From Flavobacterium gilvum (lineage in GTDB: Bacteria > Bacteroidota > Bacteroidia > Flavobacteriales > Flavobacteriaceae), in assembly GCF_001761465.1 (NCBI RefSeq), contig NZ_CP017479.1, positions 1,860,001 to 1,924,000 of the forward strand: 64,000 bases of DNA, given 5' to 3'. Positions 1 to 64,000 of the stretch are shown here, one piece after another; positions within the stretch are counted from its first letter, which is position 1, and every line of letters starts with the position of its first letter. Position numbers and translations under genes: made by a program. The notes beneath the pieces were generated by a model. It ran no database searches, was not told the DNA's origin, and saw only the letters and a program-made list of their open reading frames with translations.

Positions 1-2
1 TG

Positions 3-191
3 CATATTTATCACAGTTTGGGAATGGTGAAAACAGGCGAAATTTGTTTGTTTGTATTCGTTTCTGCACCAAGACGAAAAGTGGTGTATGAAGCTTTGGA
101 GTTTTTGGTGGAAGAAATAAAAGAAAAAACAGCCATCTTCGGAAAAGAAATTTTTGAAGACGAAAGTTATGTTTGGAAGCAGAATTCTTGA
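3..191 (+). CDS. moaE: Molybdopterin synthase catalytic subunit MoaE, C-terminal part
   Basis: The last 62 codons of a gene that begins before the window. The translation has HSLGMVKTGE followed by a hydrophobic strand, an APRRK stretch and a final WKQNS, matching the C-terminal third of MoaE (HS-LG-V--GE ... HR ... K--IWK). In the family, MoaE transfers sulfur from MoaD to precursor Z to make molybdopterin. It is followed by moaCB and moaA on the same strand, so this is the tail of a Moco biosynthesis cluster. The family assignment is fairly sure; the N-terminus cannot be seen. Confidence 0.8.
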   Translation, partial: HIYHSLGMVKTGEICLFVFVSAPRRKVVYEALEFLVEEIKEKTAIFGKEIFEDESYVWKQNS

Positions 192-202
192 TTTGATTAT
201 TA

Positions 203-357
203 CACAGAGTCACACAGAGAATTCGCAGAGATTCTCAGAGACAAAAAATTTATGCAATTAAAAGTTATGTAAAGCAACAGGCAGAATTCATGGAGGAACA
301 TTGAGGGGAAAAAATCTCTGCGAATCACTGTGCCTCCTCTGTGAATCTCTGCGAAAA
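203..357. repeat. Imperfect inverted repeat (CACAGAG/CTCTGTG type)
   Basis: The arms lie at about 203-243 and 315-357 and are built from CACAGAG, TTCGCAGAG and their complements, separated by a loop of about 70 nt. It fills the moaE-moaCB gap. Other long palindromes of the same style but different sequence occur elsewhere in the window. Transcribed RNA could fold into a long hairpin; no function is evident. Confidence 0.65.
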
Positions 358-380
358 AAAATAATAAATAAAGCTAACAA

Positions 381-1295
381 ATGGTAGATATCACGCATAA
401 AATTATAACACAACGTACTGCAACAGCTCAGGCAATTGTAAAAGTAGGTTCAGTAGAAACGATGAAGGCTATTTTGAACAAAACCGTTCCAAAAGGCGAT
501 GTATTGGAGGTAGCTCGAACAGCAGGTTTATTTGCGGTAAAAAATACCTCGAACTCGATTCCGGACTGTCATCCTATGCCGATTGAATTCACCGGAATTG
601 AATATGAATTTTTGGATGATTCGGTGGTGATAAAAGTAACTGTCAAAGCAATTTACCGCACAGGCGTCGAGGTCGAAGCTATGCACGGTGCATCAATCGT
701 TGCATTGACGATGTACGATATGCTAAAGCCTATCGATAAACAAGTTGAAATTTCGACCATAAAATTACTTCATAAAAAAGGAGGAAAATCAGATTATGGA
801 GTGAAGGAAAATCTAGATTTATCGGTTGCAGTAATCGTTTGTTCGGATAGTGTGGCAAGTGGAAAAAAAGAAGACCGAGCCGGAAAAGTAATTTCGGAAA
901 AAGTCAAAAAAATGGGATTGAGCGTTTCAAATTATACCGTAATTCCGGATGAAGTAAAGGATATTCAGGAAACGATAAATAAACTATGTATTGCCAATAA
1001 AGATTTGGTTATTCTCACTGGTGGAACGGGTTTGTCTAATCGTGATGTAACACCCGAAGCCATTATCCCAATGCTCGACCGACGCATTCCGGGGATAGAG
1101 GAAGCCATTCGTTCCTACGGGCAGGACCGAACACCTTATGCAATGCTTTCCCGTAGCGTGGTGGGTTTCAAAGGCGACACTTTGATTATGGCTTTGCCGG
1201 GTTCTACAGCTGGTGCGAGCGAATCGATGGATGCTGTATTTCCATCAGTATTGCATTTGTTTAAAATATTAAATGGTTTCAACCATGGAAAATAA
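381..1295 (+). CDS. moaCB: Bifunctional MoaC-MoaB fusion, molybdenum cofactor biosynthesis
   Basis: A 304-aa two-domain protein. Residues 1-135 are MoaC-like, starting MVDITHK and carrying the DCHPMP and VEAMHGAS motifs. MoaC, with MoaA, turns GTP into cyclic pyranopterin monophosphate. Residues from about 147 are MoaB/MogA-like, with VIVCSDS, LTGGTGLSNRDVTPE and ALPGSTAG; this domain adenylylates molybdopterin before molybdate insertion. The fusion joins an early and a late step of the pathway in one chain. No Shine-Dalgarno is visible, as usual for this phylum. The end overlaps the start of moaA, which implies translational coupling. The cofactor is needed by the nitrate reductase encoded about 6 kb downstream. 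Confidence 0.93.
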   Translation: MVDITHKIITQRTATAQAIVKVGSVETMKAILNKTVPKGDVLEVARTAGLFAVKNTSNSIPDCHPMPIEFTGIEYEFLDDSVVIKVTVKAIYRTGVEVEAMHGASIVALTMYDMLKPIDKQVEISTIKLLHKKGGKSDYGVKENLDLSVAVIVCSDSVASGKKEDRAGKVISEKVKKMGLSVSNYTVIPDEVKDIQETINKLCIANKDLVILTGGTGLSNRDVTPEAIIPMLDRRIPGIEEAIRSYGQDRTPYAMLSRSVVGFKGDTLIMALPGSTAGASESMDAVFPSVLHLFKILNGFNHGK

Positions 1296-2292
1296 CAAAA
1301 ATCCAATGCAGGACAACCACGGAAGGGCGCACAATTACCTCCGCATTTCGATTACAGAGCATTGTAATTTGAGATGTACGTATTGTATGCCGGCCGAGGG
1401 GATTGCGCTTACACCAAGGGCGCATCTCATGACTGCAGAGGAAATTGTTACCATTGCGAAGACTTTCGTAAAACTGGGAGTCACCAAAATCCGATTGACT
1501 GGAGGCGAGCCTTTGGTTCGAAAAGATGCCAAAAACATCATTGAACAATTAGGTAAATTGGGAGTTGAGCTGACCCTGACGACTAACGGAATCCTGGTTC
1601 ACGAGTTTATAGATACGTTCAAAGAAGCCGGAATTACCACTCTGAATGTGAGTATCGACAGTTTGAAACAAGAAAAATTCAACGAAATTACCCGTCGTAA
1701 TTATTTTGAGAAAGTAATTGAAAACATCGATTTGCTAGAAGAAAACGGTTTCAAGGTAAAATTGAATGTTGTTGTTATCAAAGGATTTAATGACAACGAA
1801 ATTACTGATTTTATTGAGTTGACCAAAGAGAGAAACATTCAGATTCGGTTCATCGAGTTTATGCCTTTTGACGGCAATCGTTGGAACAAGGAAAAATTGG
1901 TAAGTTACGCCGAAATACTTTCTCAGGTTACTTATTTTTATGGAGAAGAAACGGTAAATCGCTTGCAGGATAAACCAAATGATACTTCCAAAAATCATAA
2001 AATTCAAGGTTATAAGGGTAGTTTTTCGGTAATTAGTTCGGTTACCAATCCGTTTTGTAGTACTTGTAATCGCATCCGTTTAACCGCCGATGGAAAATTG
2101 AAAAACTGTCTTTTTTCGAATAGCGAAACTTCGTTATTGGATACTTTACGCGCCGGGGAATCTATCGAACCGCTTATTTTTCAAAATATAAAATCCAAAT
2201 TCGCCATGCGTGGCGGAATGGACGATGATGCTAAATTTCAAAACCCTCTTCTTTTTTCGAAAAATCGAAGTATGATTAAGATTGGGGGGTAG
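1273..2292 (+). CDS. moaA: GTP 3',8-cyclase MoaA (radical SAM)
   Basis: A 339-aa protein. The N-terminal CNLRCTYCMP holds the CX3CX2C radical-SAM cluster. The C-terminal region has a second Cys set (FCSTCNRIRLTADG ... NCLF) for the GTP-binding 4Fe-4S cluster. The chain ends in Gly-Gly, which in MoaA is needed for activity. It makes 3',8-cyclo-dihydro-GTP, the first Moco intermediate, which MoaC converts further. The first ATG (1273) lies inside moaCB; a second in-frame ATG at 1285 also overlaps it and could be the true start. Confidence 0.95.
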   Translation: MVSTMENNKNPMQDNHGRAHNYLRISITEHCNLRCTYCMPAEGIALTPRAHLMTAEEIVTIAKTFVKLGVTKIRLTGGEPLVRKDAKNIIEQLGKLGVELTLTTNGILVHEFIDTFKEAGITTLNVSIDSLKQEKFNEITRRNYFEKVIENIDLLEENGFKVKLNVVVIKGFNDNEITDFIELTKERNIQIRFIEFMPFDGNRWNKEKLVSYAEILSQVTYFYGEETVNRLQDKPNDTSKNHKIQGYKGSFSVISSVTNPFCSTCNRIRLTADGKLKNCLFSNSETSLLDTLRAGESIEPLIFQNIKSKFAMRGGMDDDAKFQNPLLFSKNRSMIKIGG

Positions 2293-2301
2293 CGCTTTTT
2301 C

Positions 2302-2359
2302 CTTTGCGCCTTCGCGTCTTTGCGAGCCCAAATTCTCGCAAAGGCGCTAAGACGCAAAG
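2302..2359. repeat. Intergenic palindrome (CTTTGCG...CGCAAAG)
   Basis: The arms at 2302-2326 and 2335-2359 are near-perfect reverse complements (24 of 25 positions) around an 8-nt loop, just after moaA. The RNA would form a very stable hairpin, so it could end moaA transcription or protect its 3' end, although no run of T follows. Confidence 0.7.
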
Positions 2360-2397
2360 AATAGAAAGGTTTATTATGAAAATAAAATGCTGATTTT

Positions 2398-2467
2398 TAG
2401 CCCCGATAGAGGAGGAAATCCTTGTGTGCCGGGGTTCGGCACACAAGATTGCAACGGATAGCGGGAC
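2398..2467 (+). repeat. Dispersed repeat family A, copy 1
   Basis: A conserved block TAGCCCCGATAGA ... AAATCC, then a perfect hairpin (TTGTGTGCC / GGCACACAA), then AAGATTGCAACGGATAGCGGGA. A second copy lies at 41036-41106 on the other strand. The hairpin sequences differ between copies but both pair perfectly, which points to selection on structure. A short CTGCTCCAAAAA further downstream (near 2495-2506) is also shared with the second copy. Confidence 0.8.
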
Positions 2468-2537
2468 AATGTTTCCTGAAAATGCCAATCTTTCTGCTCC
2501 AAAAACCTCATTTTCAAATCCCTGACAAAAGTCATTG

Positions 2538-2566
2538 TTGGCACCATATAATCGTAAATACCTTTG
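2538..2566 (+). promoter_or_regulatory. Bacteroidota-type promoter for the YhcC-like gene
   Basis: TTG at 2538-2540 and TACCTTTG at 2559-2566 match the phylum's -33 (TTG) and -7 (TAnnTTTG) elements with an 18-nt gap. The start point would fall next to the ATG at 2571, so the leader is extremely short or absent. Confidence 0.7.
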
Positions 2567-2570
2567 CAAA

Positions 2571-3521
2571 ATGAATCCAGCAACAGAATCCAACAGAAAG
2601 GGGTACAATAATTACGGAACCCATCTCCGCGAGAAATACAACGGAAAGAAAGTTTTTAAAGTAATAGTCGATGGCAATTTTAGCTGTCCTAATCGTGACG
2701 GACTCAAAGGCTACGGCGGTTGCACTTATTGCAATGTCGATTCCTTTACGCCAGATATTTCCAGAAAAGCCCCAACGATTGAGGAGCAGTTGCTTCAGGG
2801 GATGGAGCGCGCCAAAAAATCATACAAGGCGGACCAATTCATAGTCTATTTTCAGCCGAACACCAATACTTACGCTCACGTCGATTACTTAAAAACGATT
2901 TACGACCGCGCCTTGGCTTTCAACCCCGATGAGGTTGTCGGATTTTCGGTGGGGACACGTCCTGATTGTATCGATCCCGAAAAAGTGGCTTTGCTCGAAA
3001 GCTATTGCGACCGTTTTGATGTTGACCTCGAAATGGGAATGGAATCGATGTATGACGAAACATTGCAAAAAATAAACCGTGGCTGTACACACGCCGAATT
3101 CATCAACGCTGTCGAATTACTCAAGGACAGTCCTATCGATTTGTGTGTACATACCGTTTTTGGATTCCCTTGGGAAACCCACGAAATGATGCTTAACTAC
3201 ATTCACGAAATCAATCGTTTTCCCCAAATAAAATTCGTGAAATTCCACCACCTGCACATCGTCGAGGGTTCGATTATGGGCGTGCATTACAAACGAAACC
3301 CGTTTCCGCTCTTCACTTTGGAACAATACACCGATTTGCTTTGCGAACTCATCCCGCTTCTTCGTCCTGACATCGTGATTCAACGCCTCTTCGGGATCTC
3401 CGATTGGGATTTACTTATTGCTCCAAATTGGGGACTCAAAAAAACAGAAATACAGCATTACATCGACTCCACAATCGAGAAAAGAGGAATTATACAAGGT
3501 TCAAAATACACTGCAAAATAA
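2571..3521 (+). CDS. YhcC-like radical SAM protein (TIGR01212 type)
   Basis: 316 aa from ATG 2571. An in-frame TTG at 2535 would put the promoter inside the gene, so it was rejected. The motif CPNRDGLKGYGGCTYCNVDSF has the wide first Cys gap typical of this family, followed by PNTNTYA, a VGTRPDC motif and GMESMYDETLQKINRG. Family members are radical-SAM enzymes of uncertain substrate; E. coli YhcC is linked to anaerobic metabolism or RNA modification only loosely. It is a monocistronic gene between moaA and the narK region. The family call is firm, the function is not known. Confidence 0.88.
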   Translation: MNPATESNRKGYNNYGTHLREKYNGKKVFKVIVDGNFSCPNRDGLKGYGGCTYCNVDSFTPDISRKAPTIEEQLLQGMERAKKSYKADQFIVYFQPNTNTYAHVDYLKTIYDRALAFNPDEVVGFSVGTRPDCIDPEKVALLESYCDRFDVDLEMGMESMYDETLQKINRGCTHAEFINAVELLKDSPIDLCVHTVFGFPWETHEMMLNYIHEINRFPQIKFVKFHHLHIVEGSIMGVHYKRNPFPLFTLEQYTDLLCELIPLLRPDIVIQRLFGISDWDLLIAPNWGLKKTEIQHYIDSTIEKRGIIQGSKYTAK

Positions 3522-3551
3522 ATTATATAGTCAAATCGAGCGCAGTCGAGA

Positions 3552-3669
3552 TTTGGGCGTGCCCCCGTTGAGAAATGGGGCTAATTTAGCATGCGGTTAT
3601 ACAGCCCCATTCCTCAACGCGGTCGGGCTATCCATGCTACTTCGGTAGCTTATTTCTATCCCTCACGCA
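3552..3669 (-). repeat. Structured repeat family B, copy 1
   Basis: Read on the minus strand: GCGTGAGGGATAGAAATA, hairpin GCTACcgaaGTAGC, ATGGATAGCCCGACCGC, a long stem (GTTGAGGAATGGGGCT with AGCCCCATTTCTCAAC) capped by a loop with TAACCGCA, then GGCACGCCCAAA. The outer GCGTG/CACGC pair closes the element. Copies 2 and 3 lie at 7345-7461 and 43111-43230. The stems change in sequence but keep pairing. It lies just after the YhcC-like gene, pointing towards it. Confidence 0.85.
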
Positions 3670-4124
3670 GCTTTCTGCAATGCAAGATATTTCGTTTTTC
3701 TAATATGGTTTTTTAATACTATTCATACATATAAAAAGTCCAATCTATTCGCTCTTTTTCTCCAATACTTCCTCAAAAAAAATTCTGTGGCTCAGGCTAC
3801 GCTATTATTTTTATTATTGTCTTGAAAAAAACACTTCGCATCTTTGAACTATTTTATATGCATAAACGGGGTAAGTGTTTTCTGTTGTTAATCAGCTCAG
3901 TTTTCATTCTGGAGGAATCTCACGTTGCTAGGATTCCCCCGAAATGACAATAGTGGGCATAGGTTTTGAGTGAAATTGCTAGATTATCATTTCATTTTAC
4001 TTTTTTTAAGAATAAAAATGATTTTTCGCAAATCCAAATTTGTATTAAAATATATCAAATCTTATTAAAATAAAGTCAAAAGTTATAAATAGTTGCTGTA
4101 AATCTTTAGCGTATTTCTCTTATC
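3670..4124. other. Gene-free stretch before narK
   Basis: No coding sequence was recognised. It holds AT-rich DNA and a short copy of the TCATTCTGGAGGAATCTC inverted repeat (3901-3950). The narK control sites begin at its right end. Confidence 0.6.
3901..3950. repeat. Repeat family C (TGTCATTCCGA type), short degenerate copy
   Basis: TTTTCATTCTGGAGGAATC and GGATTCCCCCGAAATGACAA form imperfect inverted arms around about 12 nt. It resembles the ends of the longer copies at 5956-6085, 32945-33050 and 43014-43085. Confidence 0.6.
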
Positions 4125-4136
4125 TGATAAAAGTCA
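4125..4136. promoter_or_regulatory. FNR/CRP-like box upstream of narK
   Basis: TGATAAAAGTCA fits the TGA-N6-TCA pattern of FNR/NnrR-family sites. Its centre is 57 bp before the centre of the AAAAGA-N8-TCTTTT palindrome. The same order and nearly the same spacing (53 bp) recur before nirK, which supports both sites. No Crp/Fnr gene is in the window. Confidence 0.45.
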
Positions 4137-4177
4137 TGTTTTGTTTTCATTTTGGCTATTAAATTTACATTGTAAAT

Positions 4178-4197
4178 AAAAGAGTGTTTTATCTTTT
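4178..4197. promoter_or_regulatory. Candidate Rrf2/NsrR-type operator at narK
   Basis: AAAAGAGTGTTTTATCTTTT: two inverted 6-mers (AAAAGA / TCTTTT) around 8 nt. Equivalent palindromes occur at ric, norC (twice) and nirK. It lies close to the expected transcription start, as for a repressor site. Confidence 0.6.
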
Positions 4198-4265
4198 TTA
4201 TAAAAATTTTGGCAGAATTTAATTTGAAGATGAAATTTCAATAGCAAAAACAAATACTTACTCAT

Positions 4266-5858
4266 ATGAAAACATGGTTAGACAAATGGGAACCAGAGAA
4301 TGAAACTTTCTGGAAAAATACAGGCAGTAAAATTGCCTGGAAAACTTTAACGATTACAACTTTGTCATTAATATTATCCTTTGCCTCATGGTTTATGATG
4401 AGCGTGATTGCGGTAAAATTACCGGGGTTAGGTTTCCCATTTTCCAAAGACCAATTATTTTGGTTGGTGGCTATACCAGGGTTGGCAGCGGGTTTTTTAC
4501 GGATTATTCACACTTTTATTTTGCCTATATTTGGAACAAGACACGTGGTGGCTGTAGCTACTTTGCTTAAACTAATTCCAGTAATCGGTATTGGGTTTGC
4601 GGTCATGGACACCAATACACCATTTTGGGTATTTGCCGTTTTGGCTTTTGCTTGTGGTTTTGGCGGTGGTGATTTCTCGTCTTTTATGCCTAGTACCAGT
4701 TTGTTTTTTCCAAAGAGACTGAAAGGAACCGCATTGGGAATCCAAGCTGGAATTGGGAACTTTGGAGTTTCCTTGGCCCAGTTTGTTACCCCACTTATTT
4801 TGAGTGTGAGTATCTACGGGGCTTCATCGGTATTTACGAGTATTGATGCACAAGAAACACAGAAAGTTTTAAAAGACTCGACAGTCGAGAAACAAAAAGA
4901 GGTTTTTGCGGCTTTGGATGCCGAAGTACAAACCAAAATTTTGGACAATGTTAAGAAACCAGTATTGGATTCGGTTTGTGAAGTAACAAGTACTAATGAA
5001 AAGGCCGAAATTTTCACAGCATTGCCATTGAAAGCGAAATCAAAAGCAATTGCCAATGCGAACCCCAAATTGGCAGCAAAAATATTAAACAACCTAAAAC
5101 CTGAAAATACGGCGGTTGTCAATAAGAAAATATATATTCAATCCGCCGCATTTTGGTACACTTCTTTTCTTTTGGTTTTGGCTGCGGTTAGTTGGTTCTT
5201 TTTGAAAAGTATTCCAATGCAGGCTTCTATAAAAGAGCAAATGGATATTTTTAAAAACAAGCACACCTGGTTCTGCACGATTACTTATGTAATGACTTTT
5301 GGTACATTCGCAGGTTTGTCGGCAGCATTTCCATTGATGATAAAATATTTGTATGGCGATTTTCCAGATGCACCAGACCCATTAGTGTATGCTTTTTACG
5401 GACCGCTGATTGGTTCAGCTAGCAGAATTGCTTTTGGTTTTGTTGCCGATAAAATTGGAGGAGCTATATTGACAACTATAACCGGAATCGGAATTTTAGC
5501 GGGTGCTGTTATTTTGGTTACGCAAGGATTGGTTTCGCCTACAAGTATGGATCAATTTCCGTTATTTGTGGGAGTGATTTTGTCGATGTTCTTTTTTACA
5601 GGAGTTGGAAATGCTGGTACTTTTAGACAGTTTCCTATTATATTTTCGGAGAATCAGCGTCAAGCTGCTGGGGTAATTGGATGGACAGCTGCCATTGCTG
5701 CATTTGGACCTTTTATTTTTTCAAAACTCATAGGAAACAATATCACAGCAAATGGAACTGTGAATCAGTTTTTTGTAGGCTTGATGGTTTTCGCTATATT
5801 AGCTACTGCTATCAATTGGTGGTTTTACAACCGCAAAGGATGTGAGAAACCGAGTTAA
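4266..5858 (+). CDS. narK: Nitrate/nitrite transporter NarK family (MFS)
   Basis: A 530-aa inner-membrane protein of the major facilitator superfamily. The nitrate-porter signature is at about 131-160 (GFGGGDFSSFMPSTSLFFPK) and again GIQAGIGNFGVS. Conserved substrate-binding arginines fit R79 (GFLRI) and R387 (SASRIAFG). The usual Asn of the GGGN signature is Asp here. Between transmembrane helices 6 and 7 lies a helical, non-membrane insert of roughly 100 residues (about 191-293) rich in Ala, Lys and Asn with a repeat-like pattern (AALDAEVQTKILDNVK, ANANPKLAAKILNNLK). It likely brings nitrate to the reductase encoded next and may exchange it for nitrite. FNR-like and Rrf2-like boxes precede it. 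Confidence 0.9.
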   Translation: MKTWLDKWEPENETFWKNTGSKIAWKTLTITTLSLILSFASWFMMSVIAVKLPGLGFPFSKDQLFWLVAIPGLAAGFLRIIHTFILPIFGTRHVVAVATLLKLIPVIGIGFAVMDTNTPFWVFAVLAFACGFGGGDFSSFMPSTSLFFPKRLKGTALGIQAGIGNFGVSLAQFVTPLILSVSIYGASSVFTSIDAQETQKVLKDSTVEKQKEVFAALDAEVQTKILDNVKKPVLDSVCEVTSTNEKAEIFTALPLKAKSKAIANANPKLAAKILNNLKPENTAVVNKKIYIQSAAFWYTSFLLVLAAVSWFFLKSIPMQASIKEQMDIFKNKHTWFCTITYVMTFGTFAGLSAAFPLMIKYLYGDFPDAPDPLVYAFYGPLIGSASRIAFGFVADKIGGAILTTITGIGILAGAVILVTQGLVSPTSMDQFPLFVGVILSMFFFTGVGNAGTFRQFPIIFSENQRQAAGVIGWTAAIAAFGPFIFSKLIGNNITANGTVNQFFVGLMVFAILATAINWWFYNRKGCEKPS

Positions 5859-5955
5859 CGACTAAATTTAAGGAGTGTTGACTCTAAAAGGTAACAAAGA
5901 AGCAAGTGTTCGGAAGATTAGCAAAACAATGTTCAGCTGTTTTTTGATACTATAT

Positions 5956-6085
5956 TGTCATTCCGATGTTGGAGGACACGAGCGGTAGCGAACTGGCGCA
6001 GCAATCTCCGTTGCTAAATCGACAAAGAATAGTGCTTTTGATTGCGGAGTTTCTTGCGGGGATGCTTCCTTCGTCAGAATGACAA
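5956..6085. repeat. Repeat family C, long copy
   Basis: TGTCATTCCGATG at the left and CGTCAGAATGACAAG at the right are inverted ends of a roughly 130-bp element filling most of the 301-bp gap between narK and the cytochrome b gene. The interior contains a second weaker inverted pair (GCAATCTCCG and GCGGAGTTTCTTGC). Nothing else was recognised in the gap. Confidence 0.65.
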
Positions 6086-6159
6086 GATTGAGGATTATTG
6101 GAATGTTAAAAAACGTTATCGGCAGTAGTTGAACTCCAACGAAAATATAATTTACACAT

Positions 6160-7209
6160 ATGAAAAACAAAACATACAATACCAAAGCATTGCTGATTGC
6201 TACAGCACTTTCAATATTTATGATTGTTCTGGTTTTTTTTGGTTCCAGAAAACTGCAAAATTTTGATGCAGCACTCGTGACTTATTTATTTGGGACGGTG
6301 TTTGCTTTTTTTGGAATCGTTTATCGTTATACGGTTTGGTTGCAAAGACCGCCGACTTGGATTTATTTTAAGCGCGGAATTACGTATTTGATAACCGGAA
6401 AAGTGTTTTCGCATTTTTGGTTTGCTACAAAAGAGACTGTTGAGAATATTGCTTTTCAAAAATTTATTTATCCAAGGGGAAAGTACCGTTGGGTAGCACA
6501 TTTTATGATTGCGGTGGGTTGTACATCGGCATTTTTGATTACGATACCGCTTACTTTTGGTTGGATTAATTTTGCAATGGCACCGAATACAATTTCTACT
6601 TATGAAGCCTATTTTTTTGGGTTTAAAGTAATGGATTTTGACTTGGATTCCATTACTGCTTTTTTGACTTTTCACGCTTTGAACTGGTCATCGTACTTGG
6701 TTATTTTTGGGTCGCTATATTATTTGAGAAGACGTTTGACGAATCCAGGTTTGATAGCCACGCAGTCTTTTGAAGGAGATTTGTTGCCACTCATTTTGTT
6801 GATTGCCATTTCGGTTACTGGTTTGGGATTGACCTATTCATATCAGTTCATGAAAGGATTTGCGTTTGATTTCTTGGCGGTTTTGCATGCTGTTACGGTA
6901 ATTATGTTTTTGATTTGGATTCCGTTCGGGAAGTTTTTTCATATTATTCAGCGTCCTGCTCAAATTGGGGCGCATATTTATAAGAAACAAGGAATGAAAA
7001 TGGGAATGGCAGTTTGCCCACATACTGGCGAGGAGTTTGCTACCAAATTGCATATCCAGGATTTGAAAACTGTTACTAAAGAATTGGGTTTCGATTTTAC
7101 GCATGAAGATGGAACGTCACACCTCGATTTAAGTCCGGAGGGCAAAAGATCCCGATTAGCAATGGCGCATTTGAAGGCTAGGAAAGAAGGCGGGAATTTG
7201 TTTGGGTAA
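6160..7209 (+). CDS. NarI-like membrane cytochrome b subunit of a nitrate reductase complex
   Basis: 349 aa with about six transmembrane helices (roughly 10-28, 37-57, 110-131, 164-188, 207-228, 237-261) and a soluble tail of about 80 residues. Histidines H114, H172, H243 and H261 sit in or next to helices. H243 and H261 are 18 residues apart, the same spacing as the heme-ligating His187/His205 of E. coli NarI. I infer a di-heme b quinol dehydrogenase that passes electrons to the molybdenum enzyme encoded next. It lies between narK and the catalytic subunit. It is clearly divergent from NarI, so the heme count and quinol site are unproven. Confidence 0.65.
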   Translation: MKNKTYNTKALLIATALSIFMIVLVFFGSRKLQNFDAALVTYLFGTVFAFFGIVYRYTVWLQRPPTWIYFKRGITYLITGKVFSHFWFATKETVENIAFQKFIYPRGKYRWVAHFMIAVGCTSAFLITIPLTFGWINFAMAPNTISTYEAYFFGFKVMDFDLDSITAFLTFHALNWSSYLVIFGSLYYLRRRLTNPGLIATQSFEGDLLPLILLIAISVTGLGLTYSYQFMKGFAFDFLAVLHAVTVIMFLIWIPFGKFFHIIQRPAQIGAHIYKKQGMKMGMAVCPHTGEEFATKLHIQDLKTVTKELGFDFTHEDGTSHLDLSPEGKRSRLAMAHLKARKEGGNLFG

Positions 7210-7344
7210 TATTTGCCCGGTAGAGACGTGATTTATCGCCTCTCATATTGCAGATTCAAGAGGTAGTTTAATAAATTAGACAGAAAAGGAAGATTGTGAT
7301 GAAAGGACAAAATGTTCTTGTTGAAAACTGATGTTGATGGCGAC

Positions 7345-7461
7345 CGCGTGAGGGATAGGAATAAGCTACCGAAGTAGCATGGATAGCCCGACCGCAATAG
7401 AGAATGGGCCGTGTAAGCGCAAAGTAAATTAGGCCCATATTCTATTGTGGTCACGCCCAGA
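7345..7461 (+). repeat. Structured repeat family B, copy 2
   Basis: GCGTGAGGGATAGGAATAA, hairpin GCTACcgaaGTAGC, GGATAGCCCGACCGC, long stem AATAGAGAATGGGCC with GGCCCATATTCTATT, capped by GTGTAAGCGCAAAG, then GGTCACGCCCA. The closing helix here is GCGTGA/TCACGC. It occupies the 326-bp gap before the nitrate reductase gene; the rest of that gap holds no recognisable gene. Confidence 0.85.
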
Positions 7462-7535
7462 AGAAGATTATTAGATTTCAGAATTTAGATTTCAGAATTT
7501 AGAAAAAGATAACAGACAACTGTAAAAAATATAAA

Positions 7536-9752
7536 ATGGCAAAATTACCGATAGCAGAGGAGAATATAGTAAAGCATTTTGGCCCGACGCTGAATTATGC
7601 GCCAAAAGACGGATATGTAGGCAGGGATGAGCCGGATGAGGCTGTTAAAACGCATTGTTGTTTTTGTGGAATGCAATGTGGTATTCAATTGCTTGTGAAA
7701 GAAAATAAGGTGGTGGGTTTTGAACCTTGGATGGAATTTCCTTTTAATGAAGGGAGGTTGTGTCCAAAGGGGGTTCAGCGCTATTTGCAGAATAACCACC
7801 CAGACCGACTGATGTCTCCGTTGAAAAGGGTGGAAGGGCAAGGATTTGTGCCTACTTCTTGGGACGATGCGATGGACAAAACGGTTTCGGAAATTAAACG
7901 CATTCAGGAAAAATACGGAAATGATGCGTTCTCGATGCTCTCGGGAGTTTCTTTGACGAATGAGAAAAGTTATTTGGTAGGAAAATTTGCCCGCGTGGCT
8001 CTTAAAACCAAAAATTTGGATTACAATGGACGTTTGTGCATGGTGAGTGCTGGGGCGGGGAATAAGAAAGCGTTTGGATTGGATAGGGGCTCCAATAATT
8101 ATTCGGATTTGGAATATGCCGAAGTAATTATTGTGGCAGGTGCCAATGTTAGCGAGACTTTTCCAACGCTGACACACTGGATTTGGAAAGCCCGTGACCG
8201 CGGTGCCAAAATTATAGTGGTTGACCCAAGGATGATTCCGCTGGCGCGAACTGCTGATATTCATTTGGACGTGCGTCCGGGAACTGACTCGGCTTTGTAC
8301 GGCGCGATGCTTAAGTATTTGGTGGATAACGATATGCTCGACCATGATTTTATAGATAATCATACTTCCGGTTTTCAGGAAACTATTGATGCTGTAAAAG
8401 ATTATACGCTGGAATGGGCAGAGGAAGTGACGGGAATTGATAAAAATAAAATACGTGAGGCCGCCGAATTGTGGGGCAAAGCCAAAACGAGTTTCCTGCT
8501 TCACGCACGAGGAATCGAACACCACTCAAAAGGGGTGGACAATGTTTTGGGCTGTATTAACTTGGTTTTGGCAACGGGAAGAATTGGCAGGCCATATTGT
8601 GGATATGCAACCATTACGGGACAAGGAAATGGTCAAGGCGGTAGAGAACACGGTCATAAATGTGATCAATTGCCCGGAAACAGGGATATAGAGAACCCGG
8701 AGCATCGCAAGTATATTTCGGAAGTTTGGGGAATTAACGAAAAAGATTTGCCAGGGAAAGGGTTGTCTGCTTATGAAATAATCGAGGCTATTCACCGTGG
8801 CGAAATTAAGGGGTTGATTTCGATTTGTTTTAATCCGTTGGTTTCTTTGCCAAATAGTAATTACGTTCGTGAGGCTTTGGAAAAACTGGAGTTTTATGTG
8901 TGTATTGACTTTTTTTTGAACGAAACTGCCCGTCACGCCGATATTGTACTGGCAGGTTCTTTGCAAGAGGAGGAGGAAGGTACGACGACCTCGGCAGAGG
9001 GAAGAGTAATTCGCATCCGTCAGGCGGTAACGCCTCCCGGTGACGCAAGAACAGATACTTCAATCTTTCTGGAATTGGCCAAACGTTTGGGAGTTCAAGA
9101 TAAATTTACCTATGAGAATAGCGAAAGCATTTTTAACGAATTGCGTGTGGCGTCCAGAGGAGGAACTGCAGATTACTATGGAATCACTTATAAGCGAATA
9201 GAGGATAATATGGGAATGTTTTGGCCTTGTCCAAGCGAAGATCATCCGGGAACACCGAGATTATGGGAGGACAAAAAGTTTAAAACGCCTGATGAGAAAG
9301 CACATTTTAATCCCGCGCCATATAAGCTCCCGGGTGAAGTTACTGATGCTGAATATCCAGTGATTTTGACAACAGGCCGTGTGGTGTCGCAATATTTGAG
9401 CGGTACACAAACTCGCAGAATCGGTAAATTGGTTGACCAGTATCCGGAGCCGTTATTGGAAATCCATCCAAAACTCGCGCAACAATATGGAATTAAACAG
9501 AGAGAATTGATAAAGGTTTCTACCCGACGTGGAACAGGAATTTTTCCCGCGAATATAGTCGAAACCATTCGGGAGGATACGGTTTTTATACCCTATCACT
9601 GGTCTGGTAAAAAATCGGCGAATCAATTAACACCGGGAACATTGGACCCAATTTCAAAAATACCGGAGTTTAAGGTATGCGCTTGCTATTTGGAACCGCT
9701 CAGGGAAATTGCGCCACCTTCGAAAGAATCAAAAGCCTATGCTAGTGTTTAA
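7536..9752 (+). CDS. Molybdopterin nitrate reductase catalytic subunit, NasA/NarB-like
   Basis: 738 aa. C41-x2-C44-x3-C48-x27-C76 bind an N-terminal 4Fe-4S cluster. [12 protein letters not shown] places the probable molybdenum-ligating cysteine at C168. [12 protein letters not shown] and a C-terminal molydopterin-dinucleotide binding domain ([18 protein letters not shown]) match the assimilatory, cytoplasmic nitrate reductases rather than NarG. There is no Tat signal, so the subunit should be cytoplasmic and reduce nitrate to nitrite. Neighbours encoding a cytochrome b, a four-cluster Fe-S protein and a Rieske protein suggest it draws electrons from the quinone pool, unlike soluble Nas enzymes. 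Another oxyanion substrate is possible, but narK next door favours nitrate. Confidence 0.82.
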
Positions 9753-9769
9753 TCTATAAGGAAGAAAAA

Positions 9770-10339
9770 ATGAATTACACCAGTTTCAATAAAAACGAGG
9801 AATTTTTTGTAGATATGCAGCGTTGCATTGGTTGTAAAGCCTGTGAAATGGCTTGTGCCGAATGCGAGACTAATGGACACGAAACCTTAATTCATGTTAA
9901 TTATGTGGATAGGGCTTCGACTGTGCAAACCACTGTTCAGGTATGCATGCATTGCGACGACCCAGTATGTGCGAATGTATGTCCGGCTGATGCAATTTCC
10001 AAAGATGAAAACGGAATTGTCCATACCGCTAATACTGAAAGATGTATTGGTTGTTCCAATTGTGTAATGGCTTGTCCTTTTGGTGTGCCCAAAAAAGAGG
10101 AATCTTATGATTTGATGATGAAGTGCACGATGTGCTATGATAGAACCAGTATTGGTAAAAAACCTATGTGTGCGACAGTTTGTCCTAGTGGTGCTTTGTT
10201 TTTTGGAACAAGAACAGAAATAGAGGAGATGCGACCGAATAGTACACCTGTAAATACTTTTATATTCGGGCAAGAAATTGTCAATACTAAAGTAAATATT
10301 ATGATGCCAAAAGGAAGTACTGAACTGATTATATATTAA
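9770..10339 (+). CDS. Four-cluster ferredoxin-type electron transfer subunit
   Basis: 189 aa of the DmsB/PsrB/HybA type. Four cysteine groups are visible: [39 protein letters not shown] and CTMCYDR...CATVCP, enough for four 4Fe-4S clusters. Such subunits wire a molybdenum catalytic subunit to a membrane quinol oxidase subunit. It begins 17 nt after the reductase gene, so it is in the same operon. No signal peptide is present, in keeping with a cytoplasmic complex. Confidence 0.88.
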
Positions 10340-10465
10340 GTATTGAGTAGGGAGAATTAAGTATTAAGATTTTAGAAAATAGAAAATAGAAGGCAGATTT
10401 AGATAGCTGAAAAACTTGAAACTTAACGCCTTTAAACCTTTAAACTTTTCACACAATAAAAATTT

Positions 10466-10981
10466 ATGTCAAAAGAAGATAATTTAAATAAAAACTGGAA
10501 GAAAGACTTCCCAATCCTTAAACAACAGGCAACCAATGTAAGTCGTCGTGATTTTGCTAAATTCCTAACACTTGTTTCTGGCGGACTGATGGTAGGTAGT
10601 GGGCTTGTAGCCGCCAAAGCCTATTTGCTTCCTAAAGAGGAAGTAGAGGGAGAACATTTTGTGTGCAAGAAGGAAGAGGTTCCATTGGGAGGAACTCGAG
10701 CTTTTGTGATTGAAGGAAGCACAATTCCTTATATTTTGATTCATCTCGAAAATGGGGATTTCAAAGCCTATGAACAGAAATGTACGCATCTGTCGTGTTC
10801 CGTATTTTATAAACCTGGCACTGGAATCATTCATTGTCCATGTCACGAAGGGTCATTTGACGCCAAAACAGGAGATGTTCTAGGAGGTCCTCCGCCAAGA
10901 GCATTGCCAAGTTTGGAAGTTTTTTTTAAGAAAAATGACGTTTATGTTAAAGCGTCCCAGCACGAAGAGCATGAAGTTTAA
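10466..10981 (+). CDS. Tat-exported Rieske 2Fe-2S protein
   Basis: 171 aa. SRRDFAKFL (26-34) followed by a hydrophobic helix (about 33-52) is a twin-arginine signal-anchor, so the iron-sulfur domain should face the periplasm. The Rieske motifs are C106-T-H108 and C124-P-C126-H127, and C111 with C126 would form the disulfide typical of high-potential quinol-oxidising Rieske proteins. It is encoded after the nitrate reductase subunits. I infer a periplasmic quinol-oxidation partner for the cytochrome b, reminiscent of haloarchaeal nar operons that also carry Rieske and cytochrome b genes. Confidence 0.85.
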   Translation: MSKEDNLNKNWKKDFPILKQQATNVSRRDFAKFLTLVSGGLMVGSGLVAAKAYLLPKEEVEGEHFVCKKEEVPLGGTRAFVIEGSTIPYILIHLENGDFKAYEQKCTHLSCSVFYKPGTGIIHCPCHEGSFDAKTGDVLGGPPPRALPSLEVFFKKNDVYVKASQHEEHEV

Positions 10982-10989
10982 AAGAATTA

Positions 10990-11048
10990 ACCGTTAAGAA
11001 ATTAAGAACATAAAGCTTACACTTAATTTTCCTTAATTTCTTAATGGT
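10990..11048. repeat. Intergenic palindrome (ACCGTTAAGAAATTAAG)
   Basis: ACCGTTAAGAAATTAAG and CTTAATTTCTTAATGGT are near-complementary arms. A related palindrome is at 31798-31884. It sits between the Rieske gene and the 83-aa gene and could mark the end of a transcript. Confidence 0.6.
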
Positions 11049-11112
11049 AAAAAGAAAAAAAAGGAATATTTTATTTTTAAAATAGGATGTTTTTGTATAA
11101 AACCTAATAACT

Positions 11113-11364
11113 ATGAGTACTTTTAGAACCAGTCAAAATCAAGCGAATCCAAATAAGCTGAACAATATTCTTTCGACCTTAATATTCATATTGATTTTGA
11201 ATGTCACCATACAGATTTGGTTGTTGTATGCCTCGTTGAACAATGCTTTGGATAATAATAAAGAAATTTTGATACCCGCATTTATCGCCTCTTTAATTCT
11301 GTTTTTAATTGGGTTTAGTTGGCTGTATTATTTGCCATCTGGAAATAAACCGCAAGAGAAATAG
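11113..11364 (+). CDS. Small two-helix membrane protein at the end of the nitrate reductase cluster
   Basis: 83 aa with two transmembrane segments (about 19-42 and 53-73) joined by a short Asn-rich polar loop; the C-terminus is charged. I do not recognise its family with certainty. It follows the Rieske gene on the same strand after 131 nt. It could be a small accessory subunit of the membrane complex, but the palindrome between them leaves open that it is a separate unit. Confidence 0.6.
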   Translation: MSTFRTSQNQANPNKLNNILSTLIFILILNVTIQIWLLYASLNNALDNNKEILIPAFIASLILFLIGFSWLYYLPSGNKPQEK

Positions 11365-11390
11365 TGGTATAGAAAGCCCTTATCCATTAC

Positions 11391-11418
11391 AATCCTAGTT
11401 TAACGACTGGGTTTTTTA
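11391..11418 (+). terminator. Probable rho-independent terminator
   Basis: AATCCTAGT ... ACTGGGTTT form a stem with one mismatch, followed by a T-run (GTTTTTTATT). It would end the nitrate reductase cluster. Confidence 0.5.
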
Positions 11419-11587
11419 TTATAAATATATTGCCTGTAATCAATCCTGATAATCAACACTCGGATAGTCCCAAAATACTTTTCTTTAAGAATGAGTTTTT
11501 CGTAAATATAATTTGCGGGGCTATTCTTTTGTTACAACTGTCTTTTATTTCAAAATCGATTATATTTACCCACAAAAAAATTAACAA

Positions 11588-11935
11588 ATGAGCATCGAAG
11601 AAATACAAACTATATGCAGGCAATTTTCAGCGGTTACAGAAGATATTAAATGGGGACATGATTTGGTTTTTTCGGTAGGAGAAAAAATGTTTTGTGTCGT
11701 TGGACTCGACCAATCGCCCGTGACAGCTTCGTTCAAAGTACGGGACGATGAGTTTGAGGAGATTTGCAATTGGCCTGGATTTAAACCAGCACCTTATGTG
11801 GCACGTTATAAATGGGTTTGGATTGAAGATACCAATAAAATGAAAAAATCAGATTGGGAAAAATACCTCCATCAATCATATGAATTAGTAAAAAATAAAC
11901 TTCCGCTAAAATTGAGAAAGCAATTGGGGTTATAA
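11588..11935 (+). CDS. MmcQ/YjbR family protein
   Basis: 115 aa with the family pattern: an N-terminal helix, WGHDLVFSVGEKMFCVVGL, then FKVRDDEFEEIC and a late W-x-W-IE segment with LVKNKLPLKLRKQL at the end. Members have a CyaY-like or double-wing DNA-binding fold. The biological role is not established. Its context gives no hint; it is a single gene after the nitrate cluster. Confidence 0.85.
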   Translation: MSIEEIQTICRQFSAVTEDIKWGHDLVFSVGEKMFCVVGLDQSPVTASFKVRDDEFEEICNWPGFKPAPYVARYKWVWIEDTNKMKKSDWEKYLHQSYELVKNKLPLKLRKQLGL

Positions 11936-12018
11936 TCGTTGGTCAATAATGAGGAGATAAAGTTTGTAATATTTAAATAGTCAAGAAAAGATAATTATCA
12001 GGAACAGTTTGTTTTTAT

Positions 12019-12048
12019 TTGTAACTATCTGATAATTAAGTATATTTG
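12019..12048 (+). promoter_or_regulatory. Promoter of the SRPBCC gene
   Basis: TTG at 12019-12021 and a perfect TATATTTG at 12041-12048, 19 nt apart, match the Bacteroidota housekeeping consensus. The start codon is about 28 nt downstream of the -7 element. Confidence 0.7.
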
Positions 12049-12076
12049 ATATTGTCAATTTTAAAATAATATATCA

Positions 12077-12565
12077 ATGGCGACATCAGACTTCACCACG
12101 ACTTTAATAGTTGATCAAATCCCCGAAGAAGCATTTCATGCCATCACCAATGTACGCGGATGGTGGTCTGAGGAAATAGAAGGGAATACCGAGAAACTTA
12201 ACGATGAATTTACGTACCATTATGAAGATGTTCATTATTGCCAAATTAAATTAATAGAAGTGATTCCGAACCAGAAAGTGGTTTGGTTTGTCAAGTACAA
12301 CTATTTTAAGTTTACCAAAGACAAAAGTGAATGGACTGGAACCAAAATGAGTTTTGAAATTGCCGAAAAAGAAGGTAAAACTGAAATACGTGTAACTCAT
12401 CATGGATTAGTACCGGAATTTGAGTGTTACGACATTTGCAGTAATGCCTGGACGCAATACATTCAGCAAAGTTTAAAGAACCTAATTACGACAGGTAAAG
12501 GTCAACCAAACGCTACAGGAAAGCCAACTACAGAAGACGAAAAGAAATTTAGTGAGGCAAAGTAG
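12077..12565 (+). CDS. SRPBCC/AHSA1-like domain protein
   Basis: 162 aa. The pattern TTTLIVDQIPEEAFHAITNVRGWWSEEI, then WFVKYN..., then TEIRVTHHGLVPEFECYD and a long C-terminal helix (WTQYIQQSLKNLI) is that of activator-of-Hsp90-ATPase-like START-fold proteins. These bind small hydrophobic ligands; no specific function can be given. Its own promoter and terminator make it a single-gene unit. Confidence 0.8.
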   Translation: MATSDFTTTLIVDQIPEEAFHAITNVRGWWSEEIEGNTEKLNDEFTYHYEDVHYCQIKLIEVIPNQKVVWFVKYNYFKFTKDKSEWTGTKMSFEIAEKEGKTEIRVTHHGLVPEFECYDICSNAWTQYIQQSLKNLITTGKGQPNATGKPTTEDEKKFSEAK

Positions 12566-12606
12566 TTTTTGCTTTAAGGGAATTTTCAATTAGTCAAAAA
12601 AAAACA

Positions 12607-12642
12607 TTAAGCTCATGATTCTAAAGTTTTTTGAGCTTTTTT
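12607..12642 (+). terminator. Terminator after the SRPBCC gene
   Basis: TTAAGCTCA and TGAGCTTTT pair around a loop of about 16 nt and run into T residues. It may serve in both directions because the AraC gene converges on it. Confidence 0.6.
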
Positions 12643-12664
12643 ACTATATTAATCAAAGTTTTTA

Positions 12665-13546
12665 TCAAACTTGTGTTTTTCTGTGGCGGTTATCTAATTT
12701 GTTGCAGAAAGCATTGTTTTTTTTGAATGAGGAAGGAGTTTCTCCAACCAATGTTTTGAAAAGTTTATTAAAGTAGGACATGCTTTCAAACCCAACGGCG
12801 TATCCTACTTCTGATACATTATGATCTTTTAAAAGTAAAGTTTTGGCTTGAGAAATTCGGTATTGATTGACGAATTCAGTAAATGTCATATTCGTCTGCT
12901 TTTTGAAATAACGACAAAAAGCAGCTGTACTCAAATGTACAATGGAGGCAATGTGATTAACATTTGGATTTTTGCCGTAATTCTCATGAATGTAATTGTA
13001 TACGGTTCCCATTCTGATTTTATCATTAATGAACATCTTTATTCTGGTGTCTTCGGTATTCAATTCATGAACTTCTGAAGATTCAGCCATTATATTCAGT
13101 ATTTCAAAAAGTTCTAGTAAAGAATTGAAATTATTTTTGGACTGCATTTCTTTGAGTTTCGCTACCACTTGTTCTTTTGTTTTTCCATAAAAAGACAGAC
13201 CTAAATAAGCTTTGTCAAAAAGAGCACGGATGTTGCCAAACTCTGCGGTAGGTATAATCAGATTGGGGAAAAAATCTTCTTTGAACTGTACCACAATTTG
13301 TTTGTATTCTGTTTGTAGTCCATAGTCAAAGTTGAGATGAGGAACATTAGAACCTATTAATACGAGGTCGCTTTCTATGAAACTTGAAATGTTTTTGCCC
13401 ACATGTCGAATACCTGCAACAGCTTCTACATAAACCAATTCAAATTCAGGGTGATAATGCCAGAGAAAATAATTTCGAAAACTAGGGGTGAAAATGCGGA
13501 ATGATTTTCCGGGTTGAATTGTGATTTCTTCTTTCTTTATTTTCAT
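12665..13546 (-). CDS. AraC-family transcription regulator with cupin sensor domain
   Basis: 293 aa. The N-terminal half looks like a cupin (WHYHPEFELVYVEAVAGIRHVG). The C-terminal AraC/XylS double helix-turn-helix covers about 185-280 (VNHIASIVHLSTAAFCRYFKK and VSEVGYAVGFESMSYFNKLFK). It is divergent from the PhyH-type dioxygenase gene at 13683 with a shared 136-bp spacer, so it probably controls that gene. The ligand is unknown. Confidence 0.88.
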   Translation of the reverse strand: MKIKKEEITIQPGKSFRIFTPSFRNYFLWHYHPEFELVYVEAVAGIRHVGKNISSFIESDLVLIGSNVPHLNFDYGLQTEYKQIVVQFKEDFFPNLIIPTAEFGNIRALFDKAYLGLSFYGKTKEQVVAKLKEMQSKNNFNSLLELFEILNIMAESSEVHELNTEDTRIKMFINDKIRMGTVYNYIHENYGKNPNVNHIASIVHLSTAAFCRYFKKQTNMTFTEFVNQYRISQAKTLLLKDHNVSEVGYAVGFESMSYFNKLFKTLVGETPSSFKKNNAFCNKLDNRHRKTQV

Positions 13547-13629
13547 TGTAGCTTCATGTTAACTATTATTAAGTATAAAATTAATTAAAAATGTTAATAT
13601 AGAGCGTAAATTGGTCATTTTAAAATTCA

Positions 13630-13657
13630 TTGACTGCTGGTATTACGCTGAACTTTG
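13630..13657 (+). promoter_or_regulatory. Probable promoter of the PhyH-like gene
   Basis: TTG at 13630-13632 and GAACTTTG (one change from TAnnTTTG) at 13650-13657, with a 17-nt spacer, in the AraC-PhyH divergent spacer. Confidence 0.5.
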
Positions 13658-13682
13658 CTAAACCAATTTTTAATAATGAAAA

Positions 13683-14642
13683 ATGAAAAAAATGACAAGG
13701 AACAATGGATTGAATGAAGCACATAAAGAGATTCCAGGAAATCCATCAGTTGCAGCTAGTAGTAAAGTAAAATTAAGCGATCGCAGTAAGGGAGAAAAAT
13801 TGCGTATATTAACGGAAGAAGAATGGGCTTTTTGGATTCATAATGGTTATATTGTGGTAAAAAATGCCGTACCAAGAGAGCAAGCAGAAAAATTGGCTGA
13901 TTATTTATGGGAATATGAAGGAAAAAAAGCTAACGATCCAGAAACCTGGTATAAGCCTACACCTTCTATTGAAATGTCAGAACTCAACAATACTGGGATG
14001 GTAGAGATTTATAATCATCAGTATTTGTGGGATAACCGCCAATTTCCTAAAGTGCATCAGGCTTTTGCAGACATTTGGGGAAATGAAAAATTGTGGGTCA
14101 CTATTGATCGTGCCAACCTTAACTTACCTATTCGCCCAGGATATGAATATAAAGGCTTTATTCATTGGGATTATGATCCGGAAACCAAACCGCAAAATGT
14201 TCAGGGAGTATTGGCATTGGCAGATCAAAATGATGAAAACATGGGCGGTTTTCAATGCGTCCCAGAACTCTTTAGAACGTATGATGCCTGGAAATTGACA
14301 CAACCTGAAGATCGTGATCATTTCAAACCGGACACTACTGGTTTTGAAATGGTAAAAGTCAAAATGAATACTGGTGACTTGTTGATTTTTAATAGTTTAC
14401 AGCCCCATGGTATAAGGCCTAATAACAGCGAAAATTCGGTTCGTATGGCTCAGTATATAGCTATGGTACCTGCGGATGAAGAGAATGAAGAAATGCGCCA
14501 ATGGAGAATAAATACGTGGAAAAATAAGCACGTGCCTGAAGGTTATGCCTTTCCGGGAGATCCTTTGAAACGCGAAAGCAAACAGCCAATTGCAGAACTT
14601 ACGGAACTTGGCGAAAAACTCCTCGGACTTAAAAAATGGTAA
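13683..14642 (+). CDS. Phytanoyl-CoA dioxygenase (PhyH) family Fe(II)/2-oxoglutarate enzyme
   Basis: 319 aa. HWD in FIHWDYDPE gives the first His and Asp of the iron triad, and QPHGIRPNNSENSVRM gives the second His and the 2-oxoglutarate-binding Arg. The region GYIVVKNAVPREQAEKL near the N-terminus is typical of PhyH. It should hydroxylate a small molecule using O2. The substrate is unknown. The neighbouring AraC regulator suggests substrate-induced expression. Confidence 0.82.
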   Translation: MKKMTRNNGLNEAHKEIPGNPSVAASSKVKLSDRSKGEKLRILTEEEWAFWIHNGYIVVKNAVPREQAEKLADYLWEYEGKKANDPETWYKPTPSIEMSELNNTGMVEIYNHQYLWDNRQFPKVHQAFADIWGNEKLWVTIDRANLNLPIRPGYEYKGFIHWDYDPETKPQNVQGVLALADQNDENMGGFQCVPELFRTYDAWKLTQPEDRDHFKPDTTGFEMVKVKMNTGDLLIFNSLQPHGIRPNNSENSVRMAQYIAMVPADEENEEMRQWRINTWKNKHVPEGYAFPGDPLKRESKQPIAELTELGEKLLGLKKW

Positions 14643-14703
14643 ATGCACTAATGATAATCAAACAATCTTCTTTAATTTTCACTAAACATAACCCACTAAA
14701 AAA

Positions 14704-15324
14704 ATGAAAAAAGCTTTAATATTAGACTTAGATAACACACTGTTCTCAACTCCGTCTATTGGGGATGAACTCTTTGCAGATCTTTATAATCTATTTGAAA
14801 TCAATGGTAATGAGTTTGAAGGGGATTTGGAAGATATTAAAAATGACATCAATAGAAAACCTTTTACAGTGGTTGCCAAACAATATAATATGAGTCAGTT
14901 ACTGTATGAAGAATCACTACAGTTATTAAGTAATCTTGTTTGTAATGAAACCATTGAACCATTTCCAGATTATAATGAAGTTAATAAAATAGGTTGCGAC
15001 AAATTTTTGGTTACTTCTGGTTTTCCAAAATTGCAAAGTAGTAAAGTGAAACTGCTTGGGATAGAAAACGACTTCAAAGAAATATATATTGTGGATACTG
15101 TAATGACGAATGATACCAAGAAAAAAGTATTCGAAAGCATTCTGCATGATTTTAATTATGATGCCTCTGAAGTATTGGTAATTGGCGATGATCTTGAATC
15201 GGAAATAACAGCTGCCGAAGAACTTGGAATTGATGCTATAGTTTATGATAAATTAAACACATATAAAAATTACATTGCAACACCTAAAATTTCAGATTTC
15301 AGTCAACTTCAAAATTATTTATAA
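14704..15324 (+). CDS. HAD-superfamily hydrolase
   Basis: 206 aa. Motif I is DLDNTLF at the N-terminus, motif II is VTSGFPK, and motif IV is VIGDDLESEITAAEELGID. These define a haloacid-dehalogenase phosphatase with a helical cap. The substrate cannot be told from sequence. It starts 61 nt after the PhyH gene and could be co-transcribed with it. Confidence 0.85.
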   Translation: MKKALILDLDNTLFSTPSIGDELFADLYNLFEINGNEFEGDLEDIKNDINRKPFTVVAKQYNMSQLLYEESLQLLSNLVCNETIEPFPDYNEVNKIGCDKFLVTSGFPKLQSSKVKLLGIENDFKEIYIVDTVMTNDTKKKVFESILHDFNYDASEVLVIGDDLESEITAAEELGIDAIVYDKLNTYKNYIATPKISDFSQLQNYL

Positions 15325-15398
15325 CTCAATACAGGTTTTGTAAAAGTTAATAAAGGGCTATTGTTTTGCTAATCGTTATTTTATAGTAAATTAAAACT

Positions 15399-15436
15399 AA
15401 AAAGTCCCTCAACATTCAGATGTTGAAGGACTTTTA
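15399..15436. terminator. Bidirectional terminator between HAD gene and nadB
   Basis: AAAAGTCCcTCAACAT, loop TCAG, ATGTTGAaGGACTTTT: a long stem with A-tract and T-tract on either side, placed between convergent genes. Confidence 0.8.
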
Positions 15437-15458
15437 AAATTTAGTTTAAAACCGTTCG

Positions 15459-16997
15459 TTATTTAATATCTTTTGATTGAAACTTAACAAATCCGCCACA
15501 ATTGCCATTGCGGTCAATAGATTGTTGAACGATGAGATTCCCAATATCAATCATATTATTGAGTTCATACAAATCGGTGCAGGGAAGATGATTTTGAATC
15601 TTTTCGTCGATTTCGACTTGTAGGTTTTTGAGGGTTTCTTGGGCTTTCAGTAAATCCGAATCAAATCGAACAATTCCAGCATTCTGACGCATCAGTAATT
15701 GTAGCTTAGCTTTGGTTTGGGCAATGTATTCGGGGTCAATTTTTGTTTTGTTTTGGAAAGGCCAAGTTGGAATTGTGTCAATATTTTTTGTTTCCACAAA
15801 AGGCTTTTCGACTAAATAATGATAAATTTTATCAGAATAGACTAACGCTTCCAGCAAAGAATTTGAAGCTAGTCTGTTAGCACCGTGCAGGCCTGTTCTA
15901 GAACATTCGCCGCAGGCAAATAAATTTTCAATTGATGTTTTTCCATTAATGTCAACCACTATTCCGCCACACAGATAGTGTTGAGCAGGAACAACAGGAA
16001 TCCAGTCTTTTTCAAGGTCAATTCCAATATTTTTACAATGTTTGTAAATCATCGGAAAATGGTTTTTGAATCCTTCCATGTCCAAATGCGTACAATCTAA
16101 AAAAACACATTCGTCCCCGGATTTTTTTAGTTCCAAATCAATGCTTTGCGAAACGATGTCTCTAGATGCTAAATCGCCTCTGGAATCATAATTGAGCATG
16201 AAAAAATCACCTTTTTTAGTTCTCAAACGAGCTCCAAAACCGCGAACCGCCTCAGATATTAAAAATTTTGAACCACTACTTTTGTCAAACAAAGCCGTTG
16301 GGTGAAACTGGATAAATTCCATGTCCTCAATTTTAGCATTGGCACGATATGCCATCGCAATTCCGTCACCGGTTGCAATGATTGGGTTGGTGGTGTGTCC
16401 GTATAAATGCCCGATACCGCCAGTTGCCAGCAAAGTGAAATCTGACTGATAGGTGATTATCTCGTTTGTCTTTTCGTCGAGGGCGTAAGCGCCTATGCAT
16501 CGATTGTCATTTGTGATCAATTCCAATGCAAAGTGATGATCCAGAACGGTAATATTTTCTTTTTGTCTTACCTGTTCCAAAATGGCGCGTTGGATTTCAT
16601 GACCGGTTTGGTCTTTATGATGTACCACTCTGTTTTCGGAATGGCCTCCTTCTTTGCCTAAATCAAAAGTTCCTTTGGCGTTTTTGTCAAATTGAGCCCC
16701 CCATTCGATAAGTTCCTTCAGACGTTTAGGCCCTTCGGTAACAACCATTTTGACAACCGTTTCATCACAAAGGCCATCTCCACAAATCAAGGTGTCCTCA
16801 ATGTGTTTTTGATATGAATCCTCCGTTTTATCGGTCACAATGGCAATACCGCCTTGTGCGTATTTGGTGTTGGATTCGTCTGCAGTTGCTTTTGTAATTA
16901 TGGTAATGGTTCTCTTGGGAAAACGATTGGCCATTTTGAGCGCAAATGTGAGTCCTGCTACTCCGGAACCTATAACTAAATAATTGGATTTGATCAT
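15459..16997 (-). CDS. nadB: L-aspartate oxidase
   Basis: 512 aa. The N-terminus has the FAD Rossmann motif VIGSGVAGLTFALKMA. The active-site region TKYAQGGIA and HGANRLASNSLLEALVY match NadB and fumarate reductase-type flavoproteins. It oxidises L-aspartate to iminoaspartate, which NadA condenses with dihydroxyacetone phosphate to give quinolinate for NAD. It follows nadA by 2 nt. NadB can use fumarate as acceptor without oxygen, which suits this organism's apparent anaerobic respiration. Confidence 0.95.
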   Translation of the reverse strand: MIKSNYLVIGSGVAGLTFALKMANRFPKRTITIITKATADESNTKYAQGGIAIVTDKTEDSYQKHIEDTLICGDGLCDETVVKMVVTEGPKRLKELIEWGAQFDKNAKGTFDLGKEGGHSENRVVHHKDQTGHEIQRAILEQVRQKENITVLDHHFALELITNDNRCIGAYALDEKTNEIITYQSDFTLLATGGIGHLYGHTTNPIIATGDGIAMAYRANAKIEDMEFIQFHPTALFDKSSGSKFLISEAVRGFGARLRTKKGDFFMLNYDSRGDLASRDIVSQSIDLELKKSGDECVFLDCTHLDMEGFKNHFPMIYKHCKNIGIDLEKDWIPVVPAQHYLCGGIVVDINGKTSIENLFACGECSRTGLHGANRLASNSLLEALVYSDKIYHYLVEKPFVETKNIDTIPTWPFQNKTKIDPEYIAQTKAKLQLLMRQNAGIVRFDSDLLKAQETLKNLQVEIDEKIQNHLPCTDLYELNNMIDIGNLIVQQSIDRNGNCGGFVKFQSKDIK

Positions 16998-16999
16998 TA

Positions 17000-17926
17000 T
17001 TAAGATAATTCGAGCATGCGTTCGATAGGAATTAGTGCTTTTTCTCTGATGTCGTCCGGAACATCAATTTCAGGTGTTTCATTTAGTAGACAGTCGTACA
17101 CTTTTTGAAGTGTGTTCATTTTCATGTATCCACATTCACTGCAAGCACAGGTGTTGTCCTCGTTTGAAGGTGCCGGAATAAGTATTTTATTAGGTACTTC
17201 TTGTCTCATTTTATGTAAAATACCAGCTTCGGTAGCGACAATAAATTTGTTGCTTGGATTGGTTTTAACATAATTAATCATTCCAGCTGTCGAACCAATG
17301 TAGTTGGCTGTTTTTAGGATATGTGTTTCCGATTCTGGGTGTGCGATGATTTCGGCATCGGGATTTTGTTTGTACAAAGCCACAAGTTTATCTAGCGAAA
17401 ATGCTTCGTGAACCACACAGGAACCATCCCAAAGCAGCATTTTTCTACCTGTTTTCTCCATAACATATTTTCCTAAATTTTTATCCGGGGCAAAAATGAT
17501 AGGTTTGTCCAATGGAATGGATTCTACAATTTTTACTGCATTGGATGAAGTAACCACAATGTCTGTCAGTGCTTTAACTTCGGCAGAACAGTTTACGTAT
17601 GTAATTACGATATGATCGGGGTGTGCTGCTGTGAATTCTTTGAATGTATCTGCAGGACAAGACTCGGCTAGTGAGCAGCCAGCTTTCAAATCTGGCAGGA
17701 TTACTTTTTTGGTAGGGTTTAATATTTTGGCAGTTTCGGCCATAAAATGAACTCCCGCGAAAAGGATAATATCGGCATCAACTTTCATTGCTTCCTGGGA
17801 TAATCCCAAGCTGTCTCCTACATAATCTGCCACATCTTGTATATCGGCTTCTTGATAATAATGCGCTAAGATTACCGCATTTTTCTCTTTTTTTAATTCC
17901 AATATACGTTCTTTAAGACTTTTCAT
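17000..17926 (-). CDS. nadA: Quinolinate synthase
   Basis: 308 aa. The three cysteines that bind the catalytic 4Fe-4S cluster are visible in [10 protein letters not shown] (C84), WDGSCVVHE and [19 protein letters not shown] near the N-terminus and the substrate motifs [10 protein letters not shown] and HPES are conserved. It makes quinolinate in de novo NAD synthesis, in an operon with nadB. A TATATTTG -7 element lies on the minus strand at 17974-17981. Confidence 0.95.
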
Positions 17927-17973
17927 TTTTTAAAAACTTTAATAATGTTTTTTAATTGAAGATTAATTCTATG

Positions 17974-17981
17974 CAAATATA
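17974..17981 (-). promoter_or_regulatory. -7 element of the nadAB promoter
   Basis: On the minus strand this reads TATATTTG, a perfect match to TAnnTTTG, 48 nt before the nadA start. No good TTG was found at the -33 position. Confidence 0.5.
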
Positions 17982-18110
17982 AGGCAAAACTTTGAAGATG
18001 TATGTTTCTGTAACCTTTCTAAAACTCTCAAAAAGGAAGTTTTTGTTAAAAAAATGAATTTTCCGGTTTTTGCAACCTGCAAATTTAATGGAATCTGTTT
18101 CGTTCTAATA

Positions 18111-18122
18111 TGATATTTATCA
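18111..18122. promoter_or_regulatory. FNR/CRP-like box upstream of the 606-aa gene
   Basis: TGATATTTATCA fits TGA-N6-TCA. A probable -7 element GATATTTG lies at 18146-18153, which would place the box centre about 42 bp before the start point, the usual activator position. Confidence 0.45.
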
Positions 18123-18184
18123 GGTTTTAAGCGGATATGTATGGTGATATTTGCAAAAAAGTTTTTAAACCAAAAAATACATTT

Positions 18185-20005
18185 ATGACCTCTAAAAAAC
18201 AACTACATAATTTCCATATTCCGGTGATGGGATTAGGCTATACTATTGATAGTCCGATTCGTGTGGCGCAGTATGGAATCACATCCGTTGTTTCTATTAT
18301 TGACGACGATTTGATGGAGAGAATGAACGCTTTTTACAGTGAAAAATTCAAAATTCCGTATAAGGAAATCACCGAAAAAATTCACGATTATCGTGCAGAA
18401 AGAGTGACTTCCTATCTGAACTTGATGGATACCATTGTAAAGGACAAATTTGAAAAGTTTAAGGTAGAATTGACAGAAAGCAAACAGGCATTGGAAAACT
18501 ACATAGCTATGTTGCCTAATAAATCTGAAATTAAAGAAGGTTTGCAAAATCTTGTTGATGAAGGAATTGCTTTCAAGGATACCATCAAAAAATACATTGA
18601 AGAACATCTTTCTCCAGGAGAAATCGATGTGAATATCATGACGAAAGTCGATAAGGATAATTTCAACAAAGACGAACAATTGCCTGTTGAGTTCAATGAT
18701 GCACATGCTTCACTTCGTGGTTTTGCGAACAGTAATTTGTCTTCATCTGTAGTGCTTTCAGCGGGTATGAACCCGAGATTGTATGCTTATTTTGAAAACT
18801 TCCCTGTTTTTTATCCAGATGCCAATAATAAACTGCTAAAGAAAATTATTCTGAAAGTGAGTGATTTTCGTTCGGCGATGATTCAAGGGAATTTCCTTGC
18901 CAAAAAAGGGCTTTGGGTTTCTGAATACAGAATAGAATCTGGACTTAACTGCGGAGGACACGCTTTTGCTACCGATGGGTATCTGTTGGGGCCAATTTTG
19001 GAGGAATTCAAACAGAAGAAAGAGCAATTAATCCAATCGGCGCATGAGTTGATGGTAAAAGCTTTGGAAATTAAAGGATTGCCAGTTCCAGAAAAGCCAT
19101 TTGAATTGAAAATAACCGTTCAAGGTGGTGTTGGTACAGCTGAAGAACACGACTTTTTGTTGGAACACTATCAAGTGGATTCTGTGGGTTGGGGATCACC
19201 ATTTTTATTGGTTCCCGAAGCAACTTCTGTTGATGTCGAAACTAGAAAATTATTGGAAAGAGCCAAAGAAGACGATTTTTATCTAAGTCCACTTTCGCCT
19301 CTAGGAATTCCTTTTAATGCTGTAAAAGGAACTACAAATGAATACTACAGAAACAAACGTATCCAAGAAGATAAAGCGGGAAGTTCCTGTCCAAAAAAAT
19401 ACTTGGCTTTGAGTAAAGAATACGGACCAAAAGGAATGTGCCCAGCTTCTAAAAGCTATCAGGATTTAAAATTGGAAGAATTGAATGCACAAAAGGATTC
19501 ATTGACCAATGAAGCTTTTGAGAGAAGAAAAAATGTTATAACCGAAAAGGCTTGTCTTTGTGTTGGTTTGGCAAATGCTTCTTATCTTGAAAATGATATA
19601 AAAATAAAAGGACAGCCTCAGGGTGTGGTTATTTGTCCTGGTCCAAACTTAGCTTATTTTGATAAGGAAGTTTCGCTTTTGGATATGGTAAAACACATTT
19701 ATGGAAATGGTTCGGTACTTGGTGAAAAAGAACGTCCGAATGTGATTATCAATGAGCTGAAAATGTATATGGATTATCTGAAAAAAGAAATCAATGAATT
19801 TTCGGAGCAAATCACGGCAGCACAGGCTAAAAAATTAAAGGCTTTCAAAAGTAATTTGAATGAAGGTATTGAATATTATCAATCATTAATTGCAAATAAC
19901 GATTGGTTTGAGAAAGGAAAACAAAACATCGAAAAGCAATTGAAACAGTATAAAGATGAACTCTTTGAACTTTGCATCCCAGAATTAGTGGGCGTAGCAG
20001 TTTAG
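18185..20005 (+). CDS. Conserved cysteine-rich protein of unknown function, TIM-barrel-like
   Basis: 606 aa from ATG 18185; an in-frame ATG at 18137 overlaps the apparent promoter and was not used. The N-terminus (FHIPVMGLGYTIDSPIRVAQYG) and the segments SGLNCGGHAF and ITVQGGVGTAEEHDFLLEHY resemble FMN TIM-barrel enzymes such as nitronate monooxygenases or glutamate synthase. Residues around 80-170 form a charged helical insert. The C-terminal third has cysteines arranged SSCPKK, KGMCPAS, ACLCVGL and VICPGP that could hold an Fe-S cluster. It is preceded by an FNR-like box and followed by a convergent Rrf2 regulator, so a role in anaerobic or nitrosative metabolism is likely. No precise function is claimed. 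Confidence 0.7.
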   Translation: MTSKKQLHNFHIPVMGLGYTIDSPIRVAQYGITSVVSIIDDDLMERMNAFYSEKFKIPYKEITEKIHDYRAERVTSYLNLMDTIVKDKFEKFKVELTESKQALENYIAMLPNKSEIKEGLQNLVDEGIAFKDTIKKYIEEHLSPGEIDVNIMTKVDKDNFNKDEQLPVEFNDAHASLRGFANSNLSSSVVLSAGMNPRLYAYFENFPVFYPDANNKLLKKIILKVSDFRSAMIQGNFLAKKGLWVSEYRIESGLNCGGHAFATDGYLLGPILEEFKQKKEQLIQSAHELMVKALEIKGLPVPEKPFELKITVQGGVGTAEEHDFLLEHYQVDSVGWGSPFLLVPEATSVDVETRKLLERAKEDDFYLSPLSPLGIPFNAVKGTTNEYYRNKRIQEDKAGSSCPKKYLALSKEYGPKGMCPASKSYQDLKLEELNAQKDSLTNEAFERRKNVITEKACLCVGLANASYLENDIKIKGQPQGVVICPGPNLAYFDKEVSLLDMVKHIYGNGSVLGEKERPNVIINELKMYMDYLKKEINEFSEQITAAQAKKLKAFKSNLNEGIEYYQSLIANNDWFEKGKQNIEKQLKQYKDELFELCIPELVGVAV

Positions 20006-20026
20006 TTAATAGTAGTTTTTATAATG

Positions 20027-20061
20027 AAAATAGGCTTGATGAAAATCAAGCCTATTTTTTT
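20027..20061. terminator. Bidirectional terminator
   Basis: AAAATAGGCTTGAT, loop GAAA, ATCAAGCCTATTTTTTT between the 606-aa gene and the convergent Rrf2 gene. Confidence 0.85.
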
Positions 20062-20110
20062 ATATGTGTGTGAAAATGATTCGAATCTATTTTGGTAATT
20101 TCTATTCAAG

Positions 20111-20545
20111 TTAATACCTCAAAAAAGTGTCTCCAGGCTTAATACCCATTGCCAATTCTTCAAGATTAGTATTTTCGAGCATAAAGGCCAATTCCGTTCG
20201 GATGGATTTAAACTTTTCGTGCATCGGGCAGGGATGATCATCAGAACAATTGGAGAGACCTAAACCGCAGCCTGTAAAAACGCGATCGCCTTCAAGCGCA
20301 TTTACAATTTGGGCGAGTTTAACTTCTCGCATCGTTTCTCTTGCGATTTCAAAACCGCCGCCAACACCTTTTACAGAATTGATAATATTGCCTTTTGACA
20401 GGATTTGAAGGATTTTTGCCGTAAAAGCTTCAGGAGAATCAATTTTTTTGGCAATGTCTTTGAGTCCGACTCTTTTATTCTGAAAAGACTCTGACGCTAT
20501 AAAAATCGTGGCTCTAATGCCGTATTCGCAAGTTTTAGAAAACAT
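20111..20545 (-). CDS. Rrf2-family Fe-S transcription regulator, NsrR/IscR-like
   Basis: 144 aa with the Rrf2 winged helix (YGIRATIFIA, DIAKKIDSPEAFTAKILQIL, VKGVGGGFEIAR). The three cysteines C93, C100 and C106 (CGLGLSNCSDDHPC) match the cluster-binding loop of NsrR, IscR and RsrR types. NsrR senses NO through its cluster and represses NO-detoxifying genes. Nearby ric, nor and nirK genes and the shared AAAAGA-N8-TCTTTT boxes make it the best local candidate for the regulon's repressor. A TAAATTTG -7 element lies just upstream. Which member of the family it is cannot be fixed by sequence alone. Confidence 0.85.
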   Translation of the reverse strand: MFSKTCEYGIRATIFIASESFQNKRVGLKDIAKKIDSPEAFTAKILQILSKGNIINSVKGVGGGFEIARETMREVKLAQIVNALEGDRVFTGCGLGLSNCSDDHPCPMHEKFKSIRTELAFMLENTNLEELAMGIKPGDTFLRY

Positions 20546-20742
20546 AATCGGTTTTTTACAAATTTAAGAAATAAGTTTAATTTTTAATAATTACTTTAAA
20601 AATATCAGTTGTTTTTTAATAAAATTTTTCATTAGGTGAGGCTTTTTTCTAAATATAACTCTCATAAAGGCGCTAAGCCGCAAAGTTCTGATCCTTCTCT
20701 TTGTGTGTAGCGAGGAAAAACGAGTGTTTTAAGGACAAAAAA

Positions 20743-21192
20743 TTAAAGTCCACCGAAACGAACAAAAGATCCCAAAATAAGCATCGCAACCCCAATTATG
20801 GTAACCGAAAGAATATGAAAAGTCATTTCGGGAAATTTACCGGGATTCGTTTTCAGTTTTGGCAATATGCGAAATTGAGCACTCAAGGCAAAAAGAACAG
20901 TCAATAACAACAATAGTAATTTTGTCGAAACCACTTTTTCAATAGGAGTGGCAAAATGAAACCAATATTCTATGCTTACACCATATTTATAAGCCATCAT
21001 AATTCCAGTGACAACAAGCAAAAACAATGCCGTCATTCCTACGGGTTCGTACTTTCTTTCATAATCTAGGATTATATTTTGATTTTTCTCTCGGAGTGCC
21101 TGTGGCAAATGGCCAAAGACCAACAATAGATGGCCTCCAACCCAAATGGCAGCACACAAAAGATGAATGATTAGTAATAAATGATGGTTCAT
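20743..21192 (-). CDS. CopD-like four-helix membrane protein
   Basis: 149 aa with four transmembrane helices and the start LLLIIHLLCAAIWVGGHLLL, which has the conserved His and WVGG of CopD/DUF2214-type proteins. Family members may bind heme or copper. It lies downstream of the oxidase-like gene on the same strand. A role in heme or copper handling for denitrification enzymes is a guess. Confidence 0.7.
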   Translation of the reverse strand: MNHHLLLIIHLLCAAIWVGGHLLLVFGHLPQALREKNQNIILDYERKYEPVGMTALFLLVVTGIMMAYKYGVSIEYWFHFATPIEKVVSTKLLLLLLTVLFALSAQFRILPKLKTNPGKFPEMTFHILSVTIIGVAMLILGSFVRFGGL

Positions 21193-21227
21193 GTTTTTTT
21201 TAGTTTAAGAAGATGGTTGAATTTTTG

Positions 21228-21443
21228 AAACATATAAGTCATATAAGTTTTTTTGTTGAATTAGAATAAAAGTTAAATCGAAGATTATTTAAGTGATTCA
21301 AAGATTTAAAGCAATTCAACTTATATTTCCTTATATGCCTTATATGGTTAAAAATCGTCACGCTCATCTAACTTATATTCGCTTTAGCTTTTATTCTAAA
21401 AAACAAACTTATATTTTCTTATATGCCTTATATGGTTAAAAAT
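21228..21443. repeat. Complex repeat: 38-bp direct repeats and inverted partners
   Basis: AACTTATATTTCCTTATATG... at 21318-21355 recurs with one change at 21406-21443; a reverse partner is at about 21228-21249. A second inverted pair (TTAGAATAAAAG at about 21260 and its complement at about 21388) is nested inside. The right copy covers the last codons and stop of the oxidase-like gene. Confidence 0.7.
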
Positions 21444-22654
21444 TTAGCACTGTTTATTTTAGATTGAAAAACACCAATCGTCAGCATCAAAAGTCCCACC
21501 GGCAAAAAGATACTTGACAAAAATAAATTTAGATAATAATTCGGCACAGAACCTTTGTCCAGGAACAGCCAAATACCTTGGAGAAACAAAAGGATTTCGG
21601 TAGTTACAAATCCTACCAAAAAAAGAATGGTTCCCCATTTTTGAATCACTTTTTTTGAATTTAAAAAATTATTTTGAAACGCCAGTCCAAACAAAAAGCC
21701 AGTGATAATACCCAACATAGTCAGGTGGATGTATCCAATGACGAAATTTCGGATCTGATGGGAAACTTGCGCCAATTCCGGAACCAAAACAACCAACTGA
21801 ATAATGATTTTTAAAGCTAATGAAAACATGGCAAATCCGTAAGTGGTTTTTTCCAATGTAGAAAGTGTAGAAAAGAACGTCTTTAATTGTGGTTTAATTA
21901 GTTGAACAAAAAGCAATGCCGATACGAATTGCAATACAACTCCAACCGCATTTATCCAATAAAAAATGGAGTTTGATAAATACCAACTCACAGGCAAGGC
22001 TAAGGTTAATACCGTTGCGATTACAAACATATTATAGACAATACCAAATTTTTTTTCGTCCATTGTGATTTTTGATTGTTTAAAAAACAAGGCCAAAACC
22101 GCAAACAAAAACCACCCATTAAACTGAAAATGAAGGAAAAACTGAATCGCAATTTGGTAAAAAGCGCTTGCTTTTCCTAACAATCCCACTGCCGGACCCA
22201 GGCACCAAACGCCCAATGTGGAGAAAACCATAAAAAACAAAGCAGTTTTAAGCATCCTGTTTTCGTGGAAAGTGGCGGGTTTAGCGTCTTTCCAAATCAG
22301 ACGGCAAAAATAATAACTGCAAAAAATATGCAAAGTCGAAAACAATATTGATACAAAGGCATATCCTTGTGCGGGAAAATCAATCATCATGCCTAATACC
22401 GCGATTTCTGTAACCCAAAATAATCGGTTATAAACGGGTTTTTCTTGTTCCTTTTTTGGGATAAAAGAGTAAAATATCAAGCAATATAGCATTAAAAAAA
22501 CCCACCCCAGCATGGCGACATGAGAATGGCCATGCATCAAAAACTGAAAATTGACTCCCTCGATGGGTGAGACATACATCCACCGAAGCAATAATCCCAT
22601 TAGCGAAGCAATAAAAAAATTGGCAAAACATACCAGAATCCAGCTTTTTCTCAT
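21428..22654 (-). CDS. Heme-copper-oxidase-like / NnrS-like polytopic membrane protein
   Basis: 408 aa from ATG 22654; a GTG 12 codons earlier lies inside a palindrome and was not used. About 12 transmembrane helices are evident. The segments FLMHGHSHVAMLGW, FLHFQFNGWF and IGYIHLTMLG resemble parts of cytochrome oxidase subunit I and of NnrS. The typical His-His pair of the copper site is not present, so it is unlikely to be a terminal oxidase. Proteins like this are often near NO-metabolism genes. A heme/NO-related role is an inference. The last codons come from a repeat element. Confidence 0.6.
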   Translation of the reverse strand: MRKSWILVCFANFFIASLMGLLLRWMYVSPIEGVNFQFLMHGHSHVAMLGWVFLMLYCLIFYSFIPKKEQEKPVYNRLFWVTEIAVLGMMIDFPAQGYAFVSILFSTLHIFCSYYFCRLIWKDAKPATFHENRMLKTALFFMVFSTLGVWCLGPAVGLLGKASAFYQIAIQFFLHFQFNGWFLFAVLALFFKQSKITMDEKKFGIVYNMFVIATVLTLALPVSWYLSNSIFYWINAVGVVLQFVSALLFVQLIKPQLKTFFSTLSTLEKTTYGFAMFSLALKIIIQLVVLVPELAQVSHQIRNFVIGYIHLTMLGIITGFLFGLAFQNNFLNSKKVIQKWGTILFLVGFVTTEILLFLQGIWLFLDKGSVPNYYLNLFLSSIFLPVGLLMLTIGVFQSKINSAKFLTI

Positions 22655-22682
22655 AAGTGTCTTATTGTAAACGTTGGTTTTT

Positions 22683-22837
22683 TTAACCACATAGAAACAT
22701 AGAATTTATAGTTTTAAAAAAAAAGAGTTTGATAGTCGTTTCACTTTTCACATAGTAATCTTGTGTGAAAAATAATATTATTTCTATTCGATCTTTACAG
22801 GTTAGATATAAAATCTATGTTTCTATATGTGGTTAAA
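22683..22837. repeat. Long inverted repeat (TTAACCACATAGAAACATAG)
   Basis: TTAACCACATAGAAACATAG at 22683-22702 and CTATGTTTCTATATGTGGTTAA near 22815-22837 are inverted arms in the gap between nrdG and the oxidase-like gene. The arms flank about 110 nt of AT-rich sequence. Confidence 0.65.
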
Positions 22838-22877
22838 TTTTTTATTCAAACAGAATTATTCCCAATTCGTTTTATTA

Positions 22878-23594
22878 TTATCCTCTAAAATGCACTTTGA
22901 TTTTATCGGTTGATAGGTTTTCATTTTCAATGTTTTTCAAAGAATATCCCAATTTTTCTATAGTTGTGGCATCATTCATAAAATGTTGAATATAATAATT
23001 TCCTGCATAACCTGTTTTTTCCAGATAGGAAATCATTTCCTGAATATCATTTTTATTTAATAATTCAGAATGTACCGTTGTGCGGACTTCAAACGGAATA
23101 GTTCTTTGAAGTAATAAATGTAATGACTTTTCGAATGAATTGAAAAGTTGAGACTTTGTTATTTTTTCAAAATTTGAAGGCATAGCTTTGAAATCGATTG
23201 CAACATAATCGATGAGTTTTTTTGCTATGAGTTCTTCTAGTATTTTGGGCTGGGATCCATTTGTGTCTATTTTGACCAAAAAGCCCATTTTTTTGACTTC
23301 TTCAATAAATAAAATACTTTTTTTATGCATTAAGCATTCGCCACCACTAAAAACGACAGCATCCAATAGACCTTTCCTGCTTTTCAGGAATTGAAGCGCA
23401 TTTTCAAATTTGATGATTCCCTTGCCAAAAACAATTTCGGGATTGTAACAGTAAAGACACCGCATATTACAGCCTGCAAACCAAAGGATGCAAGCTGATT
23501 TATGCGGATAGTCTAATAATGTAAAAGGAGTTATGTTGTAAATTGGTTTAGCAACACTTTCCTTCAGTAAAATGAGTTCGTTGTTTGTGTTCAC
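22878..23594 (-). CDS. nrdG: Anaerobic ribonucleotide reductase activating protein (radical SAM)
   Basis: 238 aa. GCNMRCLYCYNPE carries the CX3CX2C radical-SAM motif. FSGGECLMH and DTNGSQP follow as in NrdG. It forms the glycyl radical on NrdD. The start is a GTG at 23594, because no ATG precedes the SAM motif. The gene overlaps the 55-codon nrdD C-terminal gene by 47 nt, so both are probably translated in a coupled way. Confidence 0.88.
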   Translation of the reverse strand: MNTNNELILLKESVAKPIYNITPFTLLDYPHKSACILWFAGCNMRCLYCYNPEIVFGKGIIKFENALQFLKSRKGLLDAVVFSGGECLMHKKSILFIEEVKKMGFLVKIDTNGSQPKILEELIAKKLIDYVAIDFKAMPSNFEKITKSQLFNSFEKSLHLLLQRTIPFEVRTTVHSELLNKNDIQEMISYLEKTGYAGNYYIQHFMNDATTIEKLGYSLKNIENENLSTDKIKVHFRG

Positions 23595-23715
23595 CTTTCT
23601 TTCCTATATTAAAACTTTCTACGGGTCTGTGATAGCCCATTACTCGTGTGTACACCAAACACTTGGTGCGTAATTCTTGATTTTGCTCTAAAATTTGCTT
23701 GGTTGTTAATTTCAT
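23548..23715 (-). CDS. Separate glycyl-radical C-terminal piece of anaerobic ribonucleotide reductase
   Basis: A 55-aa protein starting at ATG 23715: MKLTTKQILEQNQELRTK, then CLVYTRVMGYHRPVESFN, then IGKKGEHKQRTHFTEGKCC. The RVMGYHRPVE-N-GK-E-R pattern is that of the last 40-50 residues of class III NrdD, which holds the glycyl radical (here the Gly of RVMGY). The 701-aa NrdD upstream ends before this segment. I infer that the active enzyme is assembled from two chains. It overlaps nrdG. A short helix (KQILEQNQEL) precedes the motif and may dock it. Confidence 0.82.
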   Translation of the reverse strand: MKLTTKQILEQNQELRTKCLVYTRVMGYHRPVESFNIGKKGEHKQRTHFTEGKCC

Positions 23716-23751
23716 ATTTTAAGGGTTTAAAGTTTAAGAATTGTATGAAGT

Positions 23752-23834
23752 TTAACCGCAAGGTTCGCAAAGGAAACGCAAAGTTCACAAAGCTTAGCGT
23801 CCTAAGCGTAATTCTTTGCGAACCTTGCGGTTAA
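23752..23834. repeat. Long palindrome between nrdD and its C-terminal piece
   Basis: TTAACCGCAAGGTTCGCAAAG and CTTTGCGAACCTTGCGGTTAA are perfect 21-nt arms with a weaker inner palindrome (AAGCTTAGCGTCCTAAGCG). It has the style of the other intergenic palindromes in this window. Confidence 0.85.
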
Positions 23835-23838
23835 GTTT

Positions 23839-25944
23839 TTATAATTCAATAAATTTTGCTTTTTCTTCAATGATGATTTCATCACATTTTGGACAATATT
23901 CATGTTCTCCATTCAAATAACCGTGCAACGGGCATACGCTGAATACAGGCGTTACGGTAATGTAAGGCAATCTGAAATTGGTGATCACTTTTTTCACAAA
24001 CTGTTTGCAGGCTTCCGATGAACTTATTTTTTCACTCATATAAAGGTGAAGTACCGTTCCACCGGTGTATTTGCATTGCAATTGATCTTGAAGCAGCAAA
24101 GCTTCAAAAGGGTCTTGCGTATAATCGACAGGGATTTGTGAACTGTTTGTGTAATAGATGTTGTCTTCTTGTCCCGCTTGAATAATATCGTCAAAACGTT
24201 TTTTGTCTTCTTTGGCAAAACGATAAGTTGTCCCTTCGGCCGGTGTGGCTTCCAGGTTATATAGATTTCCTGTTTCTTCTTGAAATTCTTTCATTCGGTT
24301 GCGAATATGATCCAGAATTTCAGAAGCTAATTCAATACCACTATCAGTGGTTATTGTGTCTTGGTTATCGGTAAAATTTTCAATCATTTCATTCATTCCG
24401 TTCACACCGATAGTCGAAAAGTGGTTTCTGAAATGTTGTAGATAGCGTTTAGTGTACGGATACAATCCTCTGTCATACATTTCCTGAATAAAAACTCTTT
24501 TTTTCTCCAAAGTTGATTTAGAAATGTATAAAAGACGATCCAGTTCAGTATATAATTTTTCTTTATTTCCTTTATTCAAATAGCCTAAACGTGCCATATT
24601 TATGGTTACAACTCCGATACTTCCTGTCATTTCGGCACTTCCGAAGAGACCATTTCCACGTTTTAGCAATTCACGTAAATCCAGTTGCAAACGACAGCAC
24701 ATACTGCGAACTGCATTGGGTTTGTAAGCTTCTTCATTTTCAATCTTATTGCCATTTTCATCTAGAACATATTGACTTCCGATGAAATTTTGGAAATAAG
24801 AAGAACCAATTTTGGCGGTGTTTTCAAAAAGCAAATCAGTGTTTTCGCCGTCCCAGTCAAATGCTTCGGTAATATTCACCGTTGGAATAGGGAAGGTAAA
24901 GGGTTGTCCGTTGGCATCACCTTCGGTCATAACTGTATAATAGGCTTTATTGATGAGATTCATTTCTTTTTGGAAATGCTCATAACGCAAGTCGGTTACT
25001 TTGGATACACCTCTTTCTTTTGCTCTTTCCAGTAAGTCTTTGTTTTTGTTACCTTCAAAGAAATGATAATCGTTTTTGGTCGGAATCTGTGTCTTTAAAT
25101 CATCCGGTACAATCCAGTCCAGAGTGATATTGGTAAATGGTGATTGTCCCCATCTTGCAGGAACATTCAGATTGTAAACAAAACTTCTTACCGCTTTTAA
25201 TACATCTTCAAAATTTAAATTATCCTTGAAAACATAAGGAGCCAAATACGTATCAAAAGAGCTGAAAGCCTGCGCTCCTGCCCATTCGCTTTGCAAAATC
25301 CCTAGGAAATTGGCCATTTGTCCCAAAGCTTCCCTAAAGTGCGATGGAGGTCTGCTTTCCACGCGGCCTCTCACACCGTTGAAACCTTCGTTAAGCAACA
25401 CTCGTAAACTCCAACCTGCACAATAACCAGTAAGGCAATCCAAATCATGAATGTGAATATCACCATTGCGATGCGCGTAACCTTCTTCTTTGGTATAAAT
25501 TTTATCAAGCCAGTAGTTGGCAATGATTTTTCCTGCCACATTATTTACCAGTCCAGCATTAGAATAGGAAGTATTGGCATTAGCATTGATGCGCCAATCG
25601 GTTTGACCTATATATTCCTCAATAGTCTGGGTGCTGTCCACATAAGTAGTGTCATCGTTGAGCCCTTCAATATGTTCGCGCTGTAATTTTCGGGTGTGTC
25701 GAAACAGCATGAAAGAACGCATTACATCAAAGTATTCTTTTTCATACAGTTTCTTTTCAATCATGTCCTGAATATCCTCAACAGACCATACTTCTTCATT
25801 TTCCAGTTGAATGATAATGCTTTCAAAAACACTTTCATCAACAACTACCGAAACGCTTTTGAAACTTTTTTCAATAGCATCTTTGATTTTATAACTTTCA
25901 AAGGGTTTGTATTTCCCATTTCTTTTAATGACATAATTTCCCAT
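23839..25944 (-). CDS. nrdD: Anaerobic ribonucleoside-triphosphate reductase, large part lacking the glycyl radical segment
   Basis: 701 aa. The N-terminal 90 residues are an ATP-cone (MGNYVIKRNGKYKPFE). The core has the typical GLFGSAEMTGSIGVVTINMARL and LHLYMSEK motifs. The end has the zinc site as C-P-L-H ... C-P-K-C (VCPLHGYLNGEHEYCPKC). Normal class III enzymes continue for about 30-40 residues to a glycyl-radical RV-GY motif, which here is encoded by a separate gene at 23548-23715. It reduces NTPs to dNTPs without oxygen, with formate or thioredoxin as reductant. It forms an operon with ric upstream and nrdG downstream. Confidence 0.92.
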   Translation of the reverse strand: MGNYVIKRNGKYKPFESYKIKDAIEKSFKSVSVVVDESVFESIIIQLENEEVWSVEDIQDMIEKKLYEKEYFDVMRSFMLFRHTRKLQREHIEGLNDDTTYVDSTQTIEEYIGQTDWRINANANTSYSNAGLVNNVAGKIIANYWLDKIYTKEEGYAHRNGDIHIHDLDCLTGYCAGWSLRVLLNEGFNGVRGRVESRPPSHFREALGQMANFLGILQSEWAGAQAFSSFDTYLAPYVFKDNLNFEDVLKAVRSFVYNLNVPARWGQSPFTNITLDWIVPDDLKTQIPTKNDYHFFEGNKNKDLLERAKERGVSKVTDLRYEHFQKEMNLINKAYYTVMTEGDANGQPFTFPIPTVNITEAFDWDGENTDLLFENTAKIGSSYFQNFIGSQYVLDENGNKIENEEAYKPNAVRSMCCRLQLDLRELLKRGNGLFGSAEMTGSIGVVTINMARLGYLNKGNKEKLYTELDRLLYISKSTLEKKRVFIQEMYDRGLYPYTKRYLQHFRNHFSTIGVNGMNEMIENFTDNQDTITTDSGIELASEILDHIRNRMKEFQEETGNLYNLEATPAEGTTYRFAKEDKKRFDDIIQAGQEDNIYYTNSSQIPVDYTQDPFEALLLQDQLQCKYTGGTVLHLYMSEKISSSEACKQFVKKVITNFRLPYITVTPVFSVCPLHGYLNGEHEYCPKCDEIIIEEKAKFIEL

Positions 25945-25976
25945 AGTTGTTGATGTTTTAGTGTTTTACAATTTTT

Positions 25977-26708
25977 TTATGATTGAGACGAAAATTCTTT
26001 TTCGAGCTTGGCTGCTTTTGGAAATAAAATATTGTTTTCCAAATGAATGTGTTTGTGCAAATCCTCATCAAATTCCTGAAGCATTGCAAATGTTACTTTA
26101 TAGGTGTTGCAGGCATCGGCCGGCGGTGTGTAATTGTTACTTAAAGTGGCTATTTTTCTAAAACGCTCTCCCTCAGCATCGTGTTCATGCATCATCATGG
26201 CAATTGGGTTTTCCACGGTTCCAAAATGAGGCTGTTCAATTAATTCGTCCTTAATAGTGGCGTTAACCATTTTTTTGACAAAAGGAAACAAAATCAATTC
26301 CTCTTTCTTCATGTGTTGTGCCAATTCTCCTGCACAACCCTTAAAGAGTTCGTTTATTTCTATCAACTCCGGATGATTGGCTCCGTGCACTCTGCTTAAT
26401 TTGTCCAAAAACTGAAGCAGCGTTGGTGTTTTGTCTGCCACATATCGGTGATGTGTTTTCTCTATATAATCTGCCAATAAATCAATCGGCCAGGAATTAA
26501 AATCAATTCCAGAATCACTTTTTGTCGATAAAACAGTTTCAATTTCCTGTAATAATTCACTCGGTGAAATGGTCTTTTTTTCGCAAACTTCCTCTAATGT
26601 TCTGTTTCCTTTGCAGCAAAAATCAATTCCGTATTTTGAAAATAATGCTGCTGTTCTAAAATCTTTTGCTACGTATTCACCTATTGTGATTTTTTCTAAA
26701 GTTTCCAT
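25977..26708 (-). CDS. ric: Iron-sulfur cluster repair di-iron protein Ric (ScdA/YtfE)
   Basis: 243 aa. The N-terminal ScdA domain has GIDFCCKGNRTLEEVC. The hemerythrin-like part follows with spaced His/Glu ligands (EKTHHRYV, HMKKEELILFPF, MMHEHDAEGERF, HKHIHLENNILFP). It repairs Fe-S clusters damaged by NO or oxidants. A 20-bp Rrf2-type palindrome overlaps its promoter. It heads the operon with nrdD and nrdG. Confidence 0.93.
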   Translation of the reverse strand: METLEKITIGEYVAKDFRTAALFSKYGIDFCCKGNRTLEEVCEKKTISPSELLQEIETVLSTKSDSGIDFNSWPIDLLADYIEKTHHRYVADKTPTLLQFLDKLSRVHGANHPELIEINELFKGCAGELAQHMKKEELILFPFVKKMVNATIKDELIEQPHFGTVENPIAMMMHEHDAEGERFRKIATLSNNYTPPADACNTYKVTFAMLQEFDEDLHKHIHLENNILFPKAAKLEKEFSSQS

Positions 26709-26740
26709 ACTGTTGTTTTTTATAATTAAAATTTAGAACA

Positions 26741-26782
26741 CAAAAATAGGTACTATTTTAATAAAAGACAAACTTATCCTTA
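26741..26782 (-). promoter_or_regulatory. ric promoter with overlapping Rrf2-type operator
   Basis: On the minus strand TATTTTTG (26741-26748) is the -7 element and TTG (26769-26771) the -33 element. The palindrome AAAAGACAAACTTATCCTTA (26763-26782, plus strand) covers the -33 region, so a bound protein would block RNA polymerase. Confidence 0.65.
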
Positions 26783-26896
26783 ATTAAATATATTATTTTT
26801 TTGTTAATGTAAATACTTGAATAAGAAAAGGATGAAAAACTGGGGGTTCGTTTTTTTTGCCTTTGTAATTTTACGACTAATTGAAAACTAGGAACA

Positions 26897-26923
26897 TGAT
26901 TTTTGTCATATTTTGAATATGAC
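26897..26923. promoter_or_regulatory. FNR-like box merged with a perfect 19-bp palindrome in the ric-norC spacer
   Basis: TGATTTTTGTCA (26897-26908) fits TGA-N6-TCA, and GTCATATTTTGAATATGAC (26905-26923) is a perfect palindrome overlapping it. It is about 170 bp from either promoter, so its target is unclear. Also in this 431-bp spacer is a 16-bp palindrome CAACATTCTGATGTTG (26927-26942 region). Confidence 0.4.
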
Positions 26924-27041
26924 TTAACAACATTCTGATGTTGAAAACTTATCTTTTTGATAATTTTAAAATATGTTTTTTATATCGTATGGGGAATAGG
27001 AGTGAAAAAAATATTTTAAAATAAATGACCTATATTATAAT

Positions 27042-27097
27042 AAAAGACAAAAATATCTTTTATATTTGCGTTTAAATAAAAGATAAATTTGTCTTTT
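27042..27097 (+). promoter_or_regulatory. norC promoter flanked by two Rrf2-type operators
   Basis: Operator 1 is AAAAGACAAAAATATCTTTT (27042-27061). The -7 element TATATTTG follows directly (27061-27068). Operator 2 is AAAAGATAAATTTGTCTTTT (27078-27097). Both are the AAAAGA-N8-TCTTTT palindrome. They bracket the -7 element and start point. Confidence 0.72.
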
Positions 27098-27139
27098 ATT
27101 TAAAATAACAATTTTATTAACCAACAAAAACAGATTATT

Positions 27140-27574
27140 ATGCTTTCAAAATCACAAGCACGGGCATTTTTTCTGGGAGGAACATTGGTCACCTTCTTAA
27201 TCTTTATAGGATTGACTATTTATTCGTTTATGCCCAGAAATGATCAAACAAATTACAAGGCCATAGACAAACAAGTAGTGAGAGGAAAAGAAATTTGGGA
27301 ACACAACAACTGCATGGGGTGTCATACCATTATGGGAGAAGGAGGCTATTATGCTCCCGAACTGACCAAAGTTATTGAAAGAAGAGGCGAAGGTTATGTT
27401 AAGGCAGTATTGATGTCACCAGTACCATGGTCACCAAACGGACGAAAAATGGTTGCCTATAATATGAGTGAAAAAGACGCCGAAGCAGTTGTGGCTTACT
27501 TTAAATGGATCGGAAAGATTGATTTGAATGGCTTTGACCGTATCGTTTCTCCTTTAGCAAAAGAAAATAATTAA
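27140..27574 (+). CDS. norC: Nitric oxide reductase cytochrome c subunit
   Basis: 144 aa. One N-terminal transmembrane helix (about 11-30) anchors a periplasmic cytochrome c domain with the heme site C58-M-G-C61-H62. The surroundings EIWEHNNCMGCHTIMGEGGYYAPELT are typical of NorC. It passes electrons from periplasmic donors to NorB. It is the first gene of norCBQD and begins 43 nt after the second operator. Confidence 0.93.
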   Translation: MLSKSQARAFFLGGTLVTFLIFIGLTIYSFMPRNDQTNYKAIDKQVVRGKEIWEHNNCMGCHTIMGEGGYYAPELTKVIERRGEGYVKAVLMSPVPWSPNGRKMVAYNMSEKDAEAVVAYFKWIGKIDLNGFDRIVSPLAKENN

Positions 27575-27585
27575 ATTATACAAAT

Positions 27586-28917
27586 ATGAAATATAAATCA
27601 CAAAAAGTAGCCTATTGGTTTTTTGCACTCTGCATGCTATTGTTCTCATTGCAAATTGTCTATGGATTTATAATGGGCTTTGACCGAATAGGAATTCAAG
27701 GGTTGCACGATATTATTCCATTTAATGTAGCAAGAGCTGTTCATACCAACTTATTGGTAGTTTGGTTGTTGACCGGTTTTATGGGAGCCGCTTATTACAT
27801 CATCCCTGAGGAAGCGCAACGCGAATTAATAAGTGTGAAATGGGCTTACATACAGTTAATTTCTCTTGCGGTCGTAGGAGTAGTAGCCATTGTTGGATTC
27901 CACTTAAACCATTGGGAAGGAAGAAAGTTTCTTGAGATTCCGAGAGAATTGGATTTCTTGGTTGTTGTCAATGTTTTATTGTTTTTGGGTTTGATTCTTG
28001 GAACGCTTTTCAAAGGAAAACGTCAAACTACAACTGCATTGGTGTTATCAATGGGATTGCTGTTTGCGGCCTTATTGTACTTGCCGGGAATGATTTGGTT
28101 TGACAGTCAGGTAATGGATTCATTCTTCCGTTGGTGGGTAGTTCACCTTTGGGTCGAAGGTGTTTGGGAATTAATTATGGGAGGAATCCTTTCGTATTTA
28201 TTAATCAAATTAACCGGTGTCGACAGAGAAGTAATCGAAAAATGGCTGTATGTGATCGTAGGATTGACATTCCTTTCGGGAGTTTTGGGAACAGGACACC
28301 ATTATTATTATATAGGAGTAAACAAAATTTGGTTGATAGTTGGTGGAATTTTCTCGGCATTGGAACCTTTGGCTTTCCTAGCGATGGCATTATTTGCTGT
28401 AAATATGTACCGAAAAGGCGAAAAAAGTCATCCAAATAAAATTGCTCTTTTCTGGACAATCGGTTCATCTATCGTTTCATTTATTGGAGCGGGATTGCTG
28501 GGATTTGCGCACACTTTGCCACAAACCAATCTTTACACACACGGAACTTTGGTTACAGCCATGCACGGACACTACGCTTTTTGGGGTGCTTATGCAATGA
28601 TTGTTTTGGCAATAATTAGTTATGCGTTGCCAAATGTAACGGGACGTAAAAGATATCAAAGTGCAACCGGAATGGCGGCTTTTTGGTTGTCCAATATCGG
28701 TATGTTGGGAATGACCGTTGCTTTTGGAGTTGCGGGAGTTGCACAAGTATATTTGGAACGAAAAATGAAAATGGAATTCATGACCGTGCAAAACGAAATC
28801 AGTATTCACTTTGTGGTATTGTTAATTTGTGCAACAATGTTCGCCACCGGAATCTGCCTTTTTGTTTACGATTTCATAAAATACGGACGTCCAACAGACG
28901 AAGCCTTGAGAGCATAA
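27586..28917 (+). CDS. norB: Nitric oxide reductase large subunit, cNOR type
   Basis: 443 aa with 12 predicted helices. Metal ligands can be placed: H53 and H329 for the low-spin heme, H327 for heme b3, and H187, H238 and H239 with E191 for the non-heme iron (VVHLWVEGVWEL, GTGHHYYYIG, TAMHGHYAFWG). It reduces 2 NO to N2O in the inner membrane using electrons from NorC. The length and the lack of the N-terminal quinol-oxidase extension mean the cytochrome c-dependent, not the quinol-dependent, type. Confidence 0.95.
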   Translation: MKYKSQKVAYWFFALCMLLFSLQIVYGFIMGFDRIGIQGLHDIIPFNVARAVHTNLLVVWLLTGFMGAAYYIIPEEAQRELISVKWAYIQLISLAVVGVVAIVGFHLNHWEGRKFLEIPRELDFLVVVNVLLFLGLILGTLFKGKRQTTTALVLSMGLLFAALLYLPGMIWFDSQVMDSFFRWWVVHLWVEGVWELIMGGILSYLLIKLTGVDREVIEKWLYVIVGLTFLSGVLGTGHHYYYIGVNKIWLIVGGIFSALEPLAFLAMALFAVNMYRKGEKSHPNKIALFWTIGSSIVSFIGAGLLGFAHTLPQTNLYTHGTLVTAMHGHYAFWGAYAMIVLAIISYALPNVTGRKRYQSATGMAAFWLSNIGMLGMTVAFGVAGVAQVYLERKMKMEFMTVQNEISIHFVVLLICATMFATGICLFVYDFIKYGRPTDEALRA

Positions 28918-28920
28918 ATT

Positions 28921-29023
28921 TAGTTCTTAGTCCTAAGTCCTTAGTGATTAGCGAAAGTCTGAAATTTTGGTTTTTCTATTCGCAAAAGAAACTAATCACT
29001 AAGGAATGACTACTAAGGACTAC
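28921..29023. repeat. Inverted repeat after norB (CTTAGTGATTAG type)
   Basis: TCCTTAGTGATTAG and CTAATCACTAAGGA plus outer partial matches (TAGTCCTTAGTAGTC-like) make a long imperfect hairpin between norB and norQ. It may tune expression of the two halves of the operon. Confidence 0.55.
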
Positions 29024-29135
29024 AGAAATAACTCAGCCTTTTTTTAACCGGAACGTTGAAATGATTGTTTTCGAACCTCCATTTCCATAAAAACGATTGT
29101 TTTGCGTTTCGGTTTTTTTCTTAAAAACAAAAAAT

Positions 29136-29927
29136 ATGTTAGCAGATACTTTAATAAGCGCGCCCTATTACCACGCCGTAGGCAAAGAAGTAGAAGTCTT
29201 TGAACATTCCTATAAAAACAAAATCCCTTTTTTGCTCAAAGGCCCAACCGGAACTGGAAAGTCCCGTTTTGTGGAGTACATGGCGCATAAATTCGAAAGA
29301 GATCTCATAACTATCAGTTGTCATGAGGAAACTTCTTCTACCGATTTGATTGGTCGATTTATCATCAAAGGAGCCGAAACGGTTTGGCTTGATGGCCCAT
29401 TGACCACAGCTGTAAAGAATGGCTCTATAATCTATCTCGACGAAGTTGCCGAAGCCCGCCCCGATGTCATTGTTGCCATCCACTCCCTGACCGATCACAG
29501 ACGCATTTTGTATATAGACAAGTTGGGAGAAACCATTAAGGCGCATGAAAATTTTATGCTAGTCGCTTCTTTCAACCCGGGTTATCAAAGGGGATTTAAG
29601 GAATTAAAACCCTCAACACGCCAAAGATTTATCGCTGTTTCTTTTGATTATCCGGAACCAAAAATCGAAGCTGAAATTTTGGTTAATGAAACTCAGATTG
29701 ATAATGATACAGCTAAAAAGCTAGTCGCCATTGGTAACAAAATCAGGAATTTAACCGAATTGGGATTGACCGAAACGGTTTCGACACGTCTTCTCGTGGA
29801 TGCCGCCAAAATCATTCACAGCGGATTACCAAAACGATTGGCGGTTCATGTAGCGGTTGTAGAACCTTTGACAGATGACTTACAAACATTGGAAGCATTG
29901 AAAGATTTGTGCAATTTAATGATATAG
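29136..29927 (+). CDS. norQ: NorQ/CbbQ-type MoxR AAA+ ATPase
   Basis: 263 aa from ATG 29136; a TTG 13 codons earlier was rejected. Walker A is GPTGTGKSRF, Walker B IIYLDEVAEARPD, and sensor-type LVASFNPGYQRG follows. With NorD it activates the NorCB complex, probably by inserting the non-heme iron. It is followed by norD. Confidence 0.92.
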   Translation: MLADTLISAPYYHAVGKEVEVFEHSYKNKIPFLLKGPTGTGKSRFVEYMAHKFERDLITISCHEETSSTDLIGRFIIKGAETVWLDGPLTTAVKNGSIIYLDEVAEARPDVIVAIHSLTDHRRILYIDKLGETIKAHENFMLVASFNPGYQRGFKELKPSTRQRFIAVSFDYPEPKIEAEILVNETQIDNDTAKKLVAIGNKIRNLTELGLTETVSTRLLVDAAKIIHSGLPKRLAVHVAVVEPLTDDLQTLEALKDLCNLMI

Positions 29928-30000
29928 AAATGTTTATTGTTTGTTGTTCATAGTTTATGGAAACAACAAACCATTAACTAATAACCATAAACTTTTTTTG

Positions 30001-31776
30001 ATGGGTTTCGAGATAGATGAATATTTAGTTGGGAAGTTTTTCAAGCATTTGAAAAAAAGAAAAAAAATAAGTCCCGAAATAGAAGCCAGAACGGTTGCGC
30101 TTGCTGACATCAAATCGCGTCTGACTATTATGGCACGTGCTTTGACAGGGAACGCCATCGAAATATTTCCCGCTGAAAGGGAAGGAGGGTATAAAAACAA
30201 TAATTTTTTCCTTCCGATTTCCTTTGCCGAATTCCCAACATTGGAGGAGAATCTTATTTTCTATCATTTTAGAATTCTGTATTTAAGCGTACAACAACGT
30301 CTGAATTTTAATTGGACTGTTGATGAGGTTGAACCTGATTTGGTGGTTTCGCAACAAAAAGCTTTGGAAACTTCGGAAGAAATTCTCTCGGTTTTATTTC
30401 AGGAATTTTCTATTAGTGAAGAGTTTTTGGCGAATGCCAAAAAACATTTTATTCAAAAAAAAGAATCTAAACAAGAACCCGATTTTTCGTGGCTTTTTGG
30501 AAAATGGATGAAAAATGAAGTGGAAATCGATAGCGAGAATGTGTTGCAAAACTTCTCGGATAAAACTAAAAAACCAAACGATATTCAGCCATTAACAACG
30601 CTTAAAGCAAAAGCCGTTGAGGAAGTTATAACCGTGGAAGTTGACAAAAAACAACAGGAAGATTATGTAATGTTGCACAATTTTGAAAAAGTGGAAACAG
30701 CACAGGAGTTTAACGGTAATTGGCGTGATTTTGACGGGTCGGATGAACTAGAAGATCATCAGGATGCATTGGATGAACTGAATATGAAATTTACTGTTCG
30801 TGTTGACGACACGGCACATTCGGTTTATCAGGCCGATTTTATGGAAAACACCACGATTTCTGAAAGTGCTGCTGTGGATGAAAAAGGGTTTCATCATAGT
30901 TACGATGAATGGGATTTTACCAAAAACAGCTATAAAGAAAATTTTTGTAAAGTATATCCAAAATTGCAACTAAAAACGGATAGCGATTATTATAGAAAAA
31001 CGCTTGTAAAGAATGCATCAACTTTGATGGGATTGCGTAAAATGTTGACCAACGTCAACAATAAAATGCAACAGCAAAAAAGGCAAACCCAAGGTGATGA
31101 ATTTGACATTGATGCCATAACCGATTTGTATGTCGATGTACACTCGAGAAGAACGCCATCGGATAAAATCTATATTTCAAACCGAAAAAAAGAGAAGGAT
31201 TTGTCGATTCTGATTCTGTTGGATATCAGTCTTTCAAGCGACGGTTATGCAGCCGGGAACCGTGTGATTGATGTTGAAAAAGAAGTTTCGATTTTGTTTG
31301 GTGAAATCCTAAACGAGTTCAATATCGATTTTTCGATCGATAGTTTTTACTCGAAAACCCGAAATTATTCGACTTATTTGACCATCAAAGATTTTGACGA
31401 AAACTGGAATGTTGCCAAACACAAAGTTGGTGCTGTAGAACCTAGTGGTTATACAAGAATTGGAGCTGCTTTGCGCCATGCAGGAATGTGTCTCGAGAAG
31501 CGAAGTACCAAAAACAAATGGGTCATTTTGATTTCGGATGGGAAACCCAATGATTATGATAAATACGAAGGAAAATATGGAATCAATGATGTAAAACAAG
31601 CGCTTCGCGAACTCAATTCGAAAAACATCAATTCCTATGCATTGGCAATCGAAGCCGAAGCTAAATATTATCTGCCACAAATGTTTGGGCAAAACCACTA
31701 TCAGATTTTAACAACTCCCGTTGAGTTGTTGCAATCTTTAGTTAAATTATATGAAAAGATAAAACATCAAAAATAA
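30001..31776 (+). CDS. norD: NorD-type von Willebrand factor A protein
   Basis: 591 aa from ATG 30001; an upstream TTG at 29941 lies in a palindromic spacer and was not used. The C-terminal 200 residues form a VWA domain with the MIDAS motif DISLSSDGY, then a metal-site Thr (SGYTRIG) and a late LISDGKPNDYDKYEG. NorD partners NorQ in maturing nitric oxide reductase. The long middle part is acidic and poorly conserved. Confidence 0.88.
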   Translation: MGFEIDEYLVGKFFKHLKKRKKISPEIEARTVALADIKSRLTIMARALTGNAIEIFPAEREGGYKNNNFFLPISFAEFPTLEENLIFYHFRILYLSVQQRLNFNWTVDEVEPDLVVSQQKALETSEEILSVLFQEFSISEEFLANAKKHFIQKKESKQEPDFSWLFGKWMKNEVEIDSENVLQNFSDKTKKPNDIQPLTTLKAKAVEEVITVEVDKKQQEDYVMLHNFEKVETAQEFNGNWRDFDGSDELEDHQDALDELNMKFTVRVDDTAHSVYQADFMENTTISESAAVDEKGFHHSYDEWDFTKNSYKENFCKVYPKLQLKTDSDYYRKTLVKNASTLMGLRKMLTNVNNKMQQQKRQTQGDEFDIDAITDLYVDVHSRRTPSDKIYISNRKKEKDLSILILLDISLSSDGYAAGNRVIDVEKEVSILFGEILNEFNIDFSIDSFYSKTRNYSTYLTIKDFDENWNVAKHKVGAVEPSGYTRIGAALRHAGMCLEKRSTKNKWVILISDGKPNDYDKYEGKYGINDVKQALRELNSKNINSYALAIEAEAKYYLPQMFGQNHYQILTTPVELLQSLVKLYEKIKHQK

Positions 31777-31797
31777 TACAATAGCCATTTTTTTTGA

Positions 31798-31884
31798 ACC
31801 ATTAAGGAATTAAGTTTCATTAAGATAAAAATTGGGGATTCAAAAAAGTAATCAAAACTTAATTTTTCTTAATCTCTTAATGGT
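31798..31884. repeat. Palindrome (ACCATTAAGGAATTAAG)
   Basis: ACCATTAAGGAATTAAG and CTTAATCTCTTAATGGT are inverted arms. Similar to the palindrome at 10990-11048. Located between norD and the hemerythrin-PAS gene. Confidence 0.6.
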
Positions 31885-31932
31885 GAAAAATTTTTAGAAA
31901 AAGTAAATGGTTCAAAATAAAATTTAATTAAA

Positions 31933-32898
31933 ATGACAGAAACAGTTCAAGATGTAGTATTGCCAGAAGGTCATCCCGTTTGGATTTACTTTCAGGAAAA
32001 AGAATTAATAGAGTCTCTTTTGAAAGAGCTAAAAAGCGTTAATCCATTGATTGATTTGCCAAAATACACCAATATATTCAACCAGCTACTTACAATTGAG
32101 AAACGATTTGCCCGAAAAGAAAATCAGCTTTTTCCTTTTTTGGAGAAAAAAGGCTGGACAGGACCTTCACAGGGAATGTGGTCGTTTCATGATAATTTGA
32201 GAGAGCAATTCCGTTTGATTCAGTATTACCTAAAAATGAATAATTCTGAAAAAATTGAAACAAACACCACTTTCTTGGTGGACGGAATTTATAGATTGAT
32301 GGGAGTAGAAGAAAGTGTTTTGTTTCCAAATGCATTGAGCCTTCTTACTCAAAGCGATTGGATTGAGATGCGAAAAGGCGAAGAAGAAATTGGTTGGATG
32401 TTGTCAGAAATGCCACCGCCTTTTCCGGCAGCGGAATATATCCATCCAAGTGAAGACTTCACGGTAAGAGAATTGCCTTTTACATTAGAAAATAAATCAC
32501 ATTTTGATGAAGGATACATGACAGTAGAACAGGTGAATCTGCTTTTCAGAACCATGCCGGTGGATTTGACTTATGTTGACGAAAACGACAGGGTGATTTT
32601 CTACAACAGAGGCGAAGAGCGCGTGTTTCCTAGAAGTGCCGGAATCATTGGCAGAGAAGTGAAGTTTTGTCATCCACCAAAAAGCGTGGGTACAGTTCTT
32701 AAAATTTTGGAAGAATTCCGAAAAGGAACTCAAAATGAATCTTCGTTTTGGATTAACTACAAAGACCGCCTTATTTATATCCGTTATTTTGCCGTAAGGG
32801 ATGCCAATAAAAATTACAAAGGCGTAATCGAAATGTCTCAGGACATTACTGATATCAAGAAAATTGAAGGCGAAAAACGATTGCTGGATTGGGAATAG
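31933..32898 (+). CDS. Hemerythrin-like domain fused to PAS domain (DUF438-like)
   Basis: 321 aa. The first 150 residues have the HHE-like helical bundle (GHPVWIYFQE, IEKRFARKENQLFPFLEKKG, WSFHDNLREQFRLI, GVEESVLFPNA). Residues from about 200 are a PAS domain (LTYVDENDRVIFYNRGEERVFPRS ... MSQDITDIKK). No output domain is visible, so it may sense O2 or NO and act through a partner. It is located after norD and before norE. Confidence 0.8.
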   Translation: MTETVQDVVLPEGHPVWIYFQEKELIESLLKELKSVNPLIDLPKYTNIFNQLLTIEKRFARKENQLFPFLEKKGWTGPSQGMWSFHDNLREQFRLIQYYLKMNNSEKIETNTTFLVDGIYRLMGVEESVLFPNALSLLTQSDWIEMRKGEEEIGWMLSEMPPPFPAAEYIHPSEDFTVRELPFTLENKSHFDEGYMTVEQVNLLFRTMPVDLTYVDENDRVIFYNRGEERVFPRSAGIIGREVKFCHPPKSVGTVLKILEEFRKGTQNESSFWINYKDRLIYIRYFAVRDANKNYKGVIEMSQDITDIKKIEGEKRLLDWE

Positions 32899-32944
32899 AA
32901 AGATTTCTGATTTTAGATTAACGATTTTTGATTTTTTGCACAAT

Positions 32945-33050
32945 CTTGTCATTCCGACGGAGGAGGAATCTCCGTAAGTGACTCCGCGATCAAAGTTCAT
33001 AATCTTTGGCGATCTAGGACTTGAGATTCTTCCTCCGTCGGAATGACAAG
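32945..33050. repeat. Repeat family C, well-preserved copy
   Basis: CTTGTCATTCCGACGGAGGA and TCCTCCGTCGGAATGACAAG are perfect 20-nt inverted ends of a 106-bp element in the spacer before norE. Confidence 0.85.
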
Positions 33051-33147
33051 TTTACGTATTGTTGAAACGCAAGAAAGTCATTAATTAATTCTAAACCCAT
33101 TGCCCAAGGTTTCAAGTTTGGGAACTGAAGAAATTGAAAAAATAATT

Positions 33148-33729
33148 ATGAATACCATAAAAATAAACTACAAAAACATCTACTATCCCCCAGGAGGAAT
33201 CCTGATGTGGATAATCATTTTCTTGGAACTCATTACTTTCGGGATGGCATTGGTAGCATTCGTATATTACGGAAACGAAAATCCAACTGTATTTCATCAG
33301 TCCAGAATGGAATTGAATACTGTTTTTGGTGCGGTAAATACTGTTTTCTTATTGACAAGCGGATTTTTTATGGCCAATGCAGTGCATTTGTTTAAGGAAA
33401 ATGTAGTTCAAAAATCATCAGTATATTTTAAGTTGGCTATGTTGGGAGGATTTCTATTCCTGGCACTTAAGAGCGTCGAATATTATCATAAAATTGAAAT
33501 CGGTATTTCATTGGACACCAATATGTTTTACACCTTTTATTGGTTGTTGACGGGATTTCATGTTATACATGTGATTATCGGTTTGGTCATTTTGGGTTGG
33601 ACAAATTATGGAATGATGAAAAAAGATTCCGATTCAACATTGGAAGACATTGAAGCCAGCGCTGCATTTTGGCATATGTGCGATTTGATTTGGCTCCTTT
33701 TATTTCCGGTACTTTATTTATTTTTTTAA
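33148..33729 (+). CDS. norE: NorE-like cytochrome oxidase subunit III family protein
   Basis: 193 aa from ATG 33148; an upstream TTG at 33100 is not convincing. Five transmembrane helices, with the subunit III pattern GFHVIHVIIGLVILG and ASAAFWHMCDLIWLLLFPVLY. NorE proteins accompany nitric oxide reductase and affect its activity without being required for it. It is 2 nt before the norF-like gene. Confidence 0.85.
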   Translation: MNTIKINYKNIYYPPGGILMWIIIFLELITFGMALVAFVYYGNENPTVFHQSRMELNTVFGAVNTVFLLTSGFFMANAVHLFKENVVQKSSVYFKLAMLGGFLFLALKSVEYYHKIEIGISLDTNMFYTFYWLLTGFHVIHVIIGLVILGWTNYGMMKKDSDSTLEDIEASAAFWHMCDLIWLLLFPVLYLFF

Positions 33730-33731
33730 AA

Positions 33732-33974
33732 ATGAAAAAAACATTAATTTTAATATTCGTTTTGTTGATTGCATTAACTGTTGCAACGGCTTGTATTTCT
33801 GGATTTTCTACTGTTTCTGGAGTTGTTGGTATCATGATAATGATTTTCGCCGCACTTAAATTCTTGTTGGTGGCTTTTCAATTTATGGAATTAAAAAAGG
33901 CACATGGATTTTGGAAAATAAGTTTACTACTGACTTTAGGGATACTTATTGTTTTGATTATTGTGATAAAGTAG
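33732..33974 (+). CDS. norF: Small membrane protein, cytochrome oxidase subunit IV / NorF-like
   Basis: 80 aa from ATG 33732, just 2 nt after norE. Three hydrophobic segments with FQFMELKKAHGFWK between the second and third, which is the conserved motif of prokaryotic subunit IV proteins. It likely partners NorE. Confidence 0.75.
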   Translation: MKKTLILIFVLLIALTVATACISGFSTVSGVVGIMIMIFAALKFLLVAFQFMELKKAHGFWKISLLLTLGILIVLIIVIK

Positions 33975-34001
33975 AAAATCTTAAACAAAAGTCCAGAAAT
34001 A

Positions 34002-34013
34002 TGATATTTGTCA
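34002..34013. promoter_or_regulatory. FNR/CRP-like box upstream of nirK
   Basis: TGATATTTGTCA (TGA-N6-TCA), 53 bp centre-to-centre before the Rrf2-type palindrome. A TATTTTTA element at 34037-34044 is a plausible -7 box, placing this site near -42. Confidence 0.5.
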
Positions 34014-34050
34014 TAATTTTTTAGTAAGGCTTATTTTATTTTTACGTTAT

Positions 34051-34070
34051 AAAAGACATTCGTATCCTTA
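34051..34070. promoter_or_regulatory. Rrf2-type operator at nirK
   Basis: AAAAGACATTCGTATCCTTA has the same half-sites and spacing as the ric operator. It lies at or just after the expected start point. Confidence 0.62.
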
Positions 34071-34101
34071 ATAAGATAACTATCTAAACTCAATAAATAA
34101 A

Positions 34102-35562
34102 ATGAAAAAGAAAATCAATTTTAGAAATTGTTTTGGCGTAAAAATGTTTGCGTTACTTGTTGCGGTCAGCATTTTTTCCTGTGCCAAAAAAGAAGAAAAT
34201 CATGATGCCGATTATTATGAAAAAATTAAAGTAGAAGGCCAAAAAGAAGCCGAATTGACTCCGCCACCATTAGTTCCGAAACCGGTTGGTGACCGCCCTG
34301 CGATGAAATTAGTCGTAAACATGGAAATCAAAGAAGAAGAAGGCGAAATGGTTGATGGAACTAAATATATTTATTGGACTTTCGGAGGTTCTGTGCCGGG
34401 AAGTTTCATCAGAACAAGAGTGGGTGATGAAGTAGAATTTCACTTAAAAAACCATCCGGATAATAAATTACCTCACAACATCGATTTGCATGCCGTAACT
34501 GGACAAGGCGGAGGAGCTGCTTCATCAATTGTGGCACCTGGACATGAAAAAGTATTTAATTTCAAAGTGTTAAATCCGGGATTGTATGTGTACCATTGCG
34601 CCACTGCGCCTGTTGGTATGCACATTGCAAACGGGATGTACGGTTTGATTCTGGTAGAGCCAGAAGGAGGTTTGCCACCGGTTGACAAAGAATTCTACGT
34701 GATGCAGGGTGATTTTTATACCAAAGGAGCCTATGGTGAGCAAGGTGTTCAGCCTTTTGATATGAACAAAGCCCTAAAAGAAGAACCGGATTATGTAGTT
34801 TTCAATGGTAAAGTAGGGGCAATCGCTGGGGATAATGCGCTTACTGCCAAAGTAGGAGAAACTATTCGTATCTATATGGGTAATGGTGGACCAAATTTAG
34901 TTTCGTCATTCCATGTTATCGGTGAAATATTTGATAAGGTGCATATTGAAGGAGGCGACATGGTTAACAAAAATGTTCAGACAACAATGATTCCTGCTGG
35001 AGGTTCTGCAATTGTAGAGTTTAAAGTGGATGTGCCAGGAACATTTATTTTGGTGGATCACTCTATTTTCAGAGCATTTAATAAAGGAGCTTTAGGAATG
35101 TTAAAAGTTACAGGTGAAGAAAATAAAAAAATCTATTCAGGTACAACACAAGAAGGAATTTATTTGCCTGAAGGCGGAAATATTCAGAATATGCCTGAAG
35201 GCAAAAAAGAAGTAAAATCTACTGTTGCCAAAACGGTCCCTGAACAAATTAAATCAGGAAAAGCAATCTTTGGAACAACTTGTTTCGCTTGTCACCAATC
35301 TGAAGGACAAGGAGTACCAAATGCTTTCCCTCCATTGGCAAAATCTGATTTCTTGAATGCCAATCCAAGCAGAGCCATACAGGTTGTTATAAAAGGATTA
35401 AGCGGAGAAATTACCGTAAATGGCAAGAAAATTAACAGTGTAATGCCAAGTCAAAATCTCTCTGATGATGAAATTGCAGATGTTCTGACTTATGTTTACA
35501 GCAGTTGGGGCAATAATAAAACAGTAGTAACACCAGCAATGGTTAAAGCGCAAAGAAAATAA
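34102..35562 (+). CDS. nirK: Copper nitrite reductase fused to cytochrome c
   Basis: 486 aa. A lipoprotein signal ends at C27 (VSIFSC). Type 1 copper ligands are H125, C166, H174 and M179; type 2 ligands H130, H165 and H320. The catalytic pair is D128 and H271. The segment [18 protein letters not shown] is of the second NirK class. A C-terminal cytochrome c domain with C394-F-A-C397-H398 is joined through a linker at about 355-375, so electrons can flow to the copper centre within one chain. It reduces nitrite to NO in the periplasm. The 90-residue heme domain is nearly duplicated by the next gene. Confidence 0.95.
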
Positions 35563-35592
35563 TAAACACAATTTTTTAATATTTTAGAAGTC

Positions 35593-35970
35593 ATGAAAAA
35601 ATACATTTTAGGTATAGCATTGATCGGATTAAGTCTGAAAGGGTTTAGTCAGGATGTAAACAAAGGTAAAGGCGTTTATTCCAAAACCTGTATCGCTTGT
35701 CATCAGGCTACGGGAGTTGGTGTTCCGGGAGCTTTTCCTCCGTTGGCAAAATCTGATTATTTAAATGCAGATGTGAATCGTGCCATTAAGCAGGTAATCA
35801 AAGGATCTAGTGCCCCGATAACCGTAAACGGGAAAAAGTATACTACAGCTATGCCTCCACAGGCCTTGAGTGACCAACAAATTGCAGACGTACTTACTTA
35901 TGTATATTCAAGTTGGGGAAATAGCAAAAAAGTAATAACTGTAGCTATGGTGAAAGCCCAAAGAAAATAA
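35593..35970 (+). CDS. Periplasmic cytochrome c paralogous to the NirK heme domain
   Basis: 125 aa with a signal peptide (cleavage near GFSQ) and the heme site CIACH. From the heme site to the end (VMVKAQRK-type ending) it closely matches the C-terminal domain of NirK; both end in MVKAQRK. It probably serves as a free electron carrier to NirK or NorC. It is encoded 30 nt after nirK. Confidence 0.9.
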   Translation: MKKYILGIALIGLSLKGFSQDVNKGKGVYSKTCIACHQATGVGVPGAFPPLAKSDYLNADVNRAIKQVIKGSSAPITVNGKKYTTAMPPQALSDQQIADVLTYVYSSWGNSKKVITVAMVKAQRK

Positions 35971-35996
35971 TAAAAACTAAAGCAAAAAGAATCGAA

Positions 35997-36761
35997 ATGT
36001 TTCCATTAAAAAAAATAACAACTTCCTTTTTATTGATGATAAACTGCATTCTTTTTGCTCAGGAAGTCAAAATGGCAACTATAAATGGGGGGACTTTTGT
36101 CCCCCTTTATGGTGCTACTGTCCAAAAGCCTGTCAAGGTGTCTCCTTTTAAAATAGATGTATATCCGGTTACTAATGCAGAATATCTTACTTTTGTTAAA
36201 AAATACCCAGAATACAGCCGTTCCAAAATTAAAGGGCTTTTTGCCGATAAAAGTTATCTTACTCAATGGGAAAGTGATTTCAGTTATGGAAAAAATAATT
36301 TGAGTAATGCTCCTGTAACCAATGTTTCCTGGTTTGCTGCCAAGAAATATTGTGAGTGCCAAGGAAAAAGATTGCCCTCTATGGACGAATGGGAGTATGT
36401 GGCTATGGCCGATGAAAAACGATCAGATGCCCGTACAAAAGAAGAATTCAATAGATACATTTTGTCTTGGTATGAGAAGCCTAAAACGTATTCGAATCCG
36501 GTTGGACAGACCTTCAAAAATTATTGGGGAGTCTATGATATGCACGGTTTGGTTTGGGAATGGACAGCAGACTTCAATAGTATTTTTCTTTCGGGGGAAT
36601 CTAGAAAAGACAAAGACACCGATAAGAATCTCTTTTGCGGAAGCGGATCAGTTAATGCAACCGATCTGATGAATTATGCCGCTTTTATGCGTTATGCTTT
36701 CAGAGGTAGTTTGAAAGCCAATTATACTACTAAAAATTTAGGTTTTAGATGTGCCAAATAA
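35997..36761 (+). CDS. nirV: NirV-like formylglycine-generating-enzyme-fold protein
   Basis: 254 aa with a signal peptide (IN CILFAQ) and the SUMF1/FGE domain: PFKIDVYPVTNAEYLTF, NAPVTNVSWFAAKKYC, GKRLPSMDEWEYVA, NYWGVYDMHGLVWEWT and NLGFRCAK. The cysteine pair of true FGE enzymes is not in its usual place. NirV homologues are encoded next to nirK in several denitrifiers; their exact role is not known. Confidence 0.82.
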   Translation: MFPLKKITTSFLLMINCILFAQEVKMATINGGTFVPLYGATVQKPVKVSPFKIDVYPVTNAEYLTFVKKYPEYSRSKIKGLFADKSYLTQWESDFSYGKNNLSNAPVTNVSWFAAKKYCECQGKRLPSMDEWEYVAMADEKRSDARTKEEFNRYILSWYEKPKTYSNPVGQTFKNYWGVYDMHGLVWEWTADFNSIFLSGESRKDKDTDKNLFCGSGSVNATDLMNYAAFMRYAFRGSLKANYTTKNLGFRCAK

Positions 36762-36796
36762 TGGTAATTTTTGAAATCCAACCAAAACCAAATAAA

Positions 36797-37438
36797 ATGA
36801 AATTTGATTTAGCCATAAAAGAAAAGAAAATCCTAAAAATGGGATGGTCTTACATTCTTTTTTTACCCGTTTTTTTAATCTTTTTTTCGCTTCAAAGCTG
36901 TAATAAAAAAGAAACTGTGGTCAAAGACAAGCCTATTTCTGATTTGTCTATTTATAATTTGCCTTCCAAATGGACTACACAAAATGGTCAGAATATTGAA
37001 CTGAAAGAGTTGAGAGGAAAAGTTTTGGTCATGGTAATGATTTACACGTCTTGTAAAGCCGCTTGTCCCCGTTTGGTGGCAGATATGAGGAATATTGAAT
37101 CCCGATTGCCAGATGATGTTAAGGAAAATGTCAAATTGGTAATGGTAAGTATTGATCCCGAAACGGATACCCCAAAACGGTTAAAAACCTTTTCGATTGA
37201 CAACAAAATGGAAGGTGATCAATGGTTGTTTTTGCGTTCAACGGAAGAAAATACAAGGGAGTTTGCAGCTGTTTTGGCCGTTAATTATAAAAAAATATCT
37301 CCGATGGATTTTTCCCATTCCAATATCATAAGCGTGTTTAATGCAGAAGGAGAATTGGCTTATCAGCAAGAAGGATTGGGAGTAAATTCAGATGAAACGA
37401 TCAAAAAAATTACAGAAGAAGCAGCGAAACTAAACTAA
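36797..37438 (+). CDS. SCO1/SenC-type copper chaperone
   Basis: 213 aa from ATG 36797. A lipobox FFSLQSC precedes the thioredoxin-like fold. The copper ligands are C-K-A-A-C in YTSCKAACP and the His in DFSHSN. It most likely loads copper into NirK, which is encoded three genes upstream, or into a cytochrome oxidase. Confidence 0.88.
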   Translation: MKFDLAIKEKKILKMGWSYILFLPVFLIFFSLQSCNKKETVVKDKPISDLSIYNLPSKWTTQNGQNIELKELRGKVLVMVMIYTSCKAACPRLVADMRNIESRLPDDVKENVKLVMVSIDPETDTPKRLKTFSIDNKMEGDQWLFLRSTEENTREFAAVLAVNYKKISPMDFSHSNIISVFNAEGELAYQQEGLGVNSDETIKKITEEAAKLN

Positions 37439-37459
37439 AACTAACTAAAATTTCAATAA

Positions 37460-38737
37460 ATGAAACTATTTAAAATGATGGTACTGGCCGTTGGATTACT
37501 GGCCGGAGGTACTGTTTTTGCACAAGAATTTGATGCCAATTTACAAATCAAACCCCGTTACGAATTTAGAAACGGATATAAAGCGCCAATTCCTCATGGA
37601 GAAACTCCCGGACAATTTATTTCATCAAGATCACGTTTGAATTTGAATTTCAAACAAGATCAATTTGTTACCAAATTTACGATTCAAAATGTACGCGTTT
37701 GGGGAGATGTAGCCACAAATGCAAAATCAGATGTAAATGGTATTCAGGTATTCGAAGCTTGGGCGCAATACAATTTCAACGATAAATGGAGTACCCGTTT
37801 AGGCCGTCAGGTGATTTCGTACGACAATCAGCGTATTCTTGGGGAAGCCGACTGGGGTATGCAAGCGCAAAGTCATGATGCGGCATTGGTTTCGTACAAG
37901 AACAAAAAAAGCCAATTGGATGTTGCGTTTTCCTATAGTGCGAATGCAGAAACCGATATCGCTACACCTTATACAGTTGCTAATTACAAGACGATGCAAT
38001 ATGCCTGGTATCATAATGAGTTTGGGAAATTAAACATGAGTTTGTTGTTTTTGAATACTGGTTATGAAAATAAATTGACGCCTCCAATTCCAACCCCGAC
38101 ACCGGAATTAAAAGTGGATTATATGCAGACATTTGGAACCTATATGAATTCCAAAGGTAAATCTTGGGACGGAAATTTATGGTTCTACGGACAAACTGGA
38201 AAAAGCAATACTTATAACGTAAGTGCTTTTGATGCCGCACTTAATTTTAATTATGCTTTGACCGATAAGTTTAAAGCAGGTCTTGGTTATGAATACCTGT
38301 CAGGAAAAAGCCAATCAGATAAAAGCACTGACATAAAATCGTTCTATCCACTCTTTGGAACCAACCACGGATTCAATGGTTATATGGACTATTTCTACGT
38401 TGGAAACCACAGGAATTCAGTAGGACTTCAGGATGCGTTTTTGAAATTTGGTTATAATGTAAATAAATGGCAGTTTGCTTTGTTACCACATATTTTCAAT
38501 TCAGCGAACACCGTTTTGGATGCTACCGGAAACAAAATGGACAACTATCTTGGAACCGAAATTGATTTAACTTTTGGGTATGCTGTTCATAAATTTGTAA
38601 ATGTGACAGGTGGTTATTCACAAATGTTTGCCTCAGATACCATGCAAAGACTCAAAGGAGGCGATGTTGATCATACCAACAATTGGGCTTGGTTGTGTGT
38701 AAATGTGAATCCTCAGGTTTTTTCTTATAAAAAATAA
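37460..38737 (+). CDS. Outer-membrane porin, alginate-export family type
   Basis: 425 aa with a signal peptide (GGTVFAQ). The rest alternates hydrophobic and polar residues as a beta-barrel; GRQVISYDNQRILGEADW is typical of the alginate-export-like family. It is the last gene of the nirK operon, so it may let nitrate, nitrite or copper cross the outer membrane. Substrate is not known. Confidence 0.8.
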   Translation: MKLFKMMVLAVGLLAGGTVFAQEFDANLQIKPRYEFRNGYKAPIPHGETPGQFISSRSRLNLNFKQDQFVTKFTIQNVRVWGDVATNAKSDVNGIQVFEAWAQYNFNDKWSTRLGRQVISYDNQRILGEADWGMQAQSHDAALVSYKNKKSQLDVAFSYSANAETDIATPYTVANYKTMQYAWYHNEFGKLNMSLLFLNTGYENKLTPPIPTPTPELKVDYMQTFGTYMNSKGKSWDGNLWFYGQTGKSNTYNVSAFDAALNFNYALTDKFKAGLGYEYLSGKSQSDKSTDIKSFYPLFGTNHGFNGYMDYFYVGNHRNSVGLQDAFLKFGYNVNKWQFALLPHIFNSANTVLDATGNKMDNYLGTEIDLTFGYAVHKFVNVTGGYSQMFASDTMQRLKGGDVDHTNNWAWLCVNVNPQVFSYKK

Positions 38738-38757
38738 TTATTAATTTACTTTTATTG

Positions 38758-38793
38758 AAAAAGGGAGCTTCGATTTTGGAGCTCCTTTTTTTG
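38758..38793 (+). terminator. Terminator of the nirK operon
   Basis: AAAAAGGGAGCT and AGCTCCTTTTTTT form a strong stem ending in a T-tract, 20 nt after the porin stop codon. Confidence 0.85.
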
Positions 38794-38816
38794 TTGGGTT
38801 TTATAATTTTTAAGGT

Positions 38817-39053
38817 TTACAGTTCAGTAATCCAATCTGAATCTTCTTTGGTGAGTTGTTCTTCAGAAAAGGCATTTTTAAATGTTAAGTCTTTATCTAT
38901 TTCTCTTACCATTTCCAATTCATTTTCATTTAAGTGTTTAATTTCATTCGGATTCTCCGGTTGAAGAAAATTCATTATCTGCTTTAGCAAATCAACATCA
39001 TCAACAGATTTTATTTTGTCGATTATTTTTTGTTTTAATTCTAAAGTATTCAT
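38817..39053 (-). CDS. Small acidic protein, possibly an orphan antitoxin
   Basis: 78 aa, mostly helical: MNTLELKQKIIDKIKSVDDV ... LKQIMNFL, then FSEEQLTKEDSDWITEL. It resembles the small antitoxin-like proteins that precede RelE/ParE toxins in Bacteroidota. No toxin gene follows it; the nirK-operon terminator lies there instead. It could therefore be an orphan remnant. Confidence 0.6.
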   Translation of the reverse strand: MNTLELKQKIIDKIKSVDDVDLLKQIMNFLQPENPNEIKHLNENELEMVREIDKDLTFKNAFSEEQLTKEDSDWITEL

Positions 39054-39127
39054 AACGTGTAGTTTTGAATACTAAAGTTACGAAAAATAGAAGAGGGTTG
39101 TTTGGTTAGGGACGATGTTTTTGAATA

Positions 39128-39159
39128 AAAAAAGGAACTCCGTAATGAAGTTCCTTTTT
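39128..39159. terminator. Terminator after lysS
   Basis: AAAAGGAACT and AAGTTCCTTTTT pair around a short loop; A and T tracts on the two sides would serve either direction. Confidence 0.75.
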
Positions 39160-39180
39160 GATATTGTCCATTTAATATAT

Positions 39181-40884
39181 TTACTCCACCAATTCCATTA
39201 CCTTGCTTTCGCCGTCAACACTTACTTTAATCAAGTTGTTTTTGGCTAAACCTTTGGTAGCAACATCCCATTTCTTACCGCTTAAGGCAGCAGTAACTTT
39301 TAGTTGCGCTAAATCCATCTTATTTTCATTTGCTTTAAGTAAAGCAATGATTAATTTCTCTTCTTCAGACAATTCAATCTGAATTTGTTTTTTCTCTGGA
39401 CGCATCTGCGGGAAAAACAACACTTCCTGAATAGAAGCATTGTTGGTCAAGAACATCATCAAACGATCCATTCCAATTCCTAAACCTGATGTTGGAGGCA
39501 TACCGTATTCTAAAGCTCTTAGGAAATCCTCGTCGATAGTTCCGGTAGCTTCATCATCTCCTTTTTCAGACAGACGAAGTTGGTCTTCAAAACGCTCTCT
39601 TTGGTCAATTGGGTCGTTCAATTCAGAGTAAGCATTGGCAACTTCTTTACCACAAACCATCAATTCAAAACGTTCCGTCAAATCCGGATTGTCACGATGC
39701 TCTTTACAAAGAGGTGACATTTCCTTTGGATAATCCGTTATGAAAGTTGGCTGAATATAATTCCCTTCGCATTTCGCTCCAAAAATCTCATCAATCAATT
39801 TTCCTTTACCCATTGTTTCGTCGACTTCAATTCCCATTCCTTTGGCAGCTTCAAAAAGTTCAGCTTCCGTTTTTCCGGAAATATCAAAACCAGTAAAATG
39901 TTTGATAGAATCTGTCATTGTAACACGTGCATACGGCGCTTTGAAACTGATTTTGTGTTCGCCAAAAGTAACATCGCTCGTACCGTTTACCGACACAGCG
40001 CAATGCTCCAAAAGCCTTTCGGTGAAATCCATCATCCAATTGTAGTCTTTGTAGGCTACATATATTTCCATAGCGGTAAATTCCGGGTTGTGCGTTCTGT
40101 CCATTCCTTCGTTACGGAAGTTTTTCGAAAACTCATACACACCGTCAAATCCACCTACGATTAATCTTTTTAAATACAATTCGTTGGCAATACGCATATA
40201 TAGCGGAATGTCAAGTGAGTTGTGGTGCGTGATAAAAGGTCTCGCTGCAGCACCACCAGGAATCGATTGCAAAACTGGAGTTTCTACTTCAAGATAACCC
40301 GCATCATTAAAGAAACCACGCATTGCATTAAACAATTTGGTTCTTTTGATAAAAGTTTCTTTCACTTGTGGGTTCACGGTCAAATCCACATAACGCATTC
40401 TGTAGCGCAATTCAGCGTCGTTAAAGGCGTCATACACTTTTCCGTCCTCATCTGTTTTTGGCAACGGCAACGGACGCAAAGTTTTGCTCAAAAATGTAAA
40501 ACCACTCACACGGATACATTTTGCACCAACCTGAGTCGTAAACAATTCTCCTTCAATACCAATAAAATCGCCCAAATCGGTCAATTTCTTGAAAACCTGA
40601 TTGTACAAAGTTTTATCATCGCCTTCACACAAAACGTCACGATTCACGTACATTTGAATACGCCCTTCGCTATCCTGCAACTCGGCAAAACAAGCTTTTC
40701 CTTGATCTCTCACACTCATCAAACGTCCGGCAACAATAACCTTCTTGCCTTCCTCAAAATTTTCTTTTACTTGCTTAGAAGTATGATTTACAGGAAAAAG
40801 GTTAGCAGGATAAGGGTTAATTCCCAAATTGCGTAAGTTTTGAAGTTTTTCTCTACGGATGATTTCTTGTTCGGATAATGCCAT
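39181..40884 (-). CDS. lysS: Lysyl-tRNA synthetase, class II
   Basis: 567 aa. The N-terminal OB-fold (VIVAGRLMSVRDQGKACFAELQD) binds the anticodon, and the class II catalytic core has RTHNPEFTAMEIYVAY (motif 2) and GLGIGMDRLMMFL (motif 3). A C-terminal extension of about 60 residues (KLIIALLKANENKMDLAQL) is common in this phylum. It attaches lysine to tRNA-Lys. Confidence 0.97.
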   Translation of the reverse strand: MALSEQEIIRREKLQNLRNLGINPYPANLFPVNHTSKQVKENFEEGKKVIVAGRLMSVRDQGKACFAELQDSEGRIQMYVNRDVLCEGDDKTLYNQVFKKLTDLGDFIGIEGELFTTQVGAKCIRVSGFTFLSKTLRPLPLPKTDEDGKVYDAFNDAELRYRMRYVDLTVNPQVKETFIKRTKLFNAMRGFFNDAGYLEVETPVLQSIPGGAAARPFITHHNSLDIPLYMRIANELYLKRLIVGGFDGVYEFSKNFRNEGMDRTHNPEFTAMEIYVAYKDYNWMMDFTERLLEHCAVSVNGTSDVTFGEHKISFKAPYARVTMTDSIKHFTGFDISGKTEAELFEAAKGMGIEVDETMGKGKLIDEIFGAKCEGNYIQPTFITDYPKEMSPLCKEHRDNPDLTERFELMVCGKEVANAYSELNDPIDQRERFEDQLRLSEKGDDEATGTIDEDFLRALEYGMPPTSGLGIGMDRLMMFLTNNASIQEVLFFPQMRPEKKQIQIELSEEEKLIIALLKANENKMDLAQLKVTAALSGKKWDVATKGLAKNNLIKVSVDGESKVMELVE

Positions 40885-41035
40885 TACGTTCTGATTTTTA
40901 AGTCCGCAAAGATAGTCTTTATGTGCTAAAATTGCAAAACCCTAAAAATGATTTTTTAGCTCCCTCTCGACAGGAGAGGGCGGGGGGTGAGGTTGATTTT
41001 TTGGAGCAGAATTTTTCGTGTTTTAAAGACCATTC

Positions 41036-41106
41036 CTCCCGCTATTCGTTTCAATCTTGTGGCCCGAACACCGGGCCACAAGGATTTTCACTTCTATCGG
41101 GGCTAT
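41036..41106 (-). repeat. Dispersed repeat family A, copy 2
   Basis: Read on the minus strand: TAGCCCCGATAGAAGTGAAAATCC, hairpin TTGTGGCCCG / CGGGCCACAA, AAGATTGAAACGAATAGCGGGA. It lies in the 425-bp lysS-lipB spacer, which also has the nested palindromes at 41149-41238 and no gene. CTGCTCCAAAAA is also shared beyond its end. Confidence 0.8.
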
Positions 41107-41148
41107 TTTACAAGTTTATTTTTGTAGGATATTTGTTAAAGCGCGTTT

Positions 41149-41238
41149 CCTAACAGGTTTCCAAAAACCTGTTAGGTATTGTCATTCTTTAGTTTATTGA
41201 AGATATTAAACCTAACAGGTTTTTGGAAACCTGTTAGG
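41149..41238. repeat. Nested palindromes (CCTAACAGGTTT)
   Basis: A self-complementary 28-mer CCTAACAGGTTT-ccaa-AAACCTGTTAGG (41149-41176) recurs as its reverse complement at 41211-41238 with 34 nt between. The DNA could form two small hairpins or one large one. Confidence 0.85.
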
Positions 41239-41254
41239 ATGAAATAAACATTTG

Positions 41255-41262
41255 TACATTTG
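41255..41262 (+). promoter_or_regulatory. -7 element of lipB
   Basis: TACATTTG matches TAnnTTTG 48 nt before the lipB start. No clean TTG was found at -33. Confidence 0.45.
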
Positions 41263-41309
41263 CAAAAATAAATCTTAGAATCTTAGATTCTCAGCATCTC
41301 AGAAAAAAA

Positions 41310-42011
41310 ATGAACAAAACCATCCAACTTCAAGATTTAGGAAATAAAGATTACCAAGAAACGTGGGCTTATCAGGAAGAACTGTTCAAGGAAATTGTCG
41401 ATTTGAAGATTCAAAACAGGAAGGACGAAACCACTCTTGCAACTCCCAATTATTTTCTTTTTGTAGAGCATCCTCATGTTTATACCTTAGGGAAAAGCGG
41501 AGATTTCAGTAATTTGCTTTTATCTGAACAGCAGTTGGAAGCCAAAGGAGCTACTTTTTACAAAATAAATCGTGGTGGCGATATTACCTATCACGGACCG
41601 GGACAAATTGTTGGTTATCCTATTTTGGACTTGGAGAATTTCTTTTCGGATATTCATAAATACCTGCGTCTTTTGGAAGAAACCATTATTCTTACTTTAC
41701 AGGAATACGGATTGGAATGTGGTCGAAGCGATGGAGAAACCGGAGTTTGGCTAGGAGTTGGAACACCATTTGCCCGTAAAATTTGCGCCATGGGAGTTCG
41801 CGCTTCGCGTTGGGTAACGATGCACGGTTTTGCCCTAAACGTCAATGCCGATTTGGGTTATTTTGATAATATCATTCCGTGCGGAATCCGTGGGAAAGCT
41901 GTAACTTCTTTAAATGTTGAACTTGGTATTGATAAAGTGGATGAACAGGAAGTGAAAGAAAAAATCCTAAAACATTTTTCTCAATTATTCGAAGCGGAGT
42001 TTCTTATTTAA
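41310..42011 (+). CDS. lipB: Lipoyl (octanoyl) transferase
   Basis: 233 aa. RGGDITYHGPGQIVGYPI carries the catalytic-site His, KICAMGVR the conserved Lys, and IPCGIRGKAVTS the active-site Cys (C191). It moves octanoyl from acyl-carrier protein to lipoyl domains of dehydrogenases. Confidence 0.95.
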   Translation: MNKTIQLQDLGNKDYQETWAYQEELFKEIVDLKIQNRKDETTLATPNYFLFVEHPHVYTLGKSGDFSNLLLSEQQLEAKGATFYKINRGGDITYHGPGQIVGYPILDLENFFSDIHKYLRLLEETIILTLQEYGLECGRSDGETGVWLGVGTPFARKICAMGVRASRWVTMHGFALNVNADLGYFDNIIPCGIRGKAVTSLNVELGIDKVDEQEVKEKILKHFSQLFEAEFLI

Positions 42012-42097
42012 GATTGTTGATTAACGATTTTTGATTTCAGATGTTTGGCGTACTTGTTAATCGTTATTTTTTTATCCGTCAGTTTAGAAATCTACAA

Positions 42098-42757
42098 TCA
42101 AAAATCTAACGTAAGTTGATCTGGTAAAAGTCTAAAACTCATTCGGTGGTATTTTGTGGAGCCGTATTTTTTGATGGCTTCGCGGTGTTCTTTTGTTGGA
42201 TAGCCTTTGTTTTTTTTCCAATTGTACATGGGGAATTCTTCGTGAATTTTGTCCATATATTCATCCCGATAGGTTTTTGCCAAAATAGAAGCGGCTGCAA
42301 TACTCAGGTATTTTGAATCTCCTTTGATGATGCTTTGGTTCGGGATTGATTTTAATAATTCGATTTCGGCTTTGGAAAATTGTTTTCCGAAAGTATTTTT
42401 TAAGCCCAATTTGGCATTCAAAGAACGGTTGCCATCCACGATAATAAATTCGGGAGTTTGATTCAGTTTCAAAATGCATTCCTGCATTCCTTTCATCGAA
42501 GCGTTTAGTATGTTTATTTCGTCAATTTCGTTGGGATGCAAGTGTGTCACGGCAAATGAAATGGCTTCTGCTTCTATAATAGGTCTGAGTTTTTCTCTTG
42601 CTTTTTCGGTTAGTTGCTTGCTGTCGTTTAGTATTTCGTTTTTAAAATCAATTGGCAAAATTACAGCGGCGGCGGTTACCGGACCAGCAAGACAGCCTCG
42701 TCCGGCTTCGTCGGTGCCGGTTTCAAGCAGGAAAGAGGAAAAATTATTTTGAAGCAT
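42098..42757 (-). CDS. rnhB: Ribonuclease HII
   Basis: 219 aa from ATG 42757; a GTG seven codons earlier lies right behind the apparent -7 element and was not used. [14 protein letters not shown] has the first two acidic catalytic residues, and DGNRSL... and [17 protein letters not shown] the others. It cuts the RNA strand of RNA-DNA hybrids. Confidence 0.93.
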
Positions 42758-43013
42758 ATTGAGATTTTTTCGAGGCACAAATATTGTAATTTTTTTTTAT
42801 AAATTAATTTAAGAGATTTTAGATTTTAGATTGCTTCGCCAGTTCGCCTTGCAGGCTCGTGTAACGATTGTCGATTTTTGATTTGGTGTGACTAAATTGT
42901 AGGTTCTGTATTTTACTTTTTAAATCCAAAATCAGCAATTTTTTTATTGTTTAATGACATTGCGCGACCGCTAGAGGACAATGTCATTAAGTTAAGGATA
43001 AAAACCATAGTTT
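42758..43013. other. Gene-free stretch between rnhB and the porin gene, left part
   Basis: AT-rich DNA with no recognisable gene. It contains the left arm of the TTAATGACATTG nested repeat that starts at 42951. Confidence 0.55.
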
Positions 43014-43110
43014 TGTCATTCCGAGGCACGAGGAATCTCACTAGAGACTCACGTTATGTGATTTCTCCTCCGTCGAAATGACATAAAAAGAGCTTAACTT
43101 AATGACATTG
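42951..43110. repeat. Inverted repeat (TTAATGACATTG) with family C element nested inside
   Basis: TTAATGACATTG (from 42951) and CAATGTCATTAAGTTAAG (about 42979-42996) form one pair; CTTAACTTAATGACATTG (43093-43110) pairs with the latter. A family C element (43014-43085) sits between the last two, as if inserted. Confidence 0.65.
43014..43085. repeat. Repeat family C, copy before the porin gene
   Basis: TTGTCATTCCGAGGCACGAGG and CTCCGTCGAAATGACAT are imperfect inverted ends around AATCTCACTAGAGACTCACG. Confidence 0.7.
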
Positions 43111-43230
43111 TGCGAGAGGGATAGAAGCTAGCTACCAAAGTAGCGCGGATAGCCCGACAGCATCATGATAAAAGGGCGTATAACCGCAAAGTGAAATAGC
43201 CCTTTTATCGGGATGGTGGCTCGCCCAAAT
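43111..43230 (+). repeat. Structured repeat family B, copy 3
   Basis: GCGAGAGGGATAGAAGCTA, hairpin GCTACcaaaGTAGC, GGATAGCCCGACAGC, long stem GATAAAAGGGC with GCCCTTTTATC, capped by GTATAACCGCAAAG, then GGCTCGCCCAAA. The closing helix is GCGAG/CTCGC, where copies 1 and 2 have GCGTG/CACGC: a paired change. Confidence 0.85.
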
Positions 43231-43327
43231 AATTTGAAAAGGAAATATTACGCTTTTCAGCAAATTTTTGTTATTGTAGTTTATTTCATAAATTGAGGTG
43301 TTTTTTTATTTATATGTTTTTATCTTT

Positions 43328-43335
43328 TACCTTTG
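43328..43335 (+). promoter_or_regulatory. -7 element of the porin gene
   Basis: TACCTTTG matches TAnnTTTG, 45 nt before the start codon. Confidence 0.5.
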
Positions 43336-43379
43336 CTCGGCATATCTATATAATCATTGCCTAATTATAACTTTTTCAA

Positions 43380-45347
43380 ATGAGGATTTTCTTTTTGTCA
43401 ATTTTTTTAGCTCTTCCGGTTCTTCTTTTTTCACAGCGAAAAAAGGATGTGAATAGTGCTAAAGAAATGGATTATAATACCAAATACAATTCATCGGATA
43501 CCATAAAGAAGAAAAAGGCCCCGGAAGCAACTATTGATATGTATCGAATTATTTCGTTGGAAAAAGATACTACTTATATCGATACCACTCAGTCTATACG
43601 TAAAGCTTATGGTTTTAATTATTTGAGAAAAGATAATTTTGGTCTTATGAGCTTTTCTAATATTGGGGAAACCTATAATACTTTGCAATACGGACTTAAT
43701 GGTTTTTCTCCTTATCCAGGGTTTGGGTTTACCGCAAAACAGTTTAATTATAGCAAGCCCGAGGAAATACGATATGCTAATGTTGCGACTCCAGTAACGG
43801 AGTTATATTTTAGGACAACTATTGTAAGAGGACAATCTACAGATGTGTTTTTTTCGTTGAATCCTTCTCCTCAATTAAATTTTTCGGTTGCCTACAGGGC
43901 ATTGCGTTCCGAAGGTAGGTACATTAATCAAGAAGCCAGAACAAATAATTTTAGATTTACCGCAAGTTATAATACCAAAGACGAAAGGTATGTGTTGAAA
44001 TCGCATTATGTGGCCCAAAAGATTCAGAATGAAGAAAATGGAGGTATTAGCAATGTGAGTAACTTTGAAAGTGGCGATTCTTCTTTTGACAATAGAGCAC
44101 GATTGGGTGTTTATTTTGAAGATGCTATGTCTATACTTAAAGGGAAACGTTTTTTTGTTGACCAAACTTTTAGGATAAATCCAAAAAAAGGAGAGAATAA
44201 TTTGTATGTTACGGAACAGTTTAATTACGAAACTATTTTTTTTAATTATTCACAACAAACGATAGCTTCGAATGTTGGTGGTGAAATTGTGGATCGTTTT
44301 GGTGAAAGTTTTGTGACTAGCGGGATGAACGACAGAACTACTTATAATAAGGTTTACAACAGGCTAGGGGCGGTGTATGAAAACATGACACTAGGTTCTT
44401 TTACTTTTTTTGTTGATGATTTACATTCCAATTATTTTTATAATAATATATTGTATTTTGACTCGGAAACGGTGCCTAATCTATTGAGTCAAGCCATTAA
44501 TGATATTGGAGGGCAATACAATTACCGCAAGGACAAATGGAATGGGAAATTTTCATATTCGAAATCGATTACCAATCAAAATTTATCAAATCTTGACGCG
44601 TCGGCGATATATGATTTGAATGACGAAAATCAAATTTCGTTTCGTTATCAAAACATGAACCGATTGCCTAACAATAATTATAATCTGTACCAAAGCAGTT
44701 ATAAAAAATACAATTGGTCCAATGATTTTGTAAACGAAAAATTAAATTCTATCAGTGTTAATGCTGATACCAAATGGGTTTCTTTGTCCCTACAATATAA
44801 TTCGATAAAAGATTATTTGTATTTTGCTGATATTTCTACGGACGCTGAAAGAGCTGCCAAAACGCAAATTGTTGCTCCGTCACAATACGGACAGATAATT
44901 AATTATGCTTCGTTGAAGGTTGCGAGAGAGTTTGTTGTGGGTAAATTTGCATTGGATAATACTTTATTGTTTCAAAAAGTGGATCAGTCTAATAATGTTT
45001 TGAATGTACCGGAATTTGTAACCCGAAACACCTTGTATTATACAGACAAGATTTTTAATAAAAAATTATTTTTTCAAACGGGAATAGAATTCAATTATTT
45101 CTCAAGCTACTACAGTAATAGTTACAATCCATTGGTTGGAGAGTTTTTTGTACAGGATAAAGTAAAAATTGGGAATTTTCCATTGGTTGATTATTTTATC
45201 AATGCAAAAATTCAACGCACCAGATTTTATCTCAAAGCGGAACACCTAAATTCGTTGTTTTCAAAAAGTAACTATTTTTCTGCACCCGATTATCCGTATC
45301 GTGATTTCTTAATTCGTTTTGGATTAGTTTGGAATTTCTTCAATTAA
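43380..45347 (+). CDS. Putative outer-membrane porin (Porin_10 type)
   Basis: 655 aa with a signal peptide (LPVLLFSQ). Long beta-strand-rich body with many aromatic ends, and a final FGLVWNFFN ending in an aromatic residue, as in outer-membrane barrels. Family members are common in Bacteroidota; substrate unknown. Confidence 0.78.
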   Translation: MRIFFLSIFLALPVLLFSQRKKDVNSAKEMDYNTKYNSSDTIKKKKAPEATIDMYRIISLEKDTTYIDTTQSIRKAYGFNYLRKDNFGLMSFSNIGETYNTLQYGLNGFSPYPGFGFTAKQFNYSKPEEIRYANVATPVTELYFRTTIVRGQSTDVFFSLNPSPQLNFSVAYRALRSEGRYINQEARTNNFRFTASYNTKDERYVLKSHYVAQKIQNEENGGISNVSNFESGDSSFDNRARLGVYFEDAMSILKGKRFFVDQTFRINPKKGENNLYVTEQFNYETIFFNYSQQTIASNVGGEIVDRFGESFVTSGMNDRTTYNKVYNRLGAVYENMTLGSFTFFVDDLHSNYFYNNILYFDSETVPNLLSQAINDIGGQYNYRKDKWNGKFSYSKSITNQNLSNLDASAIYDLNDENQISFRYQNMNRLPNNNYNLYQSSYKKYNWSNDFVNEKLNSISVNADTKWVSLSLQYNSIKDYLYFADISTDAERAAKTQIVAPSQYGQIINYASLKVAREFVVGKFALDNTLLFQKVDQSNNVLNVPEFVTRNTLYYTDKIFNKKLFFQTGIEFNYFSSYYSNSYNPLVGEFFVQDKVKIGNFPLVDYFINAKIQRTRFYLKAEHLNSLFSKSNYFSAPDYPYRDFLIRFGLVWNFFN

Positions 45348-45453
45348 TTTGGAACTTAGTGTTTTAAATTATTATTGAAATTATGATTATCTTTACTTTG
45401 TATATTAACTATATAGAACAAGTATAGTTTTAACTAACTCAAAAGAAATCAAA

Positions 45454-46815
45454 ATGGAATATTCAGAAAATATATTAGGAACGATTGGTAATACACCATT
45501 GGTAAAACTTAATAAAGTGACTGCCGAGGTAAAGGCTTTGGTTCTTGCAAAAGTAGAAACTTTCAATCCGGGTAATTCGGTAAAAGACCGGATGGCCGTG
45601 AAAATGATTGAAGATGCAGAAGCTGATGGGCGATTGAAACCTGGAGGAACTATAATAGAAGGAACTTCGGGGAATACAGGGATGGGACTGGCATTGGTAG
45701 CTATTGTAAAAGGCTATAAGCTGATTTGTGTAATGTCTGATAAGCAATCCAAAGAAAAAATGGATATTCTTCGTGCGGTGGGAGCCAAAGTAATAGTTTG
45801 TCCCACCGATGTTGAACCCACCGATCCGCGTTCTTATTATTCGGTGTCCAAAAAATTGGCGGAGGAAACTCCTAATTCCTGGTATGCAAATCAATACGAC
45901 AATTTATCCAATACGGTGGCACATTATGAACAAACTGGCCCCGAAATTTGGAAACAGACAGAAGGTAAAATTACCCATTTTGTTGTTGGTGTTGGGACGG
46001 GTGGAACTATTTCTGGAGTTGGGAAATACTTAAAAGAGAAAAATCCAAATATAAAAATTTGGGGAATCGATACGTATGGTTCGGTTTTCAAAAAGTACCA
46101 TGAAACGGGAATTTTTGATGAAAATGAAATTTACTCTTATATAACCGAAGGAATCGGGGAAGATATTTTGCCAAAGAATGTGGATTTTTCCATAATAGAT
46201 GGGTTTACCAAAGTTACAGATAAAGATGCCGCAATCTATACCCGAAAAATTGCACTCGAGGAAGGGGTTTTTGTTGGGAATTCTGCAGGAGCTGCCATAA
46301 AAGGACTGCTGCAACTTAAGGAGCATTTTAAGCCCGATGACGTTGTGGTAGTATTATTTCATGACTCCGGAAGTCGTTATGTGGGCAAAATGTTCAACGA
46401 CGACTGGATGCGAGAGAGAGGGTTTCTTGAGGAAGATTATACCAAAGCCGAAGATGTAATCAAAGATCATATGGACAAACAATTGATTGTGGTTCGTACA
46501 GAGGAATTGGTTTCGCACGCTATCGAAAGAATGCGTAAACATAATATTTCGCAACTGCCTGTGGTTGATATTTCTGGTTTTGTGGGTTCTGTTGATGAAA
46601 CGGATTTGTTTCGAAGTTATATCGCTGATAAAAATGTAATTGACAAGCCCATCAAAGAAGTGATGGGAAAAGCTTTTCCGGTTGTAAAACTAAACACTTC
46701 AATCGAAAAAGTATCTCGATTATTTACCAAAGAAAATGATGCGGTATTGGTAGATCTTGAAAATGGACATCATCAAATTATTACGAAATCGGATATTATT
46801 AAGTCGATGAAGTAG
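45454..46815 (+). CDS. Cystathionine beta-synthase with CBS domains
   Basis: 453 aa. PLP-dependent fold II domain to about 310, with the lysine in NSVKDRMAVKMI (K44), the phosphate loop GTSGNTGMG and GTGGTISG. From about 340 a pair of CBS domains (LVSHAIERMRKHNISQLPVVD; INK-like NTSIEKVSRLF) follows. It condenses serine and homocysteine or acts as cysteine synthase. No heme-binding N-terminus. Confidence 0.9.
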   Translation: MEYSENILGTIGNTPLVKLNKVTAEVKALVLAKVETFNPGNSVKDRMAVKMIEDAEADGRLKPGGTIIEGTSGNTGMGLALVAIVKGYKLICVMSDKQSKEKMDILRAVGAKVIVCPTDVEPTDPRSYYSVSKKLAEETPNSWYANQYDNLSNTVAHYEQTGPEIWKQTEGKITHFVVGVGTGGTISGVGKYLKEKNPNIKIWGIDTYGSVFKKYHETGIFDENEIYSYITEGIGEDILPKNVDFSIIDGFTKVTDKDAAIYTRKIALEEGVFVGNSAGAAIKGLLQLKEHFKPDDVVVVLFHDSGSRYVGKMFNDDWMRERGFLEEDYTKAEDVIKDHMDKQLIVVRTEELVSHAIERMRKHNISQLPVVDISGFVGSVDETDLFRSYIADKNVIDKPIKEVMGKAFPVVKLNTSIEKVSRLFTKENDAVLVDLENGHHQIITKSDIIKSMK

Positions 46816-46882
46816 TATCAATTACAGATTTAATTTTGAAAATCTGAAATCAACAATCATTAATCTTAAATCTGAAATTAAA

Positions 46883-47365
46883 TTGACTTTTACCGCCATA
46901 GATTTTGAAACTGCAACTGGTTACCATCCGTGTTCCGTCGGAATTGTTACTGTCGAAAATGGGATTATTGTAGATGAGTTTGTGACTTTAATCAAACCGC
47001 ATAATAATGAATATAATCCCTATACGATTAGGGTTCATGGAATTCATCCGAGTGATACAATAAATGCCAGGACTTTTCTGGAGGTATTCCCCGAAATTAA
47101 AAAAAGACTTCAAAATAGGGTTGTTGTCGCTCATAACGAAAGTTTTGATCGTAATGTTTTGTCCAAAACTATGGCTTTTTATGGTTTGAATTATGAAGAT
47201 TTGAATATTGGTTTCCGTTGGGAATGTACCGTGAAAATCTATAAATCCATAGGATTGAAGCCCGCCACTTTAAGCGAATGTTGTAGGGTTATGCAAATTG
47301 AGTTGAATCATCACGAGGCATTATCTGATGCTCGTGCTTGTGCTCAATTGTATTTACTCAGATGA
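46883..47365 (+). CDS. 3'-5' exonuclease, DnaQ-like (DEDDh)
   Basis: 160 aa. DFETATG has the first Asp and Glu, HNESFDRNVL a further Asp and HHEALSDARACAQL the His and last Asp of the DEDDh set. The start is TTG at 46883; no in-frame ATG exists upstream and homologues typically begin right before the DFE motif. It resembles the epsilon subunit but is short and lone, so it is probably a repair or RNA exonuclease. Confidence 0.85.
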   Translation: MTFTAIDFETATGYHPCSVGIVTVENGIIVDEFVTLIKPHNNEYNPYTIRVHGIHPSDTINARTFLEVFPEIKKRLQNRVVVAHNESFDRNVLSKTMAFYGLNYEDLNIGFRWECTVKIYKSIGLKPATLSECCRVMQIELNHHEALSDARACAQLYLLR

Positions 47366-47507
47366 AGCTCTTTTTTAAAAAAAAGATTATTTTTACAATA
47401 ATTGCTAAATATATTTCATTTTGTAAGTTAATTTGTCTTTTTTTTGCTACTTTAGATAAAAAGACAAATAATCTAAGTGCCAAAAAGCATTCAAAAAAAG
47501 TTGCAAA

Positions 47508-48779
47508 ATGAAAGAAGATTTTCTCCATTACCTTTGGAAGTTCAAAAAGTTTGATACTTTAAATTTAAAAACTTGTAGCCAAGAGGAAATCATTATCAGT
47601 AATGTTGGTCAGTATCTGGAATTGGCAGGCCCCGATTTTTTTAATGCCCAAATTACTATTGGTAATCAAAAATGGGCAGGAAATGTTGAAATTCATGTTA
47701 AATCCTCTGATTGGTATGTGCATAATCATGAAAAAGATTCGGGTTATGAGAATGTGATTTTGCATGTGGTTTGGGAACATGATTCCGAAATTTTTAGGAG
47801 TAATAACACCGAAATCCCTGTTCTTGAACTTAAAAAATATGTCGACAAGGAGACTATAAATAATTATCAAAAATTGGTTTCTCCAAAATCATGGATTTAT
47901 TGTGAAAAGCAATTGATTGAAATTTCCCAATTTGTATTGATAAATTGGCAGGAACGTTTGTTTTTTGAGCGTTTACAGCGAAAATCAGAATTAATTTTGG
48001 TTTTATTGCAATCGGCCAATAATGATTGGGAAGCGGTTTTGTTTTGTCTTTTGGCAAAGAATTTTGGTTTGAATACAAATGGTGAAATTTTTCTCAAAAT
48101 TGCTCAGTCCATTCCTTTTTCGGTTATTCGAAAAGAATGTTTTGAAGTAGAAAATCTAGAGGCTTTGTTGTTTGGATTCGCAGGATTACTGGATACAGAA
48201 AAAGAGGATACTTATTTCAACGATTTAAAATTTAGGTATTTTTATCTGCTTCACAAATACCAAATCGAGAAAAGCTATTTTGAACCCATTCAGTTTTTTA
48301 AACATCGTCCAGATAATTTTCCCACGATTCGACTTTCTCAATTAGCCAACTTATATCACAAACAGCAAAATCTTTTTTCTAAAATAATAGATTTACATTC
48401 GCTCGAAGCAATATATGAGGTTTTACGTGTTTCGGTAGCTCCCTATTGGGAAACGCATTATCAGTTTGATAAACAAAGTCCGTGGAAAAAGAAAACTTTG
48501 ACACAATCTTTTATGGATTTGATTGTTTTGAATGCGGTTATTCCGCTTCAATTTGCCTATACCAAGAGTCAAGGCAAAGAAATCTCCGAAGATTTAATTG
48601 CTGTTTTAAATGATGTTGAACCCGAAAAGAATTCTATAATTGATAAGTTTGGTTCGTTTGGAATAAAGGCAAAAAATGCTTTCGAAACGCAATCACTTTT
48701 GCAATTAAAAAAAGAATATTGCGATAGGAATAAATGTTTGGATTGTGCTATAGGAATGGAGTTGCTGAAAAATAATTAG
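47508..48779 (+). CDS. DUF2851 family protein
   Basis: 423 aa. The start (MKEDFLHYLWKFKKFDTLNL) and the block WAGNVEIHVKSSDWYVHNHEKD with VILHVVWEHD mark DUF2851. The end has C-DRNKCLDCAIG, a possible metal site. Function unknown; common across Bacteroidota. Confidence 0.88.
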   Translation: MKEDFLHYLWKFKKFDTLNLKTCSQEEIIISNVGQYLELAGPDFFNAQITIGNQKWAGNVEIHVKSSDWYVHNHEKDSGYENVILHVVWEHDSEIFRSNNTEIPVLELKKYVDKETINNYQKLVSPKSWIYCEKQLIEISQFVLINWQERLFFERLQRKSELILVLLQSANNDWEAVLFCLLAKNFGLNTNGEIFLKIAQSIPFSVIRKECFEVENLEALLFGFAGLLDTEKEDTYFNDLKFRYFYLLHKYQIEKSYFEPIQFFKHRPDNFPTIRLSQLANLYHKQQNLFSKIIDLHSLEAIYEVLRVSVAPYWETHYQFDKQSPWKKKTLTQSFMDLIVLNAVIPLQFAYTKSQGKEISEDLIAVLNDVEPEKNSIIDKFGSFGIKAKNAFETQSLLQLKKEYCDRNKCLDCAIGMELLKNN

Positions 48780-48832
48780 AGAATTTGAAAATTAGGTAAA
48801 TGGATAATTTGTAAGTTTGTAAAAAATAAAAA

Positions 48833-49060
48833 ATGCGAGCAATTTTAAAACTAAAGTTCTTTTTCGAGAAATACGGGTTTCACGTATCATCCCGCTTGGC
48901 TGATAAATTAGGAATGCGTGTGACAAATGTTCGTTTATTTTTTATTTATATTTCGTTTGTTACCGTAGGTTTAGGATTTGGAGTCTATCTTACTTTGGCT
49001 TTTTGGATAAGACTAAAAGATTTAATTCGTGCGAAAAGAACTTCAGTATTTGATTTGTAG
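48833..49060 (+). CDS. Small PspC-domain-like membrane protein
   Basis: 75 aa. SRLADKLGMRVTNVRLFFIYISFVTVGLGFGVYLTLAFWI resembles the PspC domain with one or two transmembrane segments. It starts 54 nt after the DUF2851 gene. Role unknown. Confidence 0.72.
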   Translation: MRAILKLKFFFEKYGFHVSSRLADKLGMRVTNVRLFFIYISFVTVGLGFGVYLTLAFWIRLKDLIRAKRTSVFDL

Positions 49061-49075
49061 AAATAGCGATAATTA

Positions 49076-49119
49076 AAAAAGGGATTTTAAAGTTTGACCA
49101 CTTTAAAATCCCTTTTTTA
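49076..49119. terminator. Bidirectional terminator between PspC-like and permease genes
   Basis: AAAAGGGATTTTAAAGT, loop TTGACC, ACTTTAAAATCCCTTTT, flanked by A and T runs and located between convergent genes. Confidence 0.9.
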
Positions 49120-49133
49120 TTTGTTTCGAAAAA

Positions 49134-50588
49134 TTAATTTTCCGGAGTATCAGATAATTTACTGTTTTTCTTTCCGTAGAGGAAGTAGATTACGATTCCT
49201 AATGCCATCCAAACTACCAGACGAATCCAACTTTCATTAGGTAAAGAGTACATTAAAGCCAAACAAACTACAATACCAGCAATTGGAACAAATGGAACCA
49301 ATGGTGTTCTGAACGATCTTTCGGCATCTGGCATTTTTTTACGCATTACCATTACACCAATACAAACCAAAACGAAAGCTAATAATGTTCCAATACTTAC
49401 CATATGTCCTAAGTCACTTACTGGAACAAAACCAGCAAAAATACTTACGAAGAATAAGAAGAAAAGATTGGTTTTCCAAGGTGTACGGTATTTAGCATGG
49501 ATTGAACTAAAGAATGGAGGCAATAAACCATCTTTACTCATTGTATAAAACACACGACTTTGTCCCATTAGCATCACTAACATTACCGAAGTATAACCTG
49601 CTAAAATAGCTACAATTAGACCTGTTTGTAAAAAGTCATATCCTGTTTTCGCAAATGCTGTTGCTGCAGGTTTCGCATCTCCTGCAAATACGGTGTAGTT
49701 AACAAGTCCTGTCATAACGTGTGCAAATAATACATATAGTATGGTACATATTATAAGTGAACCCAAAATACCTATTGGCATTCCTTTTTGAGGATTTTTG
49801 GCTTCTTGCGCTGCTGTTGATACGGCATCAAAACCAATGAATGCAAAAAACACAGTTCCCGCACCAGCAGCTATACCAGACCATCCAAATTCGCCAAAAA
49901 CACCTGTGTTTTTAGGGATATATGGAGTGTAATTTGCTTGGTCAATAAAGCCCCATCCTAAAGTGATAAACATAATCACAACGGCAACTTTTACTATAAC
50001 AAGGATGTTGTTCAGAGAGGCTGATTCTTTTGTTCCTCGGATTAATAGTAAGGATAATAAAGAGACAATAAATATTGCGGGTAAATTTATAATTCCGCCT
50101 TCTACTATCGTACCATCGCTCAGTTTAAGTGTTTCCCAAGGCGAGCAAATCAAGTTATGAGGTAGATGAATGCCATATTTATTCAGTAATTCGAGCAAAT
50201 AACGTGACCAGCTTACTCCAACAGTTGCTGCTCCCAAAGCATATTCTAGAACTAAATCCCATCCAATAATCCATGCCATAAATTCTCCCATTGTAGCATA
50301 TGAGTAGGTGTATGCACTACCTGCGACAGGAATCATCGAAGCAAATTCTGCATAACATAGTCCTGCAAAAGCACATCCTACTGCTGCCAAAATAAATGAA
50401 AGAGTAACTGCAGGCCCTGCATGTTCTGCTGCAGCAATTCCTGTTAAAGAGAATAATCCAGCTCCAATGATGGCTCCTACTCCTAACGCTACGAGTGATC
50501 CTGATGATAAGGTTCTTTTTAATCCTTTTTCAGAATCACTAGCTTCTGCCAGAAGTAGACCTAATGGTTTTCTTTTCCAAATAGACAT
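49134..50588 (-). CDS. APC-family amino acid permease (cationic amino acid transporter type)
   Basis: 484 aa with about 12-14 transmembrane helices. GVGAIIGAGLFSLTGIAA is the substrate-binding unwound helix 1 of APC proteins, and FFAFIGFDAVSTAAQEAKNPQKG the helix 6 region. Similar to YfnA/CAT permeases. Substrate likely an amino acid, not defined. Confidence 0.88.
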   Translation of the reverse strand: MSIWKRKPLGLLLAEASDSEKGLKRTLSSGSLVALGVGAIIGAGLFSLTGIAAAEHAGPAVTLSFILAAVGCAFAGLCYAEFASMIPVAGSAYTYSYATMGEFMAWIIGWDLVLEYALGAATVGVSWSRYLLELLNKYGIHLPHNLICSPWETLKLSDGTIVEGGIINLPAIFIVSLLSLLLIRGTKESASLNNILVIVKVAVVIMFITLGWGFIDQANYTPYIPKNTGVFGEFGWSGIAAGAGTVFFAFIGFDAVSTAAQEAKNPQKGMPIGILGSLIICTILYVLFAHVMTGLVNYTVFAGDAKPAATAFAKTGYDFLQTGLIVAILAGYTSVMLVMLMGQSRVFYTMSKDGLLPPFFSSIHAKYRTPWKTNLFFLFFVSIFAGFVPVSDLGHMVSIGTLLAFVLVCIGVMVMRKKMPDAERSFRTPLVPFVPIAGIVVCLALMYSLPNESWIRLVVWMALGIVIYFLYGKKNSKLSDTPEN

Positions 50589-50841
50589 GTTTTATCGTTT
50601 AAATGTTATTAAGTGCCAAATGTATAGTTTTTTATAAAAAATAAAAACAATATTTTCATTTTGATAACAATTTTACTGCGATTTCTGTTTTTTTATTAGG
50701 TCAAAAAACAGTACTGATTTTCCGAAAACGATTAAGAAATTTCTGCTTGCTATTTTTCTTATAAAAAAATTGATTTATTTCGGATATTTCATATTTTTAG
50801 ATTTTCATTGGTTATTTAGTACAAATGAATCCACTATGAAT

Positions 50842-51720
50842 ATGAAAACTATTAAAGATTATTTTAAATTTTCCCGTGAACAACGAGCAGGAATTCTTGT
50901 TTTGTTTGGTATTATAGTAGTCCTGCAATTAGCTTACTTTTTTATAGATTTTAATGGAATTGAAAAGGAATATCCCGATAAACAAAAATGGCTTTCGTTG
51001 CAATCAGAAGTTGATGATGCTAAAAGAGCCAATTTTAATGATAAACCTAAAATATTTCCTTTCAATCCTAATTTTATTTCAGATTACAAAGGGTATAAAT
51101 TAGGAATGTCTGTTCGGGAAATTGACAGACTTCTTGCATTTAGAAAAGAGAATAAATTTGTTAATTCTGCCAAGGAATTTCAAGAGGTAACAAAGGTTTC
51201 TGATTCATTGCTGAATGTGATTTCGCCTTTTTTCAAATTCCCCGATTGGGTAAGTCGAAAGAAGGAGTTTTCAGGTTATAAAAATACGCAGTTTCCAACT
51301 TTTGCTAAAAAAGAAAAAATTATTCTAATCGATATTAATCAGGCTACAAAGGAAGATTTGATAAAAATAAGTGGAATCGGAGAGGTGATTTCGCTTCGAA
51401 TTTTAACTCAAAAAGAAAAACTTGGGGCATTTGTTTCGATGGAACAGCTTAAAGAAGTTTGGGGTTTGTCGCCGGAAGTGATTCATAATTTAAATGAGCA
51501 TTTTTCTGTTATGAAGCTTCCGCCTTTGAATAAAATTGATATTAATAATGCCTCATTAAAGGAACTATCTCAATTTTTTTATTTCAAAAATGATTTGGCT
51601 CGACAAATTGTAAAATATAGAAGCATGAATGGGGATTTTAAAAATATTGAGGATTTAGTAAAAATTAATGGCTTTCCTGCTGAAAAGGCAAATTTTATTG
51701 CTTTATATTTGAGCTTTTAA
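50842..51720 (+). CDS. Helix-hairpin-helix protein, ComEA-like, membrane-anchored
   Basis: 292 aa from ATG 50842 (ATG 50836 is equally possible; an upstream TTG at 50770 was rejected). One N-terminal transmembrane helix (GILVLFGIIVVLQLAYFFI). Helix-hairpin-helix units appear as IDINQATKEDLIKISGIGEVISLRIL and IDINNASLKELSQFF. Such proteins bind DNA without sequence specificity; ComEA is involved in DNA uptake. Role here is inferred only. Confidence 0.8.
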   Translation: MKTIKDYFKFSREQRAGILVLFGIIVVLQLAYFFIDFNGIEKEYPDKQKWLSLQSEVDDAKRANFNDKPKIFPFNPNFISDYKGYKLGMSVREIDRLLAFRKENKFVNSAKEFQEVTKVSDSLLNVISPFFKFPDWVSRKKEFSGYKNTQFPTFAKKEKIILIDINQATKEDLIKISGIGEVISLRILTQKEKLGAFVSMEQLKEVWGLSPEVIHNLNEHFSVMKLPPLNKIDINNASLKELSQFFYFKNDLARQIVKYRSMNGDFKNIEDLVKINGFPAEKANFIALYLSF

Positions 51721-51734
51721 CACGAAGGATATTT

Positions 51735-52880
51735 ATGATGAATTTTGATTATAGTGAAACTCAATCTTTGATAGCGCAATCTATTAAGGATTTTGCCGAA
51801 AAAAATATTAGACCTTATATAATGGAATGGGATGAAGTTCAGATTTTCCCTGTTCCGCTTTTCAAAAAACTGGGTGAAATGGGTTTTATGGGTGCGCTTG
51901 TTCCTGTCGAATTGGGAGGCTCTGGACTGAGTTACCATGAATATATTACCGTTGTGGAAGAAATTTCCAAAGTCGATCCTTCTATTGGGCTGTCTGTTGC
52001 GGCTCACAATTCGTTGTGTGTGAATCATATTTTGACTTTCGGAAATGATGAACAAAAGAAAAAATGGATTCCAAAACTAGCCAGCGGAGAACATATAGGG
52101 GCGTGGGGATTGACCGAGCATAATACTGGATCTGATGCGGGAGGGATGAATACTACTGCTGTTCGTGATGGAGATTTTTGGGTAATCAATGGAGCTAAAA
52201 ATTTTATTACCCATGGTATTTCGGGTGATATTGCTGTGGTGATTGTTCGCACCGGTGAAAAGGGAGATTCTAAAGGAATGACTGCATTTGTTTTTGAAAA
52301 AGGAATGGCAGGATTTACTTCTGGTAAAAAAGAAAATAAATTAGGAATGCGAGCGAGTGAAACGGCCGAATTAATTTTTGACAATTGCAGGATTCCAGAT
52401 GCTAACCGGTTGGGTGAAGTAGGGCAGGGATTCGTGCAGGCAATGAAAATTTTGGACGGAGGTCGTATATCTATTGGTGCTTTGGCTTTGGGGATTGCAA
52501 AAGGGGCTTATGAGGCGGCTTTAAAATATTCAAAAGAACGATATCAGTTTGGGCAACCGATATCTGAATTTCAGGCAATTTCTTTCAAGTTGGTTGATAT
52601 GGCTACCGATATAGAAGCTTCAGAATTGTTATTGCACAAAGCGGCTTTTTTGAAAGAACAGAATAGACCGGTAACAAGATTGGGGGCGATGGCAAAAATG
52701 TATTCCTCCGAAATGTGTGTAAAAGTAGCCAATGATGCTGTTCAAATTCACGGAGGTTATGGTTATACCAAAGATTATCCGGTTGAGAAATTCTATCGGG
52801 ATTCGAAATTATGTACCATTGGTGAAGGTACAACCGAAATTCAGAAATTGGTAATTTCAAGGGATTTGCTTAAGGACTAG
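51735..52880 (+). CDS. Acyl-CoA dehydrogenase
   Basis: 381 aa. LTEHNTGSDAGG and NFITHG are FAD/substrate motifs; ALGIAKGAYEAALKYSKERYQFG is the typical dimer-interface region; TIGEGTTEIQ near the end has the catalytic-base Glu. It oxidises acyl-CoA and passes electrons to ETF. It follows the HhH gene by 14 nt. ATG 51738 is an alternative start. Confidence 0.93.
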   Translation: MMNFDYSETQSLIAQSIKDFAEKNIRPYIMEWDEVQIFPVPLFKKLGEMGFMGALVPVELGGSGLSYHEYITVVEEISKVDPSIGLSVAAHNSLCVNHILTFGNDEQKKKWIPKLASGEHIGAWGLTEHNTGSDAGGMNTTAVRDGDFWVINGAKNFITHGISGDIAVVIVRTGEKGDSKGMTAFVFEKGMAGFTSGKKENKLGMRASETAELIFDNCRIPDANRLGEVGQGFVQAMKILDGGRISIGALALGIAKGAYEAALKYSKERYQFGQPISEFQAISFKLVDMATDIEASELLLHKAAFLKEQNRPVTRLGAMAKMYSSEMCVKVANDAVQIHGGYGYTKDYPVEKFYRDSKLCTIGEGTTEIQKLVISRDLLKD

Positions 52881-53045
52881 AAAAAGAGTCTAGAAAATAG
52901 AGTAAAGAAAATAGAGGGGAGGCTTTGAAAAACGTGCAGCTGAGTATTTATTAGTTTTGGGTGTATTTTCTTTATTCTTTTCTCTCTCCTCTTTCTTTTA
53001 GAAAAAATAATTTGCAATTTATAATTCGAAATCCAAAATAATGTT

Positions 53046-53053
53046 TAATTTTG
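53046..53053 (+). promoter_or_regulatory. -7 element of rpsU
   Basis: TAATTTTG matches TAnnTTTG. It overlaps an in-frame ATG at 53041, which therefore cannot be the real start. Confidence 0.6.
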
Positions 53054-53064
53054 CAGCCTTAACG

Positions 53065-53076
53065 AAAGGGGGTGAT
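53065..53076 (+). promoter_or_regulatory. Strong Shine-Dalgarno sequence of rpsU
   Basis: AAAGGGGGTGAT, 6 nt before the ATG, matches the full anti-Shine-Dalgarno complement AAAGGAGGTGAT at 11 of 12 positions. Other genes in this window lack such a site. Known work on Flavobacterium shows that ribosomal protein bS21 hides the anti-Shine-Dalgarno, and that rpsU keeps a strong one, giving autoregulation. Confidence 0.85.
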
Positions 53077-53082
53077 AAAATT

Positions 53083-53280
53083 ATGCTAATTATACCAATT
53101 AAAGACGGAGAAAATATCGATAGAGCATTAAAGCGCTATAAAAGAAAATTTGATAAAACTGGAACTGTAAGACAGTTGAGAGCACGTACTGCTTTCATAA
53201 AACCTTCAGTTGTAAACAGAATGAAATTTCAAAAAGCGGCTTATATCCAAGGTTTGAGAGATAGTATTGAGAATATCTAA
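53083..53280 (+). CDS. rpsU: 30S ribosomal protein bS21
   Basis: 65 aa from ATG 53083. MLIIPIKDGENIDRALKRYK is the Bacteroidota-type bS21 start, followed by a basic body (RQLRARTAFIKPSVVNRMKF). The strong Shine-Dalgarno decides the start. In this phylum bS21 helps sequester the 16S rRNA 3' end, so its own mRNA can sense bS21 levels. Confidence 0.95.
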   Translation: MLIIPIKDGENIDRALKRYKRKFDKTGTVRQLRARTAFIKPSVVNRMKFQKAAYIQGLRDSIENI

Positions 53281-53307
53281 TATTCTTCATTACATTTTAA
53301 AATAAAT

Positions 53308-53355
53308 TACCGTTAGTGGTTAAAGTTTTTTAACTTTGATGCTAACGGTTTTTTT
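53308..53355 (+). terminator. Terminator of rpsU abutting the xerC start codon
   Basis: ACCGTTAG ... CTAACGGT with an inner hairpin (GTTAAAGTT / AACTTTGAT), followed by seven T. The T-run ends directly at the ATG of xerC. Confidence 0.8.
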
Positions 53356-54255
53356 ATGGCTAAAAATAACAAAGATGCATTTAGAGATTATTTGCAATTA
53401 GAAAAAAAATATTCCCCACACACCATAACTGCTTATTTGAATGATATTGGTTACTTTGAGTCATTTAATAAGGAGGGTTTTGGTCAGGAAACAGTCGATC
53501 AGGTGAATTATAGTCAAATCCGAACCTGGATTGTCTCGCTTGTTGAAGACGGAATTTCGAATACTACTATAAATAGAAAGATTGCTTCTTTAAAATCTTT
53601 TTATAAATTTCTTTTAAAAACAAAACAAATTCAAGTTAATCCGTTGTTGAAACACAAAGTTTTGAAAACGGAAAAAAAACTTCAGATTCCTTTTTCTGAA
53701 AAAGAATTGGCTGAAGCATTGTCTCAAACGCCGACTTCAGATGATTTTCAGGAAATAAGGGATAGGCTTATTGTGGAGTTGTTTTATACTTCGGGAATGC
53801 GTAGAACTGAGCTTATACATTTAAAGTGTTTTAATGTTAATTTTTCGAGCAATACTCTTAAGGTGTTGGGCAAGAGGAATAAAGAGCGAGTTTTGCCAAT
53901 TTTGCCGATTGTGGCAGAGCAGTTGTCCTTGTATATAGAGGAGCGTTCTTTGTTGGAAACTATTGAGGATGAGGATTATTTATTTCTAACAAAAAAAGGG
54001 TTAAAATTAAGCGATTCTTTTGTGTATCGTTTAATAAATTCATACTTTAGTACTGTCTCCGAAAAGGTAAAAAAAAGTCCTCATATATTAAGGCATACGT
54101 TTGCGACTCACCTATTAAATAACGGAGCTGATTTGAATTCAGTAAAAGAGTTGTTAGGGCATTCTAGTTTGGCTTCCACGCAAATTTATACGCATAGTAG
54201 TTTGTCAGAACTCAAAAAGGTATATCAGGAGGCGCATCCTAGAAATAAAAAATAA
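53356..54255 (+). CDS. xerC: Tyrosine recombinase XerC/XerD type
   Basis: 299 aa. N-terminal SAM-like core-binding domain; catalytic residues include R in SGMRRTELIHL, HxxR in HILRHTFATHLL, H in LLGHSSLASTQIYTH and the Tyr. Resolves chromosome dimers. It starts at the end of the rpsU terminator, so expression may depend on read-through or a leaderless start. Confidence 0.92.
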   Translation: MAKNNKDAFRDYLQLEKKYSPHTITAYLNDIGYFESFNKEGFGQETVDQVNYSQIRTWIVSLVEDGISNTTINRKIASLKSFYKFLLKTKQIQVNPLLKHKVLKTEKKLQIPFSEKELAEALSQTPTSDDFQEIRDRLIVELFYTSGMRRTELIHLKCFNVNFSSNTLKVLGKRNKERVLPILPIVAEQLSLYIEERSLLETIEDEDYLFLTKKGLKLSDSFVYRLINSYFSTVSEKVKKSPHILRHTFATHLLNNGADLNSVKELLGHSSLASTQIYTHSSLSELKKVYQEAHPRNKK

Positions 54256-54290
54256 TTCTGGAAATGTGTAACCATTAAAAAAGATTGATT

Positions 54291-54593
54291 ATGAAGGTAA
54301 ATGTTCATGCAGTTAACTTTACTGTTGACAGAAAGCTGGTAGATTTCGTTCAAGAGAGAATGGATAAATTGGAGAAATATTATGATAGGGTTGTCTCTTC
54401 TGATGTTTTTATGAAGGTGGAGAAGACAAGTGAAAAGGAAAATAAAATAGTGGAGATAAAGATTAATGTTCCAGGGGACGATTTTTTGGTTAAAAAACAA
54501 TGTAAATCCTTTGAAGAAGCTGTTGAGCAATCAGCGGAATCGCTGGAGCGATTGCTTGTAAAACGTAAGGAAAAGTTAAGAGCTCATATTTAA
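54291..54593 (+). CDS. hpf: Ribosome hibernation promoting factor, short form
   Basis: 100 aa from ATG 54291. MKVNVHAVNFTVDRKLVDFVQERMDKLEKYYD starts the S30AE/HPF fold; ends in KRKEKLRAH. The lack of a C-terminal dimerisation domain makes it the short type. It stabilises idle ribosomes. Confidence 0.92.
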   Translation: MKVNVHAVNFTVDRKLVDFVQERMDKLEKYYDRVVSSDVFMKVEKTSEKENKIVEIKINVPGDDFLVKKQCKSFEEAVEQSAESLERLLVKRKEKLRAHI

Positions 54594-54684
54594 TTTAATT
54601 TTTTTTCAAAAAATGTTTTGATTAAAGGATAAAATCTATACATTTGCAGTCCGTTAGAAATAGCGGACTTTTTTTATTGAAAAT

Positions 54685-54758
54685 GCCGATGTAGCTCAGC
54701 TGGCTAGAGCAGCTGATTTGTAATCAGCAGGTCGTGGGTTCGAGTCCCTCTATCGGCT
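54685..54758 (+). tRNA. tRNA-Thr (TGT)
   Basis: Acceptor GCCGATG / TATCGGC (one G-T pair), D-arm AGCTCAGCTGG, anticodon loop TTTGTAA, and T-loop GTGGGTTCGAGTCCCTC. Anticodon TGT reads ACA. Confidence 0.95.
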
Positions 54759-54785
54759 CTTTTTTTGAAATATTGTTTAAGGTCA

Positions 54786-54866
54786 GGGAAGATACTCAAG
54801 CGGCCAACGAGGACGGACTGTAAATCCGTTGTGAAAACTTCGCAGGTTCGAATCCTGCTCTTCCCA
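54786..54866 (+). tRNA. tRNA-Tyr (GTA)
   Basis: Acceptor GGGAAGA / TCTTCCC, anticodon loop CTGTAAA, long variable arm (TGTGAAAACTTCGC region), T-loop AGGTTCGAATCCTGC. Confidence 0.95.
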
Positions 54867-54873
54867 CAAAAAA

Positions 54874-54949
54874 GTTTGAAGGTTTAAAGTTTCAAGTTTT
54901 AAGTTATTCCGGAAAAAACTTGAAACTTTAAACTTGAAACAAAAAACTT
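54874..54949. repeat. Palindrome between tRNA-Tyr and tRNA-Thr
   Basis: TTTAAAGTTTCAAGTTTT and AAAACTTGAAACTTTAAA are perfect 18-nt inverted arms. In many bacteria a tRNA-Gly gene lies at this place in the cluster; none is here. Confidence 0.85.
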
Positions 54950-54953
54950 TACC

Positions 54954-55025
54954 GCCGACTTAGCTCAGGGGTAGAGTGCTTCCTTGGTAAGGAAGAGGTC
55001 ACGGGTTCAAATCCCGTAGTTGGCT
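54954..55025 (+). tRNA. tRNA-Thr (GGT)
   Basis: Acceptor GCCGACT / AGTTGGC, D-arm AGCTCAGGGG, anticodon loop TTGGTAA, T-loop CGGGTTCAAATCCCG. Anticodon GGT reads ACC/ACT. Confidence 0.95.
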
Positions 55026-55079
55026 CAAGTATGTAGGAAATTGAAATAAATATATAAACTAGATTAAAAATTAAGTAAA

Positions 55080-56267
55080 ATGGCAAAAGAAACCTTTAAC
55101 CGTTCGAAACCACACTTAAATATCGGTACGATCGGACACGTAGATCACGGTAAAACTACTTTAACAGCAGCAATCACAAAAGTGTTATCTGATGCTGGTT
55201 ACTGTCAAGCAAAATCATTTGATCAAATTGATAATGCTCCTGAAGAAAAAGAAAGAGGTATTACTATTAATACTTCACACGTAGAGTATGAAACTGCTAA
55301 CCGTCACTACGCACACGTTGACTGTCCAGGTCACGCGGATTACGTAAAAAACATGGTTACTGGTGCTGCTCAAATGGATGGTGCTATCTTAGTAGTTGCT
55401 GCTACAGATGGTCCAATGCCACAAACTCGTGAGCACATCCTTTTAGGACGTCAAGTAGGTATTCCACGTATCGTTGTTTTCATGAACAAAGTGGATATGG
55501 TTGATGATGCTGAGTTATTAGAGTTAGTTGAAATGGAAATTAGAGACTTATTGTCTTTCTATGAGTATGATGGTGACAACTGTCCAGTTATCCAAGGTTC
55601 TGCTTTGGGTGGATTGAACAATGACGCTGCTTGGGTTCCTAAAATCATTGAATTGATGGAAGCTGTTGACAACTGGATCGAAGAGCCAGTACGTGACGTT
55701 GCAAAACCATTCTTGATGCCAGTTGAGGACGTATTTACAATTACAGGTCGTGGAACTGTTGCTACAGGTCGTATCGAAACTGGAGTTGCTAATACTGGAG
55801 ATCCAGTTGAAATCATTGGTATGGGAGCTGAGAAATTGACTTCTACAATTACAGGAGTTGAGATGTTCCGTAAAATCCTTGACAGAGGTGAAGCTGGAGA
55901 TAACGTAGGTTTATTGTTGAGAGGTATTGATAAAGCTGATATCAAAAGAGGTATGGTTATCATTAAGCCAGGATCTGTAAAACCACACGCTACTTTCAAA
56001 GCTGAGGTGTATATCTTGAAAAAAGAAGAAGGTGGACGTCATACTCCATTCCACAATAACTACCGTCCACAGTTCTATGTACGTACAACTGATGTAACAG
56101 GAGTTATTACTTTACCAGAAGGTGTAGAGATGGTAATGCCAGGTGACAACTTGACTATCAATGTTTCTTTGTTAAGCCCAATCGCGATGAGCGTAGGTTT
56201 ACGTTTCGCTATCCGTGAGGGTGGTAGAACAGTAGGAGCTGGTCAGGTAACTGAAATTGTAGCTTAA
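55080..56267 (+). CDS. tuf: Elongation factor Tu
   Basis: 395 aa. G1 motif GHVDHGKT, switch region ERGITINT, G3 DCPGHADY, G4 NKVDM. Brings aminoacyl-tRNA to the ribosome. It is located between tRNA-Thr and tRNA-Trp, as in the classic tufB arrangement. Confidence 0.99.
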
Positions 56268-56285
56268 TACTATTATAATACTAAG

Positions 56286-56320
56286 CCAGTGTCGTGTTTA
56301 TGATGACACTGGTTTTTATT
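56286..56320 (+). terminator. Terminator after tuf
   Basis: CCAGTGTC and GACACTGG form the stem, followed by TTTTTATT. It lies immediately before tRNA-Trp. Confidence 0.85.
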
Positions 56321-56321
56321 G

Positions 56322-56392
56322 ACGGGCGTAGTTCAAGGGTAGAATAGCGGTCTCCAAAACCGTTGATGGGGGTTCGAATCCCTCCGCCCGTG
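56322..56392 (+). tRNA. tRNA-Trp (CCA)
   Basis: Acceptor ACGGGCG / CGCCCGT, anticodon loop CTCCAAA, T-loop GGGTTCGAATCCC. Placed between tuf and secE. Confidence 0.95.
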
Positions 56393-56411
56393 CAAAAATA
56401 AACTTATCACT

Positions 56412-56609
56412 ATGACAAAAGTTGTTAATTATATATCAGAATCATTTGAAGAATTAAAATCAAATGTAACTTGGCCAGCTTGGGCTGAAGTGCAACGTCT
56501 TACGATTGTTGTAGCTGTTTTTTCAGTGGTATTCGCTTTAGCAACATGGGGAGTAGATGAACTATTTGCAAAAACATTAGCAGTGTTTTTTAATTGGATA
56601 AAAGCATAA
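56412..56609 (+). CDS. secE: Preprotein translocase subunit SecE
   Basis: 65 aa with one transmembrane helix (LTIVVAVFSVVFALATWGVDELF). FEELKSNVTWPAWAEVQRLT is the conserved amphipathic start. Part of SecYEG. Followed 9 nt later by nusG. Confidence 0.95.
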   Translation: MTKVVNYISESFEELKSNVTWPAWAEVQRLTIVVAVFSVVFALATWGVDELFAKTLAVFFNWIKA

Positions 56610-56618
56610 TTTTTTCTA

Positions 56619-57170
56619 ATGGCAGATAATAATATAAAAAAGTGGTATGTCGTTCGTGCAGTAAGCGGACAAGAAAATAAAGTGAAAGCTTATATCGAAA
56701 CAGAAATTGCTCGTTTAGGAATGAGTGATTATGTTTCGCAGGTTCTTGTGCCTACAGAAAAAGTAGTTACTGTAAAAGAAGGTAAGAAGTTATCTAAGGA
56801 TAAAGTTTACTTTCCGGGATATGTTATGTTGGAGGCCAATTTAGTTGGTGAGATTCCTCATATCATTAAGTCTATTACAAGTGTTATTGGTTTTTTAGGG
56901 GAGACTAAAGGTGGTGAGCCTGTTCCTTTAAGAATGTCTGAAGTAAATAGAATGTTAGGTAAAGTTGATGAGTTGGCTGTTAATACAGATACTCGTGCTA
57001 TTCCTTTCAACGTTGGTGAGACTATAAAAGTGATTGATGGTCCTTTTAATGGTTTTAACGGAACTGTTGAAAAAATAAATGAAGAGAAGCGTAAACTTGA
57101 AGTAATGGTGAAAATTTTCGGTAGAAAAACACCACTGGAGTTGAGTTTTATGCAAGTTGAAAAAGTATAA
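56619..57170 (+). CDS. nusG: Transcription termination/antitermination factor NusG
   Basis: 183 aa. NGN domain start (KKWYVVRAVSGQENKVKAYIE) and a C-terminal KOW domain (FNVGETIKVIDGPFNGFNGTV). Binds RNA polymerase and couples it to ribosomes or Rho. Confidence 0.97.
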   Translation: MADNNIKKWYVVRAVSGQENKVKAYIETEIARLGMSDYVSQVLVPTEKVVTVKEGKKLSKDKVYFPGYVMLEANLVGEIPHIIKSITSVIGFLGETKGGEPVPLRMSEVNRMLGKVDELAVNTDTRAIPFNVGETIKVIDGPFNGFNGTVEKINEEKRKLEVMVKIFGRKTPLELSFMQVEKV

Positions 57171-57235
57171 TTTTTGTTACACTATAATATCCACCGCAAT
57201 CGCTTCCAATGATTGCTGTGTTAAATTTTTTAAAA

Positions 57236-57673
57236 ATGGCTAAAGAAATTAGTAAGGTAGTTAAACTACAAGTTAAGGGAGGTGCTGCGAATCCGTCGCC
57301 ACCGGTTGGACCTGCTTTAGGAGCTGCTGGGGTAAACATCATGGAGTTCTGTAAGCAATTTAATGCTAGAACTCAGGATAAACCTGGCAAAATATGCCCA
57401 GTACAAATTACTGTGTATAAAGACAAATCATTTGATTTTGTTGTAAAGACTCCTCCAGCGGCAGTACAGTTATTGGAAGCTGCGAAGCTAAAGTCAGGAT
57501 CTGGTGAACCAAATCGTAAAAAAGTAGCTAGCGTTACTTGGGATGTTATCAAGGCAATTGCTGAAGATAAAATGGTAGATTTAAATGCATTCACAATCGA
57601 ATCTGCTATGAGCATGATTGCTGGAACAGCTAGATCTATGGGTATAACTGTATCAGGAGATTCTCCTTTTTAA
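57236..57673 (+). CDS. rplK: 50S ribosomal protein uL11
   Basis: 145 aa from ATG 57236; an ATG-like ORF start 27 nt earlier was not used because [16 protein letters not shown] is the family start. [20 protein letters not shown] and the C-terminal RNA-binding part match uL11. Confidence 0.97.
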
Positions 57674-57686
57674 TTAAGAGAAAGAC

Positions 57687-58376
57687 ATGGCAAAATTGAC
57701 AAAAAAGCAAAAAGTGGCTGCTTCAAAAATTGAGAAGAACAAATTATACTCTTTGAAAGATGCTGCTGCATTGATTAAAGAGGTTGCTTCTGCAAAATTT
57801 GATGAGTCAGTTGATATCGCGGTTCGTTTGGGTGTTGATCCAAGAAAAGCGAATCAAATGGTGAGAGGTGTAGTAACATTACCTCATGGAACAGGAAAAG
57901 ATGTAAAAGTATTGGCATTGGTTACTCCAGATAAAGAAGCGGAAGCTAGAGAAGCTGGTGCAGATCATGTTGGTCTTGATGATTACCTTCAAAAAATTAA
58001 AGACGGTTGGACAGATGTTGATGTAATTATCACTATGCCTGCTGTTATGGGTAAATTAGGTCCATTAGGTCGTATTTTAGGACCTAGAGGTTTAATGCCA
58101 AACCCTAAAACAGGTACTGTAACTATGGATGTTGCTAAAGCTGTTGCAGAGGTAAAAGCTGGTAAAATTGACTTTAAAGTTGATAAAACAGGTATCGTAC
58201 ACGCAGGAATTGGTAAAGTTTCTTTTGGAGCTGAACAAATTGTTGACAACGCACACGAAATTATTCAAACATTAATCAAACTTAAACCAACTGCTGCTAA
58301 AGGTACCTACATTAAAGGTATTCACCTTACAAGCACAATGAGTCCTGCAATTGCATTGGACCCAAAAGCAGTATAA
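57687..58376 (+). CDS. rplA: 50S ribosomal protein uL1
   Basis: 229 aa. Contains [34 protein letters not shown] and [11 protein letters not shown]. Makes the L1 stalk; in many bacteria it represses its own operon. Starts 13 nt after rplK. Confidence 0.98.
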
Positions 58377-58398
58377 TTGGTAGTTAATAATTTTTAGT

Positions 58399-58899
58399 AT
58401 GACTAGAGAAGAAAAATCAATCGCGATTGAAGATTTAACTGCACAGTTAGCTGGTACAAACATTATTTATGTATCTGATATTTCTGGGTTAGACGCAGAA
58501 ACAACTTCAAACTTGAGAAGAGCTTGTTTTAAAGCAGGTGTTAAATTAGAAGTGGTTAAAAACACTTTGCTTGCAAAAGCAATGGAAGCTTCTGATAATG
58601 ATTATGGAGATTTACCTTCTGTATTGACAGGGAATAGCGCTATTTTCATTGCAGATGTTGCAAATGCTCCTGGAAAAATCATTAAAGATTTTAGAAAAAA
58701 ATCAGCAAAACCTTTATTGAAAGGTGCTTTTATTAATTCTGAGATTTATATCGGTGATGACCAATTAGATGCATTGGCTACAATTAAATCTAGAGAAGAG
58801 CTTATCGGTGAAATCATTGGATTATTGCAATCACCAGCTCAAAGAGTTATTTCTGCTTTACAAAATCAATTCGCAAATAGCGAAGAGACTGAAGCATAA
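58399..58899 (+). CDS. rplJ: 50S ribosomal protein uL10
   Basis: 166 aa. N-terminal MTREEKSIAIEDLTAQLAGT and VVKNTLLAKAM as in uL10; C-terminal helix binds L7/L12. Follows rplA by 22 nt. Confidence 0.96.
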   Translation: MTREEKSIAIEDLTAQLAGTNIIYVSDISGLDAETTSNLRRACFKAGVKLEVVKNTLLAKAMEASDNDYGDLPSVLTGNSAIFIADVANAPGKIIKDFRKKSAKPLLKGAFINSEIYIGDDQLDALATIKSREELIGEIIGLLQSPAQRVISALQNQFANSEETEA

Positions 58900-58990
58900 T
58901 AACCAAAACGAGGAGATTCTCCTTGTTGCTTGAATTAGCGCACAATAAATAAATTATATTTTTACAAATCATTTTAAAAAAATAGAAAAA

Positions 58991-59362
58991 ATGGCAGATT
59001 TGAAACAATTCGCAGAGCAATTAGTTAACTTAACTGTAAAAGAAGTTAACGAATTAGCAACAATATTAAAAGATGAGTACGGTATCGAACCAGCTGCTGC
59101 AGCTGTAGTAGTTGCTGCTGGTGGTGGTGAAGGTGCTGCTGAAGAGGCTCAAACAGAATTTACAGTTGTATTGAAAGATGCAGGAGCTTCTAAATTAGCT
59201 GTAGTGAAATTAGTGAAAGAACTTACAGGTTTAGGTCTTAAAGAAGCTAAAGATGTAGTTGATAGCGCTCCAAGTAACGTTAAAGAAGGTGTAACTAAAG
59301 AAGAGGCTGAAGGTCTTAAAAAATCTTTAGAAGAAGCTGGAGCTGTTGTTGAGTTAAAATAA
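58991..59362 (+). CDS. rplL: 50S ribosomal protein bL12
   Basis: 123 aa. N-terminal dimerisation helix, Ala/Gly-rich hinge, and C-terminal [29 protein letters not shown]. Binds translation factors. A small hairpin (GAGGAG / CTCCTT) lies between rplJ and rplL. Confidence 0.98.
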
Positions 59363-59383
59363 CAAAACGCCAGTTTAAAAGTA

Positions 59384-59422
59384 GGTTTAGACCTTGGACA
59401 GAAGTGTCCAAGGGTCTAAACC
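59384..59422 (+). terminator. Strong hairpin between rplL and rpoB, attenuator or processing site
   Basis: GGTTTAGACCTTGGACA, loop GAAG, TGTCCAAGGGTCTAAACC: 17-bp stem followed by ATTTTTCG. The location is the classical rplL-rpoB attenuator or RNase III site. A second hairpin (TATAATAAAA / TTTTATTATA) lies at about 59430-59461. Confidence 0.8.
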
Positions 59423-59639
59423 ATTTTTCGTATAATAAAATTATATCAAGTTTTATTATAAAATAGTTTAGAATACGAAAAAGTTTTTAGTCAATACGAA
59501 GAAAGAAAATTTACAAAGTTTTAATTTGTTTGTTTTTAAAGATGTATCGATTATAAAAAGAAAGTATAGATTGTTTTATAAATTGAACAGTGTTTTTACA
59601 CAAAAAACTACTTTTTTTTAATCAAAATTTTGTCCATTG

Positions 59640-62600
59640 ATGATAACAAATCAGACTGAAAGATTGAATTTTGCCTCTACAAAAAACATACCTGACTATC
59701 CAGATTTTCTAGATGTTCAGGTAAAATCGTTTAAAGATTTTTTTCAATTAGAAACAAAATCTGACGAAAGAGGCGACGAAGGATTATACAATACCTTCAT
59801 GGAAAACTTTCCAATTACAGATACAAGAAATAACTTTGTTTTGGAATTCCTTGATTATTTTGTAGATCCGCCACGTTACACCATTCAAGAATGTATAGAA
59901 AGAGGTCTTACGTATAGTGTGCCTTTAAAAGCAAGGTTAAAACTATATTGTACAGATCCTGAACACGAAGATTTTGAAACTATTGTACAAGATGTTTATC
60001 TTGGAACAATACCTTATATGACACCAAGTGGTACTTTTGTTATCAACGGAGCTGAGCGAGTTGTGGTTTCACAATTACACCGTTCTCCTGGTGTTTTCTT
60101 TGGACAGTCATTCCATGCAAATGGAACAAAATTATATTCTGCGAGAGTTATTCCTTTTAAAGGGTCTTGGATAGAATTCTCTACCGATATCAACAGCGTA
60201 ATGTATGCATATATCGATAGAAAGAAAAAATTACCTGTTACAACTTTATTCCGCGCTATCGGTTTTGAAAGAGACAAGGATATCCTTGAGATTTTTGACT
60301 TGGCTGAAGAAATTAAAGTTTCTAAAACAGGACTTAAAAAATATATTGGAAGAAAATTAGCCGCGCGTGTATTGAACACTTGGCATGAGGATTTCGTAGA
60401 TGAGGATACTGGTGAGGTGGTATCTATTGAGCGTAATGAAATTATCCTTGATCGTGATACTATTATCGACAAAGATAATGTGGAAGAAATCATTGATTCA
60501 AACGTTAAATCTATTTTGTTGCATAAAGAAGATAATAATCTAGTAGATTATTCTATCATTCATAATACGCTACAAAAAGACCCAACAAACTCCGAAAAAG
60601 AAGCTGTTGAGCATATCTACAGACAATTGCGTAACGCAGAACCGCCTGATGAAGAAACTGCTCGTGGTATTATAGATAAATTATTCTTCTCTGACCAACG
60701 TTATAACTTAGGTGAAGTAGGTCGTTATAGAATTAATAAAAAACTTGGTCTTGATACTCCAATGGAAAAGCAAGTGCTTACCAAAGAAGATATCATTACT
60801 ATCGTTAAATATTTGATTGAATTGATCAACTCTAAAGCTGAGATTGATGATATTGATCACTTATCGAACCGTCGTGTAAGAACAGTTGGTGAGCAATTGT
60901 CTCAACAATTTGGAGTTGGTTTGGCTCGTATGGCTAGAACCATTCGTGAGAGAATGAACGTTAGAGATAACGAGGTGTTTACACCAATTGATTTGATTAA
61001 TGCTAAAACATTGTCATCGGTTATCAACTCTTTCTTTGGAACAAACCAATTATCTCAATTTATGGACCAAACGAATCCATTGGCTGAGATTACACACAAA
61101 AGAAGATTGTCGGCACTTGGACCAGGTGGACTTTCGAGAGAAAGAGCTGGATTTGAGGTTCGTGACGTTCACTATACGCATTATGGACGTTTGTGTCCAA
61201 TTGAAACGCCAGAGGGACCAAATATTGGTTTGATTTCTTCTCTTGGAGTTTATGCTAAAGTAAACGGAATGGGTTTCATTGAAACACCTTACCGTAAAGT
61301 AAGCAATGGAGTTGTAGATTTAGAATCAACACCTATATATTTAAGTGCTGAAGAGGAAGAAGGTATGTTAATTGCTCAAGCTAACATTAAAATGGAAGCT
61401 TCGGGAAAAATCACTGCCGAAAACGTAATTGCACGTCAAGAGGGTGACTTCCCTGTAATTGATCCTTCTCAAGTACATTATACAGACGTAGCACCTAACC
61501 AAATTGCTTCGATTTCTGCATCTTTGATTCCTTTCTTGGAGCATGATGATGCGAACCGTGCGTTGATGGGATCAAACATGATGCGTCAGGCCGTGCCATT
61601 GATACGTCCTGAAGCTCCAATTGTTGGTACCGGTTTAGAGCGTCAAGTAGCTTCAGATTCCAGAGTTTTGATTAATGCTGAAGGAAATGGAGTTGTAGAA
61701 TACGTTGATGCCAATATCATCACTATTAAATATGATCGTTCTGAGGAAGAAAGAATGGTTAGTTTTGAAACTGATGAGAAAACATATAATTTAATTAAAT
61801 TTAGAAAAACCAATCAAGGAACCAGCATCAATCTTAAACCTATCGTAAGAAAAGGGGATAGAGTGATTCCTGGACAAGTATTGTCTGAAGGTTATGCAAC
61901 CCAAAATGGAGAATTGGCTTTAGGTAGAAACCTTAAAGTTGCGTTCATGCCATGGAAAGGATATAACTTTGAGGATGCGATTGTGATTTCTGAGAAAGTG
62001 GTTCGTGATGATATCTTTACCTCTATCCACATCGATGATTATTCATTGGAAGTTAGAGATACTAAATTAGGTAATGAAGAATTAACGAACGATATACCAA
62101 ACGTTTCTGAAGAAGCTACTAAAGATTTGGATGAAAATGGTATGATTAGAATTGGTGCCGAGGTTAAACCTGGTGATATTCTTATCGGTAAAATTACGCC
62201 AAAAGGAGAATCAGATCCTACTCCAGAAGAGAAATTGCTTCGCGCAATCTTCGGTGATAAAGCAGGTGATGTAAAAGATGCTTCATTGAAAGCTTCTCCT
62301 TCTTTACATGGTGTGGTTTTGGATAAAAAATTATTTGCAAGAGCGGTAAAAGACAAACGTAAACGTACTCAAGACAAAGATGCTTTAGGAGCACTTGAAA
62401 TGGAGTTTGAAGTGAAGTTTGTTGAGCTTAAAGATAAATTGATTGAGAAACTTTTCAATATCGTAAACGGAAAAACTTCTCAAGGTGTAATGAATGATTT
62501 GGGTGAGGAAGTTTTACCAAAAGGTAAAAAATATACTCAAAAAATGCTTTACGCTGTTGAAGATTTTGCTCACTTAAGTAAAGGTCAATGGGTTGCTGAT

Positions 62601-63452
62601 GATGCTACCAATAAAATGGTTAATGATTTGATTCATAACTATAAAATTAAATTGAACGATTTACAAGGTGCTTTACGTAGAGAGAAATTCACAATTACTG
62701 TTGGAGATGAATTGCCATCAGGAATCTTGAAATTGGCTAAAGTTTACATTGCTAAAAAACGTAAATTGAAAGTTGGGGATAAAATGGCGGGACGTCACGG
62801 TAACAAAGGTATTGTTGCTCGTATTGTTCGTCATGAAGATATGCCTTTCCTTGAAGATGGAACACCTGTTGATATCGTGTTGAATCCACTTGGGGTACCT
62901 TCGCGTATGAACATCGGACAAATCTATGAAACAGTATTAGGATGGGCCGGTATGAATTTGGGTAGAAAATTTGCTACTCCAATTTTTGACGGAGCTTCTC
63001 TTGAAGAAATAAATGCCTTGACTGATGAAGCTGGTGTGCCACGTTTTGGACATACACATCTTTATGACGGAGGTACAGGAGAGCGTTTCCACCAAGCGGC
63101 GACAGTAGGAGTTATCTATATGTTGAAATTAGGACATATGGTTGATGATAAGATGCACGCACGTTCTATCGGACCATACTCATTGATTACTCAACAACCA
63201 CTTGGAGGTAAAGCTCAATTTGGAGGTCAGCGTTTTGGAGAGATGGAGGTTTGGGCACTTGAGGCTTATGGAGCATCTAGTACTCTTAGAGAAATCTTGA
63301 CTGTTAAATCTGATGATGTTATTGGTAGAGCCAAAACTTACGAAGCAATCGTAAAAGGTGAAACTATGCCAGAACCAGGATTACCAGAATCATTCAACGT
63401 ATTGATGCACGAATTGAAAGGTCTAGGACTTGATATTCGTTTAGAAGAATAA
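59640..63452 (+). CDS. rpoB: RNA polymerase beta subunit
   Basis: 1270 aa from ATG 59640 (TTG immediately before it is not used). Contains the rifampicin-region motif [34 protein letters not shown] and [13 protein letters not shown]. Catalytic core subunit of RNA polymerase. The leader from rplL is about 280 nt. Confidence 0.99.
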
Positions 63453-63469
63453 AAAAAGTTTGCAGTTTT

Positions 63470-63499
63470 CAGTTTTCAGGTAGCAGTATCTGAAAACTG
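63470..63499 (+). terminator. Hairpin after rpoB
   Basis: CAGTTTTCAG and CTGAAAACTG pair around 10 nt in the 233-bp rpoB-rpoC spacer. Because rpoC must be transcribed too, it is more likely an RNA processing or pausing site than a full terminator. The rest of the spacer shows nothing else. Confidence 0.45.
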
Positions 63500-63637
63500 A
63501 TTACTCATTTTTACGAGTTTTTAGGATTTATACCCGTAAACCGTTCCGATTTTTTATATGCTTTATAGCCTATAACTAGCACCTACAAATAGACGATTTG
63601 AGGTTTAGAGAAGTAATTCGAGGTGTGACTTAATTAG

Positions 63638-64000
<363 letters not shown>

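Follow-up and report, generated by a model that had tools for sequence, protein, structure and literature searches.

What kind of element is a folded intergenic sequence that recurs three times within one stretch of a Flavobacterium gilvum chromosome? The window analyzed here, a stretch of 64,000 nucleotides, holds three copies of such a sequence (family B), which an earlier note on this DNA had located and had taken to be RNA under selection for shape. Both the sequence and matches to R1, a covariance model built from 17 of the genome's own copies (alignment A3), place all three copies where they had been described; the R1 E-values of the window copies are circular because those copies helped to build the model. 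The relevant features of the window are the following.

2395..2472, plus strand: Flavo-1 copy (RF01705), 72.8 bits, with the identical 6x6 internal loop
2535..3521, plus strand: gene for a radical SAM protein (open reading frame, context and Pfam), its stop 33 bp from copy 1
3555..3669, minus strand: copy 1 of family B, whole element (R1 match), with the tail AAAT at 3551-3554
3563..3622, minus strand: arm 2 of copy 1, a long hairpin that fails the terminator test with too short a T-tract
3636..3649, minus strand: arm-1 mini-hairpin of copy 1, GCTACCGAAGTAGC (sequence and fold)
7345..7458, plus strand: copy 2 of family B, whole element (R1 match, fold and context)
7392..7450, plus strand: arm 2 of copy 2 (fold), which fails the terminator test
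41031..41108, minus strand: Flavo-1 copy (RF01705), 73.1 bits, with the identical 6x6 internal loop
43111..43226, plus strand: copy 3 of family B, whole element (R1 match, fold and context)
43158..43218, plus strand: arm 2 of copy 3, which passes the terminator test in both directions

Copy 2 is flanked by two plus-strand genes, with a stop 135 bp upstream and a start 77 bp downstream, and copy 3 is situated between divergent genes. The blocks GAGGGATAG and GGATAGCCCGAC are common to the three copies; GCTACCGAAGTAGC is found in copies 1 and 2 and is replaced by GCTACCAAAGTAGC in copy 3. The shared blocks listed in the earlier note are mostly borne out, with the corrections that TAACCGCA is limited to copies 1 and 3, copy 2 having TAAGCGCA, and that copy 2 carries GAGGGATAGGAA. 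The closing helix reads GCGTG/CACGC in copies 1 and 2 and GCGAG/CTCGC in copy 3, which is the compensatory change that had been reported. The computed fold energies of copies 1, 2 and 3 lie at z-scores of -5.1, -5.6 and -4.5, respectively, and 0 of 200 shuffles was as low in each case. The family-B element as a whole spans ≈116 bp and consists of a closing helix, an arm 1 set on a conserved 6x6 internal loop, and a long arm 2. Its closing helix of 5 bp is followed by a GGG/CCC helix, the symmetric 6x6 internal loop AUAGAA/GGAUAG and GC/GC, after which come the arm-1 mini-hairpin, arm 2 (up to 19 pairs) and the tail CCCAAAT.

Pairing in this fold is accompanied by extensive covariation. In A3, a plain MAFFT alignment of the 17 own copies, 97.5% of cells are paired and 21 of 36 pairs show two-sided change (62 cells vs 13.1 shuffled, slid controls ≤16). 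Three wider alignments were fitted to the model and are thus biased towards it: A4 (89 rows) has 96.0% of cells paired and two-sided change in 33 of 36 pairs (459 cells vs 98.3 shuffled, slid controls ≤96), A5 (94 rows) has 96.8% and 33 of 36 (568 vs 132.0, slid ≤108), and A6 (81 rows) has 98.6% and 26 of 36 (475 vs 118.8, slid ≤118). The observed covariation was reached by 0 of 500 shuffles in each of the four alignments; relatedness among the copies is kept by the slid controls and lost in the shuffles. The inner A-U pair at the 6x6 loop becomes G-C in 13 of the 89 rows of A4. The family-B pattern is not chance. Selection for shape, as claimed earlier, is supported by the fold z-scores and by the covariation in the 17 own copies and in the wider sets (A4-A6).

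The element had also been suspected to match Flavo-1 (RF01705; Rfam gathering score 42 bits), a candidate structured RNA since 2010 that appears in a table row of RNA motifs in an excerpt of Weinberg et al. 2010 (PMC2864571). Canonical family-B copies, the window's three included, match no Rfam family at the gathering score, and RF01705 is absent up to E 5 at the places of copies L010-L012 and L004. Three chimeric copies, in which the family-B scaffold bears a different arm 1, exceed 42 bits against RF01705 (L021, 62.4; L018, 52.9; L003, 52.6), and we therefore regard family B as an extended relative of Flavo-1; L014, at 37.9, falls below gathering. The suspicion holds as kinship, through the chimeric copies, and fails as membership for the canonical ones. 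Judged by eye in alignments, A3-A6 among them, a 6x6 internal loop between an outer helix and an arm is a layout common to both families, and the type of arm 1 differs across species at L021/L242 and at L014/L233 (each pair linked by one flank). The Flavo-1 model finds matches in 26 of 40 genomes, 23 of them among the 25 of the genus and 3 among the 15 others. The highest count in one genome is at least 88; all counts are lower bounds because 89 candidates were scored per genome. Among 17 Flavo-1 copies, none is terminator-like and there is no orientation bias (tandem sites, 6 to 6).

Family B is itself abundant and concentrated in the genus. In the 4.40-Mb host genome (G000, one contig), 21 exact instances of GGATAGCCCGAC are present, against 0 of a reversed-pattern control. 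R1 gives 44 matches there; among the 37 listed, 35 are separate elements and 2 are antisense overlaps, and with L003 and L018 the genome holds at least 37 elements, scattered over both strands. R1 matches 21 of 40 genomes including the host, 19 of them among the 25 genomes of the genus and 2 among the 15 from other families. When stricter filters and a threshold of E ≤ 1e-12 are applied, 9 of the 148 genomes examined in the order match, and every one is in the window's own genus. When named genomes were scanned by pattern, at least 120 stretches were found; among the 80 listed, 79 carry the name Flavobacterium and 1 that of a Flavobacteriaceae bacterium. An exact pattern search of viral contigs and a blastn search of plasmids and phages returned no family-B match, no replication-strand bias is evident by eye on genome coordinates, and no title or abstract listed by searches of open-licence literature (subscription papers being outside their scope) describes the family. 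The label of dispersed extragenic element suits family B better than that of RNA gene.

The copies are placed with a bias relative to genes. At 87 independent sites in four genomes, the gene on the 3' side is antisense to the element in 59 cases and sense in 27; these sites derive from 132 rows, in which L183 and L216 are one element counted twice and L233 is an antisense overlap. Tandem sites in these genomes give 39 to 14, and at convergent sites the nearer stop lies on the 3' side in 16 of 19. In named genomes, the 3'-side gene is antisense at 64 of 71 loci (81 matches minus 10 that lie no more than 400 bases from the end of a locus), its stop lying at a median of 12 bp, and by flank cluster the count is 21 to 6 (27 clusters). 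Gene calls are home-made. Within the window, only copy 1 obeys this gene-3'-end rule; copies 2 and 3 lie elsewhere. Clustering of the abutting proteins, with 9 variant A5 loci and loci with little downstream sequence left out, yields 81 groups, of which the five largest comprise 20, 11, 11, 9 and 8 loci. Pfam identifies four of the five largest as ExbD (20), CorA (11), pyrroline-5-carboxylate reductase (9) and NUDIX (8), and the second 11-locus cluster presumably resembles sialate esterase. No common theme is apparent among the abutting proteins.

A discrete non-coding RNA gene on the element strand, as the earlier note had it, would account for the covariation and for the wobble pairs of that strand, described below, and Flavo-1 is typed as an sRNA gene in Rfam. 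We nonetheless consider it quite improbable. TAnnTTTG, the Bacteroidetes -7 promoter motif, shows no enrichment in the 100 bp preceding the copies (8 found vs 13.6 expected), and any transcript that ended in arm 2 would miss the 3' strand of the covarying closing helix; on these grounds, the claim that the element is RNA is not established. For Flavo-1, as opposed to family B, an excerpt of a transcriptome paper (PMC9723704) places the F. psychrophilum hits in sense or antisense of transcribed regions, with many in none, and reports no clue to their function.

The pairs themselves indicate which strand folds. In 259 distinct copies (183 and 81 rows, five of the second set being identical to earlier rows), G-T or T-G pairs number 276 vs 27 A-C or C-A pairs, a ratio that may be inflated because the alignment model prefers G-U to A-C. 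When the columns beside the T-tract are omitted, the counts are 137 vs 22, and the separate sets gave 196 vs 24 (183 copies) and 87 vs 4 (A6). An A-C pair is a G-U pair on the opposite strand, and the constraint therefore acts on the strand chosen in the earlier note. This excess fits RNA and single-stranded DNA alike. A contrary hint is that the commonest arm-1 loop reads cUUCGg, an extra-stable RNA tetraloop, on the gene-sense strand. That loop, together with the position right after stop codons, would suit a 3'-untranslated element of the abutting gene's sense mRNA that acts as a REP-like barrier to 3' exonucleases. We rate such a role as unlikely, as the wobble pairs, with the above caveat on their ratio, lie on the other strand.

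The layout of arm 2 points instead to a terminator. The base of its GC stem has A's on the 5' side and T's on the 3' side, and by a home-made test restricted to copies of 108-125 bases, 187 of 246 qualify as terminator-like when arm 2 is read in the element direction; 135 pass in the gene direction, 131 in both and 55 in neither. Three dinucleotide-shuffle controls gave 7-10 in the element direction and 15-22 in the gene direction, five permutations of stem-pair order gave 44-56 and 39-46, and random pair flips gave 32-42 and 26-32. Of the two tracts, the T-tract is the longer in 135 copies and the shorter in 8, with equal lengths in 103; the element direction, which faces the abutting gene, is therefore the stronger. 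This asymmetry favours stopping transcription that heads towards the abutting gene over ending that gene's own transcripts, for which insulation from incoming transcription is the sole explanation that we offer. A run of T's behind the whole element is weaker in the wider set and for that reason was not taken as a terminator.

The same gene ends can be compared with and without the element. Among the 30 best-matching loci for each gene, which are not a random sample, exbD has family B at 17, a partial element at 3 and none at 10; proC has family B at 10, a partial element at 3 (one of these, L451, is really a plain-terminator locus) and none at 17. In the 27 loci that have family B, 7-29 bp separate the stop from the start of the element, and a gene-direction terminator inside it is detected in 21. 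At the 27 element-free loci, a script finds a plain terminator in 13 and detects none in 14. The search for an extra terminator ahead of the element was confined to loci with more than 25 bases between stop and element; with a start at 7-29 bp there is little room for a second terminator, and the exclusivity of the two is therefore partly trivial.

Copies persist at orthologous sites while their arms change. Among the host genome and three relatives (G000, G045, G071 and G061), we found 63 orthologous site pairs, 33 linked by both flanks and 30 by one, and 19 of 35 host elements have an orthologous partner among the part of the relatives' copies that was fetched. Nine pairs were dropped (two-element loci, a duplicate and variant elements); in the remaining 54, arm 2 has 706 base pairs unchanged and 221 changed on both sides; a further 43 have a one-sided change, 45 are broken in one of the two copies, and 3 are unpaired in both. 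Scaffold marks characteristic of a site are kept, namely GCGAG/CTCG, which three species have at the copy-3 site, and GAGTG/CACTC at L017, L204 and L239, and at orthologous sites where such marks persist, arm 2 is swapped as a block. On a rank scale over all copies fetched from the other genome (0 being closest and 0.5 random; 45 pairs, those with G061 left out), the orthologue's arm 2 lies at 0.52 for G000-G071, 0.38 for G000-G045 and 0.24 for G045-G071. Two host copies, L001 and L056, have nearly one arm 2, and their partners in G045 and G071 differ. The pattern fits exchange between copies, which may proceed by gene conversion; independent insertion at one spot is a less likely source.

Exchange of this kind would also be expected if family B were nothing but a selfish mobile repeat, non-autonomous and REP- or MITE-like, whose fold a transposase would see as single-stranded DNA, with gene 3' ends merely tolerated and the terminator layout a by-product. 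The many copies on both strands, the range of 0 to 66 matches among relatives, and a covarying closing helix that requires a strand spanning the whole element all accord with this explanation, as does the excess of G-T over A-C pairs, which is compatible with single-stranded DNA. We find it rather doubtful, however, because the same gene ends keep copies in several species and the A-tract/T-tract layout exceeds the stem-permuted controls. Neither a partner nor a clean empty site with defined borders was found: Y1 transposase genes of the host and its relatives are flanked by other repeats, and the copy-2 place, which holds an element in G000 and G071 and none in 12 other relatives, has intergenic flanks too diverged to define borders.

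More specifically, family B might be the REP of a Bacteroidetes RAYT (TnpA-REP). An excerpt of PMC6006769 describes the flanking repeats of RAYT subclass 2.6 as atypical, with copies elsewhere, and an excerpt of PMC12306157 gives REP-like counts for two Flavobacterium. R1 matches occur in 4 of 40 fetched Y1 loci of relatives and Flavo-1 matches in 3 of 30 scanned, and in ten loci inspected no copy of either family lies directly beside the Y1 gene. Y1 is present in 23 of 40 genomes and does not track the element, and one genome (G004), Y1-negative by this search, has both elements. Repeats of the GCTCC type border the three Y1 genes of the host, and other repeats are seen beside ten Y1 genes of relatives; we rejected the RAYT/REP identity, which we regard as barely credible.

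Family B is probably a dispersed repeat with a terminator rather than an RNA gene. We propose that it is a non-coding element, dispersed through Flavobacterium chromosomes, whose fold uses the Flavo-1 scaffold (closing helix, GGG/CCC helix, 6x6 loop and arm 1), with a long arm 2 that is a predicted intrinsic terminator (A-tract, GC stem-loop and T-tract), best in the element direction. Behind stop codons, the element would stand in for the plain terminator found at the same gene ends in other species. Our confidence in this Flavo-1-type repeat carrying a (bi)directional terminator is only slightly better than even, because 14 of 27 element-free loci have no detected terminator and the window copies are poor examples. 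To judge by its layout, arm 2 would terminate transcription in the cell. We further infer that the entire fold is recognized in single-stranded form, perhaps by a protein responsible for copying or moving the element. A plain terminator would have no use for the scaffold or arm 1, which counts against the proposal.

A broader and more tentative possibility is that Flavo-1 and family B belong to a single modular superfamily whose members fold as single strands and move terminator cassettes across flavobacterial genomes. The conserved three-way-junction scaffold would serve a copying machinery and the arms would be exchangeable; one arm, a terminator, would render landing behind stops harmless or useful, and host terminators would have been replaced at many genes of the genus. 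Placement among arm-exchanging modular repeats of gene ends, which in family B bear terminator-like hairpins, gives Flavo-1 a testable role, and warns that covariation alone does not prove an RNA gene. Should arm 2 terminate transcription, a repeat family has taken over many host gene ends in a whole genus.

Family B combines features of several known systems. REPs lie near gene 3' ends, as family B does. REP/BIME sequences with their RAYTs (PMC6006769, PMC2817692) are likewise dispersed, extragenic and hairpin-forming; family B differs from them in that no GTAG-type foot was noted, it is much larger, it has a covarying three-way fold and no RAYT association was found. With the Flavo-1 motif it shares the AUAGAA/GGAUAG internal loop between GC-rich outer and inner helices, high copy number and occurrence in the same genus, and it differs in its extra closing helix and arm 2, with an arm-1 mini-hairpin being usual. 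Bidirectional intrinsic terminators, which include repeat-made ones such as the DNA uptake sequences of Neisseria and Haemophilus, have the same succession of A-tract, GC stem-loop and T-tract between gene ends. Unlike these, the terminator-like hairpin of family B is one arm of a larger fold that is shared with Flavo-1.

The 5′ border of the dispersed element family B is shared, in some copies of the F. gilvum genome, with a second repeat, which directly adjoins family-B copy 3 in the window:

42979-43110, second repeat with 18-bp inverted ends

These inverted ends read CAATGTCATTAAGTTAAG ... CTTAACTTAATGACATTG, and an end of the repeat sits at the family-B 5′ border in 14 of 35 F. gilvum copies. 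No such end was found at this border among the family-B rows of three other genomes (0/44 in G045, 0/43 in G071, and 0/10 in G061), as if the second repeat had invaded family B, or spread together with it, in the F. gilvum lineage only.

On the strand opposite the element, arm 1, the mini-hairpin of family-B copies, reads GCTACTTCGGTAGC and carries a cUUCGg loop, as in two examples in the window:

3636-3649, arm 1 with the opposite-strand cUUCGg loop
7365-7378, arm 1 with the opposite-strand cUUCGg loop

The cUUCGg sequence is an extra-stable RNA tetraloop. Its presence in arm 1 points to the strand opposite to that favored by the wobble-pair counts.

At the 3′ end of proC, loci L433 (genome G104) and L450 (G051) hold short variants in which arm 1 is different and the long hairpin, arm 2, is almost absent, and remnants occur at the same gene end in other species (L416, L420, L424, and L439). 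A single gene end therefore houses differing members of the proposed superfamily of Flavo-1 and family B.

Genome G018, searched with both the Flavo-1 model and R1, the covariance model built from F. gilvum copies, gave no match to either. One of its loci contains a match to a group II intron domain near a match to a Y1 (TnpA-REP-type) transposase with an internal stop:

L162 2723-2841, match to the group II intron domain RF01999 at 80.9 bits

In F. gilvum, GCTCC...GGAGC repeats flank the Y1 transposase genes (L022, L023, and L024) and are probably these transposases' own REPs.
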